A stretch of 64,000 nt of DNA from the NCBI GenBank assembly GCA_964036195.1, contig OZ038458.1, forward strand, positions 24,131,832 to 24,195,831, in the 5' to 3' direction. Position numbers and translations under genes: made by a program. Shown here piece by piece: positions 1 to 64,000 of this stretch. The notes under the pieces were generated by a model. It did no database searches. It saw nothing but the letters and a program-made list of their open reading frames with translations, and was not told the DNA's origin. The DNA comes from Sphaerolaimus hirsutus (lineage: Eukaryota > Nematoda > Chromadorea > Monhysterida > Sphaerolaimidae). Each line of letters begins with the position of its first letter. Positions within the stretch are counted from its first letter, which is position 1.

Positions 1-530
1 GTAGTGGTAGTAGAGCATCGTACTTGCCATAGATCGGGTTGCTTGGTGCATTTCTAAATATGTGTCGTTGTCCGCCAAGAATACCATTTTAACGTTTTTG
101 ACATTTTTCCATCACTGCACGCTTATTCAAATTTTCGAATTTTTAAGTGTTTTTCGGGGGTGAAATAAAAATTCGAAAATTCCGAAAAAAATTCGAAAAT
201 TCGAAAATGTTTTCGAATTTTCGAATCTTTTTTTGCCATCGTTACACACCAGTAGCAACGTGATAAGAAAAGTTGTGTCAAGTAAAGTCATAAGTGACAA
301 GTAAAACGTTATAAGTAACAACAGTGATTGTTTAGAAACATCCACTTTAAGTTATAAGTTGTTCTTTAGGTTTACTTGTAACTTACCACTTAACACTTAT
401 TTCTTTCACTTGTCCACTTGCGCAAAACTTTTGTATTCTTTTATAAAGGCACCTGTAGGCAGTAAACCAAACACCTTAAGTTAAGGTAACACTAAACCAA
501 GCACAATTTGTGTGGGCAGCTGTAGGGAGT
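1..530. other. AT-rich stretch, no gene seen
   Basis: No convincing coding region. Positions 125-232 carry repeated ttcgaaaatt words ending in tttgccatcgtt; similar text recurs just before 6437. Positions 250-430 are rich in aagtgacaagt-like words in both orientations, similar to 5140-5190 and 22030-22150, so this is probably old repeat DNA. Confidence 0.6.
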
Positions 531-534
531 AAAA

Positions 535-740
535 AAAGGCCCCTTTAGTAAACGCACCAGTAAACTAGGCACTTTAGCTAGTACCCCAGTAAACCAGGCA
601 CCTTGCATAAAGGCACCAGCAGTAAACCATTCACCTTTATTCAAACCACCAGCAAACCAGTCACTTTTGGAGAAGCCACCCGTAGGCACCAAACCAGGCA
701 CCCCCATAAAAGGCACCAGTAAACCATAAAACCCCAGGCA
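535..740. repeat. Degenerate short tandem repeat
   Basis: Imperfect units of roughly 18-25 bases built on gtaaaccaggcacc with variable spacers. It opens reading frames on the minus strand (about 492-1112), but those peptides only reflect the repeat. Confidence 0.6.
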
Positions 741-1002
741 CCAATCCGAACCCTCCCAACTCACAGTCGTTCCATCCGCGTGCACGGTGGTCCACAAAAA
801 CGTCAAATCCCCGGGAATGGGACACACTGCGCACGCGGCGAATTCTAGAATTATTTGGGCCACCCTGCGACGGGTCAAGGCGATCCGCCAATCCTCGCAG
901 CTGTTGTCGTTCATGAATAGCTGAGGGGTGTTTGAGGATTGGAGTGAAAAATACATTGACGTCTTTGCTCGAATTACCCAACTTGAATTGATCCCCACCA
1001 AT

Positions 1003-1064
1003 GAAAATACCCCCTGGTCTGAGCGAGTTGAGAAAAATACCCCCCCCCCTCGAATTATCCCCCA
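1003..1064. repeat. Fragment of the C-rich TA-target MITE family
   Basis: Contains the runs aaaataccccc and ctcgaattatccccc typical of the interior of the family found complete at 2316-2820 and elsewhere. Clean terminal repeats are not visible here. Confidence 0.5.
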
Positions 1065-1147
1065 CGTGGAATAATGGATGTATTTTGCTGCCAATTTGTA
1101 TCGCAAATACACATAGACTAGTTTGTGTATTTATGTAGGTATATATG

Positions 1148-1396
1148 TATACTCGGCGTACATGATACTCTGCCCTCGCACTGATTTATGTCTCGTGTTG
1201 GAAGCGTGCCAATGATCATTAAATCATGCGATTTCCGTAAAAAGATGAAAAAAATTCATCGATGTGTATATGTTAATGAATAACACTATAACAACAATCA
1301 ATTTTGCATCTTTTTATGCAACTCGGACGCGTTAACCATCGTTGGCACACTTCCAGCTGGAACCACGCGTGCAAGGTGTAAAGTAAGCGGAGTATA
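1148..1396. mobile_element. Short MITE, ends tatactcSGcg
   Basis: About 249 bp bounded by tatactcggcg and the inverted cggagtata, so both ends carry TATACTC. Two further copies in the opposite orientation lie at 54838-55099 and 55354-55602 and match along their length (internal words gtgccaa, aaaaagatga, gcgagggcagagtatcatgt). TA-flanked ends suggest a Tc1/mariner-type target, but the superfamily is not proven. Confidence 0.65.
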
Positions 1397-2315
1397 TATT
1401 GATGTCCAAATATATCGAATTAACTCCTCCAAAAATTGATTAGCGAAAAATAAACCCCCTGGCCCTGGGGTATTTCAGGGAAATACGGTAAACTGAAAAT
1501 AATTGGTGTCAGATTTTTTAAATGGGTCTTTTAAAAGTGGTGACTAATGCAAGAAGCGCCAGGGGTTTCCTACCCTATTTCCTAAGCGATTATCCTATGG
1601 AAAAAAATACAAAAAAAATTATAAATTTGAAAACATTACCTTGATTTCCAGGGTGTGGAAGTGTAGAATGAATCCCAACAGGATTACTGTACTGGCAACA
1701 ATGAATGTTTTCAATATGTGGCTGTACCAAGATGACTGCAAATGAATGACAAAAACAACAATTTTTTAATGCCAAACACATGGAAATGTGAAGTGAAGGC
1801 CCAAAACACCTGGGAATAAACTCGTTTCTATGTCAATTCAGATTTTGGTTTATGTTGACAGGACAATTTTCAAGTTCACATGAGGCAACGTCGAAAAGGA
1901 TGTTGATATTGGTAATTATATTGTTAATTATATGTACATTTGAAGGGGTTGTTATTCGAAGGGGGTGTATTTCGAGGAAATACGGTAGAATCGCTGTGCG
2001 ACTTATCAACTAAAATCTAAACGGAAACCAGTCAGCCTAATTGACAACCGATTGCATGGTCATTTGTCAACAAAATAGTGTGTAGGGCCAAATTTTGGAG
2101 TAACCAAACCTTGGAGAAAACCATCGCTGCTGCCAATTCATTTTCCACGATCATCAGTGCTGGAAAATTTGCGAAATCGAGTTAAACGAATGTTGTATTT
2201 TTTCACAAATCTGCCGAACATTGGCTTTTGTAGTTAAGTTGTAAAATGGAGTTTGGAAGGCACATTTTAGGCAAAGGTGTTTACTCATTTACACATTTAC
2301 TTACTTTCCGAAACC
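1397..2315. other. Gene-free stretch with two MITE right-end fragments
   Basis: No gene seen. Positions 1451-1490 and 1950-1987 end in tatttc(g/a)(a/g)ggaaatacggta, the right terminus of the C-rich MITE family, without matching left ends nearby. The remainder is unassigned. Confidence 0.5.
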
Positions 2316-2820
2316 TACCGTATTTCCTCGAAATACCCCCGGGGGTGTTTGTTTCAGAGTGAGAATTTTGAGGGGGGTTAAACGAGGGGGGGTACCGTCT
2401 GAAATGATGTACATCATGTATACAACGTACATGATGTATTTTTAACAGTCAGTTTGCATCGCAGCTACACATATTTATACTTAGTTTGTGCAGCCATGTA
2501 CGTTGATATGGTTAAATATATCATATTTGGTCACATTTATTACCGGTCTTGGGTACATAATTGCGTATACTTTACTATGATATTCCCAAAAATTTCTGCC
2601 GTAATAATACCCCGCCCTCGAATAAACCTCCCCCCTCGAAATACCCCCCCCCCTTAAAATTTCCACTCTGAAAAACTAAACCCCCTGGGGGTATATCGAG
2701 GAAATACGGGGGGGGGGGTATTTCGAGGGGGTGGGTAATTATTTCATAGTGTCCATTTTGAGGGGGTATTTCGAGACGGGGGGTATTTCGAGGGGGGGGG
2801 TATTTCGAGGAAATACGGTA
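2316..2820. mobile_element. C/G-rich TA-target MITE, complete
   Basis: About 505 bp. The left end taccgtatttcctcgaaat and right end atttcgaggaaatacggta are inverted repeats. The interior has long runs of C on one arm and G on the other, so it can fold on itself. Non-autonomous: no transposase ORF. Copies at 24650 and 27011 support a TA target. Confidence 0.75.
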
Positions 2821-2835
2821 AGCATTTATATTTAC

Positions 2836-3753
2836 TAGTGATGTAAAGGCACCGGGGCACCGGTGCCCCGGTGCTGGGCACCGAAGGGCACCAGCACCGG
2901 TGCTGGTGCGGTGCCATTGCAATATTCAGGGGTGCCATGCCGGTGCCGGTGCCATTTTTTTCAGAATAGCACCGGTGCTGGTGCGGTGCGGTGCCATTTT
3001 TTTGCCGGTGCCAAAGGTGCTAGCACCAGGCCAAAGTAAAAGGCACCGGGGAAAGGCACCGGCCAAGGCTTTATGTGCTGTGCAAATTTGTCCGTAGTAT
3101 GTGCTTATTCATATTTCAAAAAACAGCAATATATTTACCCAACCGTTTTTGCCTATTTTGTAAACCTCCCATCAAGACAATATACCTACTGTGAAATCCA
3201 TTATACCCGATACGTGATCTGATGAGCGAATCTAAAATTTTGTTGAATTTTCAATCATTTTTATATTTTATATTTATCTTACTTTTTTGTTCAAAATTTG
3301 TTAGTTTCATTCTCTGTACAGCAACGACTCCGATCAGTAGACAATAGTGGCTCTGGACATTGTAGTGAAAAAAATATTTTATCTTTCATTTGTAATCATT
3401 GTGATTGCTTCATAAAAGTGATTACCACATCATTCTGATCATTTTAAGTGCTCAGCCATCAAAATCGGTTGAAAATTCATGGAAATATGCACTTCCAAAT
3501 GTGAGACCACTGAGAAACTGCCCGATATTTACTTCAGAAATTCCAGCCCGGTGCGGTGCCTTTCGGTGCTAGCACCGGCAACCCGCCGGTGCCCTTCGGT
3601 GCCGGTGCCATTTTTTCCAAAAGGCACCGGTGCCGGTGCGGTGCGGTGCCATTTTCTGGCCGGTGCCCCAGGGTGCCAGGTGCCCTTTTCATGCGTTGGC
3701 AAAGGTGCCGGTGCGGTGCGGTGCCATTTTTTCCGGTGCCTTTAACATCACTA
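2836..3753. mobile_element. hAT-like non-autonomous element, GGCACC-rich
   Basis: Terminal inverted repeats tagtgatgtaaaggcacc and ggtgcctttaacatcacta, flanked on both sides by the same 8-bp TSD atatttac (2828-2835 and 3754-3761). An 8-bp TSD with ends of TAGTG form is typical of hAT elements. Both ends are packed with ggtgccggtgcggtgcc-type palindromic words; the AT-rich centre has no transposase ORF. Confidence 0.75.
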
Positions 3754-3812
3754 ATATTTACATAAATACCTGAGTATAACAAAAAGATATGGAAATCATT
3801 CATATATTTATA

Positions 3813-4898
3813 CAGGGTGCGGCAATTTAGACGGACCCCATAAAGTTTTGAATAACTTGTCACTGGGTAGTCGGATTAACGTCAAATTTTAGGTAAACAT
3901 AACCACTAAATAGGAAAGGAGCCCTGAAAATATGGCTGCGCTAGCTCCACCCTTTCACAAGTTATTCATGCGAACGCGTAATTGTCACTTTTCAACCACC
4001 TTGTGATATCGTTCAAACGGGATTGACTTCTCGGGACCGGGATCGGGATCGGATTGTTTTTTTCAGGGTTTTTTTCTGATTTTCTTTTCGCAGCTGCATG
4101 CCTAAATGCGTGCACGCCCGCCAGAAATCCGCTATGCCCATAAGGAAATCGGCGGGCGCTTGCGTAATTGGTCGTAAAGCTAGGTGGTGGAAAAGTGACA
4201 ATTACACGTTTCCATGAATAACTTGTGAACGAGTGGAGCTATCGCAGCTAGGGTGTCAACAAAAACTTTTTGGCGGAAAACGGAAACGGAAACAGTAAAA
4301 AATTTGCACTTACCGGAAAACGGAAACAGAAAAATGAAAGGCCAGAAAACGGTAACGGAAATGGAAAAATTTGCTGAAATTATGCTGGAACCGGGAAAAA
4401 TTTGCTGACATTTTGCCGGAAACGGAAAAAAATTGCAGAAATTTATCCAGAAATCAAAAAATTTGCAGAAATCTTGCTAGAAATAGAAACAATTCACATA
4501 ATTGAGAACCTGCATGCATGTTTACCAGTTTGGCTGAAACAGAAAACGGAGAACTGAGCCAGAAAATGAAAAAAAGTTGGAAAAACAGACAATTGAGCCG
4601 GAAAATGGAAAAAAAGGCGGAAAAACTGAAATTTTAGCCAGAAAACGGAAAATGAGTGGGAAAAACAGAAATGGAAAAAAAATTTAGCAGCCGGAAAACG
4701 GAAACAGAACAAAATTTGCCTGCGGAAAGCGGAAACGGAAAACGGAAAACGGAAAGTTGACATCCTAATCGCAGCCATATTTTCAGGGCTCCTTTCCTAT
4801 TTAGTTGTTAATGTTGACCTAAAATTTGACGTTAATCCGACCACCCAGTGACAAGTTATTCAAAACTTTATGGGTTCCGTCTAAATTGCCGCACCCTG
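3813..4898. mobile_element. Mariner/Tc1-like element, non-autonomous
   Basis: Inverted terminal repeats of roughly 130 bp start cagggtgcggcaatttaga and end with its complement gccgcaccctg, flanked by TA on both sides. The arms match well (for example aaaatttgacgttaatccga). No transposase ORF; the centre (4260-4755) is a purine-rich repeat. Confidence 0.75.
4260..4755. repeat. Purine-rich degenerate minisatellite
   Basis: Repeated ggaaaacggaaac, gaaatggaaaaatttgc and related words, A/G-rich on the + strand, inside the mariner-like element. Confidence 0.65.
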
Positions 4899-4902
4899 TA
4901 TA

Positions 4903-5845
4903 GGTATTTAGAAATTGGATTTGCATCAATTTAGCTAAATTTGCGCAGGCCACACATCAACAATTTCCCCAGAAAATAACAGACCAAAAATTATAAATAT
5001 TACATTTTCCCATTACGCCCCAAAAATAAAAGAAACAATCGAACCGATTCCAGCGAGTGCGAAAGTGAGTGCCCAATCGGCACTTTCCCTCCTCGAATCG
5101 TAAATCTGGGTTCGTCTCACCAATCTGAGGCCAATTCAGCAAGTGGGTAAGTGACAAGCAAAGTGCTAAGTGGTAGGTAAAGTGACAAATAGATATATTT
5201 GGAAAAACTCATTTAAGTTTACCAGAATGAGGTAACCAGAATGAGGAATGAAAATAACTCATTGTGGTAAACCCGAATCGTTCAAACCTGATAGGTATAT
5301 GCGTTTTCGAATTTTTTTCGAACATTTCGGTAAAAAAATTATCGTGCGCAGCACCAATACAATACTTTCTACCATCCACTATGGTCACGGAATTTACCGT
5401 AAATACTGTACTGTACCATACCGCAAAAATAGAAAGTTTACAGTACCACACCGTACCGTAAATATTTACCGTACTCGTAAATGCCACCATACCAACCACC
5501 CGCACTCTCACCCCTCACTTCTCCACTGGCCAAATCAGCACCTGGTGCTCAAATTGGACACATCGGCCGGCCCGCTGACCCTCAGCGAACGTCTGGCACC
5601 CCCTGGGGACCCCCGACCCTTGTCCACGGTGGCGAGCAGGGTGAGCGTTTTGGCGCTGGGGTCCGGGTTCGATTGGGAATCGGGGGGTGATGTGGCTGTC
5701 TGGGGGGGGGGGTATTATTTGCCTACTTTGGAAAATGTGTTTTGAAGGTTTTCACGGTTCCAAGCCGTTCAACAGTTAGACGCATTTGCAAATTCTTGAT
5801 TTTCAACCACAAAAGTGACGTATATTGTGTTTTTCATTTTACACG
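4903..5845. other. Unassigned stretch with a GC-rich block
   Basis: No gene recognised. Positions 5380-5500 repeat taccgta words. Positions 5515-5735 are strongly GC-rich (ctggcaccccctggggaccc) and end in a run of eleven or more G, resembling the blocks at 12655-12850 and 21340-21540. Confidence 0.5.
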
Positions 5846-6270
5846 TACCGTATTACCTCGAAATACCCCCAGGGGGTTTATTATTTCGCCAGCAAAATTT
5901 GAGGGGGGGATAATTCGAGGGGGGGTCTATTATTTCGCCAGAAATTATCGGAAATTCCGCATACGCAGACGTAGAAAAATCGAACCTTTACGTAGATGTA
6001 TATGTGTTTATAGGCATATATAACTGTATATACACATAAGCCCTTCCCTACATCACTTAATCATCAGTTTTAACGTGTGTTCTGCATTGTACAGATCACA
6101 AACTACGGTATTTGTCATGTACGTTCTCTTTACACTCAATTTTAGGGGGGGGGGGGGGTATTTCGAGGGGGGGGTTATTATTTTCTCAGCCGAATTTTAG
6201 GGGGGGGTATTTCGGGGGGGGGGGGGGGGGGTTAATTCAAGGGGGGGGGATAATTCGAGGTAATACGGTA
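5846..6270. mobile_element. TA-target MITE, variant taccgtattacctcgaaat
   Basis: About 425 bp, from taccgtattacctcgaaat to aattcgaggtaatacggta. Same subfamily as the outer elements at 24650-25524 and 27011-27885, but without an element inserted inside it. It therefore shows the undisturbed interior (around gtagatgtatatgtg and aactgtatatacacat). Confidence 0.75.
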
Positions 6271-6454
6271 TTTTCTACCAAGCATGCAAAAAATTCGAAA
6301 GCACTCGTCAAATTTTTTACATTATAAAAAACGATTTTAGTGTTTCCCTCGTGGTGAAATATCAGGTCGAAAACTCAAAAAATCCACAATTAAATAGATA
6401 CGAAATTTTTGAATATCCGAATTTAATTTGCCATCGTTAAGCGGGAATTAGAGC

Positions 6455-6870
6455 TCAGCGTCGATTCGACGTGAAATGATGACGTGGAATGATGTCGAAA
6501 TATTAATTACATGAGAACGGACAAAGATACGGTGTTGTAATTTCAGAATAAGATTGTCCTGGTAATTGATTATAATGTCCCAAAAAAGATTTGAAAAATA
6601 TTGAGTAATTAATGTGTTATTAATTGTACGTCAAAATTGCATCTTTTCACGTCAACATTTCCCGTCAAACATTTCACGTCAGAAACTTTTCACGTCAGCA
6701 ACATTTCACGTCGCATGAAATGTTGACGTGAAATGTAAGTCGTCGAATCTTTTCACGTCAGAGTGTTGACGTGAAAAGATGTTTACTGATAAACATTTTA
6801 CGTCAAAAACATTCTACGTCAAGCTGTAATTAGAATTTTATTTCTGACGTGAAATGAATACGTAAAATAT
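6455..6870. repeat. Array of cacgtca/tgacgtg words
   Basis: Many copies of tttcacgtca and its complement tgacgtgaaa, often preceded by aacat or atctt, in both orientations. The word contains the TGACGT core bound by bZIP factors; function unknown. Confidence 0.65.
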
Positions 6871-6984
6871 ATTTTTAAGTGAAATGAATGGTAAAAAGCG
6901 ATTTAGTGTGTATATTATTTCTATTGTATTTGTAACGTTTCATGTAAATATTTTGGTGTAAACTCATTAGTGTATGTTTTTCAT

Positions 6985-8027
6985 GTATTCATAGAAATGC
7001 ACATTCCTGCGTCCCATTCTGTTGTAGATTGGCCGATTTTGATGCCTTTTAAGAATGTTGAGGTTTTGGGTCTGGGCTATCATGAATTGTCTTGGTTTGT
7101 TCAAATAATACCCCAGTCCCGAGATAAGAAGTGTCTATAAATGGGTGGTAATTTTGAATGGCCAATCTGCACATGGATTATGAAGCTTAATAATTCTGAC
7201 ATTTCGGGGCCAATTTGGATCATTCAACACTTCAAATGATCAGGACAACCTGCAGATTCAATTTTGGTTGTCGAAGTAGTGATGTCTCAATTCCGTATGC
7301 CAATTTGACCCGGTTTTTAAACATGAAAAATAATTTTCTTGAACATGCTGTCATATACTCTAGACTAGTGATGGAATGGTGCCATGGTGCTGGCGCCATT
7401 TGCGGGTGCCACGAGACGCCATGCCATGGCGCCATTTGTGCTTGGCGCCCTTTTTCATGTGGCGCCATTGGCACCTGGCGCTCTTATTCGCGATGGGCAC
7501 CATGGCCCCCTTTGCTCTTTGCGCCATTTTCCCAAGGTGCCCTTGGCACCTGGCACGCTGCTTCTGGCATGCCAACTTTTGACTGGAACAAGATATTGAA
7601 ATAATGTTTGGGCCAGATTACTTCGTTTTGTCTCAAATATATGATAGAATGTTCAAAAAATGTCTTGAAAAATTAATAATAAAATATTTTTTCATGTTTT
7701 AAAAGCGGGTCAAATTGGCATACAGAATTTAGAAATCACTAATCCGACCATAAAAATTGAATCTGAAGGTTGTCCTGATTATTTTAAGTGTTGAACGATC
7801 CAAATCAGCCCAGAAATGACTGAGTTATTAAGCTGCAAAGTCAATGTGCAGATCATGCGTGCAAAATGACCACCTTTTTATAGGCCCCCCTTATCTCAGG
7901 ACTGGGGGATTATTCAAGAAAACCAAAACAATTCGTCATAGCCCAGACCCCAAATCCCAACACACTCGAACAGTAAAAAATCAGTCAATGTACAACAGAA
8001 TGGGATGCAGTAATGTGCATTTTTATC
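6985..8027. mobile_element. Foldback element with ~350-bp arms
   Basis: The left arm (about 6985-7345) and right arm (about 7675-8027) are inverted, imperfect copies; compare tcccattctgttgtaga with tgtacaacagaatggga, and ggtctgggctat with atagcccagacc. The GC-rich insert 7372-7575 lies in the loop. No ORF of transposase type. Confidence 0.65.
7372..7575. repeat. GGCGCC-rich block, probable hAT-like fragment
   Basis: Begins tagtgatggaatggtgcc like the hAT-like family at 2836 and 56533 and is packed with tggcgccatt words. I cannot find the matching right end or TSD. Confidence 0.5.
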
Positions 8028-8099
8028 AAATCACATTTTCAAATCAAATTTTCATTTCGTAAATATGCAATATTTTTTTTCATGTTATCACATTTTTCA

Positions 8100-8275
8100 T
8101 CACACAACTTACGTCAAACATTTTACGTGAAACATTTCATGTCACTGTCATTTTTGCATTTGACGTAAAATGTTGACGTGAAATGATTTGACGTAAAAAG
8201 ATTTTAAAATCTTTTTACGTCAAATCATTTCACGTCAGACGATTGCATGCAATCATCTGACGTGAAATGATTTTC
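8100..8275. repeat. Second cacgtca array
   Basis: Contains acgtcaaacattt, tgacgtgaaatgat and an exact inversion around gattttaaaatc (tgacgtaaaaagatttt against aaaatctttttacgtca). Related to 6455-6870. Confidence 0.6.
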
Positions 8276-8878
8276 AATAGTAAACATAAATGTAAAGTAT
8301 TTACATAAATGTAAATGTTTTACTCACAGGTAGTGTTGGTATGGCGCCATGGCACTGGCGCCCTAAAATGGCATCAAAGGGCACCAGCGCGTTGGCGCCC
8401 TTCTCTGTGGTGCCATCTGGCACCTGGCGCCATTTTTTTGAATGGCACCATTGGCGTTTGGTGCCATTTTCGCTGGCACCAATTTGGCGCCCAGCGCCAT
8501 TGTTTTCGATGGTGCCGGAGATCATGCCAAAATGCAGGGATGAATGGTTACATCGTTCCATATTCAACTGTGGAATGATATCACTTAGATGATATTTTAC
8601 ACAGTCACCATTGTAATTTGTTGCTAGCACTGCAAGTTTGTGTTCATGTTGTTTGTTTTATACCACATGCAAACTGCAAAACTTGAAACATGACCCACAA
8701 TGACGGGGAGGAATTATTCAAGCAATATGGAATGCCTATACCATATTTCCTCAAAATATGCCCCCCCCCTAAAATGGACACTATGAGTTTATAAACCCCC
8801 CTCGAAATACCCCCCAAAAAACAAAACGCAGAACAGAGGTAACAAATAATGACAGTGACAGAGTTTTTGCCGTCTACA

Positions 8879-9132
8879 TAAACACCTTCCCGGTCACGTC
8901 CGGCACCCTATTTTTGATCGTACTTGTGACACACTATCTCCAGTTCTAGGGCGCGCCAGAAGCTGAAACTTGGGGGAGATATTGGCGCGACCCCCCTAAT
9001 TCATGCGAGGTAGAGGGGGGTTGCGCCAATATCTCCTCCAAGTTTCAGCCTCTGCGGCACCCTAGAACTGGGTATAGGATGTGAGAAGTAAAATCAAAAA
9101 ATGGGTGCCGGACGTGACCGGGAAGGTGTTTA
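8879..9132. mobile_element. Palindromic MITE, ends taaacaccttcccgg
   Basis: Imperfect palindrome: left cttcccggtcacgtccggca, right its complement tgccggacgtgaccgggaag; inner arms agttctagggcgcg and ccctagaact. Related element at 34455-34765. Confidence 0.7.
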
Positions 9133-9850
9133 CTTATAAAAGTCTATACAGTCTTATAAATGGCAGTTTTTCTTGCATTTTTCAACGTCTGTGTACGTTA
9201 CAAACAACGATTTAGTAAAATGTACCCTCTCAAATAAGTACCCTCGAATAAGTCTCCTTGAATAAACCCCCTCAAAACGTGTTGACAAAAAAATAACCCC
9301 CTGGGAATAAAATATTCATGATAAGATGAGTTTTGTGGCATGAGTCACCATCAGAAAAATGGTATCCTACGTTGCTCCTCTATAAATGCTTCTGTGATGA
9401 TATTTATACAGGCTGAAACAGTGAAGTGTTTGTTGGCATCATTGTTTCTGGTGCTCTTTGGTGCCCAGCACCATTTATTTAGATGGCGCCGGAGATCATG
9501 CCAAAATGCAGGGATGAATGGTTACATCGTTCCATATTCAACTGTGGAATGATATCACTTAGATGATATTTTACACAGTCACCATTGTAATTTGTTGCTA
9601 GCACTGCAAGTTTGTGTTCATGTTGTTTGTTTTATACCACATGCAAACTGCAAAACTTGAAACATGACCCACAATGACGGGGAGGAATTATTCAAGCAAT
9701 ATGGAATGCCTATACCATATTTCCTCAAAATATGCCCCCCCTAAAATGGACACTATGAGTTTATAAACCCCCCTCGAAATACCCCCCAAAAAACAAAACG
9801 CAGAACAGAGGTAACAAATAATGACAGTGACAGAGTTTTTGCCGTCTACA

Positions 9851-10104
9851 TAAACACCTTCCCGGTCACGTCCGGCACCCTATTTTTGATCGTACTTGTG
9901 ACACACTATCTCCAGTTCTAGGGCGCGCCAGAAGCTGAAACTTGGGGGAGATATTGGCGCGACCCCCCTAATTCATGCGAGGTAGAGGGGGGTTGCGCCA
10001 ATATCTCCTCCAAGTTTCAGCCTCTGCGGCACCCTAGAACTGGGTATAGGATGTGAGAAGTAAAATCAAAAAATGGGTGCCGGACGTGACCGGGAAGGTG
10101 TTTA
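9851..10104. mobile_element. Palindromic MITE, second copy by duplication
   Basis: Copy of 8879-9132 carried by the ~970-bp tandem duplication. Confidence 0.7.
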
Positions 10105-10873
10105 CTTATAAAAGTCTATACAGTCTTATAAATGGCAGTTTTTCTTGCATTTTTCAACGTCTGTGTACGTTACAAACAACGATTTAGTAAAATGTACCCT
10201 CTCAATAAGTACCCTCGAATAAGTCTCCTTGAATAAACCCCCTCAAAACGTGTTGACAAAAAAATAACCCCCTGGGAATAAAATATTCATGATAAGATGA
10301 GTTTTGTGGCATGAGTCACCATCAGAAAAATGGTATCCTACGTTGCTCCTCTATAAATGCTTCTGTGATGATATTTATACAGGCTGAAACAGTGAAGTGT
10401 TTGTTGGCATCATTGTTTCTGGTGCTCTTTGGTGCCCAGCACCATTTATTTAGATGGCGCCGTGGCGCCATTTTCTCTGTCACTATTTGGCGCCCAGCAC
10501 CAATTTTTTGAATGGCACCTGAATGGCATTTTTACTGGCGCTTTTCCATCACTACTCACAGGTGAGTGCAGAAAATGTAAAGTATTGATTTTTACTTTTA
10601 CTCATAAGTAAACGTGAGTAAATTACTTTTGTCCCAGGAAAACATAAAATTGGGTATTTTTGAGAAATTTTGCCTGAATTGTCTCTCAAACTCACTAATT
10701 TTCAAACTTTTAACCATCAAATTCACCATAGCTAATGTGTTGTTGTCTATGTTTATGCTATTTTGTCCCTATGATGCTTTTCTCACTTTTTTTTTTCCTT
10801 TTCATCCTGAAAAAGCCTATAAAGAAATACGTTTTCTGTACTCACGTATTTTCAAAAAGTATGTGAGTATACC

Positions 10874-11903
10874 CAGTGTTGCAAAAAGGTATTTATGTTT
10901 ACCCAAAATACCCCATTATTCAGGTATTTATATTTGTGTTTATGTTTACGCTTTCCAAAAATACCATTTCATTTTGTTACGTTTTCCTGGCACAATTATC
11001 AGAGAAAATTAAAAAAATATGTTACATGGAACCGTATTTTATGACAAACGTAGTGTGTAATGATGAGTTCAACATGCTTTAACGTGAAGAGAGTGCCAAT
11101 TTCGCAAGTGGAGGCACATGTTTAAAATTTCACTGACTTTCGATTTTTTTTTCAATTGAAGCCCTTCAATTAAATGAAGCCCATTTATTTCACAAAATAC
11201 CGAAATAAACCTGTAAACAAATGTGTGGGCCACATTATTGCGTGGGGGGATGGGAACTGGGGTGTCTATTGGATTCTTAAAATTTCAACCATTTTTAATC
11301 AGCACATTTAGAATGGCATTCAACCCCGCTGGAAAATCACTTTGTAAATATTATTCTGTCATCTAAAATTATAAAAATGTGACAACAGCGCATTTCCCGT
11401 ATTTCCTCGAAATACCCCCTCGTTCAACCCCCCTCAAAATTTCCATTCTGAAAAAATAAACCTCCTGGGGGTAATTCGAGGAAATACGGTAAAGGAACAT
11501 AAAGTGTCAAAGTTAAAGTAAGGTTCAGTTATAAAATCTTTTCTTTTTTTTTGTTTTGATTGACATTTTACATGACATTTGACACTTTACTTTACACTTT
11601 ACATCGCTCGGGATCGGCACCTTCCGGTAACTATTCAATATACCAAACCCATCATTCTAAATTTAAGAAATATGTAAGCAGGTAATGTCGAATGAGATCA
11701 AAGGAACATCTATAATATTGTAAAAACTGTGAAAACTTTTTCTCTGACAGCACTCGATAAAATTTTTACGTTTATGTTTTATTTTATGTTTTCCTAGGTA
11801 TTTTAAAAATACCCTATGTTTTAGTATTTATACTTCTGAATTCTAAAAGGTATTTACATTTATGTTTACATTTTCCAAAAATACCTGTATTGTAACAACA
11901 CTG
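10874..11903. mobile_element. hAT-like element, ends cagtgttgcaaaa
   Basis: Left cagtgttgcaaaaaggta, right inverted tgtaacaacactg, with an 8-bp TSD agtatacc (10866-10873 and 11904-11911). The text resembles the cagagttg family at 13463 and 30652 (gtatttatgtttaccc words). A C-rich MITE (11396-11491) is inserted inside. No transposase ORF. Confidence 0.75.
11396..11491. mobile_element. Short C-rich TA-target MITE
   Basis: Only about 95 bp, from cgtatttcctcgaaatac to taattcgaggaaatacggta; a deletion derivative of the family, nested in the 10874-11903 element. Confidence 0.7.
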
Positions 11904-12002
11904 AGTATACCAGTATTTTTTTAGGGGTAACGTACATGTGTTTACACAGTAATTAAGTATCTGTACTTATCGAGTAAACATAAACACATTTTTACAACTA
12001 TG

Positions 12003-12222
12003 GTAAGGTGATGGAAAAGCGCAAGAAAAAAGGGCGCCAAGCGCCAATGGCGCCATGGCACCATTCCTCATAAGAGCGCCAGGTGCCAAGGGCACCACGG
12101 AAAGAGCGCCATTCTGAAACAAAGCGCCAGGCGCCAGGGACCACAGGAAAAGGGCACCAAGCGCCACTGGCGCCATGGCGCAGCGCGCTTTGGCGCCCTT
12201 AAATGGCGCCAGCGCCACAGGG
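12003..12222. repeat. GGCGCC-rich block, probable hAT-like fragment
   Basis: Starts ggtgatggaaaagcgc, close to the family end tagtgatg, and is filled with gccaggcgccaggg-type words. No TSD found. Confidence 0.5.
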
Positions 12223-12383
12223 TCAAAACACCTATAGTAAACCTACAAAAACCTACTGAAAAACCCGTCCAAACATAAATTTTCCGGTTTGGATTTGGCA
12301 GTTGAAAATGTGGTATGCAGAAATTTTCAGTTTCAGTGTGTGTGGCCCCATTGTCAAATCATCTTTATATCATTATATTGTCC

Positions 12384-12532
12384 AATCTTTTCACGTCGAG
12401 ATGTCGTCGGATCTTTTTACGTCAACATGTCGTCGGATCTTTCTACGTCAGATAGCTGTAATTCAAAAATCTTTTTACGTCAAAACTTTTCGCGTCAAAC
12501 ATTCCACGTCATCATTTCACGTTACATGCTCG
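12384..12532. repeat. Third cacgtca array
   Basis: Words tcttttcacgtc, ctttttacgtcaa, ttccacgtcatcatttcacg, oriented opposite to the 6455-6870 array, as expected for subterminal repeats of one element. Confidence 0.6.
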
Positions 12533-12551
12533 AGCTCTAATTCCGGCTTAA

Positions 12552-13034
12552 GTATGATGTCAATTTTCCGAAACATGTCGGTTTCCGGTTCCGGGTCGGT
12601 TCCAAACCGTCAACCCAACCCTATCCCCAGCTGCGCACCTGATCGCTATTAGTCGCGCCATAGTCCATATTATTGCCTTTTTTGCCGGCGCCAGTGGCGC
12701 CAATTTTGTTGCCCTTGGCGCCCTTGTTCGCCGCCGGCCCCATGCTGTCGGGCCTGTCCAGGGATCTGGTAGATGAGCGGCGCCTTTTTAGGTTCTCCAG
12801 GTTTTGGTCCACTTCTAGGGTGGCACCGTCTGTGGGGGGGGGGGGGGTTATTGGAGGGTTTTGGGTAAAAATTTTTTTTCTCGATTTGACTGGCTGTTTC
12901 CAATTTTATCATATCTGTACAGTTGTGCGAAAATGTGTTTACTTTTACTCAAAATTACGTATACTTCAGTACCGAATAAATACGTTTACGTTTCCTTCTA
13001 TAAAATTAACCCGAATTCGGTTTTATTTTACATA
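12552..13034. other. Unassigned stretch with GC-rich block
   Basis: Positions 12655-12850 are GC-rich (ggcgccagtggcgcc) and end in a G run of about 14. No gene recognised. Confidence 0.5.
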
Positions 13035-13431
13035 TACCGCAAATCCTCGAATAAGATCGCCCCTCGAATAGCTCCCCCTTGAATAACTCCCCCCTGTTTG
13101 CGAGGTGAGAAAAAATAACTCCCCCTCTTGAATAACGCCCCCTCTGGATGAAAACGATACAATACAGAAATACAAAAGAATATTAGCCTGAGCAGCGACA
13201 TCAGATACATTTCCGTGTATGCAGTGTATACACATTTTTTTATCCTTGTTGGACAATGAAATACCTGAATTACATGAGTTTACAGAGTGCACCCATACAA
13301 TGAATTAAGTCCAAGTTTTATGAGGACAAAATAACTCCCCCCTCAAATAACTCCCCACTTGAATAACTCCCCCTCCAAAACGTCTGAGGAAAAAATAACT
13401 CCCCTGGGGTATTATTCGAGAATTTAGGGTA
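13035..13431. mobile_element. MITE, ends taccgcaaatcctcgaata
   Basis: About 397 bp. Left taccgcaaatcctcgaataa and right attattcgagaatttagggta are inverted repeats; interior rich in gaataactccccc words. A separate subfamily related to the C-rich family. Confidence 0.7.
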
Positions 13432-13462
13432 CTTTTTGGAAGAATCTGATCTGAGTACCTAC

Positions 13463-14703
13463 CAGAGTTGCGAAAGCGTATTTACGCTTACCCGAAATAC
13501 CCGGGTAAATGGGTATTTATACTTACGCTTACGCTTACGCTTTCATAAAATACCCGTACGCTTTATTACGCTTTCCCGGCCGAAATACCCGGGTACTAAA
13601 AGCGTAAAAACGATTTTCACATGGTCCGGTTTTATACTTTTGTAAAAAGTATCAAACTACAACAAAAAAGTGAACGAAACTGCATACAAAAAAGACTGCT
13701 TGTGTGCAGTAATGCACTGGAAATAACGACACATGTACAAATTGTGTCGCAATATGAATGTCTCTTTTATACTGTGTCGTCAGGCAAAATATTTAGATGG
13801 CTTTAGATGGCAATGGCTTCAGAATCGAAATTTTGTGGCCGAAAATACACAACGTCAGAGTTCGAAAATGAAGATGACATGAGTGTACCGTATTTCCTCA
13901 AAATACCCCCGGGGGGTTTATTGTTTCAGAGTGAGAATTTTGAGGGGGGGTTAAACGAGGGGGGTATTTCGAGGGGGGGTTATTATTTCGCCAGAAATTT
14001 TTTGAAATCCCAGTACTAAAATGTCGTCTGAAACGTACGCAGACGTCGAAAAATGCAACAAAAATCGCCATTTATAAGTTTTAAAGACATTTATAAGTGT
14101 GTAGACGTACAAACACTGTTCTAACATAACAGAGTCATCGTTTTTAACGTGTGTTCTGCATTGTCGGGATGACAAACCGCAGCCTTTGTCATTTACGTTC
14201 TCTATACACTAAATTTGGGGGGGGGTATTTCGAGGGGGGGGTTTATAAGTTCATAGTGTCCATTTTGAGGGGGGTATTTCGAGGGGGGGGGGTATTTCGA
14301 GGGGGGGGGTATTTCGAGGAAATACGGTATCTTATCTTTACGCTAATAGAAGAAATGCGGTAAGTATTTATGAGAATTAGGTATAAATACATCGAAAAAA
14401 TCGACAGCACAAAGTCTGAGTTCGGAAATGAAGATAAATAAACTGTCGCTGTCGATTAAGTGCCATCAACGTCTGAGGGCAGACTACCAAGTGTACATCC
14501 GAAAAATGTCGCTGAAAGCTTGATTTTGAACGAATTCATTGAGAAAAAACTCCCTGAAATTTTTTTACGCTTACGCTTTATTTTACGCTTTCCTAGGTAT
14601 TTAAAAAATACCTTACGCTTTTAGTATCCACACTCAAAATTTGGAAAGTGTATTTACGCTTACGCTTACGCTTTCCAAAAATACCGGTATTTTAACAACT
14701 CTG
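13463..14703. mobile_element. hAT-like element, ends cagagttgcgaaagcg
   Basis: Left cagagttgcgaaagcgtat, right ggtattttaacaactctg, with an 8-bp TSD gtacctac (13455-13462 and 14704-14711). Subterminal regions repeat ttacgcttacgctt. A C-rich MITE (13886-14329) is nested inside. A second copy is at 30652-31418 and a truncated left end at 34876. Confidence 0.8.
13886..14329. mobile_element. C/G-rich TA-target MITE, nested
   Basis: From taccgtatttcctcaaaata to atttcgaggaaatacggta, about 444 bp, with long G runs on the + strand; inserted in the hAT-like element. Confidence 0.75.
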
Positions 14704-14711
14704 GTACCTAC

Positions 14712-15512
14712 ACTTAACGGACGAAATAAAACTTCTTTAAACGACATATTAAACATGTTGAAATAATGCTGAAGAATATGGAAATCAATTTTTTGTTTCA
14801 GTAGGGATGGAAAGAGGCTATGGGACAATACGTTTACCACTTATTTCACCTTTTAGTAATTTTTGAACCTTTTTCAACACCACTATTCCTAAAATCCGCT
14901 ACAGAAAAATCACTTGAAAGGCCCCACCCCCTCGTGAAACCAACCATGTACGAGCGCAAAATATCTGCTTTCTTCCAAACTCGGTCTCTGATGTCTTTTG
15001 TGTCCTAAAACTCCAGTGGCACTCCCAGACCCTGTAAAGTACACTGTAAAATGTCAAATGTTATGCAAAGTGTCTAAAGTCATGTAAAATGCCCTGCAAA
15101 ATTGCACAAGTACATTTGCCATTTTCCAGGCCATTTTGCATGTCTTCTGACACTTTGCATGACATTCGACATTTTACACGGCATTTTACAGGGTCTGTGA
15201 TTGGCACCTGCACTTTTCGCATTAGGATGTTCCAAACATTGGATGTCTAATGCGGCTTTAGCCAATGAAGCGACCGTGTGTGTGTCCGCGTCGTGTGACG
15301 AATTTTTCGATGCCTGTTTGAAAAAATTGTAAAAATGAAAAAAATAAGCCAGTTTTCTCGAAATTTTGGAAAAGAAAAATCTGATGATGATAGAGGATTT
15401 CTCCACCTATACAATTTCGAGAGAACTGCACGCTAAGGATGCTTCAATGCAAAAGATAGGAGGCACAATCACAGGCCTCATTGTGCCCGATTCGTGTGTG
15501 TTTTTGCACACA
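14712..15512. other. Gene-free stretch with a palindromic MITE
   Basis: Positions 15018-15207 form an imperfect palindrome from ggcactcccagaccctgtaaa to tttacagggtctgtgattggc, packed with tgtaaaatgtc words. Related half-palindromes lie at 20196-20290, 20513-20615 and 37110-37300; 38014-38213 is a close relative. No gene seen in the rest. Confidence 0.55.
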
Positions 15513-15839
15513 ATGCAGTCACTATTTATTAGTACAAATGCCCTTTACAAACACGATCCACAATCTTGACAAACAGGGTTAGTAGATGGCAAAGTTGCTT
15601 CCCAAGAATGCAATTGCACATGTATAGGGGGTTGACTTGAGTTTTTAGGGGCTGAGTTTACAATTCAGGGTTGAGTTGATGGGTGTTGATAAATTAGGGT
15701 TGAGTTGACAGAAGTTTAAAGATAAAGGGGCTGTTGACACAAGTTTAAAAATTAGAGGCTGAGTTTATGGGAGTTGAGTTGATGGGTGTTTGCCAAATTA
15801 GGGGCTGAGTTTATGGGAGTTAACAATAACATTACCATA

Positions 15840-16690
15840 ATCCTTAAGTGAGGCCCCCGGGGCTAAAAAATATAAATTGTGATATAATGCATTTGTGGGT
15901 TACTGATTACAATGATTTGAAATATGCACTCCATTCTGACAGTACATTACGATAACCCTGAAATTGAACCCAAAATGGGGCCAAAATTTTCAAATTGTGA
16001 AATGATGCATTGTGGGTTTCTAATTGCACTGATTTGATATATAATGCACTCCATTTTGACACTACATTACCATAACCCTGAAAATGAACCACTGGGGCCA
16101 AAAACTTTCAATTTGTGAAATGATGCATTTTTGGGTTTCTGGTTGCACTGATTTCAAATTTAGGTTTCTGATTGCACTGATTTGATATATGCACTCCATT
16201 GACACTACATTACCATAACCCGAAAAATGAACCCATGGGGCCAAATACTTTCAATTTGAGAAATGATGCATTTTCAGGTTTCTGATTGCACTCATTTGAA
16301 ATATGCACTTCATTTTGACACTACATTACCATAACCCTGAAAATGAACCCCCAGGGCCAAAAATTTTCAAATCATAAAATGATGTGTTTGTGGGTTTCTG
16401 ATTGTAGCGATTTCAAATATGCACTCCATTTTGACACCACATTACTAAAACCCTGATAATGAACCCCTGGGCACAAAAACTTTCAATTTGTGAAATGATG
16501 CGTTTGTGGGTTTTTTATTGCAGTGATTTGAGATGTGCACTCCATTTCTACTCTACATTACCATAACCTTTTAAGTCTAACCCTTGGGGCTAAAAAATTG
16601 AAAATTGTGAATTGATGCATTTGTGGATTGATGATAGTGATTTTTTGAAATATTCATACCATTTTCACACTACATTACCATAAACCTGAA
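15840..16690. repeat. ~115-bp satellite, about seven degenerate units
   Basis: Units contain gcactccattttgacactac, attaccataaccctgaaaa, aatgaacccctggggccaaa and gaaatgatgcatttgtgggt. Duplicated at about 17868-18718. Confidence 0.8.
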
Positions 16691-17095
16691 AATGAGTTTA
16701 CGGGAGTTTCCAAATTAGGGGCTGAGTTTATGGGAGTTTCCAAATTAGGGGCTGATATTAAGGGAGTTTCCAAATTAGGGGCTGAGTTTATGGGAGTTTC
16801 TAAATTAGGGGCTGAGTTTATTGGAGTATCCAAATTAGGGCTGAGTTTACAGCAGTTTCCAAATTATGGGTTGAGTTTACAGGAGTTTCCAAAATTGGGG
16901 GCTGAGTTTATGGGAGTTTTCAAATTAGAGGCTGAGTTTAAGGGAGCTTACAAATAAGTGGCTGAGTTTATGGGAGTTTGCAAGTGAGGGGCTGAGTTTA
17001 CAAGAGTTTGCAAGTTAGGGGCTGAGTTTATAGGAGTTTCCAAATTAGGGGCTGAGTTTACAGGAGTTTCCAAACTAGGGGCTGTGTTTACAGGA
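16690..17095. repeat. ~30-bp minisatellite
   Basis: Units of the form gagtttatgggagtttccaa followed by attaggggct. Thirteen or so copies, duplicated at about 18718-19124. The open frames here translate to a repeated GVSKLGAEF-type peptide and are not considered genes. Confidence 0.85.
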
Positions 17096-17523
17096 TTTAG
17101 AGGGGGTCCCCATGGGGTGCCATTTTTGGGGGGTCTCCAGGGGGTGCCATTTTCTGGAGGTACATATGGGGGTGCCATTTCAAGGGGGTCCACATAGGGT
17201 GCCATTTTTTGGGTGGTCCCCAGGGGTGCCATTTTTTGGTGGTCCTCAGGGGGGTGCTATATTTTTTTTTGCAGGGGGGTCCTAAGGGGGTGCCATTTTG
17301 GGGTGGTCCCCAGGGGGTGCCATTTTTGGAGAGTCCCCAGGGGGAGCCAACTTTGGGTGGGTCCCCAGGGGGTGCCATTTTTGTGGGGGTTCCTAGGGGG
17401 TGCCATGTTTGGGGGGTCCCCAGGGGGTGCTATTTTGGGGGGTCCCAAGGGGGTGCCATTTTTGGGGGGTCCCTAAGGGGTGCCATTTTTCGGTGGTCCT
17501 CAGGGGGTGCCATATTTGTGGGT
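17096..17523. repeat. G-rich ~30-bp minisatellite
   Basis: Units of ggggtgccatttttggggg followed by gtccccagg. Duplicated and extended at 19125-19640. Closely spaced G4-5 runs could form quadruplexes. Open frames on both strands are repeat artefacts. Confidence 0.85.
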
Positions 17524-17540
17524 CACTGCAGTCAGCAGTC

Positions 17541-19553
17541 ATGCAGTCACTATTTATTAGTACAAATGCCCTTTACAAACACGATCCACAATCTTGACAA
17601 ACAGGGTTAGTAGATGGCAAAGTTGCTTCCCAAGAATGCAATTGCACATGTATAGGGGGTTGACTTGAGTTTTTAGGGGCTGAGTTTACAATTCAGGGTT
17701 GAGTTGATGGGTGTTGATAAATTAGGGTTGAGTTGACAGAAGTTTAAAGATAAAGGGGCTGTTGACACAAGTTTAAAAATTAGAGGCTGAGTTTATGGGA
17801 GTTGAGTTGATGGGTGTTTGCCAAATTAGGGGCTGAGTTTATGGGAGTTAACAATAACATTACCATAATCCTTAAGTGAGGCCCCCGGGGCTAAAAAATA
17901 TAAATTGTGATATAATGCATTTGTGGGTTACTGATTACAATGATTTGAAATATGCACTCCATTCTGACAGTACATTACGATAACCCTGAAATTGAACCCA
18001 AAATGGGGCCAAAATTTTCAAATTGTGAAATGATGCATTGTGGGTTTCTAATTGCACTGATTTGATATATAATGCACTCCATTTTGACACTACATTACCA
18101 TAACCCTGAAAATGAACCACTGGGGCCAAAAACTTTCAATTTGTGAAATGATGCATTTTTGGGTTTCTGGTTGCACTGATTTCAAATTTAGGTTTCTGAT
18201 TGCACTGATTTGATATATGCACTCCATTGACACTACATTACCATACCCCTGAAAAATGAACCCATGGGGCCAAATACTTTCAATTTGAGAAATGATGCAT
18301 TTTCAGGTTTCTGATTGCACTCATTTGAAATATGCACTTCATTTTGACACTACATTACCATAACCCTGAAAATGAACCCCCAGGGCCAAAAATTTTCAAA
18401 TCATAAAATGATGTGTTTGTGGGTTTCTGATTGTAGCGATTTCAAATATGCACTCCATTTTGACACCACATTACTAAAACCCTGATAATGAACCCCTGGG
18501 CACAAAAACTTTCAATTTGTGAAATGATGCGTTTGTGGGTTTTTTATTGCAGTGATTTGAGATGTGCACTCCATTTCTACTCTACATTACCATAACCTTT
18601 TAAGTCTAACCCTTGGGGCTAAAAAATTGAAAATTGTGAATTGATGCATTTGTGGATTGATGATAGTGATTTTTTGAAATATTCATACCATTTTCACACT
18701 ACATTACCATAAACCTGAAAATGAGTTTACGGGAGTTTCCAAATTAGGGGCTGAGTTTATGGGAGTTTCCAAATTAGGGGCTGATTTTAAGGGAGTTTCC
18801 AAATTAGGGGCTGAGTTTATGGGAGTTTCTAAATTAGGGGCTGAGTTTATTGGAGTATCCAAATTAGGGCTGAGTTTACAGCAGTTTCCAAATTATGGGT
18901 TGAGTTTACAGGAGTTTCCAAAATTGGGGGCTGAGTTTATGGGAGTTTTCAAATTAGAGGCTGAGTTTAAGGGAGCTTACAAATAAGTGGCTGAGTTTAT
19001 GGGAGTTTGCAAGTGAGGGGCTGAGTTTACAAGAGTTTGCAAGTTAGGGGCTGAGTTTATAGGAGTTTCCAAATTAGGGGCTGAGTTTACAGGAGTTTCC
19101 AAACTAGGGGCTGTGTTTACAGGATTTAGAGGGGGTCCCCATGGGGTGCCATTTTTGGGGGGTCTCCAGGGGGTGCCATTTTCTGGAGGTACATATGGGG
19201 GTGCCATTTCAAGGGGGTCCACATAGGGTGCCATTTTTTGGGTGGTCCCCAGGGGTGCCATTTTTTGGTGGTCCTCAGGGGGGTGCTATATTTTTTTTTG
19301 CAGGGGGTCCTAAGGGGGTGCCATTTTGGGGTGGTCCCCAGGGGGTGCCATTTTTGGAGAGTCCCCAGGGGGAGCCAACTTTGGGTGGGTCCCCAGGGGG
19401 TGCCATTTTTGTGGGGGTTCCTAGGGGGTGCCATGTTAGGGGGGTCCCCAGGGGGTGCTATTTTGGGGGGTCCCAAGGGGGTGCCATTTTTGGGGGGTCC
19501 CTAAGGGGTGCCATTTTTCGGTGGTCCTCAGGGGGTGCCATATTTGTGGGGCC
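17541..19553. repeat. Large tandem duplication, second unit
   Basis: Copy of 15513-17540. Differences seen by eye are single bases and short G-run changes (for example gatattaag against gattttaag). The G-rich satellite runs on to about 19640, past the point where the first copy ends. Confidence 0.9.
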
Positions 19554-19682
19554 CTAGGGGGTCTCATTTTTGGACGGTTCCCAGGGGGTGCCACTTTTGG
19601 GGGGTTCCCCGGGGGGTGCCATTTGGAGGGGGGTCCCCATTGGGGTGTCAGTTTTTGCAAGCCTCTGAGTAGTGGGTACCTA

Positions 19683-20155
19683 TAGCAGGATTCTCTCCAA
19701 CCTTCAGTTGGGTTTTGTGGTTCTCTACAATTAAAACCACAAGGATTTACAAACACAAAAAGAACAGCAAAGCACAAATGTAACTAATTGAAGATTACAA
19801 CAAAGTTTGACACCTTGCAAAAACCACACTATCATATCACAAAACCTATACCACACAGAATGCACACTGCACACCATCATACCAAATCGCAAACTGTCCA
19901 CATTTTACTACCGAGTTTCATGCCCAACCATTTTACAGTTAACAGTTTTACATTTTATTAACCAAGTTTACAAAAATCCATTCCAAAACATTGCATCTTT
20001 GGTATTGGTCTTGTTATTGTTGGTACATTACATACTGCATTTCAAAACACATGCCTAGCATGTGGGCAAACTTAACTAAAGTATCATATTTTCTCCAATG
20101 GTATTAATTGTAGAGAACCACAAAACCCGACCGAAGGTCGGAGAGAATCCTGCTA
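19683..20155. mobile_element. MITE with ~50-bp terminal inverted repeats
   Basis: Left tagcaggattctctccaacc, right ggagagaatcctgcta; the arms continue to gtggttctctacaatta and its complement. About 473 bp, no transposase. The ends begin with TA, so a TA target is likely. Confidence 0.75.
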
Positions 20156-20681
20156 GTTATGCATACACGCGGTAGTGATGCGGGCCACTCCCGGGCCTCG
20201 TAAAATGTCAAACAAAATGTAAAATGCCCTATAAAATGTCTAACGATTGGTAACAATAGACACTTTACAGAAGATTTTACATGACAATTTACTGACTACA
20301 TGACTTTCCTTCCTTTTATTAAGAACATTCCTTAAAAACCTCAATTCATTCAATAACGGTTGACTTCCTGTGTGATAACTGAATACTCCCCCACCCGAAT
20401 AAAACCCCCACAAAGAATCCGCACCTGTCTAGAACCAGCAGCGCTCAATAAACTCCTCGAAGCGGGCCCCAGACAGCCGTGTTGAGCCCTAGCTATCAAA
20501 TTTGTCAACTGGTGCCACTCCCAGACCCTGTAAAATGTCATGTAAAATGTCAGGTGATATGCAAAGTGTCTAAAATCATGTAAATTGCCGCGTAAAATGT
20601 CAAATGACTTATAAGCTAAAAGCAAGGTTGGCGCTGCGCACACCAGTTTATTGTCAGCAAATTAAAAATTTGGTAAACTTA
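20156..20681. other. Gene-free stretch, remnants of tgtaaaatgtc repeats
   Basis: Positions 20196-20290 and 20513-20615 carry tgtaaaatgtcatgtaaaatg words related to the palindromes at 15018 and 38014. No gene seen. Confidence 0.5.
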
Positions 20682-21118
20682 TACCGTATTTCCTCGAAAT
20701 ACCCCCCGGGGGGTGATTGTTTCATAGTGGTCCCGAGAGGGGGGGGTTAAACGAGGGGGGGGGGTTATTATTTCACAAGAAAATTTTTGAAAACCAAGTA
20801 CAAAATTGTCGTCTGAAACGTACGCAAACGTCAAAAAATGCAACAAAAACTGCCTTTTGTAAGGTTCTGTAGACTAATATTAGTACGTAGATGGTATAAA
20901 CACTGTTCTAACGTGATTCCGACATTGTTTTACGTGTGTTCTGCACTACGCAGAACATAAACTGCCGTATTTGTCATGTACGTTCTCTTTACACTCAATT
21001 TGGGGGGGGGGGGTATTTCGAGGGGGGGTGATTGTTTCATAGTGGTCTCGAGAGGGGGGGGTCAAACGAGGGGGGGGGGTATTTCAAGGGGGGGGGGGTA
21101 TTTCGAGGAAATACGGTA
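20682..21118. mobile_element. C/G-rich TA-target MITE, complete
   Basis: From taccgtatttcctcgaaat to tttcgaggaaatacggta, about 437 bp. The interior has G runs up to about twelve. Confidence 0.75.
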
Positions 21119-23640
21119 AATCAACTCAGTGCTCGTTAAATGCAGTTGACAGTGAGTAAAAGTAACCATTCCAGTCAATTAAACTGCGTTCAAGGCAGAT
21201 TTCAAGGTAGATGTTCACTCAATGTTTAAAATTCAATTGGTAAACTAGTGTTCGCATCAACTTTACAACAGGCCATTTTCCATAACATTAGACACTTTGC
21301 AGCACACTCGCCATTGTCCTCTGACATTGCACAGAGTCTGCGAGCGGCACCTGGCCCCAATCGTCCTTCACAGGGGCACCAGAAACAGCACCAGCACCGA
21401 GGGCACCGGCACCGGATTGGGCACCAGGGGCACCAGAAGAGGCACCAGAGTGTCCCGGGGCGCAGAATGAAGCCACTGAAGAGTTTGCTGATGCGTTGCT
21501 CGCTTGACTCCCTTGATATCTGGGGGGGGGGGGGGGTGTTGTGGGGGGTAACTTTGTACTTTTTGAGAAATGTCGGAAAAAGATAAATATCACGTATAAT
21601 CTAAATATTTGATTGAAAAGGAATCTGGATGGTACATAAATTTACTATAATTTACAAGCGCAACTGTAGCGCCTATATCGCTCGCAGTATAAAAACTATT
21701 TAGAACATATGTTTGAAATGTCATTTGCCTAAGTGGGTAAGATAATTCGACCACGCAGTCGCAGGAGAAATGTGAAAAAATTCTAATTACAATTTTCTAC
21801 AAGTTCGATCGGATAGAAGAGTTGCAAAAACACATGTCATTCAAATGATCCCTTTCTATACATAGGATGATGGCACATACCAAAATACCATATACCCTTG
21901 AAAAACACCCCCCCCCCCCATAAAGCCCCCCCCCCACCCTCGAATAAAAACCCCATTGAAACGAAGTTGCGATTTAGATTTTGATTTTCTTGCGACGATT
22001 CAGAAAGAACTTCTGATAGAAAGATAGAAGTCAAGTGAAAAGTAAACTGATAAATAACATATAAGTTATTATACCTAAAATAAATTAATTAGTCAGTCAT
22101 AAGTTTTTTGTCATTATCACTTAACACCTACCACTTTGTTGTCACTTGATCCTTACAGAGATTTGAAAATTTGGCCCTAATATGAAAAGATTCCGGCTAA
22201 CAAAAATAACTAAAAATCTAAATGTGTAACAAAATTCATACCCTGGGACATATCCAGGAAAATTTATATTCACATAATCGCATGGACAGGTAAAAACGTT
22301 TATACTCCACTGACAGCACACTTTACAATGAAATCTACCGTATTTCATCTGAAAAGAAGAAAAAAAATTCTTCACCCTATCACACTTTACATTCATCGTC
22401 TTCACAACAGATCAATTTATCGCATAATCAGTCACGGTCACTCTATTCATTAAAATACGGTAACAATGTAAAATGCCTAGTATCATCAATGTAGTGCAAT
22501 GCGCGGCGCGGGGCAGTGCATTTTATGTGGCATTGCCACGAATAATGATGGGAAATATTCTAATTTTTATGTGCGTGGTGTGCTTGTGTTGGAGGTTGCT
22601 TTTTTGGGAGATAAAGTTTTTTTAATTTTTAAGTTTTTTTATCGGGAAATCGGAGGTTTTGATTCATAGCATTCAAAAATTTGTCTGGATGTTTTTGCGA
22701 CTAAAATTTTTGCGACTTACAAATTTTTGCGACTGACCGACAACTATTTACGCAATACACAGACGTAAAAAATGGGTTTTGATGAAAAATTGAAGATTTA
22801 AAAATTGAAAGATTTAAACTTTTCTCCCAATTCACCATAACAACAATCTACATTTCACCTGGCGTCAAATTCAGGAGCAGCGCAAAATTCCAAAAAAAAA
22901 TTGAAAAAATTTTTTTTAAATTTTTTTTAAAAATTTCCCACCGCCACCGGTGCCACAGCTGGCCGCCGGGTCATGTAAACGGCGCGGCGACGCCCACTCA
23001 AAATTCACCGGCACCGGGTAAATACTGTACACCGTGTTTTAGTATGCATGCGGTGCGGTGCCGTTCACGTTTTATTTGCCTACTTGTTCGCACGGTTGTG
23101 TATAGATCGGAGCGAATTTGAAATGCTCGCGATTAGGCTTGTGCACGCAAATGGCGCTGCACATTTTAGTTTACTGCCGGTAAACTGAAAATTTAGTCAA
23201 CTCATAAATCAACTTTGAATGGCATTTGTGTTTACTGGAATTTGGAGTTCGTCAACTGCAGTTGACGCAGATAAAAATGACTCATTCCAGTGAACTCAAA
23301 TGCGTTGAAAGCTGAGTTTGGAAAATTTATGAGTTCAAAATCTTCAAAATTACATTGTTAAACTGGCGTGTGCATAATATTTTTTAATACATTTAGTGGT
23401 GTAAAAGTGCCACGGTTCTGTTAGTATACTCCGCCGGTGAGTTTACACTGTCATGTTGGCTACATGCCAACGACAACTAATGGAAGCAAATAGTGTACAA
23501 CATAGGTCGATGTAAAATGGTTTTACATTCATAAATACTTTGACAACAAGGATTTGTTTCATTTTACATAACAAGAGTTCCAAGCACTTGTATCATTGGC
23601 GCTCTGCCAATGTAAGGCCTAAATAACTGCGCATGCATAG
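21119..23640. other. Gene-free stretch with small repeats
   Basis: No gene recognised. 21340-21540 is GC-rich (ggcaccagaaacagcaccag) and ends in a 16-G run. 21890-21960 is a C-rich MITE remnant. 23150-23360 carries a palindromic repeat (aactgcagttgacg, cattccagtgaactcaaatg) related to 21115-21260 and 28400-28560. 22880-23060 has GC words of the ggtgcc type. Confidence 0.5.
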
Positions 23641-24266
23641 TGTCACTGCTGTATACTGGGCGGACCGCAGAGTATGCGTTCAAAATTACTTATGTCTTAG
23701 TCGATAACGCACGAGCAGGATATGCTTGCACTTTCACAAAACGCAAATTATTTACAAAAGAAAAAAGCAGAGTCGCGTTGCGTTTAAGCGACAAATCTTT
23801 TTTTACTGAAACTTTATTTTCTTCTTTTTTTACAATATTGATTTCATTGGAGATATTGTGTAGTGTAGAAATGCTGCTTGACGAAAAAGTTTTTGCCAAA
23901 ATTCACAAAATAGCTAGGTAAATAAAAGGCTATTCCTGACATTGTTTTGTCTGGCCAGGGAGGGGGGGGGGGTGGTGGCACCCCCTGGTACATCCTATTT
24001 TCACTGCTCAGGGTGTATTTCATGTGAAATTAATTGCATATGTTTATGATTAAATTTTAGGATAATTTTAAGATTTTTACTGAGTTGAGCGCATACTTAG
24101 CGCAGAATCCTACCGTAATTTAATGAAAAACATATTGCAATAAATTTCGTGATTTATTATTCTATAGTAAAATTACATATTACTATGAAAGAACTGCATA
24201 ATTTTGGTTCATTATTCAAATGGGTTATGGTAAGTTTCCATACACAGTACACAACACCAAATTAAC

Positions 24267-24466
24267 NNNNNNNNNNNNNNNNNNNNNNNNNNNNNNNNNN
24301 NNNNNNNNNNNNNNNNNNNNNNNNNNNNNNNNNNNNNNNNNNNNNNNNNNNNNNNNNNNNNNNNNNNNNNNNNNNNNNNNNNNNNNNNNNNNNNNNNNNN
24401 NNNNNNNNNNNNNNNNNNNNNNNNNNNNNNNNNNNNNNNNNNNNNNNNNNNNNNNNNNNNNNNNNN
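24267..24466. other. Assembly gap, 200 N
   Basis: Exactly 200 unknown bases between two copies of a direct repeat. The round number suggests a placeholder, so the true size and copy number are unknown. Confidence 0.98.
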
Positions 24467-24649
24467 ATCCTATTTTTACAGCTTAGGGTGTATTTCATGT
24501 GAAATTAATTGCACATGTTTATGTTTAAATTTTAGGATAAGTTTAAGACTTATACCGTGTGGAGCGCATACTTAGCGCAGAATCCTACCATACTTTAATG
24601 AATAAAATATTGCAAAAAATTTCGTAATTAATTATTCTATAGTAAAAAT

Positions 24650-25524
24650 TACCGTATTACCTCGAAATACCCCAGGGGGTTTATTATTTTGCCAGCAAAT
24701 TTTGAGGGGGGCTAATTCGAAGGGGGGTTTATTCGAGGGGAGGGTCTATTATTTCGCCTGAAATTTTTGGAAATTCCCCATACTCAGACGTAGAAAAATC
24801 AAACAATTACATAGATGTGTTTATAGGCATATAAAACTGTATATACTGTATTTCCTCGAAATACCCCCCTCGAAATACCCCCCTCGTTTGACCCCCCCCC
24901 CCTCTCGAGACCAGTATGAAACAATCACCCCCCTCGAAATACCCCCCCCAGATTGAGTGTAAAGAGAACGTACATGGCAAATACTGCAGTTTGTGTTCTG
25001 AGTAGTGCAGAACACACGTTAAAACAGTGTCGGAATCACGTTAGAACAATGTTTAGGTATACCATCTACGTACTAATATTAGTCTACAGGAGTCTATCCA
25101 TGTCAGTTATTGATGCATTTTTCTACCCCAGCGCACATCACAAACATCGATTTTTACTAGGATTTCAAAAAATTTCTTGCGAAATAATAACCCCTCCCTC
25201 GAAAGACCCCCCCCCCCCTCGTTTAACCCCCCCTCACGGGAGCACTATGAAACATCACCCCGGGGGGTAGGGTATTTCGAGGAACTACCGTACCAATAAA
25301 CCCTTCTCTAACGTCACTCAATCATCGGTCATCGGTTTTAACGTGTGTTCTTCATTGTACAGATCACAAACTGCGGTATTTGTCATGTACGTTCTCTTTA
25401 CACTCAATTTTAGGGGGTATTTCGAGGGGGGGGGGGTTATTCCCTCAGCCAAATTTTAGGGGGGATTTCGAGGGGGGGGGGGTCAATTCAAGGAGGGGGG
25501 GGGGTAATTCGAGGTAATACGGTA
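24650..25524. mobile_element. TA-target MITE carrying a second MITE
   Basis: Outer element from taccgtattacctcgaaata to taattcgaggtaatacggta. Its interior matches 5846-6270 except for the insertion 24844-25292. Confidence 0.75.
24844..25292. mobile_element. Inner C-rich MITE nested in 24650-25524
   Basis: From tactgtatttcctcgaaat to tttcgaggaactaccgta. It lies after aactgtata of the outer element; the uninterrupted copy at 5846 reads aactgtatatacac there. Confidence 0.7.
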
Positions 25525-25612
25525 CATATTACGATGAAAGAACTGCATCATTTTTGGTTCATTATTCATATGGGTTATGGTAGGTTTCCATACACAGTAC
25601 ACAACACCATAT

Positions 25613-27010
25613 TTACAATGTTCTGAAGGAAGTAGCGAAACAAAAAGCACAGGCCAATTGGCATACATTTCGCGTTAACATTTCGGATTGTGTTGTGAAA
25701 ATTGTCGGGAATCAGGATGGGATTGGGATGGGACTGCAAAATCACGAAATCCCATATCACCATTCAGTATGCCGTTTGCGTGGATCCAGAATCCACCAAC
25801 GCGATACTGGTCTGTGCCGATGTGGCATGTAACCCATTCGGCATGTAGACAGCGACGATCAGGTGTTTCCAAGGTGACCCTCGCGGCGGCATCATATATA
25901 GCAAATCCCTTTTCCGGAGGGATATATAGCTGAAACTTTTTCTGGGGCTCGCTCGGGCTAAATATGGCAAAACTAACAAAATGGAGCAAAATTTAGTGAT
26001 TTTGGGTGAAAGTTGGGGAAAAATCGCTCATGGTTTGCTCCACTTAGATAGTAGATAGTTGAGAGATTTGAGGGCGGGGCTCAGGGGATAGTAGCCTCGG
26101 GATAGATAAATAGCTAGCTGATCGGCCCCATCCATAAGACCGCTACAATGGTTATACATGCCAAGCGGTTTACATGCCAAACGAGCCTACGCCCACGATA
26201 CACATGCATGCATGCAGTTTCACAAAAAAAAAATTAAAAAGAAATACCTATGCCCAGTCGAGAACGGACATTGACTGATGTTCCATGCGTTAAACCATTT
26301 TGGAACCATTTTTATTAGATAGTAGCGATTGCAGCTCAAAGTTCTTTCATAAAATTGTGATGTAAAATATGTGTATAAAATATATTTACAGGGAATTGTT
26401 AAGTAATAGTTAAATAAATGTCAAAGAAAGAACAGAAGCTGATATTTATTGTGTGTACAACGCTTATGAGTTTTTTAACTTGTACTAGAAGTTATAAATT
26501 TTAGCGCAAATTGCGGTAAATATGGATTGTAATGTAACATTGTACTTTGAAATACCTTTGCAGAACGTTAAAAAAAATTCGCTGAAAAAATGGCGAAAAC
26601 AATAGAAGGGCGAGGGCGGTCTTCAATAGAAGGGCGGGTAACATAATTGACGAAAAAATAGAAGGGCGCCCTTCTATTGGAAGAAAAACGGTAGTACAAT
26701 AACAAAAAATTCATACCGTTGATGCGGCAGAAGAAAGAAACACTGAAAAAATGCAACATAATAATGACCCACCCAAATTTTTCTGACTACTTTTCAAAGA
26801 TAAAAACCGGCCGCTCTAAGCTCTAAGCATGGGTCTGACAGGGTGCTAATCCCAGTTTGAATACTTGAATGCAAATTTTGTGAAGCATGCGCAATGTATT
26901 TATTTTTAGATGCAATGTGCATATCAATGTGTTATTCAAACTGAAATTCATATTTTTACCTAGTTTCGTATTTCACTGTTCGTTGTCGGAGTTGAGATGA
27001 TACTGATGAG
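25613..27010. other. Gene-free stretch
   Basis: No gene recognised. Positions 26574-26700 contain aatagaagggc words in both orientations, ending cccttctattgg. The same words occur at 31735-31810 and 57030-57140, so this is another dispersed repeat. The open frames at 25675-25989 have no recognisable motifs. Confidence 0.5.
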
Positions 27011-27885
27011 TACCGTATTACCTCGAATTATCCCCCCCTTGAATTAACCCCCCCCTCGAAATACCCCCCCCCCCCTAAAATTCGGCTGAGGAAATAATAA
27101 ACCCCCCCTCGAAATACCCCCCCCCCAAATTGAGTGTAAAGAGAACGTACATGACAAATTTGTGATCTGTACAATGCAGAACACACGTTAAAAGTGATGG
27201 CTAAGTGACGTTAGGGAAGGGTTTATGCGTATATACAGTTATATATGCATATAAGCACATACCGTATTTCCTCGAAATACCCCCCCCCTCGAAATACCCC
27301 CCCCCTCGTTTGACCCCCCCCCTCTCGGACCACTATGAAACAATCACCCCCCCCCCCTCGAAATACCCCCCCCCCCAAATTGAGTGTAAAGGAACGTACA
27401 TGACAAATACTGAGTTTGTGTTCTGCGTAGTGCAGAACACAGGTAAAAACAATGTCGTAATCACGTTAGAACAGTGTTTATACTGTCTACATACTAATAT
27501 TAGTCTACAGAACCTTATAAATGGCGGTTTTTGTTGTATTTTTTGACGTCTGCGTACGTTTCAGACGACAATTTCGTACTGGGATTTGAAAATTTTTCTT
27601 GTGAAACAATAACCCCCCCCCCTCGAAATACCCCCCCCCTCGTTTAACCCCCCCCCTCTCGGGACCACTATGAAACAATCACCCCCCGGGGGGTATTTCG
27701 AGGAAATACGGTATACATCTACGTAATTGTTCGATTTTTCTACGTCTGCGTATGGGGAATTTCCGAAAATTTCTGGCGAAATAATAGACCCCCCCTCGAA
27801 TAAACCCCCCCCTCGAATTATTCCCCCCCTCAAATTTTGCTGGCGAAATAATAAACCCTCTGGGGGTATTTCGAGGTAATACGGT
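27011..27885. mobile_element. TA-target MITE carrying a second MITE
   Basis: Outer element from taccgtattacctcgaatt to ttcgaggtaatacggta, same subfamily as 5846-6270 in the opposite orientation. It is interrupted by 27260-27713. Confidence 0.75.
27260..27713. mobile_element. Inner C-rich MITE nested in 27011-27885
   Basis: From taccgtatttcctcgaaat to tttcgaggaaatacggta. Inserted at a different site of the outer element than in the 24650 copy (in the gtagatgta/tatgtg region), so the two nestings are independent events. Confidence 0.72.
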
Positions 27886-27959
27886 ATCTAAGCACCGCTG
27901 GACAACTAAAGGGCTTCCTTCCTGTAAGATGTAATGCAAAATGTTTTGTGCAAAAGACA

Positions 27960-28362
27960 TACCGTATTTCCTCCAATTATCCCCCCCTTCGAATTAACAC
28001 CCCCCCCCCTCGAAATACCCCCAGGTCTGAGCGAACTGAGGAAAAAATAACCCTCCACCCTCGAAATATCCCCGTTCCAAATAATATTTTTACATCATGT
28101 TACATGATGTATTTATTTATTGCTGCCAAATTGCATAGCGCTACAACCCACCGCCCGCCTACACATACACTAGTTTGTCCTGTTTGGTCTCATTTATTAC
28201 CAGTTTTGCGTATGTTTTGGTCTATTGTAAACTGTTTCTAAATTTTGTGACGAAATTATACCCCCCCCGCCCCTTGAATAAGCGCCCCCTCGAATTAACC
28301 CTCCATCGAAATTTGCTGGCGAAATAATAAACCCCCTGTGGGTATTTCGAGGAAATACGGTA
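27960..28362. mobile_element. C-rich TA-target MITE, divergent
   Basis: From taccgtatttcctccaatta to gtatttcgaggaaatacggta, about 403 bp. The interior resembles the 2316-2820 copy (acatgatgtattt). Confidence 0.7.
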
Positions 28363-28901
28363 GGAAGACAAAGTTTTCTACTATATCTACAAAAAAATGG
28401 AAAATCATAGTCATAAATCAGCTTTCAATGCATTTGATTTTACCCGGATGAGTAATTTTTAATCTCCGTCAACAGAAGTTGACGGTCAACTCATTCCGGT
28501 CAACTCAAATGCGTCCAAAGCTGATTTATGAATGTTCTAATTTTTGTGCGTGCACTCCTTTCTTACTTTTCTTTCTATGCCATTCGATAAATTTTCTTAC
28601 ATGCTACATGGTGGGAGAGACTGGCGCGAGATGTTCAATTAGCATCTGATAAATTTACATTCTTGAATATATTTTTGCCACGTTTGAATACTAAACTGAC
28701 CGGACTGAATGCTTTGCACAGGAATTTACCATAATTTGATGAATACAGACATCTAAAATATTCTGCGGAAATTCAAAGTTATTCTATAGTGAAATCAGTA
28801 TATCATGGCCCAGGAGGGAAAATCTGTTTTTCACCGATTATTCAGTTAGTATTTATATAATAAATTTTCATGCAATGTGTGCTGTGGTTGGCAAAATCTC
28901 A
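28363..28901. other. Gene-free stretch with palindromic repeat
   Basis: Positions 28400-28560 are an imperfect palindrome (ataaatcagctttcaatgca against caaagctgatttat). No gene seen. Confidence 0.5.
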
Positions 28902-29796
28902 GGCTATTTACACAGGCCCTGGCCGGGGACCAGTCCCAGGCAAAATATTAAAATTGTCAAAAGTCAGTCATTGGTGTGTATGGGTTTATTGCATGTAAAT
29001 TAGGTTAATTAACACCAAATTTGCATGCACAAAATTTCTGCAACACGATTACACACACCCATGCATATTTTTTTGGGGTGTGTGTACATTTGTTTCAATT
29101 TGGCTCAAATTGAGCATGCGTGTACTCCTTCGCTTAGTGAGTTCGCATGCCAAATTTCAGCTCAGGGCGATTAGTGAATCCTATTTTATTTACACTTAAA
29201 CTTTCATCAATCACTGTATTTTTGTATAGTGATTGAAATCCTGCTGGGGACCGGTCCTCGGCAATGTCGAAATGGCCCTGACCGGGTCAAACGTCCCCGG
29301 TGAGAAATTTTTTTTTCTGTAAACAAATAATTTTGGTCCCCGACTGGGGATGTTCATACCCAGCAGGGGACAAATTTTTTGTTTACTGAAAAAAAATTTT
29401 TCTCACCGGGGACGTTTGACCTGGTCAGGGCCATTTTGACATTGCTGGGGACTGGTCCCCGGCAGGATTGTGATCACTATACAAAAATACAGTGATCGAT
29501 GAAAATTAAAGTGTAAATAAAATAGGATTCACTAATCGCCCTGAGCTGAAATTTGGCATGCAAACTCACTAAGCAAAGGAGTACACGCATGCCAAAATTC
29601 AGACAAATCCAAAAAAATTATACACTCCCCCAAAGAAACTGCATCAGCATGTGTAACTGTCTTGCAGAAATTTTGTGCATGCAAATTTGGTGTTAATTTA
29701 CCTAATTTACATGCAATAAACACACCAATTACTGACTTTTGACAATTTTAATTTTTGCCGGGGCCCGGTCCCTGGCTGGGGCCTGTGTAAATAGCC
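28902..29796. mobile_element. Mutator-like foldback element with 9-bp TSD
   Basis: Left ggctatttacacaggccc, right gcctgtgtaaatagcc. The arms run almost the whole element and meet near 29330. Flanked by a 9-bp TSD aaaatctca (28893-28901 and 29797-29805). A 9-bp TSD with long inverted arms is typical of Mutator-type elements. No transposase ORF. Confidence 0.75.
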
Positions 29797-29848
29797 AAAA
29801 TCTCAGGAAAAAATAAAAATAAAATGGAAAATTGATGAATAAAATATA

Positions 29849-30531
29849 GGCTATTTACACAGGCCCCGTTCGCATGCCAAATTTCAGCTCAGGGCGATTA
29901 GTGAATCCTATTTTATTTACACTTTAATTGTCATCGATCACTGTATTTTTGTATAGTGATCAAAATCCTGCCAGGGACTGGTCCCCGGCAATGTCGAAAT
30001 GGTCCCGACCGGGGTCAAATGTCCCCGGTGAGAAAATTTTTTTTCAGTAAACAAATTTTTAGTCCCCTGCTGGGGACAAACATCCCTGGTCAGTAACCAA
30101 AATTTTTTGTTTACCGAAAAAAAAATTTCTCTCCAGGGACGTTTGACCCCGGTCGGGGCTATTTCGTCATTGCCGAGGACCGGTCCCCAGCAGGATTTCG
30201 ATCACTATACAAAAATACAGTGATCGACAAAAATTAAAGTATCAATAAAATTAGAACCGGTAACCGCGCTGAGCTGAACTTTGGCATGCGTACTCACTAA
30301 ACGAAGGAGTACACACATGCCAGAATTCAGACAAATCCAAAAAAATTATACACTCCCCCAAAGAAAATGCATCAGCACGTGTAACCGTCTTGCAAAATTT
30401 TTGCGCATGCTAATTTGGTAATAATTCACCTAATTAACATGCAAACAACCCATACACGCCAATTATAGACTTTTGAAAATTTTTATGTTTTGCCGGAGAC
30501 CGGTCCCCGGCCGGGACCTGTGTAAATAGCC
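29849..30531. mobile_element. Mutator-like foldback element, second copy
   Basis: Same ends (ggctatttacacaggccc; cctgtgtaaatagcc) with a different 9-bp TSD, taaaatata (29840-29848 and 30532-30540). Shares long stretches with 28902-29796 but lacks the outer left arm. Independent TSDs show separate insertions 52 bp apart. Confidence 0.75.
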
Positions 30532-30651
30532 TAAAATATAATATAAATAATAAAATGCAACATGAATAAATAAAAAATACAATTTTTATACAATTTTAGT
30601 AAAACGAATTTTACTCAAATGCATCCCTGGCTGGGTGCATTGGCTTTCTAT

Positions 30652-31418
30652 CAGAGTTGCGAAAGCGTATTTACGCTTACCCGAAATACCCGGGTAAATG
30701 GGTATTTATATTTACGCTTACGCTTACGCTTTCGTAAAATACCCGTACGCTTTATTACGCTTTCCTGGCTGAAATACCCGGGTACTAAAAGCGTAAAAAG
30801 ACTTTTCATACGGTCCAGTTGTACGCTTTTGAAAAAGCGTAAAACCACAAAAAAAAGTGAACGAGAAGAGAATGAGGTGTACCAAAAATAAATGACTGCA
30901 TGTGTGCAGTAGCGTACTGTACATAGCGGCAAATGTAAATACAAAGGTGTCGAAATACGAACGTCTAGCCTAAATTGTGTTGTCTAGCACGGGTTTAGAT
31001 AAAAAAATTTTTTTGATCAACAATGGATTCTGACGGCAATGTTATCGCCGTCGACATCGCTAACTCCGAGTTAGAAGATGGATGACGTGTCACTGTCGAT
31101 GAATTGCATCGACATCCAAGAGCAGACTACCAAGTGGGCTTCGGAAAAATCTTGCTGAAAGCTTGTGTTGATGAGAAAAATTTGACATTATGAATAGATA
31201 TGATAAATAAATACATCTAAATGTAAAAGCACGCGTTTTTCTCATGCTCAACAAGCAAGAGCACTTTCAAAAAAAATTTTTACGCTTACGCTTTTTTTTA
31301 CGCTTTCCTAGGTATTTTAAAAATACCTTACGCTTTTAGTATCCATACTCAAAATCTGGAAAGTGTATTTACGCTTACGCTTACGCTTTCCAAAAATACC
31401 GGTATTTTAACAACTCTG
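30652..31418. mobile_element. hAT-like element, ends cagagttgcgaaagcg
   Basis: Second copy of the 13463-14703 family, with an 8-bp TSD ctttctat (30644-30651 and 31419-31426). It lacks the nested C-rich MITE, which shows what the uninterrupted element looks like. Confidence 0.8.
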
Positions 31419-31485
31419 CTTTCTATCTATTTGCCGGGCGAAAAGGACAGAATTACCGTAATTGTTATAATGAACACACTAATTT

Positions 31486-31619
31486 ACCAACATGAAATGC
31501 TCGACCATTTTGGTAAACCGTTTTGACAAAACAGTACGGTACACCGCACAACTCTGTACAGTGTTTCGTACTGTTTTGTCAAAACGGTTTACCAAAATGG
31601 TCGAGCACTTCACGTTGGT
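31486..31619. repeat. Long hairpin, ~50-bp arms
   Basis: Left accaacatgaaatgctcgac through caaaacagta; right tactgttttgtc through gttggt. Nearly perfect inverted arms around a loop of about 32 bp. A foldback MITE or hairpin-RNA source; no promoter evidence. Confidence 0.7.
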
Positions 31620-31960
31620 AAACTTGTGTGTGTGTTGGAAATAAAACGACATGCCTACAGTAGGGTACATGCAATAGAAAAGCAGGTTTTGGCACTTCGG
31701 TGCTCACGAAAACGACATTGGTAGGTTTGCGCGGTCACGAAAACAATAGAAGGGCAGCACCCTACAATGAAACGACGGTCGCCAATAGAACGGCAGGTTA
31801 CATTGGAAATTAGGTACACTGGAAGGGTGCCAGAACACAAAAATAAAAAAATGGATGGCGAGAAAGTTCAAAATATTCAAATAGATATTATATTACAAAT
31901 AAATCAATAACGTATTAGTAAAATTACATATAATTATCACAAATACGTAAATAGACACAG

Positions 31961-33216
31961 TAAACTGGTGGAAAATATAAATGGGAAAATCACTTAATTG
32001 TATTTTACAAATCTCACATGCAAGCTGTTAGGCTTTCATTTTGTGTGAGGGTGCCCCCAAGTATTTACTATATATACCCTAGGGGACACCCCCCTCAGGC
32101 CACCCTTGATGCAGAAAAAATTTTTTTCATGTTTTTTTTCTGGCAAATATAAATGGGACTTCCATACAAATTTTTGTTCCTGATGAAACAAAAATAATTG
32201 AAAAATTTTTTTCTGGACATTTGAGACCAAAAAGTTTTTTGGACAATGGTAGATTGTAATTATGTGCAACTTTTCTACCCAGTCAGAACCCCCGGAAGCC
32301 CCACACAATGGTGGCATTGTTGATCAAACATGAAATTTTTTTTGGAGAAAAACATAGGTTTGAAAAAGTGAAAAATCCACTATCTCAAGCTATTCATGGA
32401 GCACATAAGGGCCAGAATTGGCTTGTTTGGTGTCAGGGGCAAAATATGGCTGCTCCTGGGCTCCATTTTTGCATTCAAGTATTTTTTATAGCCAATGATA
32501 AAAATGGCCCTGCGTAGAGGGGGCACTCGCCTGACAGCCTGTCTGGCGCCTGCAGTGTCTTGATGCAAATGACAAAATACTTGTGCCCATTCAATGTGGA
32601 CACTAATTATTTGATAAAAACCTATAGGGGCCAATGGGCAATGTGCCCTGTATCTAGTGTGACTGGGATAAACAAATGAAGAGGGCGTGCCCAGAAAATT
32701 GAAAATCACAGTTTTTCAATCACAACTACAATTTTGATAATCACAAAGTTTAAAATCATTGTTGTCATGTTTTTGTGGTCCATGCCTGCTTGCTGCTTTG
32801 TGGGTGTGAGTGAACCAGGGGCCAAATTAAACTCCAAACTTACCAGCAGTCAAAATATGGCTGTGGGAAAGCCATAAGTAATTTTTATTTTATTTGAAAA
32901 GGATATTCATTCATTGCTTGTGTTGGCAGCACACAAAAAAATCGGCTGTGCACTTTACTGCAGCTGTATTTTGTGTGTTTTTTGAAAATTCCCATTTATT
33001 TTTGCCGGGGAAAAAATTGGGAAAAAAAAACATTCATCAATCTGTAGCAGCAGAACAGGGGGGTGCCAGGGGTTGCCACTTGGCATATATGTAGGCAAAT
33101 GTTGTGGGCAGCCCCACATCAAATGGCAGCCATATTGGGCTGCACGTTTCCCTGTGAGATAGTTATGAAAAATGAGGTATTTACCTGATTTCCCATTTAT
33201 ATTTGCCACCAGTTTA
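31961..33216. mobile_element. Foldback element, ends taaactggtggcaaatata
   Basis: Left taaactggtggaaaatataa, right its inverted form tatttgccaccagttta; internal inverted copies of ggcaaatataaatggg. About 1256 bp, no transposase ORF. The terminal TA fits a TA target. Confidence 0.6.
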
Positions 33217-34875
33217 TATACTCCAAAAGGGCCCCCCCGAATAACTCCCCCTCTATGATCGATGAAAATTTGCCATATCATATTAAAAAACATTACATTG
33301 TGCAAAAGCAGTACTGCTTATGGAACGATAGACACGAAAGAATGTTTTAAATAACAATACGGCGAGACTTTTTTCTGGTATTTGAAGTATTTAGGTAAAA
33401 TGGGTAGGTATAAATTAAAATAGTTGTAGGTTCGGTAAGCGCATGCGTAAGCGTAATTATGCATTCCAAATTTTGAATACCTACCTAGCTATTTGAATTC
33501 CAAAATACAAAGGAACGTGAAAAACAAGCGGTAGCATAAAAACTATTTTTAGAAAGTGGTCGCACTTTTGAGCGATGGAGAAAAATTGCATTTTCTCATA
33601 TTCATTTCTCATTTTTATCACCAACAAAATCATCATGTAAAACGACAAAAACATGTTCAAAACAAATACTAAAAAATACACCTGCAATGCAATGCGTACA
33701 TTACAAACAACAAATTAGTACTGGGAGTTCAAAAAATTTCTGGCGAAATAATACGCCCCCCCTCGAAATGCCCCCCTCGTTTACCCCCCCCCACACTCAA
33801 AATTCTCACTCAAACTGATACAATTACCCCCGGGGGGTATTTCGAGGAAATATGGTAACCACTAAATCACTAATGAAATGCTTACGGGAAGCACAATAAC
33901 ATTCATTTTTCAATTATTGAACTAAGCCTCGACTAACAGAGTCGACTAGAATTGATTCTAATTATCATGTTCCAGTCATTACTGTTGAACTTTGTTGTTT
34001 AGGAACACACAAAAATGATATCAACTGATGCATGTTGCTTACGGTATTTCCTCGAAATACCCCCCTCGAAATACCCCCCCCTTCGTTTAACCCCCCCCCC
34101 CCCTCAAAATTCTCACTCTGAAAAAAAACCCCAGGGGTATTTCGAGGAAATACGGTATGTTAATTGAATGGGAATAGGCACTCGACAAATTTAGTTCTTA
34201 TCGCCAGTTCACAGCCTCTGCTATGTGACAGAAAAATCCATGACAAAAGCGTACATACCGTATTTCCTGGAAAAACCCCCCTCGAGATGGACACTATGAA
34301 ATAATTAACCCTCGAAACCCCCCCCCCCTTTAGTGTAAAGAGAACATAAATGACAAAAGCTGCGGTTTGTGATCCGGGAAAGCAGAACAACCCTTAAAAA
34401 ACAATGACTGAGTACGTTGAGACAAGGCGTATACAATCTACATGTCAGTTATACACACCTTCCCGATCAAGCCCGGCCCCCCATTTTTGATTTCACTTGT
34501 GACATTTTATCTTCAGTTCTAGGGCGCGCCGGAAGCTGAAACGTGGGTGTGATATGGGCGCAACCCCCCTCTACTTCGCATGAATTGGGGGGGGTCGCGG
34601 CGACCCCTTATAGGATGGGTCGCCGCGACGCCCCCAATCCATGCGAAGTAGAGGGGGGTTGCGCCCATATCTCCCCCACGTTTCAGCTTCCGGCGCGCCC
34701 TAGAACTGAAGATAGGACGTCAGAAGAAGAAGAAAAAAAAGGGCCGGACTTGATCGGGAAGGTGTTTACATATCAGTTTTTTTGCAATTTTTTATGTTTG
34801 CATACGTAACAGACTAATAATTAGTACTGGGAGTTCAAAAAATTTCTTGCGAAATAATACCCCTCCTCGTTTAAC
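33217..34875. other. Gene-free stretch with MITE fragments
   Basis: 33740-33857 is a right-end fragment of the C-rich family. 34040-34157 is a short complete copy (tacggtatttcctcgaaat to tttcgaggaaatacggta). A left end starts at about 34257 and its interior is interrupted by the palindrome 34455-34765. No gene seen. Confidence 0.55.
34455..34765. mobile_element. Palindromic MITE of ~310 bp
   Basis: acaccttcccgatcaagccc at the left, gggaaggtgt at the right. The arms continue (ctagggcgcgccggaagctg against cagcttccggcgcgccctag) to a centre near 34610. Related to 8879-9132. Confidence 0.75.
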
Positions 34876-34950
34876 CCAGAGTTGTGAAGGCGTATTTATG
34901 CTTACCCGAAATACCCGGGTAAATGGGTAAATACCCGTCATGGTCGCGCC
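34876..34950. repeat. Left-end fragment of the cagagttg hAT-like family
   Basis: cagagttgtgaaggcgtat followed by acccgaaatacccgggtaa, as at 13463 and 30652; no right end found. Confidence 0.55.
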
Positions 34951-37463
34951 AAAAACAAACGCTAATTACATCACTAGTCAGCGTATTTTCCCATCAATCT
35001 ATTTTTTAAGCTATTTATAGGTGTCTTTTGATCTCTTTTGAGGTTTCATTAGAGTTGTGGCGCAAAACACATATTTATACCGTATGACATTGAATCAGTC
35101 CACGTCAAACGATTGGTTAAAGCCAAAGGGACTCACATGTAATAAATGGGGAGTTCCATTCTAATCGAGTTAAGCGTGGATTTGACCTCCACGTATAGTT
35201 TTTCACATTTTAGAAAAAAATCAGCGTTATAGTCCATTTCGTTCCCGAGATACAGTGGTACCGTTCTTCAGAAAAATCACAATTTTCACATCGAAAGTGA
35301 CATATCCATCTCAGATCCCCTATGAAAAACAGGACTTTCATTTCGTAAGTGCACATATCCAAAAAATAGTTTCATTTCCAAAAATGCATACGTGAATTTC
35401 CAAATCTATTTTGCACTATAAATCAAATATGCGTGCATATATTGATCTGAAAATTTAGGTAGAGGTACTTTTAGACACGGGCTTTGCAGTGATGTGATTC
35501 GTTTTATCCTACGATGCACCGTTAAGAAGTTATTGACCATTTAATTTCAAATGTTCAGATTTGTTCCCAATTTTGGGTGACTTACAAAATCTCACATAAC
35601 TCCCTAAATATTTCCCGGCCAACAAAATTTGTGATTACAAAAATTGTACAGAAATGTCGGATCTATCTGAAAAGTGCGGGGCAAGCGTCGTCCCCAGAAC
35701 ATAGCGTCGTCGGGCCAGCGTCAAACTTTAAAATGCGATTTTGAAAAATCGAAAAACTTGGATATATGCATTTTTAGCATGAAACTCCCCAAATATGTAT
35801 TTAATGATTGATTGAAAAACGTGACAAAAATCATTTTTTGCTGATTTTAGCTAGAAATTCGAGGGTGCAGTGATGAGCGCAGAGCACACGTCATAAATGG
35901 GTATCAGAAAAAAATTGTATCTTGTGTTCCAATTTCCAATTTCTTTTTGGTATTTACCTAGCTATTATATGGAAAATGTTCCCACAATTTATTGTTTGTG
36001 AACGGGCGTTGGGTTGGAACTTTGAATTAATGTTACCATTTCTTCATGTGAATGTTTGTTAAGCTGCGTAAAGCTGCGTTATGCATCCATTTGCAAACTG
36101 AAAACTCTGTAAACTGATTTTTCTCAGAAACCTAAAAAATGGGAAAATGTTTCATTAAAAAACAATGATGTCACTTTTTCACATGAATTCACAGAATTCC
36201 TTGATTCTGTTAGCCCTGTTCAAACAGCGAATTCTGAAAATATTATAAAATGACATCACTCTTTAAAAAATTGCGGGAAGTGGAATGGTTATTGGAGTTT
36301 AAAAAATAAAACAAATTTACAGTGAGAAGTAAAAAAAGTTAGAAAAGTCAATTCATTAGTAAAAGTTAAAAGAAAGGTACAAGGAAGTTTAATTTTATTA
36401 AAATTTTCTACTTCTCACAGCAAATTTGTTTGTTTTTCAATTCTCCACATACGGAATTGCAACCAATTTCTATTTTCAGAAAAAATCGGTTTATAGAGTG
36501 AGCTTGCATGGGAACTAACTAAGCAGTAATTGAAACGAACAAAAAATCGTTTTTAAATCGACATCAACAGAAAAAAATTGTTCCTGATCTAATTAGAAAT
36601 TAGAAACCGTTATCTAGAAAGTAAATATTATATTATTTATGAGATTCAGATGAAATGTTAACAAAATGTCAAATATCTATCGATTTCATAAAATTTTCCC
36701 ACCCGAAATCAGGATTCAATAACACACTATGTGAATTGATAAACTTCAAACAACATTTCATAACAAATTCAAAAGTAGTGCAAGCATTTTCTTTTGAAGT
36801 GTTTTTCTTGAATTTGAAACTTTCTTTGAAATTTGTCACTTTAGACATAGTGCGGGATTCGTTTAAGCGCGGTTGCAGTAATCTCATTATTACTTCTAGT
36901 TTTACTGAATGAATTCTTATTATGTGTCAAATATGCAGAAAGTGCGACACAATACAGGGCCAGAAATAGTCAAAAGATCGGTTTCAAACGGGAGTAAATA
37001 TAAAAATAATATTTTGAAAAAGTGATTGTTTGGTTTGAAAAAAAATCATGAAATTTCAATTATTTTCTGAAAAAACATATCCCGTTTGAACCTGACCTTT
37101 CAGCTCTCAGATCACCAGGTGCCAGTCCGCACCGTGTAAAATGTCATGTGAAATGTAAAATTTCAGTAAAATTCACAATGACGAGTGGGCGGTAAAAGTT
37201 TTGTCTGCATTTTGACGAGCACTTTAAATGTCACAGTAAATTGACATATATGGTGGCAAATTTTACATTCTGCACGACACTTTTCAGTAATCGGGACTGG
37301 CCCCCAGAAGGAGGGCATTAAATAAAGTGCAGCGGAACAAAAATTACAATGGCTTGGTAGCAATGACAAAAATCTGCGAGCCTTTTGGTATACGCAGAGA
37401 AAAGTGTGCAGTGTTGAGGAGAATAGCCAAAAGGTATGTTGTAGAAATAGTGCAAAAATTGCA
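34951..37463. other. AT-rich gene-free stretch
   Basis: Nothing recognised as coding. 36309-36434 has inverted arms (acaaatttacagtgagaagt against acttctcacagcaaatttgt). 37110-37300 carries tgtaaaatgtcatg words of the 15018 family. Short open frames here (for example 36655-36912) have no motifs. Confidence 0.5.
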
Positions 37464-37545
37464 TGGTCGGCGGCGGGATTCGAACCTGCGTCTAGTATTT
37501 TATGTGTGTGCGCGGGACGCAGGCGCCTTACCTGCTGGGGCAAGA
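37464..37545 (-). tRNA. tRNA-like sequence, probable pseudogene or SINE head
   Basis: On the minus strand, a box-B-like ggttcgaatccc (at 37477-37490) lies downstream of a box-A-like cagcaggtaaggc. The T-arm would have one mismatch. I cannot fold a convincing acceptor stem or choose an anticodon, so a tRNA-derived SINE or pseudogene is more likely than a working tRNA. Confidence 0.35.
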
Positions 37546-38013
37546 TTATTAGAGTATGCGCTGCTGCGGCCGGCAGCCACAACCGTAACTTTGATTGACT
37601 TTTCAATAGACCGTACAAAATTCAAGTGTTTTTCAACGGGTTTTCCTGGGTGCAGTGCGCTGTGGGGTGGAACAGTCCGTCTGCGGTCGAAAATTGAAGT
37701 CGATTTTTTGGACTTATCGACTTTCAGCGACATACACTTCAAATTCAAACGCAGGGTACGAAAATGCATGCTTGCAAATACCATGGCCCGTACAAAACGA
37801 CGCCGCGCTACAAATATGAATTTAGTATGGACACAATGTGATGTCCGCTTGCGAAGACGTTCTTTCAATGATTTGAGAGTGTTTTGCGCCGGCAGCAGCG
37901 CAGCTATTTGCAGGAGCACGAGAAGGTGAGATTGCTATTTTTTTATTTCTTTTCTCAATATTCTTGAGAGAAAAACCCCCTCGAAAAGATCCCGTGTAAG
38001 AGACCTGGTGTGA

Positions 38014-38213
38014 GTCCCAAGCCCTGTAAAGTGTAAAGTAAAGTGTCAAATGTAAAGTAAAGTGTCAATCAACACAAAAAAAGAAAAGATTTTATTATTG
38101 AACTTTGCATGACAATTGACACTTTACTTTACTTTTGTCATGACAATTGACACTTTACTTTGCACTTGACTATACATTTGACACTTTACTTTACACTTTA
38201 CAGGGCTTGGGAC
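38014..38213. mobile_element. Palindromic MITE, ends gtcccaagccctgtaaag
   Basis: 200 bp. Left gtcccaagccctgtaaagtg and right cactttacagggcttgggac are perfect complements at the ends; interior of aaagtgtcaa words. Confidence 0.7.
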
Positions 38214-38642
38214 TGCCCCCTGGCTTCACTCCCACTGTAACATTTTTCACATATTGATATGTTGAGAGTAGGGGCTGAGAATTTGACACTTTATTATCAA
38301 CATTTGGAACTTGATAATAATCATGAGCAAGCACCATTGGGCACACAGCCTTGTGCACATGTGATTTAGAAATTATGACTTGTTGATTTTTAGAATTGGA
38401 TGTCTCAATTTAGGTATTAATACATCAATTTTAATCCACTGTACATCTAATTTAAATCACCATTTACTCAAACTGAACCTTCACACCAACCAAATTAGTT
38501 CCCAGATGCAGCTCAAAGCCACACAATTTTACATGCATTTTCGCAAACGTCCGAGAGAAAAAAAAGAAAAATTTCTTCAGGATTTTTTTCTTCAAAGTGT
38601 AGCAAACTGCGACGACAGCTGAGTCTAGCGGTTGGTTGGTTT
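38214..38642. other. Region upstream of the LINE-like ORF1
   Basis: No gene. The 5' end of the LINE-like element probably lies here (GC content rises from about 38600, followed by a gtgtgtgtggtg tract), but I cannot fix the boundary. Confidence 0.4.
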
Positions 38643-38724
38643 GTGTGTGTGGTGTGTTCGGTGGTGTTTTGGAGCGCTGTAGGCGCTGGTGAACTTGATG
38701 GCCGGCCCAGAAGACATTGTAAGG

Positions 38725-39057
38725 GTATAATCCCTGAAACAAGTGTCTTGGCCGTATGCCAATATCCTACTCGATGCATATACTTGACATTGCGGAACAT
38801 GATCGGCACCCTGAGAAGGGGTTGTGCGGTCTCTGCGTATGTCGTTTGTGATAATGCAATATACAGCGCGCTACCTTCAAGCGCGATCATAATTGATATA
38901 ATGGCACTATGCCAAACGGGGAGTGCATCGAAGTCAGGTTTGGCACTGTGCCAAATTACGAAATATTTACAAATGATCTCAAAAAACAACACGTTCTTAA
39001 TGCTCACTGCTCTTACATGGACAGAAACATCGCATATAATCAATTCAACATACTCAG
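38725..39057 (+). other. Intron-like segment 1 (333 nt), in the leader
   Basis: Donor gtataa, acceptor actcag. Lies upstream of the proposed ORF1 start at 39069. Length 3n and no stop in the ORF1 frame. Contains three TTGGC-N5-GCCAA-type palindromes. Confidence 0.55.
38748..38954 (+). promoter_or_regulatory. Cluster of three TTGGC(N5)GCCAA palindromes
   Basis: At 38748-38762, 38901-38915 (first base A instead of T) and 38940-38954. TTGGC-N5-GCCAA is the full consensus of nuclear factor I (NFI/CTF) sites in animals. They could instead be RNA hairpins. The ORF1 frame reads them as L-A-x-C-Q. Confidence 0.5.
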
Positions 39058-39068
39058 GTGCTACATCG

Positions 39069-42000
39069 ATGGCTGACAGCTCTTCCATGGCCGCAAAGCG
39101 GTGTACCTCGACAACAGCGAAGGTACAACCTATGGCAAAAATGAGCGAGGAAGAATTTGAAGCTAGTTCAACCGGGTACCGACCTGTTTACACTTTTGAT
39201 TTGAGTATTTGGTGTACCTGGGTATACGGCTGGGTAAATGTACCCAAGGTGGAAAAATTATATCTTGAAAATATACATACATTCAATACGGTTGCTGATG
39301 AGACCGCGATGGAGAATACAGTATCAATAGATGATAACTACATTGCTTTACAGATTTTCCTGTCTAACAAATCCGAGACGACCAGGAAATCGCTACGAAA
39401 GAAAAGAGAAAATCTACTGCTTGCCGCTCAAATGAAAGCTAATTCGGTGGGACCTCAGCGTACGAGATCTCAGACACCCGGTCGTGGTAAAATAACGGAA
39501 TTTGTACACGGCAGAGGGAACAACTCTGTGGATGGCTCTGGCGTATTGCCAGCAGAAATATTAGAGGGTGAGTTAAACAATTTACAAATATGGTTATGGG
39601 ATGGAACCTATCAATTCGAAAATATCCAATTAATGTTCTCCTTGTCAAATGAAATAAGTATAAACAGTGAAGTGTACTTGAATATCATCATACGAGCAAA
39701 TGTTTGGGACATACACATTCATGACTTCTTTTGTTACCGGAAACATAACCCCATCTCAGGTGATGTGTCGAGCGACCCGGTTGACAGTGACGATTCAAAC
39801 AGACCGGTCAACCTGGTTCAGGATGAAAATGTCGAAAACAGCGATGATTCAGAAGCGAGTACAATTGAGCCTATTGAAAAGAGCACACCGCAATCGGGAA
39901 AGAAGAAAACCAAGATCGTGGCCAATCAGCCGCGGCACGTGGGCACCACCGTGGTGGACAACGCCAAGGCGCTTGGTGAGATTACTGTCTTTTTTGGTTT
40001 AATAACACTATCGGGGGGCGAGCTATTGAGACTGGAATATGAAAGTTTAAAAGTTTATATACGATCTTTGTACTTGGTACAATACACCATTGGGACAGAA
40101 AATAATAAGTCATATATAACAAAGTATACCCACTTAAATACTTCATGCGACTTTGAAAACGGTTGCTTGAAACGCGAATGCGTAAATATAGAAACAGCAA
40201 ACACTTCTGTATCAGATATTGACGCTCTACACACAGATATGTACCACGCTGGCATGTCAAACTGGGCCTCGCTACTGGATGATATGCCAGAGGACGCGAA
40301 AATTGGTAACACAGGGCTAGATGCGGCTGGCATATGTGCAGATCTCTTTGAATCCCTGGATACTAACAACGCTGGGCCAAACAAAAATGATTTTTCAAAA
40401 ATGATTTCATACATGGGATTTATTAATGGCCAAAATAGGAGATTGGAATGGGGGTTGAGAAAGGTCGGTCCGGGGTATATCCGGGTTTTGAAAGTTTTGA
40501 AAATACCACTGTTGAAATACATTGGTAAAAATAGAGTCGAGGTGCTGCATAAATGTTTGGAAAATGTGACGGTACTATACAATTCACGCACGACATTCTA
40601 TCGAGGATATTTTACTATTGCATTACACTACATGCAGGTGGAGATTAGGTTGGCACAAATCAGTGGGGCTCTGAGCAAATCTGTGAGCGACTTGAACGAA
40701 GATTTTGACAAACACGATGAAGAAATTGAAGATTTACGCAAGCAGATGGGAGGTATAAAAGACGATCTTGATATGCGGCTGGATGTGAGCGGCTTTCTGA
40801 CTGATGACATGCTGGCAATGGTTTGTGTGGGTTGTAAAAATTATGAATGTTTTACGCACCCAAGTTTCAACATAACAAAAATAGGGGGTTATAATGGAAA
40901 AGCGTCTCGGGGGTACTCAACTGCCTCCGAATTACAATTATACCAAATTATCGTCCATCAAAATGGAATAGCCTGTCAAAATAAGGGGGTGGTGTTGAAA
41001 TTATCGCAGTTACATGGATTATGCATACCTTCCCATGACTTACAGGCCGGTGATAATCGCGGCAGGCTGCAAGCCTCACTGCAATGGTTAAAAATGAAAA
41101 TTTTCGAGCATCAATCGGCCATTGATGCGCTGTCAGTGGAAGAAGCAAAGCTAAAGCGCAAGGCGGGCAGGATACAGTCCAAAATACCGACAAAAAAACC
41201 TCGACAGATTGGGGGCGAGGTGACTCTACATGAAAGGGCGCTGCACTCGAATGAACCAGTTTATCGGAAAGGGGCGGAATCGGACATACTGATTACGCTA
41301 ACAGATCCGTCGGACATGTTTGGGTACCTATACCCATGGAATGTGATGTACAACGGCGAAAAATTCCCATGCATTGGGATCGCGCTACTATATGTTAGTT
41401 CAGCATTTCAGTCTACCCTATTCACCTTCTTTCCTTTTCATCTAAATTCTTCGGGGGTCAACATTGGTTACCCAACTGGGTACTGTTGGCAACATGCCAA
41501 TGACACATTCATAGGAGTGTCTAGGAATTTAGTGTCTTGGCAAATCGCCAAAACTGTAGGTGACTGCAACCTGTCATTCATAGGAATGTATTGGCACATA
41601 GCCAAAAATGGGGGTGTTTGTAACTTTCCCTTTATACAAAGCTTTTTTATATCAAACAAATTTCAGGCCGAAAGTGTTTGCACAGGAGACGTAGAGGGAC
41701 AACGCCGCGCCTGTGGGCTGTGCGCATTCTATGCACCCAATGATGGCACTGGCTTCGTGGCGCGACATTTCGAGTTTGTTGGCAAGCTAAACAACGAATG
41801 GACCAAACTGAGTCGATATCAGCACAATCAAAAATCTGTCGACCCCGACATGGACAAAAAATGGTTCAAGTCGGGTATTCAAAAAGGAGATCAAATCTAC
41901 GGCTCCGTTACGGAAGCACAAGAAACGCCGGCGTATATGGAGTTGAAGAGAATTTGCACCAATGTTGTGAAGTGCAATGGCCGAATGAGGTATGCGCTTG

Positions 42001-43070
42001 CAATGTATACTTATGTGAAAAATAGTGTGAAACGCAAAGTATGGTACATTATATGTACGGATAATTTACAAATCCCAAAACATATTCACTTAAGTGAAAA
42101 CAGGATACTTGGATACGTGCCAAATCAGGCAAAGTACACTAAAGGGTGGGGTCAAATAATGAATCGATGCACGGTCAAAATAATTTGTACAAAATGGGGA
42201 TATATCACAATGGGGTATTATTTGAGAAAACACCCATATATTGACTACATCGCAACCCCCCACAGACAACTTCTCTGGCAAACGGGGCAGGCGCGCAACG
42301 ACGATGGAAACTGGGTCGCGCAGGACCGGTACATTCGATGTGGTGGTGTGAATCCACCCACCGGCTTCAAAGGTGCACTTCAATGTGGAAGCGTAAAAGG
42401 CACTGTTGATGTGAGTTTTCACTTTACTATACAATATAGGGGTTGGACACCTAATGGGGGTGTAATTATACAGAATATCGCTCACATCACTGATAAGGGT
42501 GACACTAAACAGGGGGTACCCCACAAATGGGGGTTGCCGCATAAACGTGAATACCGTTTGAGTAAGATAGGAAAAAGTTACAATACGTGGTATTGTACAA
42601 ATGACCGCGAACGTGATAAAGGGTGTGTAGCCGTAAGGATATTTGTACACAACAACTACTCTATAACTTGCAAACTACTAACCAAAACGCAGTGTACGCT
42701 GCCCACCGAGATGGGCCCGTTCTATATGCGGCCATATATGAATCTATACGGCCTAATCTGGATGGAAATTCAGGCGCTCATAACGCAACAAGACGCGTAC
42801 TCGATGCGTCATAAAATCAAAGGACTGCAGCCGCTGGAAGAATGGGACAACTTCGCAAAGGAAACCGGCAAGGGCATGTGGGACCCCGCCGACGGACAGG
42901 GGCTTTATGTACGGACCAATAAGGCAATTTCTGTGCCTGTGTGGTATGACAAAGAGGTGAGATGGAGGTACTTTGTATCTATTTGGACGTTGAGTCGGAA
43001 AAAAAGGGTGCTAACCGTAAATATACAAGGTAGAAACTATTGTGCTGACCGTGGCAAAATGGATGGATAA
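39069..43070 (+). CDS. LINE-like ORF1, N-terminal and central part
   Basis: The first ATG after the proposed leader intron is at 39069 (MADSSSMAAKR). The frame is actually open from 38643. ORF1's own codons run to 43040 (1324 residues); the last 30 bases to the stop at 43070 belong to the BEL LTR. Basic SETTRKSLRKKRENLLLAAQ follows an acidic N-terminus. Residues encoded by 40638-40820 (LNEDFDKHDEEIEDLRKQMG) form a coiled coil, as in many LINE ORF1 proteins. 41667-41989 contains a C-x2-C (ACGLC). ORF1 products usually bind the element RNA; I cannot name the family. Charged, GC-richer blocks alternate with AT-rich intron-like blocks whose translation is rich in I, Y, F, C. The frame is broken only by the LTR. 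Confidence 0.65.
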   Translation: MADSSSMAAKRCTSTTAKVQPMAKMSEEEFEASSTGYRPVYTFDLSIWCTWVYGWVNVPKVEKLYLENIHTFNTVADETAMENTVSIDDNYIALQIFLSNKSETTRKSLRKKRENLLLAAQMKANSVGPQRTRSQTPGRGKITEFVHGRGNNSVDGSGVLPAEILEGELNNLQIWLWDGTYQFENIQLMFSLSNEISINSEVYLNIIIRANVWDIHIHDFFCYRKHNPISGDVSSDPVDSDDSNRPVNLVQDENVENSDDSEASTIEPIEKSTPQSGKKKTKIVANQPRHVGTTVVDNAKALGEITVFFGLITLSGGELLRLEYESLKVYIRSLYLVQYTIGTENNKSYITKYTHLNTSCDFENGCLKRECVNIETANTSVSDIDALHTDMYHAGMSNWASLLDDMPEDAKIGNTGLDAAGICADLFESLDTNNAGPNKNDFSKMISYMGFINGQNRRLEWGLRKVGPGYIRVLKVLKIPLLKYIGKNRVEVLHKCLENVTVLYNSRTTFYRGYFTIALHYMQVEIRLAQISGALSKSVSDLNEDFDKHDEEIEDLRKQMGGIKDDLDMRLDVSGFLTDDMLAMVCVGCKNYECFTHPSFNITKIGGYNGKASRGYSTASELQLYQIIVHQNGIACQNKGVVLKLSQLHGLCIPSHDLQAGDNRGRLQASLQWLKMKIFEHQSAIDALSVEEAKLKRKAGRIQSKIPTKKPRQIGGEVTLHERALHSNEPVYRKGAESDILITLTDPSDMFGYLYPWNVMYNGEKFPCIGIALLYVSSAFQSTLFTFFPFHLNSSGVNIGYPTGYCWQHANDTFIGVSRNLVSWQIAKTVGDCNLSFIGMYWHIAKNGGVCNFPFIQSFFISNKFQAESVCTGDVEGQRRACGLCAFYAPNDGTGFVARHFEFVGKLNNEWTKLSRYQHNQKSVDPDMDKKWFKSGIQKGDQIYGSVTEAQETPAYMELKRICTNVVKCNGRMRYALAMYTYVKNSVKRKVWYIICTDNLQIPKHIHLSENRILGYVPNQAKYTKGWGQIMNRCTVKIICTKWGYITMGYYLRKHPYIDYIATPHRQLLWQTGQARNDDGNWVAQDRYIRCGGVNPPTGFKGALQCGSVKGTVDVSFHFTIQYRGWTPNGGVIIQNIAHITDKGDTKQGVPHKWGLPHKREYRLSKIGKSYNTWYCTNDRERDKGCVAVRIFVHNNYSITCKLLTKTQCTLPTEMGPFYMRPYMNLYGLIWMEIQALITQQDAYSMRHKIKGLQPLEEWDNFAKETGKGMWDPADGQGLYVRTNKAISVPVWYDKEVRWRYFVSIWTLSRKKRVLTVNIQGRNYCADRGKMDG
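39176..39353 (+). other. Intron-like segment 2 (uncertain limits)
   Basis: Possible donor gtaccg and acceptor tttacag give 178 nt, which is 3n+1, unlike most others. Other donors (for example 39186) would give 3n. Stop-free in frame. Contains gtgtacctgggtatac-type palindromes. Confidence 0.35.
39568..39759 (+). other. Intron-like segment 3 (192 nt, phase 1)
   Basis: Donor gtgagt, acceptor atctcag. Exactly 64 codons, no in-frame stop. Flanked by acidic coding sequence (VLPAEILEG before, DVSSDPVDSDD after). Confidence 0.6.
39976..40215 (+). other. Intron-like segment 4 (240 nt, phase 1)
   Basis: Donor gtgaga, acceptor gtatcag. 80 codons, no stop. Holds the hairpin ttgtacttggtacaa at 40068-40082. 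Confidence 0.6.
40464..40637 (+). other. Intron-like segment 5 (174 nt, phase 0)
   Basis: Donor gtcggt (weak), acceptor catgcag. 58 codons, no stop. The donor was chosen among two candidates, so its left limit is less certain. Confidence 0.45.
40821..41045 (+). other. Intron-like segment 6 (225 nt, phase 0)
   Basis: Donor gtttgt, acceptor acttacag. 75 codons, no stop, AT-rich against GC-richer flanks. Confidence 0.55.
41324..41666 (+). other. Intron-like segment 7 (uncertain limits)
   Basis: Donor gtacct and acceptor aatttcag give 343 nt (3n+1); a donor at 41343 would give 324 (3n). Stop-free throughout. Contains three perfect TTGGC-N5-GCCAA palindromes and the hairpin tacccaactgggta (41469-41482). 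Confidence 0.4.
41486..41605 (+). promoter_or_regulatory. Second cluster of three TTGGC(N5)GCCAA palindromes
   Basis: At 41486-41500, 41537-41551 and 41591-41605, all perfect in the ten fixed bases. Here the ORF1 frame reads W-(Q/H)-x-A-(K/N), different from the reading in the 38748 cluster. The shared signal is therefore in the nucleic acid and not in the protein. Confidence 0.5.
41990..42265 (+). other. Intron-like segment 8 (276 nt)
   Basis: Donor gtatgc, acceptor ccccccacag with a polypyrimidine tract. 92 codons, no stop. Contains palindromes gtacattatatgtac (42044-42058) and ttcacttaagtgaa (42085-42098). Confidence 0.6.
42411..42692 (+). other. Intron-like segment 9 (282 nt)
   Basis: Donor gtgagt, acceptor aaacgcag. 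94 codons, no stop. Contains ggggtacccc (42513-42522) and acaatacgtggtattgt (42580-42596). Confidence 0.6.
42957..43040 (+). other. Intron-like segment 10, left part
   Basis: Donor gtgaga at 42957. The BEL/Pao element sits inside this segment; it resumes at 59269 and ends with the acceptor ctgttcag at 59451. Without the insertion and the duplicated target, the length is 84 + 183 = 267 nt (89 codons) with no in-frame stop. Confidence 0.6.
43036..43040. repeat. BEL/Pao target-site duplication, left copy
   Basis: actat directly before the LTR; the right copy is 59264-59268. A 5-bp TSD is usual for BEL/Pao. Confidence 0.9.
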
Positions 43071-44337
43071 AGAAATACAGAGAATTGATAATTAGGCTCA
43101 TATTCGCACATTTGCTTATTTGCACTATTTTACTTTTTATGCACTATATTTATTTACCACGCAAAATATCAAATTGTATTTCCTGCACTATATTATTTAC
43201 CCATGGAGAATATTCGATTAGGAAAGTGCTCTATAAGTTATTGATAGGTTTATGTGGAATGTTTAGGTTAAAAGGTCAAATATGTTATTATTAGGTGTAT
43301 TAATATAAAATTAGGCTCATTCAACTCGCCGTAATTTTCTGATCATGATTATACATACATTTGCATAGTTTACTTGCAGTTTACAAAAGTCAAATCTTGT
43401 AAATATTTACGTGCTGCGTAATTATCTAGGCCAGCGTCCTAATAGAGAAATGGTGCCCTGCGGGCAACTAGCATTTACTTTACAAAGCCCTTCGCATAGG
43501 TATAATTGTCATAACCCTGTTCACAACTATTTATATTTACTTAATAATTATAATACCTTGCTCAATTGAATATATTATAAACTCTGCTCAATTACAATAC
43601 CCATTTACCTCAAATAAGTCCCAATTTGCTAGACTATTCAACATACGTTTCCAGGAAGTGATTATTATTATCATGTTGAATATACCTGATTCTATTTACG
43701 TCATTAGGAACATTTGCACTACTATTTACAGTTTCAAACCCTAATTTATTAGTTCCAATGTGCGTCAATGTTTTCTGACAAATTGAAGCAAATTAGTAAA
43801 TCGGCCGAGTTTGCCGACTTCGCGCCTCAAGATTAATAGTTTTTCCATTAGCCCAATTTGTACCTGGTATTTCTTTACCATAATTATTTGAATGTATGCA
43901 CGCGCAGTATAAGGCAACTGTTTCGGCTAGATGTGTTATTTGTTGCATTTATGTCTTATTTGTGCATTTGTATTAGGAAATTACTGTAGCTGTTTTTCTA
44001 TACGTGATTTCCGTGTCTTAGCTACTTTGAGAGTTTTTACTTCAGTCTGCGGACCCCAAGCTTCTGAACGAAAATAAGCTAGCGATAGAAACTTCGACTA
44101 GGAAGCTCGCTAGGCTTTGCGCTTTTATATTTGGCTGTATCTGATCAAATAAAGTACCTGAAACAATTCGAACCCCCTTTCTCAACACACAACTACGAAA
44201 TAAACTCAACCTGGCTGTCGACAAGTGGACGTTCGGCTACAACGGGAAATCAACCACTCTAAAGGCCGTTTCTCACTACGGTCTTGAAGCAGCCGGATTC
44301 GGTGGTAGAAGACGCTGACTTCGGTGGCTTCATCACA
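43041..44337 (+). repeat. 5' LTR of the BEL/Pao element
   Basis: 1297 bp, TG...CA ends. A TATA-like tataagg occurs near 43908 and a polyadenylation signal aataaa at 44148-44153; these would set the U3/R/U5 limits. It supplies the stop (43068-43070) that truncates the outer ORF1. Confidence 0.93.
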
Positions 44338-44354
44338 TGGCGCAGCGAGCAGGG
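44338..44354 (+). promoter_or_regulatory. Probable primer binding site
   Basis: tggcgcagcgagcaggg begins immediately after the LTR. The leading TGG pairs with the CCA end of a tRNA, as expected for priming of minus-strand DNA. I cannot name the tRNA with confidence. Confidence 0.6.
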
Positions 44355-45567
44355 TGATTGCATGACATTGTGCTATCACCAAGCCGGAACGGACATTGTG
44401 CGGCAGTTGGCAGAACTTCAAAAGTCCTGCTGAACATCAATTGGCCTTGGCTGAGCGTTGGCTGTTGATTTGCAGACAGCATTGTGCCAGAGTCACGGCA
44501 CTCCTGTCTACATCCTGGGAGCGGTTCTACGCTCACGCGCGGAGGACACTGGAGTTCTGACAAGCCTGTCAGGATTTCAGGCAGCTTTCACCAGTGTTCT
44601 GGCAAGGTGCTAGACGCTGGGCGGCACCGGCATTTGACAAGGAGTCATTGTCGGACGGTGGTCAAACTTTCGCTGGACGCTCCTGGACATCTGGACTCCA
44701 GTGACCGCTCGCACGTCCTTCCTATGCCAAGGGAGGGTGACCTGACGGAGACAGGATCGCCACAAAGCCACGCTAGTCAAAGGGCTGTTTTTGGGCATTT
44801 GCGGAGGTCCCTCGCTCCACTGGGTAAGAGTGGACTCATACCTCGGAAGTGCAAAAGTAGGGGTATCAGTGTACAAAGGGCTGTAGCTGACAAAGGGCTG
44901 TAGCTGACAGAGAGTGGATTTGAAAACCAAGTATTAGGATACTTGGTAGCGTGTAGGGGCTTTGCGGAGCTCCCATCAAATATACACGCTGTGCCTGCTC
45001 GGTACCATCAGATCAGACAGCATAAAAGTGCCAGAAATTCTGCATTGCACAGTCGCAATTGCAGAGCAGTGTACAGAAACACTGCCCAGAATCAGAAAGT
45101 GCACCAGAGTGCACAGAAACGTGTCACAGGTGACACGGCAAGCGCAGCACTGCGCACAGCGGCACAGGAGCCGCTCAGGAAAGCAAGTGGCTGGCGTGGT
45201 CACAAGGCACACAGGCGTGCCAGAAAGAGCGCCAGAGCGCTCAGGAAGAGTGTGTACGGACCCTCTTTGGGCGCACACTGCTGGGCAAATAAATTGTTTA
45301 TTGTCCAGGTGGATTTGACCGGTGTGTTGAAGTCAACGCGTGTAAACAATCACGTCAGGGGCTTTAGGAACACACCTGGTGCCAGTGCAGTAAAGGTCAA
45401 CGCGTGAGAACACGTCAGGGGCCTGTAGGACTGCATTGGTATTGTGCGTGGCACAACAAATCCGTGGTGCACAGAGCACTGCACAGAAAGACGCAGAGAA
45501 GCGTCACAAGCGTCACAGGCGACGCACTATAAAAAGAAACAGTGAAGGAAAAAATTCATCAGCAAAA
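44355..45567 (+). other. Leader of the BEL/Pao element
   Basis: About 1.2 kb between the primer site and the first ATG of the large ORF. It holds internal repeats such as gtcaacgcgtg ... cacgtcaggggc (around 45330 and 45390) and gtgcacagagcactgcacag-type words (around 45100 and 45460), possibly RNA structures. Short open frames (44484-44903, 44943-45407) have no recognisable motif. Confidence 0.5.
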
Positions 45568-48500
45568 ATGGTTTCGCCAACAGGTCACATCAGAAAGACC
45601 CTGGGGCCAGCAAAGCACAGGGTGGAAAGTAGATTGGCAAGAGAATTTGCCAAGTATGACCTGGAGCTATTTGCGGAAGCATCAAAGGAAGATAAGAGAA
45701 CAGAGATGAGAAGAGTGATTGCAACTATCAAACAGGAGGGTGCAAAATTGGAAAGTGCAATGACTGCAGTGAGAACTCAATTTGACGCATGGAGGGACAT
45801 CGTCAAGGACATTGACGAACCCGATCAGATGGAACAAGAACAGAAGATATACCAAGACTCATATGAGGAATATGCAAATATGTCAGACTTGGTGACACAG
45901 AAAGTTGTAGCCATGAATGTGTACATCGAAGAGTTGCAAGACATGATCCAGCAACAGAGCGGAAATACCATGTATGAAGTCAATACAGCATTCATACAGC
46001 AGATGGCTGCCCAGATGGCTCTGACAGCTCAGGGAGCTGCTCCGGGGGCCAGTTCAACCAATGCAACCACAGCAAAAAGCGTCAAATTACAGAAACTGGA
46101 AGTGGAACAGTTTACTGGGGAAATTGTCAAATTTCGATCATGGTGGCAAATGTTCGAATCCCACATCCACAATCGGACAGATTTGGAGGACATTTCCAAG
46201 TTCTCATACTTGAGGAGCTTGCTGAAAGGCTCAGCATTTGGCATGATCAGTGGATTGAGTGTGACAGCAGAGAATTATGCACCTGCAATTGCAATGCTCA
46301 AAAAGAGATATGACCAGCCAGTTGTGGTCAGAAACACGCTGATGAGTAATATCATGAAGCTGCGACAGGCCAGAAATACCTGTCAGGATATGAGAATTTT
46401 GTTTGATGCAATTGAAAGGCTGCTCCAGCAGTTGGAGTCACTGGGTGAATCAGTGGAACATCCAATGCTGTTGAGCCAGCTACAACAGAAAGTGCCACCC
46501 GAGGTTCTCAGAGAAATCCAGAAGGAACAGGGAACTGAGGAAGCCTTGACGGTGGAAAAATTCAGAAAGCTGTTTGGCCAGCAGCTAGCGCTCAGTGAGG
46601 CTGTACAGCACGCACAGCAAACTGAGGCACCAGTTCAGCAATCGCGCCAAGGATTTGGGAATAATCCCCGCGCACAGCAATTCAATAATCGGTTTCAAGG
46701 CAATGGGAACCGATTCAGAGGGCCAGAGAACCCAAGGACCAGCACAGGGAGCATGTCTGTGATCCAGAATGGACAGAGTGCACCACAGGCTGGATTCATG
46801 AATCCTGGGAGGCCGTGTGTGTTCTGCAATGACACACAGCAATTACACTTTAACGATAAGTGTCCAAAGTTCAAAACTGCCAGAGAAAGGAGAGTGATTT
46901 TGTCAAAGGCAGAGCGATGCCTGAGATGCCTGCAGAAAGGGCATTACATGAATCAATGTCAATTTACGAGAAGTTGCTTCTATTGCAAGTCCAATAGGCA
47001 CCACACTGCGGTGTGCCCAGAGAAATTTGGTGACAATGGCAATGGAAACGCTGGACGGCAAATTCCAGCATTTAGAGCAAATGGTCAACAGAATGGCCAG
47101 CAATCAACAAACAATGGCAGAAAGTCTGTGCCGACGGCCGGTCGACCAGCACAGAGCCAACAGAGAAAAGCCACAGTGAATTGTGTCACTGTGGAAGAAG
47201 CTGGACCAGAAATGGTAGAGACAGAAACCATATCCAGCACAGTGGTTACAGAACCAAATACAAAGCAACAAAATACGTCAGTGAACCTGTCAGTAAACAG
47301 GAATATGTCAATGTTGATGACAGCCAGAACCGTGATTGAGGCTTCAGAAATGGATACAGAGATGGAGCCTGAACAGCCACCACTACAGATTCAAGCGTTC
47401 CTGGACACAGGATCCCAGGGAACATACATGTCAGAGAAAGTGGCCAAGAAACTCAATTTGAAGAGTACAGGTGAACACCACATCCAGGTGTACACATTCG
47501 GAAATGAAAAGCCGCACTATAAAGTAGTACAGCAAGTGGAATTCAGAATGCGACTCAGAAATGGCCAGAAAGTTGATATGGTGGCTGATGTGGTCCCGAC
47601 GTTGACCACAGAACAAGTCAAAGTGCCTGTGTCAGAACAGGACGAAAAGTATCTGCAGAAGTACTTCCCGGATGAGAGTTACTTTGCAGACAGAATTCCC
47701 AAAGGAAAAGGGACAGAGTGCAAGTTCAAGCCAGACATTATAGTAGGCTTGAATTATTTCTGGGACTTGATGTCCAGAAACACCAGCACCACCAGACTTC
47801 CGTCAGGATTGTATGTCATTCCATCAGAATTGGGATTGCTGATGGGAGGTGGGCAGCTGACGAGCAACAGAAATCAATGGACCACGGATGGTGCATATCC
47901 GGTGGTGGTCAACACAATTGTGCATCAAATTCAGAGAGAAAAGTGGTACGAGGAAGCACCGTTGTCAATTGCTCCTGTACCAAATGTCAAAGACATGGAC
48001 AGACTGGATACCATTGGCATAATGGACCAGCCAGACCTCGTCGAGGACGATGAGGCCATCAAGCAATTCAATGAGAGTGTACAGAGAAACCCAGATGGAC
48101 GGTACTCTGTAAAGTTCATGTACAAACCGAATTTGCATGAACTCCCAGATAACAAAGCAATGGCGTTCAAGAGGTTCAGGTACCTCACCAACAGGCTCAA
48201 GAGAGACCCAGAATTACTAGAGAAAATTCAGGCAATCATGAAAGCACAGGAGGAGCAAGGAGTGATTGAGAAGGTCCAAGAGGATATTATGGATGGCAGA
48301 AAATTCCATATTTTGCCTCATCAACCAGTGATAACGCCAGAGAAAACTACCACAAAGGTCAGAGAGGTATATGATGCCTCAGCGAAACCGCCAGGCATGC
48401 CAAGCTTGAATGAGTGCATGTACCGCGGTCCAGTCATACTACCACAGCTGGTAGGGATGCTGATGCGATTCCGATTGCATGGAATTGCACTGGTCGCAGA

Positions 48501-51500
48501 CATAGAGAAAGCGTTTCTGCAGATTAGTCTGCAGGACAGTGACAGAGATGTGACAAGATTTCTGTGGTACAAAGATCCCACGAAACCATCCATGGAGGAC
48601 AACATTCAGATTTACAGATTTGCCAGAGTACCATTTGGTATAATCTGCAGCCCAGCGCTGCTGGCGCTGACAGTCAGATATCACCTGAATCAAGCTGGCA
48701 CAGAAAATGCAAAATTGATCGATGAAAATCTGTATGTGGATAATTTGATCCTCAGTGTGGACACAGAGCAGAAAGCAATCGAATTGTACCAGGAATCCAA
48801 AGTGCTGTTCACAGAGGCACAGATGAATCTGAGAGAATGGAACAGCAACAATAAGAGCTTTACGTGGCAATTGGCAGAGTCAGATGTGGCCAAGGAAATT
48901 GTCACAACAGTCCTAGGAATGAAATGGGACACAGAAAGCGACCAGATGTGGCTGAAAACGCCAAAAACAGTCCAGCAATCACAATTATCAGAAACTGACC
49001 AGAAAATCAAACTTCCCACGAAAAGGACAGTTGCAAAGGTGACTGCGGGATGTTTTGATCCAATGGGACTCGTCAGTCCTGTCCTACTGCCAGCAAAGAG
49101 ATTTTTGCAAACGTTATGGCATTCAGGACCAAGTGCCAAAGAATGGGATACTCCCCTGTCTGAGGAACAGACAGCAATTTGGCAGCAATTAGAGATAGAA
49201 TTGCTCAAGGTTGGACAGATCAAGTTCAACCGAAATTTGAATTATCAGAGTGGTGCAGATGCACAACTGCACATTTTCGTCGATGCCTCAGCAATGGCAT
49301 ACAGCGCAGCGGCATACATATGCCAGAAAACAGAAAATGACAGCGGCACATCAAGCCTGCTGTACTCCAGATTGAGACTCGCTCCAAAGAAACCAGAAGT
49401 GACAATTCCACGGCTGGAATTGTTAGCGATGTTGATCGGCAGCAGAATGTCAAAGTTTATTCACAAAGAGCTCAAGGACGTCAAATTCAGTCAAACAGTT
49501 GTATGGTCAGATTCAACCTGTTGTCTGAAGTGGCTAACAACAGCGAAGCCACTGGCATGTTTTGTCAAGAACAGATTGGATGAAATCAGGAAAATTCAGA
49601 GTGAGACAGAGAACATGCACATCAGACACATAGCAGGACTGGAGAACCCAGCTGACATGGCCACAAGAGGCATGAATATGTCAGAGTTGGAAGGCAGTAA
49701 CCTGTGGTGGAAAGGGCCAGAATGGCTAATGACTGGAGAGTGGCCAGAGCCGAAAGTGGAGCCAGTCACGCCAGAAGTAATGGCAGAAATCAAGAGAGAA
49801 GAGCTCAAGTTCCCAAAAGCCAGTCCAATTTACCTGGGCGCCACACAGCAAGTGGTCAGGGACCCAGATGCCAGCAATGTGCAAGCTGATGAAAGCAAGC
49901 AAAGCAACCCATTGGGAATTGAGATTCAGAGATTCTCATCACTGACAAAGTTACTGGATGCAACAGTATACGTGATGAGATTTGTGCGACAGATGCACAA
50001 AAAGCGCAGCAAAAATGACAGTCAGAATGGATTGTCAGAAATCATGAAAAGTATCTGTGGTACAATGAAACCACAGGGAATTATCAGTATTGAAGAGAGA
50101 GAGAGTGCGTGGAAATATTGGATCAAAGTGACGCAACAGAATCATTACAAAGAAGTGGCAAAGATTCTGGCAACAGGCCACAGCAAAGGCAGCCAGGATG
50201 GCAAGAAAGCAGCTGCAGACCAGCAGTTGATCAAATGGCTCAATGTGCAAATGCATCAGGATGGAATCCTGAAGTGCCACGGCAGAATGGAGCATACAGA
50301 CCCACAGGAGGTCACAGTGCCACTCATACTGTTGCCAGCAACGGCTACAGTGACTCAGCTGATCGTCAGAGACCAGCATGAGAAGTTGATGCACGCAGGA
50401 GTGCAACATACATTGGCAGCGATCAGACAAAAGTACTGGATTACACAGGGCAGACGGGTGATCTACAATGTGACGAGAACCTGCCCAACCTGTAAGAAAT
50501 TGGGAGCGAAGCCGTACCAGCTTCCACCAATGCCAGATTTGCCAGAAACCAGAGTTCAGAGAGCCAGACCGTTCCAGTACACGGGTTTGGATTATTTGGG
50601 ACCAGTTTGGTACAAAGTGGACAAAGATCACAGGAAAATGTGGATTTGTTTGTTCACATGCATGGTGACACGTGCAGTTCACCTGGAAAGTGTGCTGGAC
50701 ATGACAGCACAAGAATTCCTGAATGCAGTCAGGAGATTCATCGCCAGGCGCGGAAAGCCTGAGGCAGTGATTTCAGACAATGCGACGCAATTCAAATTGA
50801 CAGAGAAAGTGCTCAGCACAAGCACTGACAAGGCCATTAATACTGGGAAAGAATGGTCAGAAATGGTCAAAAGTGGAGCAGTACAGACTTACTGCTCACA
50901 GCAACAAATCCAGTGGAACATGACTACTCCTATGGCACCATGGCAGGGAGGTGTCTATGAGAGAATGGTGGGCATCACCAAGAAACATTTCAAGGCAGCT
51001 GTGGGGCACAGAATGTTAACCCTGCAAGAATTGTTGACACTTCTGCCAGAAGTCGAAGCAGTGATCAACAGCAGGCCAATCTCTTACATCTATGGTGATG
51101 TAAAGAGCCTCAGAGTGCTGACGCCAAAAGACTTCCTGACAGGGGAAGGTCAGATTGGAGCACCACAGTTTGACGCAGACAAAGATGGAGAATTTGTGCC
51201 CAGAATGGATAACGCAGCGAAACTGCAGAAATATTGGGAGACAACCCAGCAAACTTTGGATAAGTTCTGGGACTTATGGCATCAAGAGTACATTCCGAGC
51301 TTGAGGGAAAGAACTCAGGTGACGCACAAACATGGCAGATTGACAGCGACTCAAGAACCCAAAGTGAATGAAGTTGTGCTGATTTATGAAGAGAACATGC
51401 CCAGAGGTGCATGGAGGATGGGTCGCATCGAGCAGTTAGAATCCAGCAAAGATGGACAGATTCGCTCAGCAAAAGTCAGAACTGCCAACAGAAATGTGGT

Positions 51501-54267
51501 CAGCAGACCACTCAATCAATTGTATCCGCTGGAAATCAATTCAAAGACAATGGATATCCCAGAGACAGCAGTGACAGTCAAAGTGGATTTACTGGACCCA
51601 GCAATTGTCCAGAAACATGTCAGAAATCAGAGCTCGAACAGAGACTCTGTACCAAACCCTACTCAGAGGAACTCAGCGTCAGATAGAGTCCTGAGGAGTG
51701 CAACAGGGAAAACCACGGCAACCACCAGCAGTCTGGTGATTGGAATGCTGTGTATGGTGTTGATGCTGACAGGCATGTCAGAGTCAGCAACGCTGAGAGA
51801 AGCCGGCAAAGCTTACAGCGAAGTATTTTCCAGAACATACGTTCTAGAAACCTCGACAGTAAGGCCACCATCATTGGCAGCGCATCATGGATTGCCGCCT
51901 TTGCCTTCAGAATGGCCACCAAAGTCTGTCAGAGAGATGCAGACTTATGAAAGATTCAAAGACGCAATCAAGGATCATCCTGTGGAACAGGTGATCAGTT
52001 CCAAAAGCCAGAAGTATCAGATTTGCACCAGTGGAAGGCATGGACATGCGCTTACAGTTCCTGAAGAAGTGCAGTGCCATATCCCACCAAGGAATTTTGT
52101 CAAGGCAATGAAAGTTACACTTTACGCACAGAGACAGATTCCACAGAAAGAAAAAGCATACAGATGCTACATCAGAATCAAAGAGATCATCACACACACC
52201 AGTTTCTGGGGAGCGAAAGGCATTACAGGCAATTTTGAGAAATACCAGCAAGTTGGCGTGGTAGCCTGTAACTATGCAAGAATTCACAAGATGTTCAGAG
52301 GAACACCTTTGGTGGAAATGGAGCCCAGAGTGTGGACAACCAATCAAACCTTGAAAGTGGAATATTCATGGTGTTGCCATGACAAAGAGAATGTCGTCAG
52401 TAACTTCTACATGGAGGAAGGAACTGTGGCTTCACTCGATGGAAAGACTGTAATCAGCGACTTGCAAGATTTCAGCCAGTGCAGAGCCATGATGGGACAT
52501 TGCAGAGACCACAATTATGGAATTACAGTGTGGGATACAGAGAACTTCAAGCATCAATGTGCATATGAGAGAATTGGCAGATTCAAATCAGAGATATCTG
52601 GCCAGACAATTATTGTATCAAAGTTGCAAGCAGCATACTCCCACAGCAACAAGACAAAGAGGCCAATTGGTTCAGAATGTGTTCCAGGAGACACATACTA
52701 CACCGATCAAGGAGGTGTATTCATCCAGTTTGACAGAAGAGAAGATGTGCCTGTGGAATGGGCAATGCCAGGAAAAATAGTGGAGGCAAGAGAATCAACA
52801 ATCAGTGGAACATTGTATGCCAGATTGGACGACAGAAACTCCAAGTTTCAGTTCCTGCAACATGTGGTCAGAGAGATGACTCAAGCACAATTTGCGATTG
52901 TATGGCATCAGCTATGTCAACTTCGCAAGAACCAGCTGGACATGTTGACTCAGCTTTTCCGCATCGATCCAACACTGGGGATTCGAGCCATGCTGGGAAG
53001 ACAGGATGTTCATGCAGAATGGGCTGGAGAAGCAATTATGTTTTGGGAATGCAAGGAAGTGCAGCCATACATAATTTATCAGACAGGAAAAGTGGGAGAG
53101 ACATGTTACAAGTACACACCAATGAGATTGGACAAAGACGGGCCCTTGTGGTTCAAGAGCCCAGGCAGCAGAGACTTGGTGGAGAAATCACCAGAAGAGG
53201 ACTGCAGCCACACCACACCGCACCTGTACAGAAATGAGCATGGACAGTGGAAGTCCGCACATGGAATGGTGCATGTCACAGAGACTCCAATTGAAATGAC
53301 ATGGAAAGGACAATGGCAGGCCTTCACGTTTGATGCGCCTCACCTGTTCACCAACATTGTCAACAGAGCGACCAATTTCATGGATGTCAGAGGCCAGATT
53401 CAGAGACTACAGAATTTGGAGCATGTGCAGAACCAGTTGATCGATTACACAGCAGATATGTCATTGGATCCCAGAGTGATCAGAAATTCAATAGAAGGCA
53501 TTGGAGCTGGAATTGGACAGACAGCAGCAGGAATCGGCAAAGCATATGGTCATTATATATCTGGAGTATCAAAAGGGTACACCAACTTTATGGGAGGAAT
53601 GCTGAAAGGACCCTTTCAAGTGATCATCAACACAATCGCAATGCTGCTGGGAATCACAATCCTGATAGCTGGAATCGTAGCTGCAGGATACCTGTGGTAC
53701 AATTGGAGAATTGCCACGGGGAAGCCAGTGATCCCACCATGCGTATACACATGCATATGGAAATGCATAGTGTGCCCGTTCAAATGCATATGGCTATGTT
53801 TCAGAGCCATCAAATATACTATCAAGAAATCAACTCAAAAAGAGACCAGTTATCCACAAAGAAAAGTACGCAAGACAGAGTTGAGACCAGCAATCAAGAG
53901 AAGAGCCAGATCCAACTCAACACAGTCCGTCAGATTTGCCAGGAGAGCAGAAACAGAGGACAGAATGGCAAAGTCACTATCAGCATACGTTCAGCCAGAT
54001 GAAAGTTCAGCTGATGAGGGACAAGTCAGAGCCAGGAACAGAGACAGTGTTCACATCAGGCTGTCCGGGAGGGGCACATACAAACTGGGGTACACTGGGC
54101 ACATACAAATTTGCATGTGCCCAATTTTGGAAACATACATATGTGTTACAGTTTGTATGTGCCCAAACCATGGGGCACATGCATGTTTGTATGTTCCCGC
54201 GGCTGGGCACATGCATGCGCGCAGGCGCGTGTATGTTTCCCAAACGCGGGCACATACAATTCTTTAG
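45568..54267 (+). CDS. BEL/Pao gag-pol-envelope polyprotein
   Basis: 2899 codons from the ATG at 45568 (aaaATGg; the frame upstream lacks ATG). Domains in order: DUF1759-type gag with predicted coiled coils; zinc knuckles (C417/C420, C451-C454-H459-C464, C470-C473-H478-C483); DTG aspartic protease at 613-615; Pao-type reverse transcriptase with D978 (ADIEKAF) and YVDN around D1058; RNase H (D1239, then WSDST and NPADMATRG); integrase with H1604/H1609/C1639/C1642 zinc finger and catalytic D1675, D1737, E1798; DUF5641-like end. An envelope-like part starts with a hydrophobic stretch (2056-2071) and has a membrane span near 2686-2711, then a Cys-rich tail. Element-encoded residues end at 54056; from there the frame reads into the hAT-like insertion and stops at 54267. 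Putting the envelope region in the same frame is unusual. Confidence 0.9.
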   Translation: MVSPTGHIRKTLGPAKHRVESRLAREFAKYDLELFAEASKEDKRTEMRRVIATIKQEGAKLESAMTAVRTQFDAWRDIVKDIDEPDQMEQEQKIYQDSYEEYANMSDLVTQKVVAMNVYIEELQDMIQQQSGNTMYEVNTAFIQQMAAQMALTAQGAAPGASSTNATTAKSVKLQKLEVEQFTGEIVKFRSWWQMFESHIHNRTDLEDISKFSYLRSLLKGSAFGMISGLSVTAENYAPAIAMLKKRYDQPVVVRNTLMSNIMKLRQARNTCQDMRILFDAIERLLQQLESLGESVEHPMLLSQLQQKVPPEVLREIQKEQGTEEALTVEKFRKLFGQQLALSEAVQHAQQTEAPVQQSRQGFGNNPRAQQFNNRFQGNGNRFRGPENPRTSTGSMSVIQNGQSAPQAGFMNPGRPCVFCNDTQQLHFNDKCPKFKTARERRVILSKAERCLRCLQKGHYMNQCQFTRSCFYCKSNRHHTAVCPEKFGDNGNGNAGRQIPAFRANGQQNGQQSTNNGRKSVPTAGRPAQSQQRKATVNCVTVEEAGPEMVETETISSTVVTEPNTKQQNTSVNLSVNRNMSMLMTARTVIEASEMDTEMEPEQPPLQIQAFLDTGSQGTYMSEKVAKKLNLKSTGEHHIQVYTFGNEKPHYKVVQQVEFRMRLRNGQKVDMVADVVPTLTTEQVKVPVSEQDEKYLQKYFPDESYFADRIPKGKGTECKFKPDIIVGLNYFWDLMSRNTSTTRLPSGLYVIPSELGLLMGGGQLTSNRNQWTTDGAYPVVVNTIVHQIQREKWYEEAPLSIAPVPNVKDMDRLDTIGIMDQPDLVEDDEAIKQFNESVQRNPDGRYSVKFMYKPNLHELPDNKAMAFKRFRYLTNRLKRDPELLEKIQAIMKAQEEQGVIEKVQEDIMDGRKFHILPHQPVITPEKTTTKVREVYDASAKPPGMPSLNECMYRGPVILPQLVGMLMRFRLHGIALVADIEKAFLQISLQDSDRDVTRFLWYKDPTKPSMEDNIQIYRFARVPFGIICSPALLALTVRYHLNQAGTENAKLIDENLYVDNLILSVDTEQKAIELYQESKVLFTEAQMNLREWNSNNKSFTWQLAESDVAKEIVTTVLGMKWDTESDQMWLKTPKTVQQSQLSETDQKIKLPTKRTVAKVTAGCFDPMGLVSPVLLPAKRFLQTLWHSGPSAKEWDTPLSEEQTAIWQQLEIELLKVGQIKFNRNLNYQSGADAQLHIFVDASAMAYSAAAYICQKTENDSGTSSLLYSRLRLAPKKPEVTIPRLELLAMLIGSRMSKFIHKELKDVKFSQTVVWSDSTCCLKWLTTAKPLACFVKNRLDEIRKIQSETENMHIRHIAGLENPADMATRGMNMSELEGSNLWWKGPEWLMTGEWPEPKVEPVTPEVMAEIKREELKFPKASPIYLGATQQVVRDPDASNVQADESKQSNPLGIEIQRFSSLTKLLDATVYVMRFVRQMHKKRSKNDSQNGLSEIMKSICGTMKPQGIISIEERESAWKYWIKVTQQNHYKEVAKILATGHSKGSQDGKKAAADQQLIKWLNVQMHQDGILKCHGRMEHTDPQEVTVPLILLPATATVTQLIVRDQHEKLMHAGVQHTLAAIRQKYWITQGRRVIYNVTRTCPTCKKLGAKPYQLPPMPDLPETRVQRARPFQYTGLDYLGPVWYKVDKDHRKMWICLFTCMVTRAVHLESVLDMTAQEFLNAVRRFIARRGKPEAVISDNATQFKLTEKVLSTSTDKAINTGKEWSEMVKSGAVQTYCSQQQIQWNMTTPMAPWQGGVYERMVGITKKHFKAAVGHRMLTLQELLTLLPEVEAVINSRPISYIYGDVKSLRVLTPKDFLTGEGQIGAPQFDADKDGEFVPRMDNAAKLQKYWETTQQTLDKFWDLWHQEYIPSLRERTQVTHKHGRLTATQEPKVNEVVLIYEENMPRGAWRMGRIEQLESSKDGQIRSAKVRTANRNVVSRPLNQLYPLEINSKTMDIPETAVTVKVDLLDPAIVQKHVRNQSSNRDSVPNPTQRNSASDRVLRSATGKTTATTSSLVIGMLCMVLMLTGMSESATLREAGKAYSEVFSRTYVLETSTVRPPSLAAHHGLPPLPSEWPPKSVREMQTYERFKDAIKDHPVEQVISSKSQKYQICTSGRHGHALTVPEEVQCHIPPRNFVKAMKVTLYAQRQIPQKEKAYRCYIRIKEIITHTSFWGAKGITGNFEKYQQVGVVACNYARIHKMFRGTPLVEMEPRVWTTNQTLKVEYSWCCHDKENVVSNFYMEEGTVASLDGKTVISDLQDFSQCRAMMGHCRDHNYGITVWDTENFKHQCAYERIGRFKSEISGQTIIVSKLQAAYSHSNKTKRPIGSECVPGDTYYTDQGGVFIQFDRREDVPVEWAMPGKIVEARESTISGTLYARLDDRNSKFQFLQHVVREMTQAQFAIVWHQLCQLRKNQLDMLTQLFRIDPTLGIRAMLGRQDVHAEWAGEAIMFWECKEVQPYIIYQTGKVGETCYKYTPMRLDKDGPLWFKSPGSRDLVEKSPEEDCSHTTPHLYRNEHGQWKSAHGMVHVTETPIEMTWKGQWQAFTFDAPHLFTNIVNRATNFMDVRGQIQRLQNLEHVQNQLIDYTADMSLDPRVIRNSIEGIGAGIGQTAAGIGKAYGHYISGVSKGYTNFMGGMLKGPFQVIINTIAMLLGITILIAGIVAAGYLWYNWRIATGKPVIPPCVYTCIWKCIVCPFKCIWLCFRAIKYTIKKSTQKETSYPQRKVRKTELRPAIKRRARSNSTQSVRFARRAETEDRMAKSLSAYVQPDESSADEGQVRARNRDSVHIRLSGRGTYKLGYTGHIQICMCPILETYICVTVCMCPNHGAHACLYVPAAGHMHARRRVYVSQTRAHTIL

Positions 54268-54312
54268 AAGTCTGTATGTTCCCCACGCTGGGCACATACA
54301 TGCACATTATTG
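54057..54312. repeat. Left subterminal array of gggcacataca/tgtatgtgccc
   Basis: About a dozen words of gggcacataca or gggcacatgca and their complements in alternating orientation, each pair able to form a hairpin. Matches the right array 57415-57702. Such arrays are typical transposase binding regions of hAT elements. Confidence 0.75.
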
Positions 54313-54397
54313 TGCCACCATAAATTCAATACCAATTGCGTGCCCCCATGAATGCCCCATTTATCGACTGGCGGCTATCGATTTTATTGGCATCTAT

Positions 54398-54576
54398 CAA
54401 ACACAAAGTCATAGCCAGTTGCCGCACAGACATATGAAGATGTTACAATTATTGTCGTGAGCTACTAGACATGCAAAGTTCTGGCTGCTGATTTTTATGA
54501 AAGTGTATCGAGTGCGGCACAGTAGTTGCGGCATGATCATATGTCTGTGCAGCAACTGGCTATGACTTTGTGTTTG
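54398..54576. repeat. Foldback with ~38-bp arms
   Basis: caaacacaaagtcatagcca at the left and tggctatgactttgtgtttg at the right are exact complements; the arms include a cagacatatga / tcatatgtctg pair. Confidence 0.75.
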
Positions 54577-54837
54577 CCTCCAAGGTGCCGCACTGCCTTC
54601 TGAACTTGCGACACCAAAAATATAGCATAAGTGATATGCTGAACGGAGATAATAAAATTAATATACGCCAGTCAATAAATGTGAACCGTCGCTGAACCAA
54701 ATTTATATACTGCAGCCTTCTCGCTGATTCCCATGCATTGCTTGATCGCAAATGTTGTACAATTATCTATTTTGAAAACAGTAGATGTCCAATTAAATCC
54801 TAATGTCCTAATTGAAACAGATTTAGTTTGAATGTGG

Positions 54838-55099
54838 TATACTCCAGTTACTTTACACCTTGCACGCGTGGTTCCCGCTGGAAGTGCGCCAATGATGGTT
54901 AACGCGTGCAAGTTTCAAAAAAAGATGACAAAAAAGATGACAAAAATGATTGTTGTTATAATGTTTTTCAATAATATATTCACATCGATGATTTTTTTTC
55001 ATCTTTTTACGGAAATCGCATGATCTGATAATCATTGGCACGCTTCCAACACAAGACATAAATCAGTGCGAGGGCAGAGTATCATGTACGCCGAGTATA
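54838..55099. mobile_element. TATACTC MITE, copy 2
   Basis: tatactccagttactttaca to gccgagtata; reverse-complement relative of 1148-1396. Confidence 0.7.
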
Positions 55100-55353
55100 T
55101 CGGTCCACTAATTTTGTGCTATTTTAAGATCAAATGTGGACTGTACGCCATTTATCGTCATCCTATGAATTGTCTGAGACGTAAAACATTGGAAAACCTT
55201 GGCATAACTTGAAAAAGTTTGGCTGAAAAATTGTCAAAAAATAGAAGCGAATATAGATATATGAAATGAAATGTGATTGTGATAAATGTTGCACAATTTA
55301 TGAAAACAATTGAGTCTATAACTACCTATATAATTGGACACACAAATTGTTGA

Positions 55354-55602
55354 TATACTCCGGTTACTTTACACCTTCCGCCGGTGGTTCCCGCTGGAAG
55401 TGTGCCAACGATGATTAACATGTGCTAGTTTCATAAAAAGATGACAAAATTGATTGTTGTCATAATGTTATTCATAAACATATTGACATCGATGAATTTT
55501 TTCATCGTTTTACCGAAATCGCATGATTTGATACTCATTGGCATGCTTCCAACACGAGACATAAATCAGTGCGAGGGTAGAGTATCATGTCCGCCGAGTA
55601 TA
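55354..55602. mobile_element. TATACTC MITE, copy 3
   Basis: tatactccggttactttaca to ccgccgagtata; same orientation as copy 2, about 255 bp downstream of it. Confidence 0.7.
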
Positions 55603-56524
55603 GCAAGGTACGAATCAATAACTGCTGACACTTCAAGTCAAATCACACCCAAAAGGAACATATTTACCTTGAGTGATGCCGCCATAGTTTGTTGTGCATG
55701 CATGGTGGCCCAAAAAGTATTTGGTCAACTTTCACAGTATTTATCAACTAAAACTCCAATAACAATCATATCAAAGTAGTAATGATTGCAAACAAAATTT
55801 CGGAGATTCAAAAACGTTTTTGAAATTTAAAATTTGGAATTTTTATATCACCACTAGGAAAAACACTTCAAAATCAATTTTAAAAATCTTAAAAATCTTC
55901 ACTTAAAAATCAATAAGTATTGGTGAATGAAAATTAAGTGTGCCTATGATAATCAATGCATGTCATTTTTGTTAAAGTTGAATTTTTTGTTAAAGTTGAC
56001 TATTTGAGCATGAAATATTCTGGAAAATAACGATTCTAAAAATCTTGTCTGATCGAGCCATTTTTGGGCCACCCTGCAATTTCACTATGGTGATATGTAG
56101 AACATTTCGAACCACCCAGCAAATCATGTGAGTCAAAAATACACACACTCGGCAGACCGCAAAGTATGCGCAGAATCCAACCATAATTTGATGAATAAAA
56201 TCTTGTGATAGATTTCGTAATTACTTATTCTATTGTAAAAACGAAATATTATGATGAAAAACTGTCTTATTTTTTGTTCATAATTCAGATGGGTTACGGT
56301 AGGTTTCCATACTAAGTGTGATGTCCGCCGAGTATAGGTATCTATTCACATGGAGCTGCAAAGGTCGATGTCGATATTATCAAAGGATCAATAGTTAAAT
56401 TGGGTGGGAGGGGTGGTTGGCAGCGGTACAGATCAATGGCTGAGTGCAACGGGATTTAGCAGCGGGAAAAAATGCAGCGGCTACAGATACACATGTGCTC
56501 AGCGCCATTGCGCTGGTTGCAGTA
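55603..56524. other. Gene-free interior of the hAT-like element
   Basis: AT-rich, no ORF of interest. 56160-56335 is a diverged copy of the repeat beside the assembly gap (gcgcagaatccaaccataat, gggttacggtaggtttccat). Confidence 0.5.
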
Positions 56525-56532
56525 GCTGCGGC

Positions 56533-56862
56533 TAGTGATGTGAAAAGCGCCAGAACTTTGGCGCCAAGCGCCAAAAGCGCCATGGCGCTTTTCCGACCCC
56601 TAGCGCCAAGCGCCAATGGCGCCAGAGCAAAATGGCGCCAAGCGCCAGAAGCGCCATGGCGCTTTTTGCTTTGGCGGTAGCGCTAAGCTCCAGCGCCAGG
56701 CATTTTGTTCCTGGCGCCGGTAAAAAATGGCGCCAAGCGCCAAAAGCGCCATGGCGCTTTTCATGAGCGTGGCGCCACAGCAAAATAGCGCCAAGCGCCA
56801 AAAGCGCTTTTTGCTTTGGCGCTAGCGCCAGGCGCCAGCGCCATGGCGCTTTTACATCACTA
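56533..56862. mobile_element. hAT-like GGCGCC-rich element, small copy
   Basis: 330 bp, tagtgatgtgaaaagcgcc to ggcgcttttacatcacta, with an 8-bp TSD gctgcggc (56525-56532 and 56863-56870). Filled with ggcgccaagcgccaaaagcg words that fold extensively. Confidence 0.8.
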
Positions 56863-56870
56863 GCTGCGGC

Positions 56871-57414
56871 ACATTCAAAGGGTGGCGAGGCAACTCTGCG
56901 GCACATTTGTGTTTGCCGCCACGTTGTCGCATTTGCTCTGTAATTTTTATAATCTGTCGCCCTTATCAATGTTGCCGCCGATAATCAGTTACCGTACTTC
57001 TTCCAATTGAGAGCACAGTTCTATTTTTTTGTCTACTTTTTTACCTGCCGTTCTATTGGAGGGGAGGCTACCATTCTATTGTTTACGTGAGTGCAAAAAA
57101 TGACAAAACCTACTGTTCTATTGGCAGAATCCTGCCCTATTAAAAATACAGTTGCGCCTGTTCATTTTAGCAGCGCCTATCCTTAAACTTTGGGCGCCGG
57201 CAGTTTGCACTTGCATTTCTGCGTCCTGAATACTGGATATTGGCGCTTAGCCGATCACCCAAATTCGCTCTGGCTGCCAAAAATTATCGGCCAATTTTTA
57301 CTTGTTCTAAGGGCGCCATTCGCAAATGGAAACTGCCAGCACCCGGAAATCTAGGGATGGGCGTCGCTGAACTGAATAAAGGCTCGAAAGGAATAACTCA
57401 ATTTTCTGTGGCAA
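56871..57414. other. Gene-free interior of the hAT-like element, right part
   Basis: 57030-57140 contains the cttctattgg/aatagaaggg-type repeat. No gene seen. Confidence 0.5.
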
Positions 57415-57702
57415 CAAATATGCATGTTCCCAAACGTGGGCACATACAATTTTTTTAAAGTATGTATGTTACCGCAACTGGGCACATACATGTTTTTCTG
57501 AAATGTATGTGACCGAAATCATGGGGAACATACACGCATGTATGTTTCCAAGCGCGGGCACATGCATTGTTTTCAAAAGTTGCATGTGCCCAAAGCTGGA
57601 AACATACATTCTTTTTATCGCTTGCATGTTCCCAAATATGGGGAACATACATAGGGGGCACATGCAGGGGCACATACGTATGTGCCCCTCCCGGACAGTC
57701 TG
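57415..57702. repeat. Right subterminal array of gggcacataca/tgtatgtgccc
   Basis: Counterpart of 54057-54312, for example cgtgggcacatacaa, ctgggcacatacatg, gttgcatgtgcccaaag and cacatacgtatgtgcccc. Confidence 0.75.
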
Positions 57703-57924
57703 GTTCACATGCCTGATATCCGCAAATTCACCACACGCGAACGCGCAGGAAGCGACACGGGCAACTACCTGCTTCATCATCAGGCTAGGTCGGCGTTGGC
57801 ATCACCAGCAACCGGACCTGCAACTTCACGCACGCCCACGACTTCGCGCACGACCACGTTCACCACCGAGGCGACTGTGGAAACGCCACTCATCACTTTG
57901 GCGCCCACCACCACCAGCATGTGA
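57703..57924 (+). pseudogene. Detached C-terminal end of the BEL/Pao polyprotein
   Basis: After the right TSD copy the same reading frame as the large ORF (45568) continues without a stop to TGA at 57922-57924. About 70 residues, Ser/Thr/Pro-rich at the end. In this copy it is cut off from the rest by the hAT-like element. It is probably the original end of the envelope-like cytoplasmic tail. Confidence 0.7.
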
Positions 57925-57966
57925 CGTTGCTGCAACAACGGGGTGCAGCAACTCTTCCGCCCGGAG

Positions 57967-59263
57967 TGTGCTGACCGTGGCAAAATGGATGGATAAAGAA
58001 ATACAGAGAATTGATAATTAGGCTCATATTCGCACATTTGCTTATTTGCACTATTTTACTTTTTATGCACTATATTTATTTACCACGCAAAATATCAAAT
58101 TGTATTTCCTGCACTATATTATTTACCCATGGAGAATATTCGATTAGGAAAGTGCTCTATAAGTTATTGATAGGTTTATGTGGAATGTTTAGGTTAAAAG
58201 GTCAAATATGTTATTATTAGGTGTATTAATATAAAATTAGGCTCATTCAACTCGCCGTAATTTTCTGATCATGATTATACATACATTTGCATAGTTTACT
58301 TGCAGTTTACAAAAGTCAAATCTTGTAAATATTTACGTGCTGCGTAATTATCTAGGCCAGCGTCCTAATAGAGAAATGGTGCCCTGCGGGCAACTAGCAT
58401 TTACTTTACAAAGCCCTTCGCATAGGTATAATTGTCATAACCCTGTTCACAACTATTTATATTTACTTAATAATTATAATACCTTGCTCAATTGAATATA
58501 TTATAAACTCTGCTCAATTACAATACCCATTTACCTCAAATAAGTCCCAATTTGCTAGACTATTCAACATACGTTTCCAGGAAGTGATTATTATTATCAT
58601 GTTGAATATACCTTATTCTATTTACGTCATTAGGAACATTTGCACTACTATTTACAGTTTCAAACCCTAATTTATTAGTTCCAATGTGCGTCAATGTTTT
58701 CTGACAAATTGAAGCAAATTAGTAAATCGGCCGAGTTTGCCGACTTCGCGCCTCAAGATTAATAGTTTTTCCATTAGCCCAATTTGTACCTGGTATTTCT
58801 TTACCATAATTATTTGAATGTATGCACGCGCAGTATAAGGCAACTGTTTCGGCTAGATGTGTTATTTGTTGCATTTATGTCTTATTTGTGCATTTGTATT
58901 AGGAAATTACTGTAGCTGTTTTTCTATACGTGATTTCCGTGTCTTAGCTACTTTGAGAGTTTTTACTTCAGTCTGCGGACCCCAAGCTTCTGAACGAAAA
59001 TAAGCTAGCGATAGAAACTTCGACTAGGAAGCTCGCTAGGCTTTGCGCTTTTATATTTGGCTGTATCTGATCAAATAAAGTACCTGAAACAATTCGAACC
59101 CCCTTTCTCAACACACAACTACGAAATAAACTCAACCTGGCTGTCGACAAGTGGACGTTCGGCTACAACGGGAAATCAACCACTCTAAAGGCCGTTTCTC
59201 ACTACGGTCTTGAAGCAGCCGGATTCGGTGGTAGAAGACGCTGACTTCGGTGGCTTCATCACA
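57967..59263 (+). repeat. 3' LTR of the BEL/Pao element
   Basis: 1297 bp, same limits as the 5' LTR; aataaa at 59074-59079 would act as the polyadenylation signal. No strong polypurine tract is visible just before 57967 (only gcccggag). Confidence 0.93.
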
Positions 59264-59268
59264 ACTAT
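59264..59268. repeat. BEL/Pao target-site duplication, right copy
   Basis: actat directly after the LTR, matching 43036-43040. Confidence 0.9.
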
Positions 59269-59451
59269 ACGGAATTTCATATTGAACTGGAACTACATAC
59301 CTACATTGTCATTTATTCATTAAAAAATGAATCGAAGTACGGTAGTTGGGGATATTTAGACAAAGTTGTGTATATCAATACACACAAAAGGAAAAATAGA
59401 TTTATATTTTCGTTGTATAAACTGAAACTATCTTCTGACCTCTCTGTTCAG
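59269..59451 (+). other. Intron-like segment 10, right part
   Basis: Continuation of 42957-43040 beyond the BEL/Pao insertion, ending with acceptor ctctctgttcag. It stays in the ORF1 frame with no stop. Confidence 0.6.
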
Positions 59452-59718
59452 ATACAGTCCAGGGCGGGCGCTCAATTTACGGGCACGCGCGGCGGATTCA
59501 GAGGTCGTGGCAGGGGCCAACAATTTCAAGGGGGTCAAAATATAGGCGGCAACTATCAAAACCAGTCGCAATCCAATTTTATGGGCGCATATGCGGGAGG
59601 AAACAGTCGTCGCTTCTCAAGGATGCGTGGAAACTTTGGAAATAGAGGGGGGGGCGCGGCCCATCCCAGGGAAATATGGCGAGTTCTACGTGGAACACGC
59701 CGAGCAACGAAATCTTAG
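59269..59718 (+). CDS. LINE-like ORF1, C-terminal part
   Basis: Same frame as 39069-43040 once the BEL/Pao element and one target copy are left out; stop TAG at 59716-59718. Encodes an RGG/RG-rich tail (GGFRGRGRGQQFQGG and later RGNFGNRGGG), a nucleic-acid-binding composition common in RNA-binding and gag-like proteins. In this copy it is separated from the rest of ORF1 by 16 kb, so no full product is expected unless the whole interrupted intron-like segment is spliced out. Confidence 0.65.
   Translation, partial: TEFHIELELHTYIVIYSLKNESKYGSWGYLDKVVYINTHKRKNRFIFSLYKLKLSSDLSVQIQSRAGAQFTGTRGGFRGRGRGQQFQGGQNIGGNYQNQSQSNFMGAYAGGNSRRFSRMRGNFGNRGGGAAHPREIWRVLRGTRRATKS
59647..59654 (+). promoter_or_regulatory. 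Run of eight G, possible -1 frameshift site
   Basis: GGGGGGGG followed by cgcggc, 22 bases before the ORF2 ATG. ORF1 reads it as ggg ggg ggc. A -1 slip here enters the ORF2 frame, and no stop lies between. Reinitiation at 59676 is an alternative. Confidence 0.4.
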
Positions 59719-62700
59719 AGGAAGGCGCCGAAGAAACCCCGCTCGTAACAGAGATGGATGATAATGAAGAAATTATCGATGAAAGTGATGGCCCGGATGG
59801 TGCCTTTGGTAGGTGGAACTTTATCAATTTAGGGGGGCTAGTGTTCCCAAATACAAACCGGGGGTCAACAGAGGTAACGGTAAAACGCAATACGAGATAC
59901 AACTTGGAAAAATGGATTTCTGTTTTAAAAAATTCAAGAAATATAGATAAAAAAAGTATAAAAAAGGAACTTTCTAGGGTAGACATACTCACTCCTTTTG
60001 AACTAATACGCAAAATTATGCCTAAACACTCAGAAACGCCGAATGTACCTGCACGTGGCAGCGACAAAGAACAGCGCCGCGCCAAACTACTGAGAGAGCT
60101 CGCGGTACTGGATGGGGGCAAACAGAATGGGCCGGTGATAGAGGAAATTGAAAGTGAGTTTTCTAGAGAAGTAGAAATCTTGACTAAGTGTAACCTGTCT
60201 AATGACAGGTTCTACATAGACAGTTTACAATTGGGGATCCCTGGGACTAAAAAAGTAAGAAGCTCACCCTGGCAGTACATGGTCTTAAATATATACAAAA
60301 CTCGTGAAAATATACAAACTTATCAACCTTTCGACGTATCAACTTATATTATAGACATTATCGATATACATGATATTTATATGAACAATTGGCATACTTG
60401 CGTTGTAAATACATATAGAAACACCGAAAAAATAGCATTGCAGGTAATTTTCGACATAAAATGCTTTGCTAAAGACAAAACTATAATGACGATAAACACT
60501 AACATATCCTATATCACGCCAGGTACGGCAACGGCCGCGGCGCGCACGTTCGCGAGCGTGGCAAAATCGGCGACAAACACCAAGGCAAGCAAGGGGGTCG
60601 TGTCAGGATTTGTGGGATCGACTACAACTAGAATGAACACACAGGTGCGTGCGGGGCGTATGGTTCCACGATACGGCCTGTACAAACAATTGCTACTGCA
60701 CCAACTTGAAGCGAAGACGCAACAGAAATGCCGGAAAATACTTCGAAAATTCGTGAAATCTAAAAATTCGGATCCGGAAAATGTGATACTTTTTGACACT
60801 AAAATTGAGAAATCCGGCCCGCTTTCAGTTTCCAAAATTCTTCGTTCATTGTCTCTGGGTATTGATATGGGCCCTGTGGTAGAAAAACGACAGGTTGATA
60901 GATCTGCGTTGATTGATTCCGATTACCGATCGGAAACGGTACAGACACCGGTACTTGGGGATTTTTTCTTTACAATTCTCGTCTTGGGTGACAGTACCGG
61001 GTCCGATTTGACAAAGTGTGTGACAGATTTCCTGGTAGCAAAGGGTACCCCTACAATTGTACACTCAACTAAGAGTCTTTTCAATGGCTGCAGGCTAAAT
61101 ACATTAGGTGCCAACTTGGTTGCCTTAGGGAGTAAAACTATGTATGATGTTGTTTGCGTGCGCGGGGTGTTGGACATTATTGGAATTGAGTCCGGCTACA
61201 TATTTGACAACTCGAAATTGTTGCTCCTGGATAGGGGGATCGTTAAATTTATTGATTTTGTCTTCAACTACAACAGCGGGTTGATCCATCCATGTGGGTA
61301 CTTGTTATTGAGTTTGATTGGGCCGTGTCTGCCACACGAACGTGAATTATGGGATAGGGACCTTGCATGCGATACGATGCAATTTTTATGTGAATTAGAA
61401 AATAGGCTGATTGTAACTGTGGGTAAATATTTGAATGTAAAAATTATGCCGCTGATGAATTATTTGACCACGAATTGGAGGAAAATGGGATTTTCAGCAC
61501 CGGTAGATGCCATGTTGGCCATGGTGTGCAACGACGGCATGCACACCACCCAGATTGGGCTCGAAATCATATCAGAGCTGATTAGGATATCCCTCTTTGA
61601 CATGTGGGTTACGTTAGAAAATGGGGTGATAACATATAATTGCGATTTTTATGGAAACTATATACTAAATGCTACCTCCCTCTCAGGTTCAGAAAAAGAC
61701 AGGAAGTTCTACTGCGGGGATGAAAATGCAGCGCGGTGCGGCGACATCGAAAAGAGCGAAACGAGTGGGGCCATTCAGTGGCCTGGGTTTCTGATTGATG
61801 TATCCACGCTATGGAAAACTGTGATGGTAGATGGGTTTCATATTAAATATGGACAGCACACAGAATACAATAGACAAAATATTGATAATGTGCAAAAAAC
61901 CCATCTACCTACTTGTGTAGTTGAAGTTGACTTAGGTGTAATATTGTTGGAATTTGGCACCTCGCCAGGTGGTGGAAAATGTTTATTTGAAGAAATATGG
62001 ACAAATGTCATGCAACCGGCGAAAATACATTTCAAACATGTTGACGTGCTGCTATGGACTATGATAATTATACAAGGCATTCTATATAGTAGCTGCCTTT
62101 CCTCAGCGATTTATGAGAACATAAAGCATGTCATCATGTTTCATACGAAGCGGTATGAGCGCTGTGGATATTTTTTGCATTTATTGATACAAATACAATG
62201 TATACAAACTCGAATAAGTAGTTCCTTTTTCATGATCTCTGGACGGATTGCAACCTCATATTTTAACATCATGATCTTTATTATCAAATATTTTACAGCT
62301 GTAATAAGTATGTGTGTGTACATGGTGTTGCCTAGAGCGTTACAATTGTGTGTTCAATTATGCCGGCAGCCAGTGATTAGTGCGTGGTTGTTTTTTATGT
62401 TACAAATAAAAAAGGTGGAGGCGAGTACGTTTGATAATTCCTTTTTAGAGACAAATACGTTGTCGCTATGCAGCGCAATAGCCATAACTTTGGTATACCA
62501 AAATACACGTAATCTATGCAACCAGATTGATGCTTTAAAAGATCTGATAAAATCTACAAAGGCTGACATATTCGGTTTTGTGGAAACGAACTTCAAATCA
62601 GCAATGGAATCGATAGAGATATCAGGTTATGAAGGGTTTCATCAGTTTCATGATTTAAGTGGTACTGGAGGCCTTAGTTTCTACATAAGAAGGGGGGTGC

Positions 62701-64000
62701 GCGTTTTTGTGAACAAAATAGAGGATACTTACAAAAATCATGTTATGAGTGTGAAAGTGTTCACGGACTCGGGGCCGATGAATATCTTTTTAATATACCT
62801 AGAAAATAACTCTAAGGCCAAGAACTCAAAAAAAATAACCGAAATGAATCACAATATACTGGCATTTTTGGAAAATGAAAATGTGAATCTTACAAATGCG
62901 GGGGAGAAGGTAATTATGATGGGAGACTTCAACGGACATATAGGAGATGACGAATTAGGAATTCCGGGAAATGACCCAAGAATCAATCACAATGGTAAAC
63001 TAGTGAGAGACTTCATTGCATCAACGGGGCTAAAGATAAATAATGCTGATTTCAAAGGGTTGTGGACTTACAATAGAGTCAATGCGTGCTCCGCAATAGA
63101 TTTAATTCTAAGCAATACTGAGACTGAGATGTCACGGGGTAAGATTGATGAATATGGGGAAATATCAGGGATATCTTCAGACCATAACGCAATTGTATTT
63201 GAACTTGCCCAAGCGCTTCGAGGCTCAATAAAAGCCGGAATTGAGAAACCAAAAACTGTTGAACAAAAATGTCAACTGAAAAACAAACTCATGGAATATC
63301 CCCTACAAGGGGGATATGAAGACATTGTGAAAGGGATACACATGGCAGTACCAAAAGCTACAAAGGTACAGCACAGTATAAAGCCAGATAAGAGAATAGT
63401 GAAACAAAACAGGAAAATAGCCAAGCTTAGGCGAAAGGTGAAACTAAATCCAAGTGATGACTCACTAGTTAGAATGCTTAAACATGAGAGACACTCTTTG
63501 AGGCTAATTCGGTCAGAGATATATAGAGAGAAAAGAGACAACGAAATAAAGAATCTACAAGAATGCAGGAAACCAATTGAAAAAGTGTTTCAGCACGTTA
63601 ACAAAGTGAAAGGGAATACAGCGAATGTCATTCACACACTATACAAACAAGGGGGTGTTCCAATTAAAACAAAGGATGACATGGACAATGAGCTACGAAA
63701 AGCTTGGGCGATAGTTACAGAATCAAACCCAGGAGAAGACTACACTGAGGTGCTAAATAACCACAAGGTAGAAGATGTTGACTTTACTGTAGAAGGGGAA
63801 AGAATGATGAAAGACAAAATTACCATGCAAGAACTGAATCTAGCTATTCGAAATCTGGAAACTAATAAATCACCAGGTACATCCGAAATCCATCATGAAA
63901 CGTTGAAAAGTCTAACACACAATTTTAGAGAAAGCCTATGTGATTTGTACAATGAATGGTTCAATGGTTCGAAACTTCCCGACGAAGCAACCATATGTAG
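59676..64000 (+). CDS. LINE-like ORF2: extension, AP endonuclease, start of reverse transcriptase (partial)
   Basis: ATG at 59676, overlapping ORF1 by 43 bases in the -1 frame. I read every codon to the window end: 1441 codons without a stop. Residues 1-935 are a long extension of unknown function with acidic start (EEGAEETPLVTEMDD), intron-like segments and an AT-rich hydrophobic stretch. About 940-1175 is an apurinic endonuclease: N943 (YQNTRNL), E970 (FVETNF), D1084/N1086 (MGDFNGH), D1169-H1170 (SSDHNAIV), all catalytic positions present. It nicks target DNA to prime reverse transcription. About 1380 onward is the start of the reverse transcriptase (NLETNKSPGTSEIHHETLKSL); the catalytic core lies beyond the window. 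The endonuclease normally sits near the N-terminus, so the extension is odd. Confidence 0.85.
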   Translation, partial: MASSTWNTPSNEILEEGAEETPLVTEMDDNEEIIDESDGPDGAFGRWNFINLGGLVFPNTNRGSTEVTVKRNTRYNLEKWISVLKNSRNIDKKSIKKELSRVDILTPFELIRKIMPKHSETPNVPARGSDKEQRRAKLLRELAVLDGGKQNGPVIEEIESEFSREVEILTKCNLSNDRFYIDSLQLGIPGTKKVRSSPWQYMVLNIYKTRENIQTYQPFDVSTYIIDIIDIHDIYMNNWHTCVVNTYRNTEKIALQVIFDIKCFAKDKTIMTINTNISYITPGTATAAARTFASVAKSATNTKASKGVVSGFVGSTTTRMNTQVRAGRMVPRYGLYKQLLLHQLEAKTQQKCRKILRKFVKSKNSDPENVILFDTKIEKSGPLSVSKILRSLSLGIDMGPVVEKRQVDRSALIDSDYRSETVQTPVLGDFFFTILVLGDSTGSDLTKCVTDFLVAKGTPTIVHSTKSLFNGCRLNTLGANLVALGSKTMYDVVCVRGVLDIIGIESGYIFDNSKLLLLDRGIVKFIDFVFNYNSGLIHPCGYLLLSLIGPCLPHERELWDRDLACDTMQFLCELENRLIVTVGKYLNVKIMPLMNYLTTNWRKMGFSAPVDAMLAMVCNDGMHTTQIGLEIISELIRISLFDMWVTLENGVITYNCDFYGNYILNATSLSGSEKDRKFYCGDENAARCGDIEKSETSGAIQWPGFLIDVSTLWKTVMVDGFHIKYGQHTEYNRQNIDNVQKTHLPTCVVEVDLGVILLEFGTSPGGGKCLFEEIWTNVMQPAKIHFKHVDVLLWTMIIIQGILYSSCLSSAIYENIKHVIMFHTKRYERCGYFLHLLIQIQCIQTRISSSFFMISGRIATSYFNIMIFIIKYFTAVISMCVYMVLPRALQLCVQLCRQPVISAWLFFMLQIKKVEASTFDNSFLETNTLSLCSAIAITLVYQNTRNLCNQIDALKDLIKSTKADIFGFVETNFKSAMESIEISGYEGFHQFHDLSGTGGLSFYIRRGVRVFVNKIEDTYKNHVMSVKVFTDSGPMNIFLIYLENNSKAKNSKKITEMNHNILAFLENENVNLTNAGEKVIMMGDFNGHIGDDELGIPGNDPRINHNGKLVRDFIASTGLKINNADFKGLWTYNRVNACSAIDLILSNTETEMSRGKIDEYGEISGISSDHNAIVFELAQALRGSIKAGIEKPKTVEQKCQLKNKLMEYPLQGGYEDIVKGIHMAVPKATKVQHSIKPDKRIVKQNRKIAKLRRKVKLNPSDDSLVRMLKHERHSLRLIRSEIYREKRDNEIKNLQECRKPIEKVFQHVNKVKGNTANVIHTLYKQGGVPIKTKDDMDNELRKAWAIVTESNPGEDYTEVLNNHKVEDVDFTVEGERMMKDKITMQELNLAIRNLETNKSPGTSEIHHETLKSLTHNFRESLCDLYNEWFNGSKLPDEATIC
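59809..60033 (+). other. Intron-like segment 11 (225 nt, ORF2)
   Basis: Donor gtaggt, acceptor cactcag. 75 codons, no stop in the ORF2 frame. Flanked by acidic coding sequence (DESDGPDGAFG before, TPNVPARGSDKEQRRAKLL after). Confidence 0.6.
60154..60522 (+). other. Intron-like segment 12 (369 nt, ORF2)
   Basis: Donor gtgagt, acceptor acgccag. 123 codons, no stop, AT-rich. The sequence right after is GC-rich and Ala/Arg-rich (TATAAARTFASVAK). Confidence 0.55.

Follow-up and report, generated by a model that had tools for sequence, protein, structure and literature searches.

A LINE that appears to carry about a dozen readable introns in the nematode Sphaerolaimus hirsutus

Introns should disappear when a gene is copied through RNA, and on this expectation genes are distinguished from retrocopies. 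A LINE that takes a dozen introns along when it moves breaks this rule, and such an element seems to be present in the nematode Sphaerolaimus hirsutus. In a stretch of 64,000 nucleotides (GenBank assembly GCA_964036195.1, contig OZ038458.1, positions 24,131,832 to 24,195,831; hereafter the window), the open reading frames (ORFs) of the element contain AT-rich blocks that have splice-like ends and are readable throughout. Are these blocks introns, and, if so, how would an element copied from RNA retain them? The question concerns natural selection on introns for a single property, that of being translatable, and the element offers one natural system to test cis preference, escape from nonsense-mediated decay (NMD), and intron gain and loss.

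Judged by its sequence, the element is a LINE with an ORF1 and with an ORF2 that holds an esterase-like domain, an endonuclease, and a reverse transcriptase (RT) (Table 1). The relative C14b matches RVT_1 at E 3e-35; the window copy (W) is truncated by the window end, and the homology runs on. The endonuclease upstream of the RT is of the APE type (PF03372, PF14529). The element has no LTRs and a short 3' tail, its copies C2 and C16 terminating in a short repeat of the ACAAAT type. The W, C2, and C16 matches show no repeat that joins the element ends, the LTRs in the window being those of a BEL/Pao element, and no target site duplication of the LINE was seen by eye at the ends of C2 or C16. 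For the RT part, the best relatives in the databases reach about 28% identity. In the esterase-like domain, the GDS and DGxH motifs are unchanged in 6 of 6 sequences, and 1 of the 6 members matches Pfam SGNH (E 0.003). A structural model of this domain (mean pLDDT 54, middling) matches PDB entries including GDSL enzymes at E 0.01-0.04, together with unrelated folds and none at E <= 0.001; a single-sequence fold prediction was dropped at pLDDT 34.

The initial annotation described ORF1 and ORF2 as each open for more than 4 kb. Both are open (38499-43070 and 59646-64000), and the 3' end of the first lies inside a BEL/Pao LTR. That the two form one LINE, interrupted by a BEL/Pao element, had not been foreseen. 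The BEL/Pao element is young and separate from the LINE, whose intron J hosts it. Its LTRs (43041-44337 and 57967-59263) measure 1297 bp each with 1 mismatch, the target duplication is ACTAT, and its Pfam matches are Peptidase_A17, RVT_1, DUF1759, and a fusion glycoprotein (an envelope-like domain). When it is removed, the reconstructed empty site gives an ORF1 of 1663 codons that overlaps ORF2; ORF2 comprises 1895 codons and extends past the window end.

Table 1. Features of the LINE and of the nested element in the window (positions count from the first letter of the window).
Feature	Positions	Strand	Basis
LINE part 1: 5' end (approximate) and ORF1 to the BEL insertion	38560..43040	+	aligns with C2 and C16 from 38560-38561; open frame
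Block A, close to the 5' end (readable in the ORF1 frame; uncertain donor; uncounted)	38725..39057	+	
Intron B, 192 nt, GC donor (GT in C2 and F7)	39162..39353	+	exon homology
Intron C, 192 nt	39568..39759	+	exon homology
Intron D, 261 nt (alternative end 40215, giving 240 nt)	39976..40236	+	exon homology
Intron E, 174 nt	40464..40637	+	exon homology
Intron F, 225 nt	40821..41045	+	exon homology
Intron G, 273 nt	41394..41666	+	exon homology
Intron H, 276 nt, phase 2	41990..42265	+	exon homology
Intron I, 282 nt (in C2 245 nt, with stops)	42411..42692	+	exon homology
Intron J, 267 nt excluding the nested BEL element	42957..59451	+	exon homology, empty site
BEL/Pao LTR element, nested in intron J	43041..59263	+	LTR pair, target duplication, Pfam
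LINE part 2: ORF1 end and ORF2 (continuing outside the window)	59269..64000	+	open frame
Intron K, 225 nt, absent in F1 and F122	59809..60033	+	exon homology
Intron L, 369 nt	60154..60522	+	exon homology
Esterase-like (SGNH) domain of ORF2	60900..61603	+	GDS and DGxH motifs shared by all 6 sequences; 1 of 6 members matches Pfam SGNH
Intron M, 83 nt (3n+2), putative switch by splicing	61604..61686	+	placed by homology, partly by eye
Open spacer, intron M to endonuclease; may contain a further intron	61687..62396	+	6 of 7 copies free of in-frame stops
APE-type endonuclease domain	62397..63170	+	Pfam PF03372, PF14529
Reverse transcriptase part, start only (cut by the window end)	63171..64000	+	RVT_1 in relative C14b, E 3e-35; homologous alignment runs beyond the window

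A search of the genome (348 Mb, 762 contigs) located the element at no fewer than 16 places, the window copy included, and wider sequence was taken for 12 of the 16, the four shortest being left out. C2 and C16 are a close pair, 98.76% identical over 11,874 nt with every block present; their match stops at the element ends, and the printed flanks differ. The window copy is far more distant from C2: their DNA aligns only in exons (66-80% identity per piece) and never in blocks, and over 1625 exon codons dN comes to 0.20, dS being saturated. Esterase proteins of W, C2, C14b, F7, F1, and F122 share 46-61% identity, except the F1-F122 pair at 72%. C14b and C3 have no recognisable ORF1 exons before the last one, and F15, F4, F9, and F3 are without upstream exons save for single short matches in F4 and F3. 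Outside this genome, no relative was found in viral_contigs or genome_contigs, nor any for a stretch of ORF1, and searches with the endonuclease and RT returned distant relatives only.

Within the window, a two-state HMM that was blind to splice motifs recovered AT-rich blocks at the positions where they had first been annotated. The same model also marks the esterase region and all sequence after 61782, so composition alone cannot define the blocks. Their edges are more informative. With splice-site weight matrices, acceptor-like sites concentrate within 15 nt of the 3' edges (0 of about 2,365 shifts matched the observed score) and donor-like sites at the 5' edges (p 0.0025 within 25 nt, p 0.036 within 15 nt); controls with swapped edges gave p 0.27-0.98. 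The splice-like ends reported in the initial annotation are borne out by these tests and by the homologous GT and AG sites described below. The reported absence of stops is even harder to ascribe to chance than was calculated there: 1165 in-frame codons of 14 blocks contain no stop, versus 97 and 87 in the other frames, and at the blocks' own composition the chance of this is about 1e-34, below the earlier 1e-18.

When the best donor/acceptor pair was chosen for each HMM block with phase ignored, the length was a multiple of three (3n) in 8 of 11. Two of the remaining three become 3n with a slightly lower-scoring acceptor, and the third is without a usable donor in range. Eleven blocks can be delimited safely (introns B-L), all of them 3n and without an in-frame stop. 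The block lengths listed earlier as 3n remain so for C-F and H-L, with D either 240 or 261 nt, and two blocks that had been given as 3n+1 (from 39176 and 41324) turn out to have been mis-bounded: by homology B starts at 39162 and is 192 nt long, and G starts at 41394 with a length of 273 nt, so that each is 3n. Block A is set aside from the intron counts because the 5' exon looks more like a conserved DNA motif; a reading of block A and this exon as coding was abandoned.

Openness is not accompanied by the marks of a selected protein. The codon-position signal is 0.0057 bits in blocks, 0.0055 (sd 0.0020) in random sequence stripped of stops, and 0.0223 in exons; the preference for the open frame per codon is 0.037, 0.033 (sd 0.011), and 0.087, respectively. 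Blocks match the stop-free random null and are therefore open yet unlike selected protein. Other block properties were considered and rejected: RNA folding gave z-scores of -1.84 to +1.65, similar to exons, and short perfect hairpins number 12 in 3526 bp of blocks versus 12 in 5748 bp elsewhere. Nor do the blocks form one repeat (introner) family, with no match below E 0.02 among those of W and, across six copies, 2 of 1081 intron pairs matching at E 1e-3, neither at the same position. Rfam yielded nothing that reached gathering scores.

Conservation of the splice sites can be followed among the copies. We projected the exon ends of W onto five relatives through protein alignment, for 40 sites of B-L (K in F1 and F122 uncounted); exactly placed, these carry GT donors in 30 of 40, AG acceptors in 34 of 40, and lengths of 3n in 36 of 40. 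Placement by homology and by eye gave a set of 47 introns (11 each in W, C2, and F7, 7 in F1, 5 in F122, and K and L only in C14b). Introns C and L of F1 and introns J and L of F122 were dropped for poor anchors, and intron B of F1 and introns B, C, and D of F122 were not found in those copies. In this set 45 introns are 3n and 43 are stop-free in frame; the donors are GT in 41, GC in 4, and AT in 2, and the AG end in 47 of 47 is by choice of site. Across the six copies, 3805 in-frame codons contain 11 stops versus 334 and 311 in the other frames. Nine of the 11 fall in two introns that are not 3n, C2 I and F1 H, with one more in C2 J and one in F122 E. The two non-3n introns are exceptions to the pattern: F1 H is 3n+2 with 6 stops, and intron I of C2 and its sister C16 is 3n+2 with stops, though that lineage has moved at least once.

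Interiors have drifted beyond recognition while the ends have stayed in place. None of 80 same-position pairs has an alignable interior, and lengths are equal or 3n apart in 72 of the 80, a result that bears on the indel-phase comparison proposed earlier. The proposed search for copies precisely lacking a single block was also fruitful: K is missing in F1 and F122, whose exons are joined precisely at the K ends. F1 and F122 in turn share another, upstream intron (228 and 288 nt; 3n and readable in frame with the ORF), which is absent from W, C2, F7, and C14b. GT-AG ends at conserved positions and precise presence or absence between relatives (K and the F1/F122-specific intron) are both features of spliceosomal introns. 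Donor choice fits readability as well. GTAAG or GTGAG donors occur in 0 of 12 phase 2 introns (H in 5 copies, M in 7 copies) versus 22 of 42 others (Fisher p 7e-4); in phase 2 they would read as a TAA or TGA stop, and for that reason appear to be avoided.

The close pair C2 and C16, with 143 substitutions in total, permits the comparison of dN/dS inside and outside the blocks that the initial annotation had called for, and the two classes of sequence differ. Exons have 58 changes (17/9/32 by codon position; 0.0084 per site), 35 synonymous and 23 nonsynonymous where neutrality predicts about 14 and 42. Introns, among which block A and all sequence from M up to the endonuclease are counted here, show 74 changes (27/23/24; 0.0194 per site), nearly the rate of about 0.021 at which exons change synonymously. 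The 19 synonymous and 52 nonsynonymous intron changes stand against 17.5 and 52.9 expected, so that the alternative of protein-coding insertions mimicking introns goes unsupported. Exons are under purifying selection and the blocks about neutral, their peptide without visible selection in this one close pair. Intron changes that make or remove a stop number 3 versus 3.6 expected, two of them in J, which in this lineage lies downstream of the frame-broken intron I; a purge of stops is accordingly visible over long times and not in the C2/C16 pair. From C3 and C14b we obtained differences of 39/37/70 by codon position in the esterase (w 0.30) and 83/72/87 in M plus spacer (w 0.59), which suggests that some constraint or an alignment effect remains in the spacer; the value for their endonuclease-RT is unreliable because C3 is frame-shifted.

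Comparison of the copies demonstrates, at the level of their sequences, that block boundaries are kept by selection, that selection over long times has favored readability and 3n length, and that copies move with their introns. The behavior of the blocks is that of spliceosomal introns under selection to stay readable, with no selection for their peptide, and splicing is predicted. Of the two possibilities raised at the outset, that of introns kept readable is favored by the conserved boundaries, the drifting interiors, and the loss of K.

Intron M, which the initial annotation did not foresee, differs from the rest. It follows the esterase, spans 65-89 nt, and measures 3n+2 in each of 7 copies when its sites are set by homology and partly by eye; an alternative donor 4 nt downstream would yield 3n+1. 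In the predicted spliced frame, a short tail related among copies is followed by a stop: MFRKRQEVLLRG in W, MYRRRSEVLQE in C2, MYRKRAEILHLA in C14b, MYRKQAEILHLA in C3, MYRKRAKVLQ in F7, MYKKRAETLA in F1, and MYHKRARCLR in F122. Differences among these tails number 100/96/135 at the three codon positions, which is only a modest bias. When M is kept, 6 of 7 copies have no stop in 1712 codons up to the endonuclease, versus 130 and 108 in the other frames; in F7 the frame is broken between M and the endonuclease. Intron M looks like a candidate switch that decides whether RT is made.

We consider it probable that the RNA of this LINE has two uses, with M as the switch and with the RT copying its own RNA in cis. 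A fraction of the RNA would be spliced and give compact ORF1 and esterase proteins; where M is spliced, the frame would shift into the short tail and its stop, which would prevent reading into the RT. RNA that keeps M would be read through M and any other retained intron into the endonuclease-RT. Since introns B-L are 3n and open, almost any combination of spliced and retained introns would stay in frame. The RT would then copy the RNA from which it came, in keeping with the cis preference of other LINEs, and the copied RNA would be one that retains M and, for the most part, the other introns. Any intron that gained a stop or a frameshift would cut its RNA off from its own RT and would be purged. 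We lean slightly toward a broader formulation, translation-licensed intron inheritance, in which M restricts the RT to incompletely spliced RNA, cis preference copies the readable introns, and about a dozen introns are kept over deep divergence; a single population of RNA would act as both message and genome, in the manner of retroviruses though with no LTRs.

Other explanations account for parts of these observations. If the blocks were never spliced, and were AT-rich spacers in frame, translated in every case and similar to introns in appearance only, they would be expected to be open, 3n in frame, and carried with the element, as they are. We find this very unlikely, given that GT and AG stand at exact homologous places despite saturated interiors, that K is precisely absent in two copies, that the amino acids of the blocks are without selection, and that the 3n+2 length of M in all 7 copies is relevant only if M is spliced. 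The introns could also be real and their readability just a shield of unspliced genomic RNA against NMD, with no part for an RT acting in cis. NMD likewise selects against stops and frameshifts, and a functional protein from intron-bearing RNA would be unnecessary; because NMD alone does not explain why the spacer from M to the endonuclease is open (6 of 7 copies) or why M is constantly 3n+2, we hold it unlikely as the whole account. The NMD and cis-RT explanations are not mutually exclusive.

It is most unlikely that the template stays unspliced for a mechanical reason, as an antisense or self-primed RNA, or that the element spreads as DNA, with readability caused otherwise, for example by introns that are readable host-wide. 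Penelope elements do keep introns, according to the available part of their description (PMC3846280), but an antisense template has no need of readable ones. The C2/C16 match, ending with the element between different flanks, argues against spread as DNA, and the intergenic sequence of the window (1-38498), with ordinary stops and a longest open run of 212 codons, argues against readability across the host. Copying in cis of RNA that keeps M remains our preferred explanation.

How does this element compare with known systems? CR1/L2-like LINEs with an esterase share its APE-type endonuclease, RT, and SGNH-like esterase; they are not known to have introns, whereas about a dozen introns are present here. 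Introners are introns linked to mobile DNA, as here, but the LINE blocks share no sequence among themselves. In the literature searched, mostly papers outside subscription, we found no LINE like this. For Penelope-like elements, an antisense or self-primed template has been proposed. These elements have a GIY-YIG endonuclease, whereas the present LINE has the APE type, with no GIY-YIG match among its Pfam hits. They keep introns and have in-frame ORF inserts too, and readable 3n introns are not described in the available part of that source (PMC3846280). Exitrons, introns within coding exons that are stop-free and 3n in 45.8% of cases in Arabidopsis and about 55% in human, are protein-coding sequence of host genes as far as the available text describes them (PMC4484396); in the LINE, by contrast, 45 of 47 introns are 3n and the block itself is not constrained coding sequence, its synonymous and nonsynonymous changes being neutral and its codon signal that of the stop-free null. 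In logic, the LTR retrotransposons BARE1 and copia come closest. Part of the BARE1 RNA loses a 104-nt intron (by our own arithmetic, 3n+2) through splicing, which places a stop just after Gag, and Pol comes from unspliced RNA, as the available part of the report states (PMC3735527). By analogy, intron M, with its predicted splicing, would follow the same Gag versus Gag-Pol logic; the present element differs in being a LINE with an endonuclease and about a dozen more readable introns. In this manner the separation of Gag from Pol by splicing, as in copia and BARE1, would extend to a LINE.

Among the LINE copies compared in this genome, F1 and F122 alone carry an extra intron, lying downstream of the RGG-rich ORF1 end and upstream of ORF2, which also brings the two ORFs into one frame; both copies lack intron K (59809-60033 in the window copy, W). 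A distant relative, L035, has a single open frame. Upstream of its endonuclease, about 1000 codons match none of the known exons; these might likewise represent readable introns.

At the 5' end of the LINE (window 38560-38650), a DNA motif around AAACTGCGACGAC ... GTCTAGCGG is common to W, C2, F1, and F122 and is perhaps an internal promoter. W has no in-frame ATG upstream of the AT-rich block A.

The BEL/Pao element that interrupts W is young and apparently intact; its LTRs differ by 1 base, and its envelope domain is fusion-glycoprotein-like (Pfam Monjiviricetes_fusion, E 3e-15). Elsewhere in the window, a compound tandem array is present twice, at a spacing of about 2,028 bp.

Coordinates of the LINE-related and repeat features
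Feature	Location	Description
L035	C9:19455000-19464900	distant relative; single open frame of 2075 codons
Extra intron	F1 9602-9829; F122 10044-10331	C1 and C122 loci L028-L029, L032-L033
Compound tandem array, two copies	window 15859-17610, 17887-19657	units ~116-118, 30 and 27 bp
BEL/Pao element	window 43041-59263	one ORF of 2957 codons; envelope-like domain
Imperfect-palindrome arrays, GGGCACATACA-based	window 54060-54300, 57410-57690	3' part of BEL element

The exact palindrome TTGGCNNNNNGCCAA occurs 7 times in the window, against about 0.06 expected per 64 kb from base counting. Five of the 7 lie inside blocks A and G (38748, 38940, 41486, 41537, 41591), and the other two are at 23456 and 23596. 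Within block A of the relatives, they translate to LALCQ/LAQCQ. The palindromes resemble either NFI-type sites or small hairpins.
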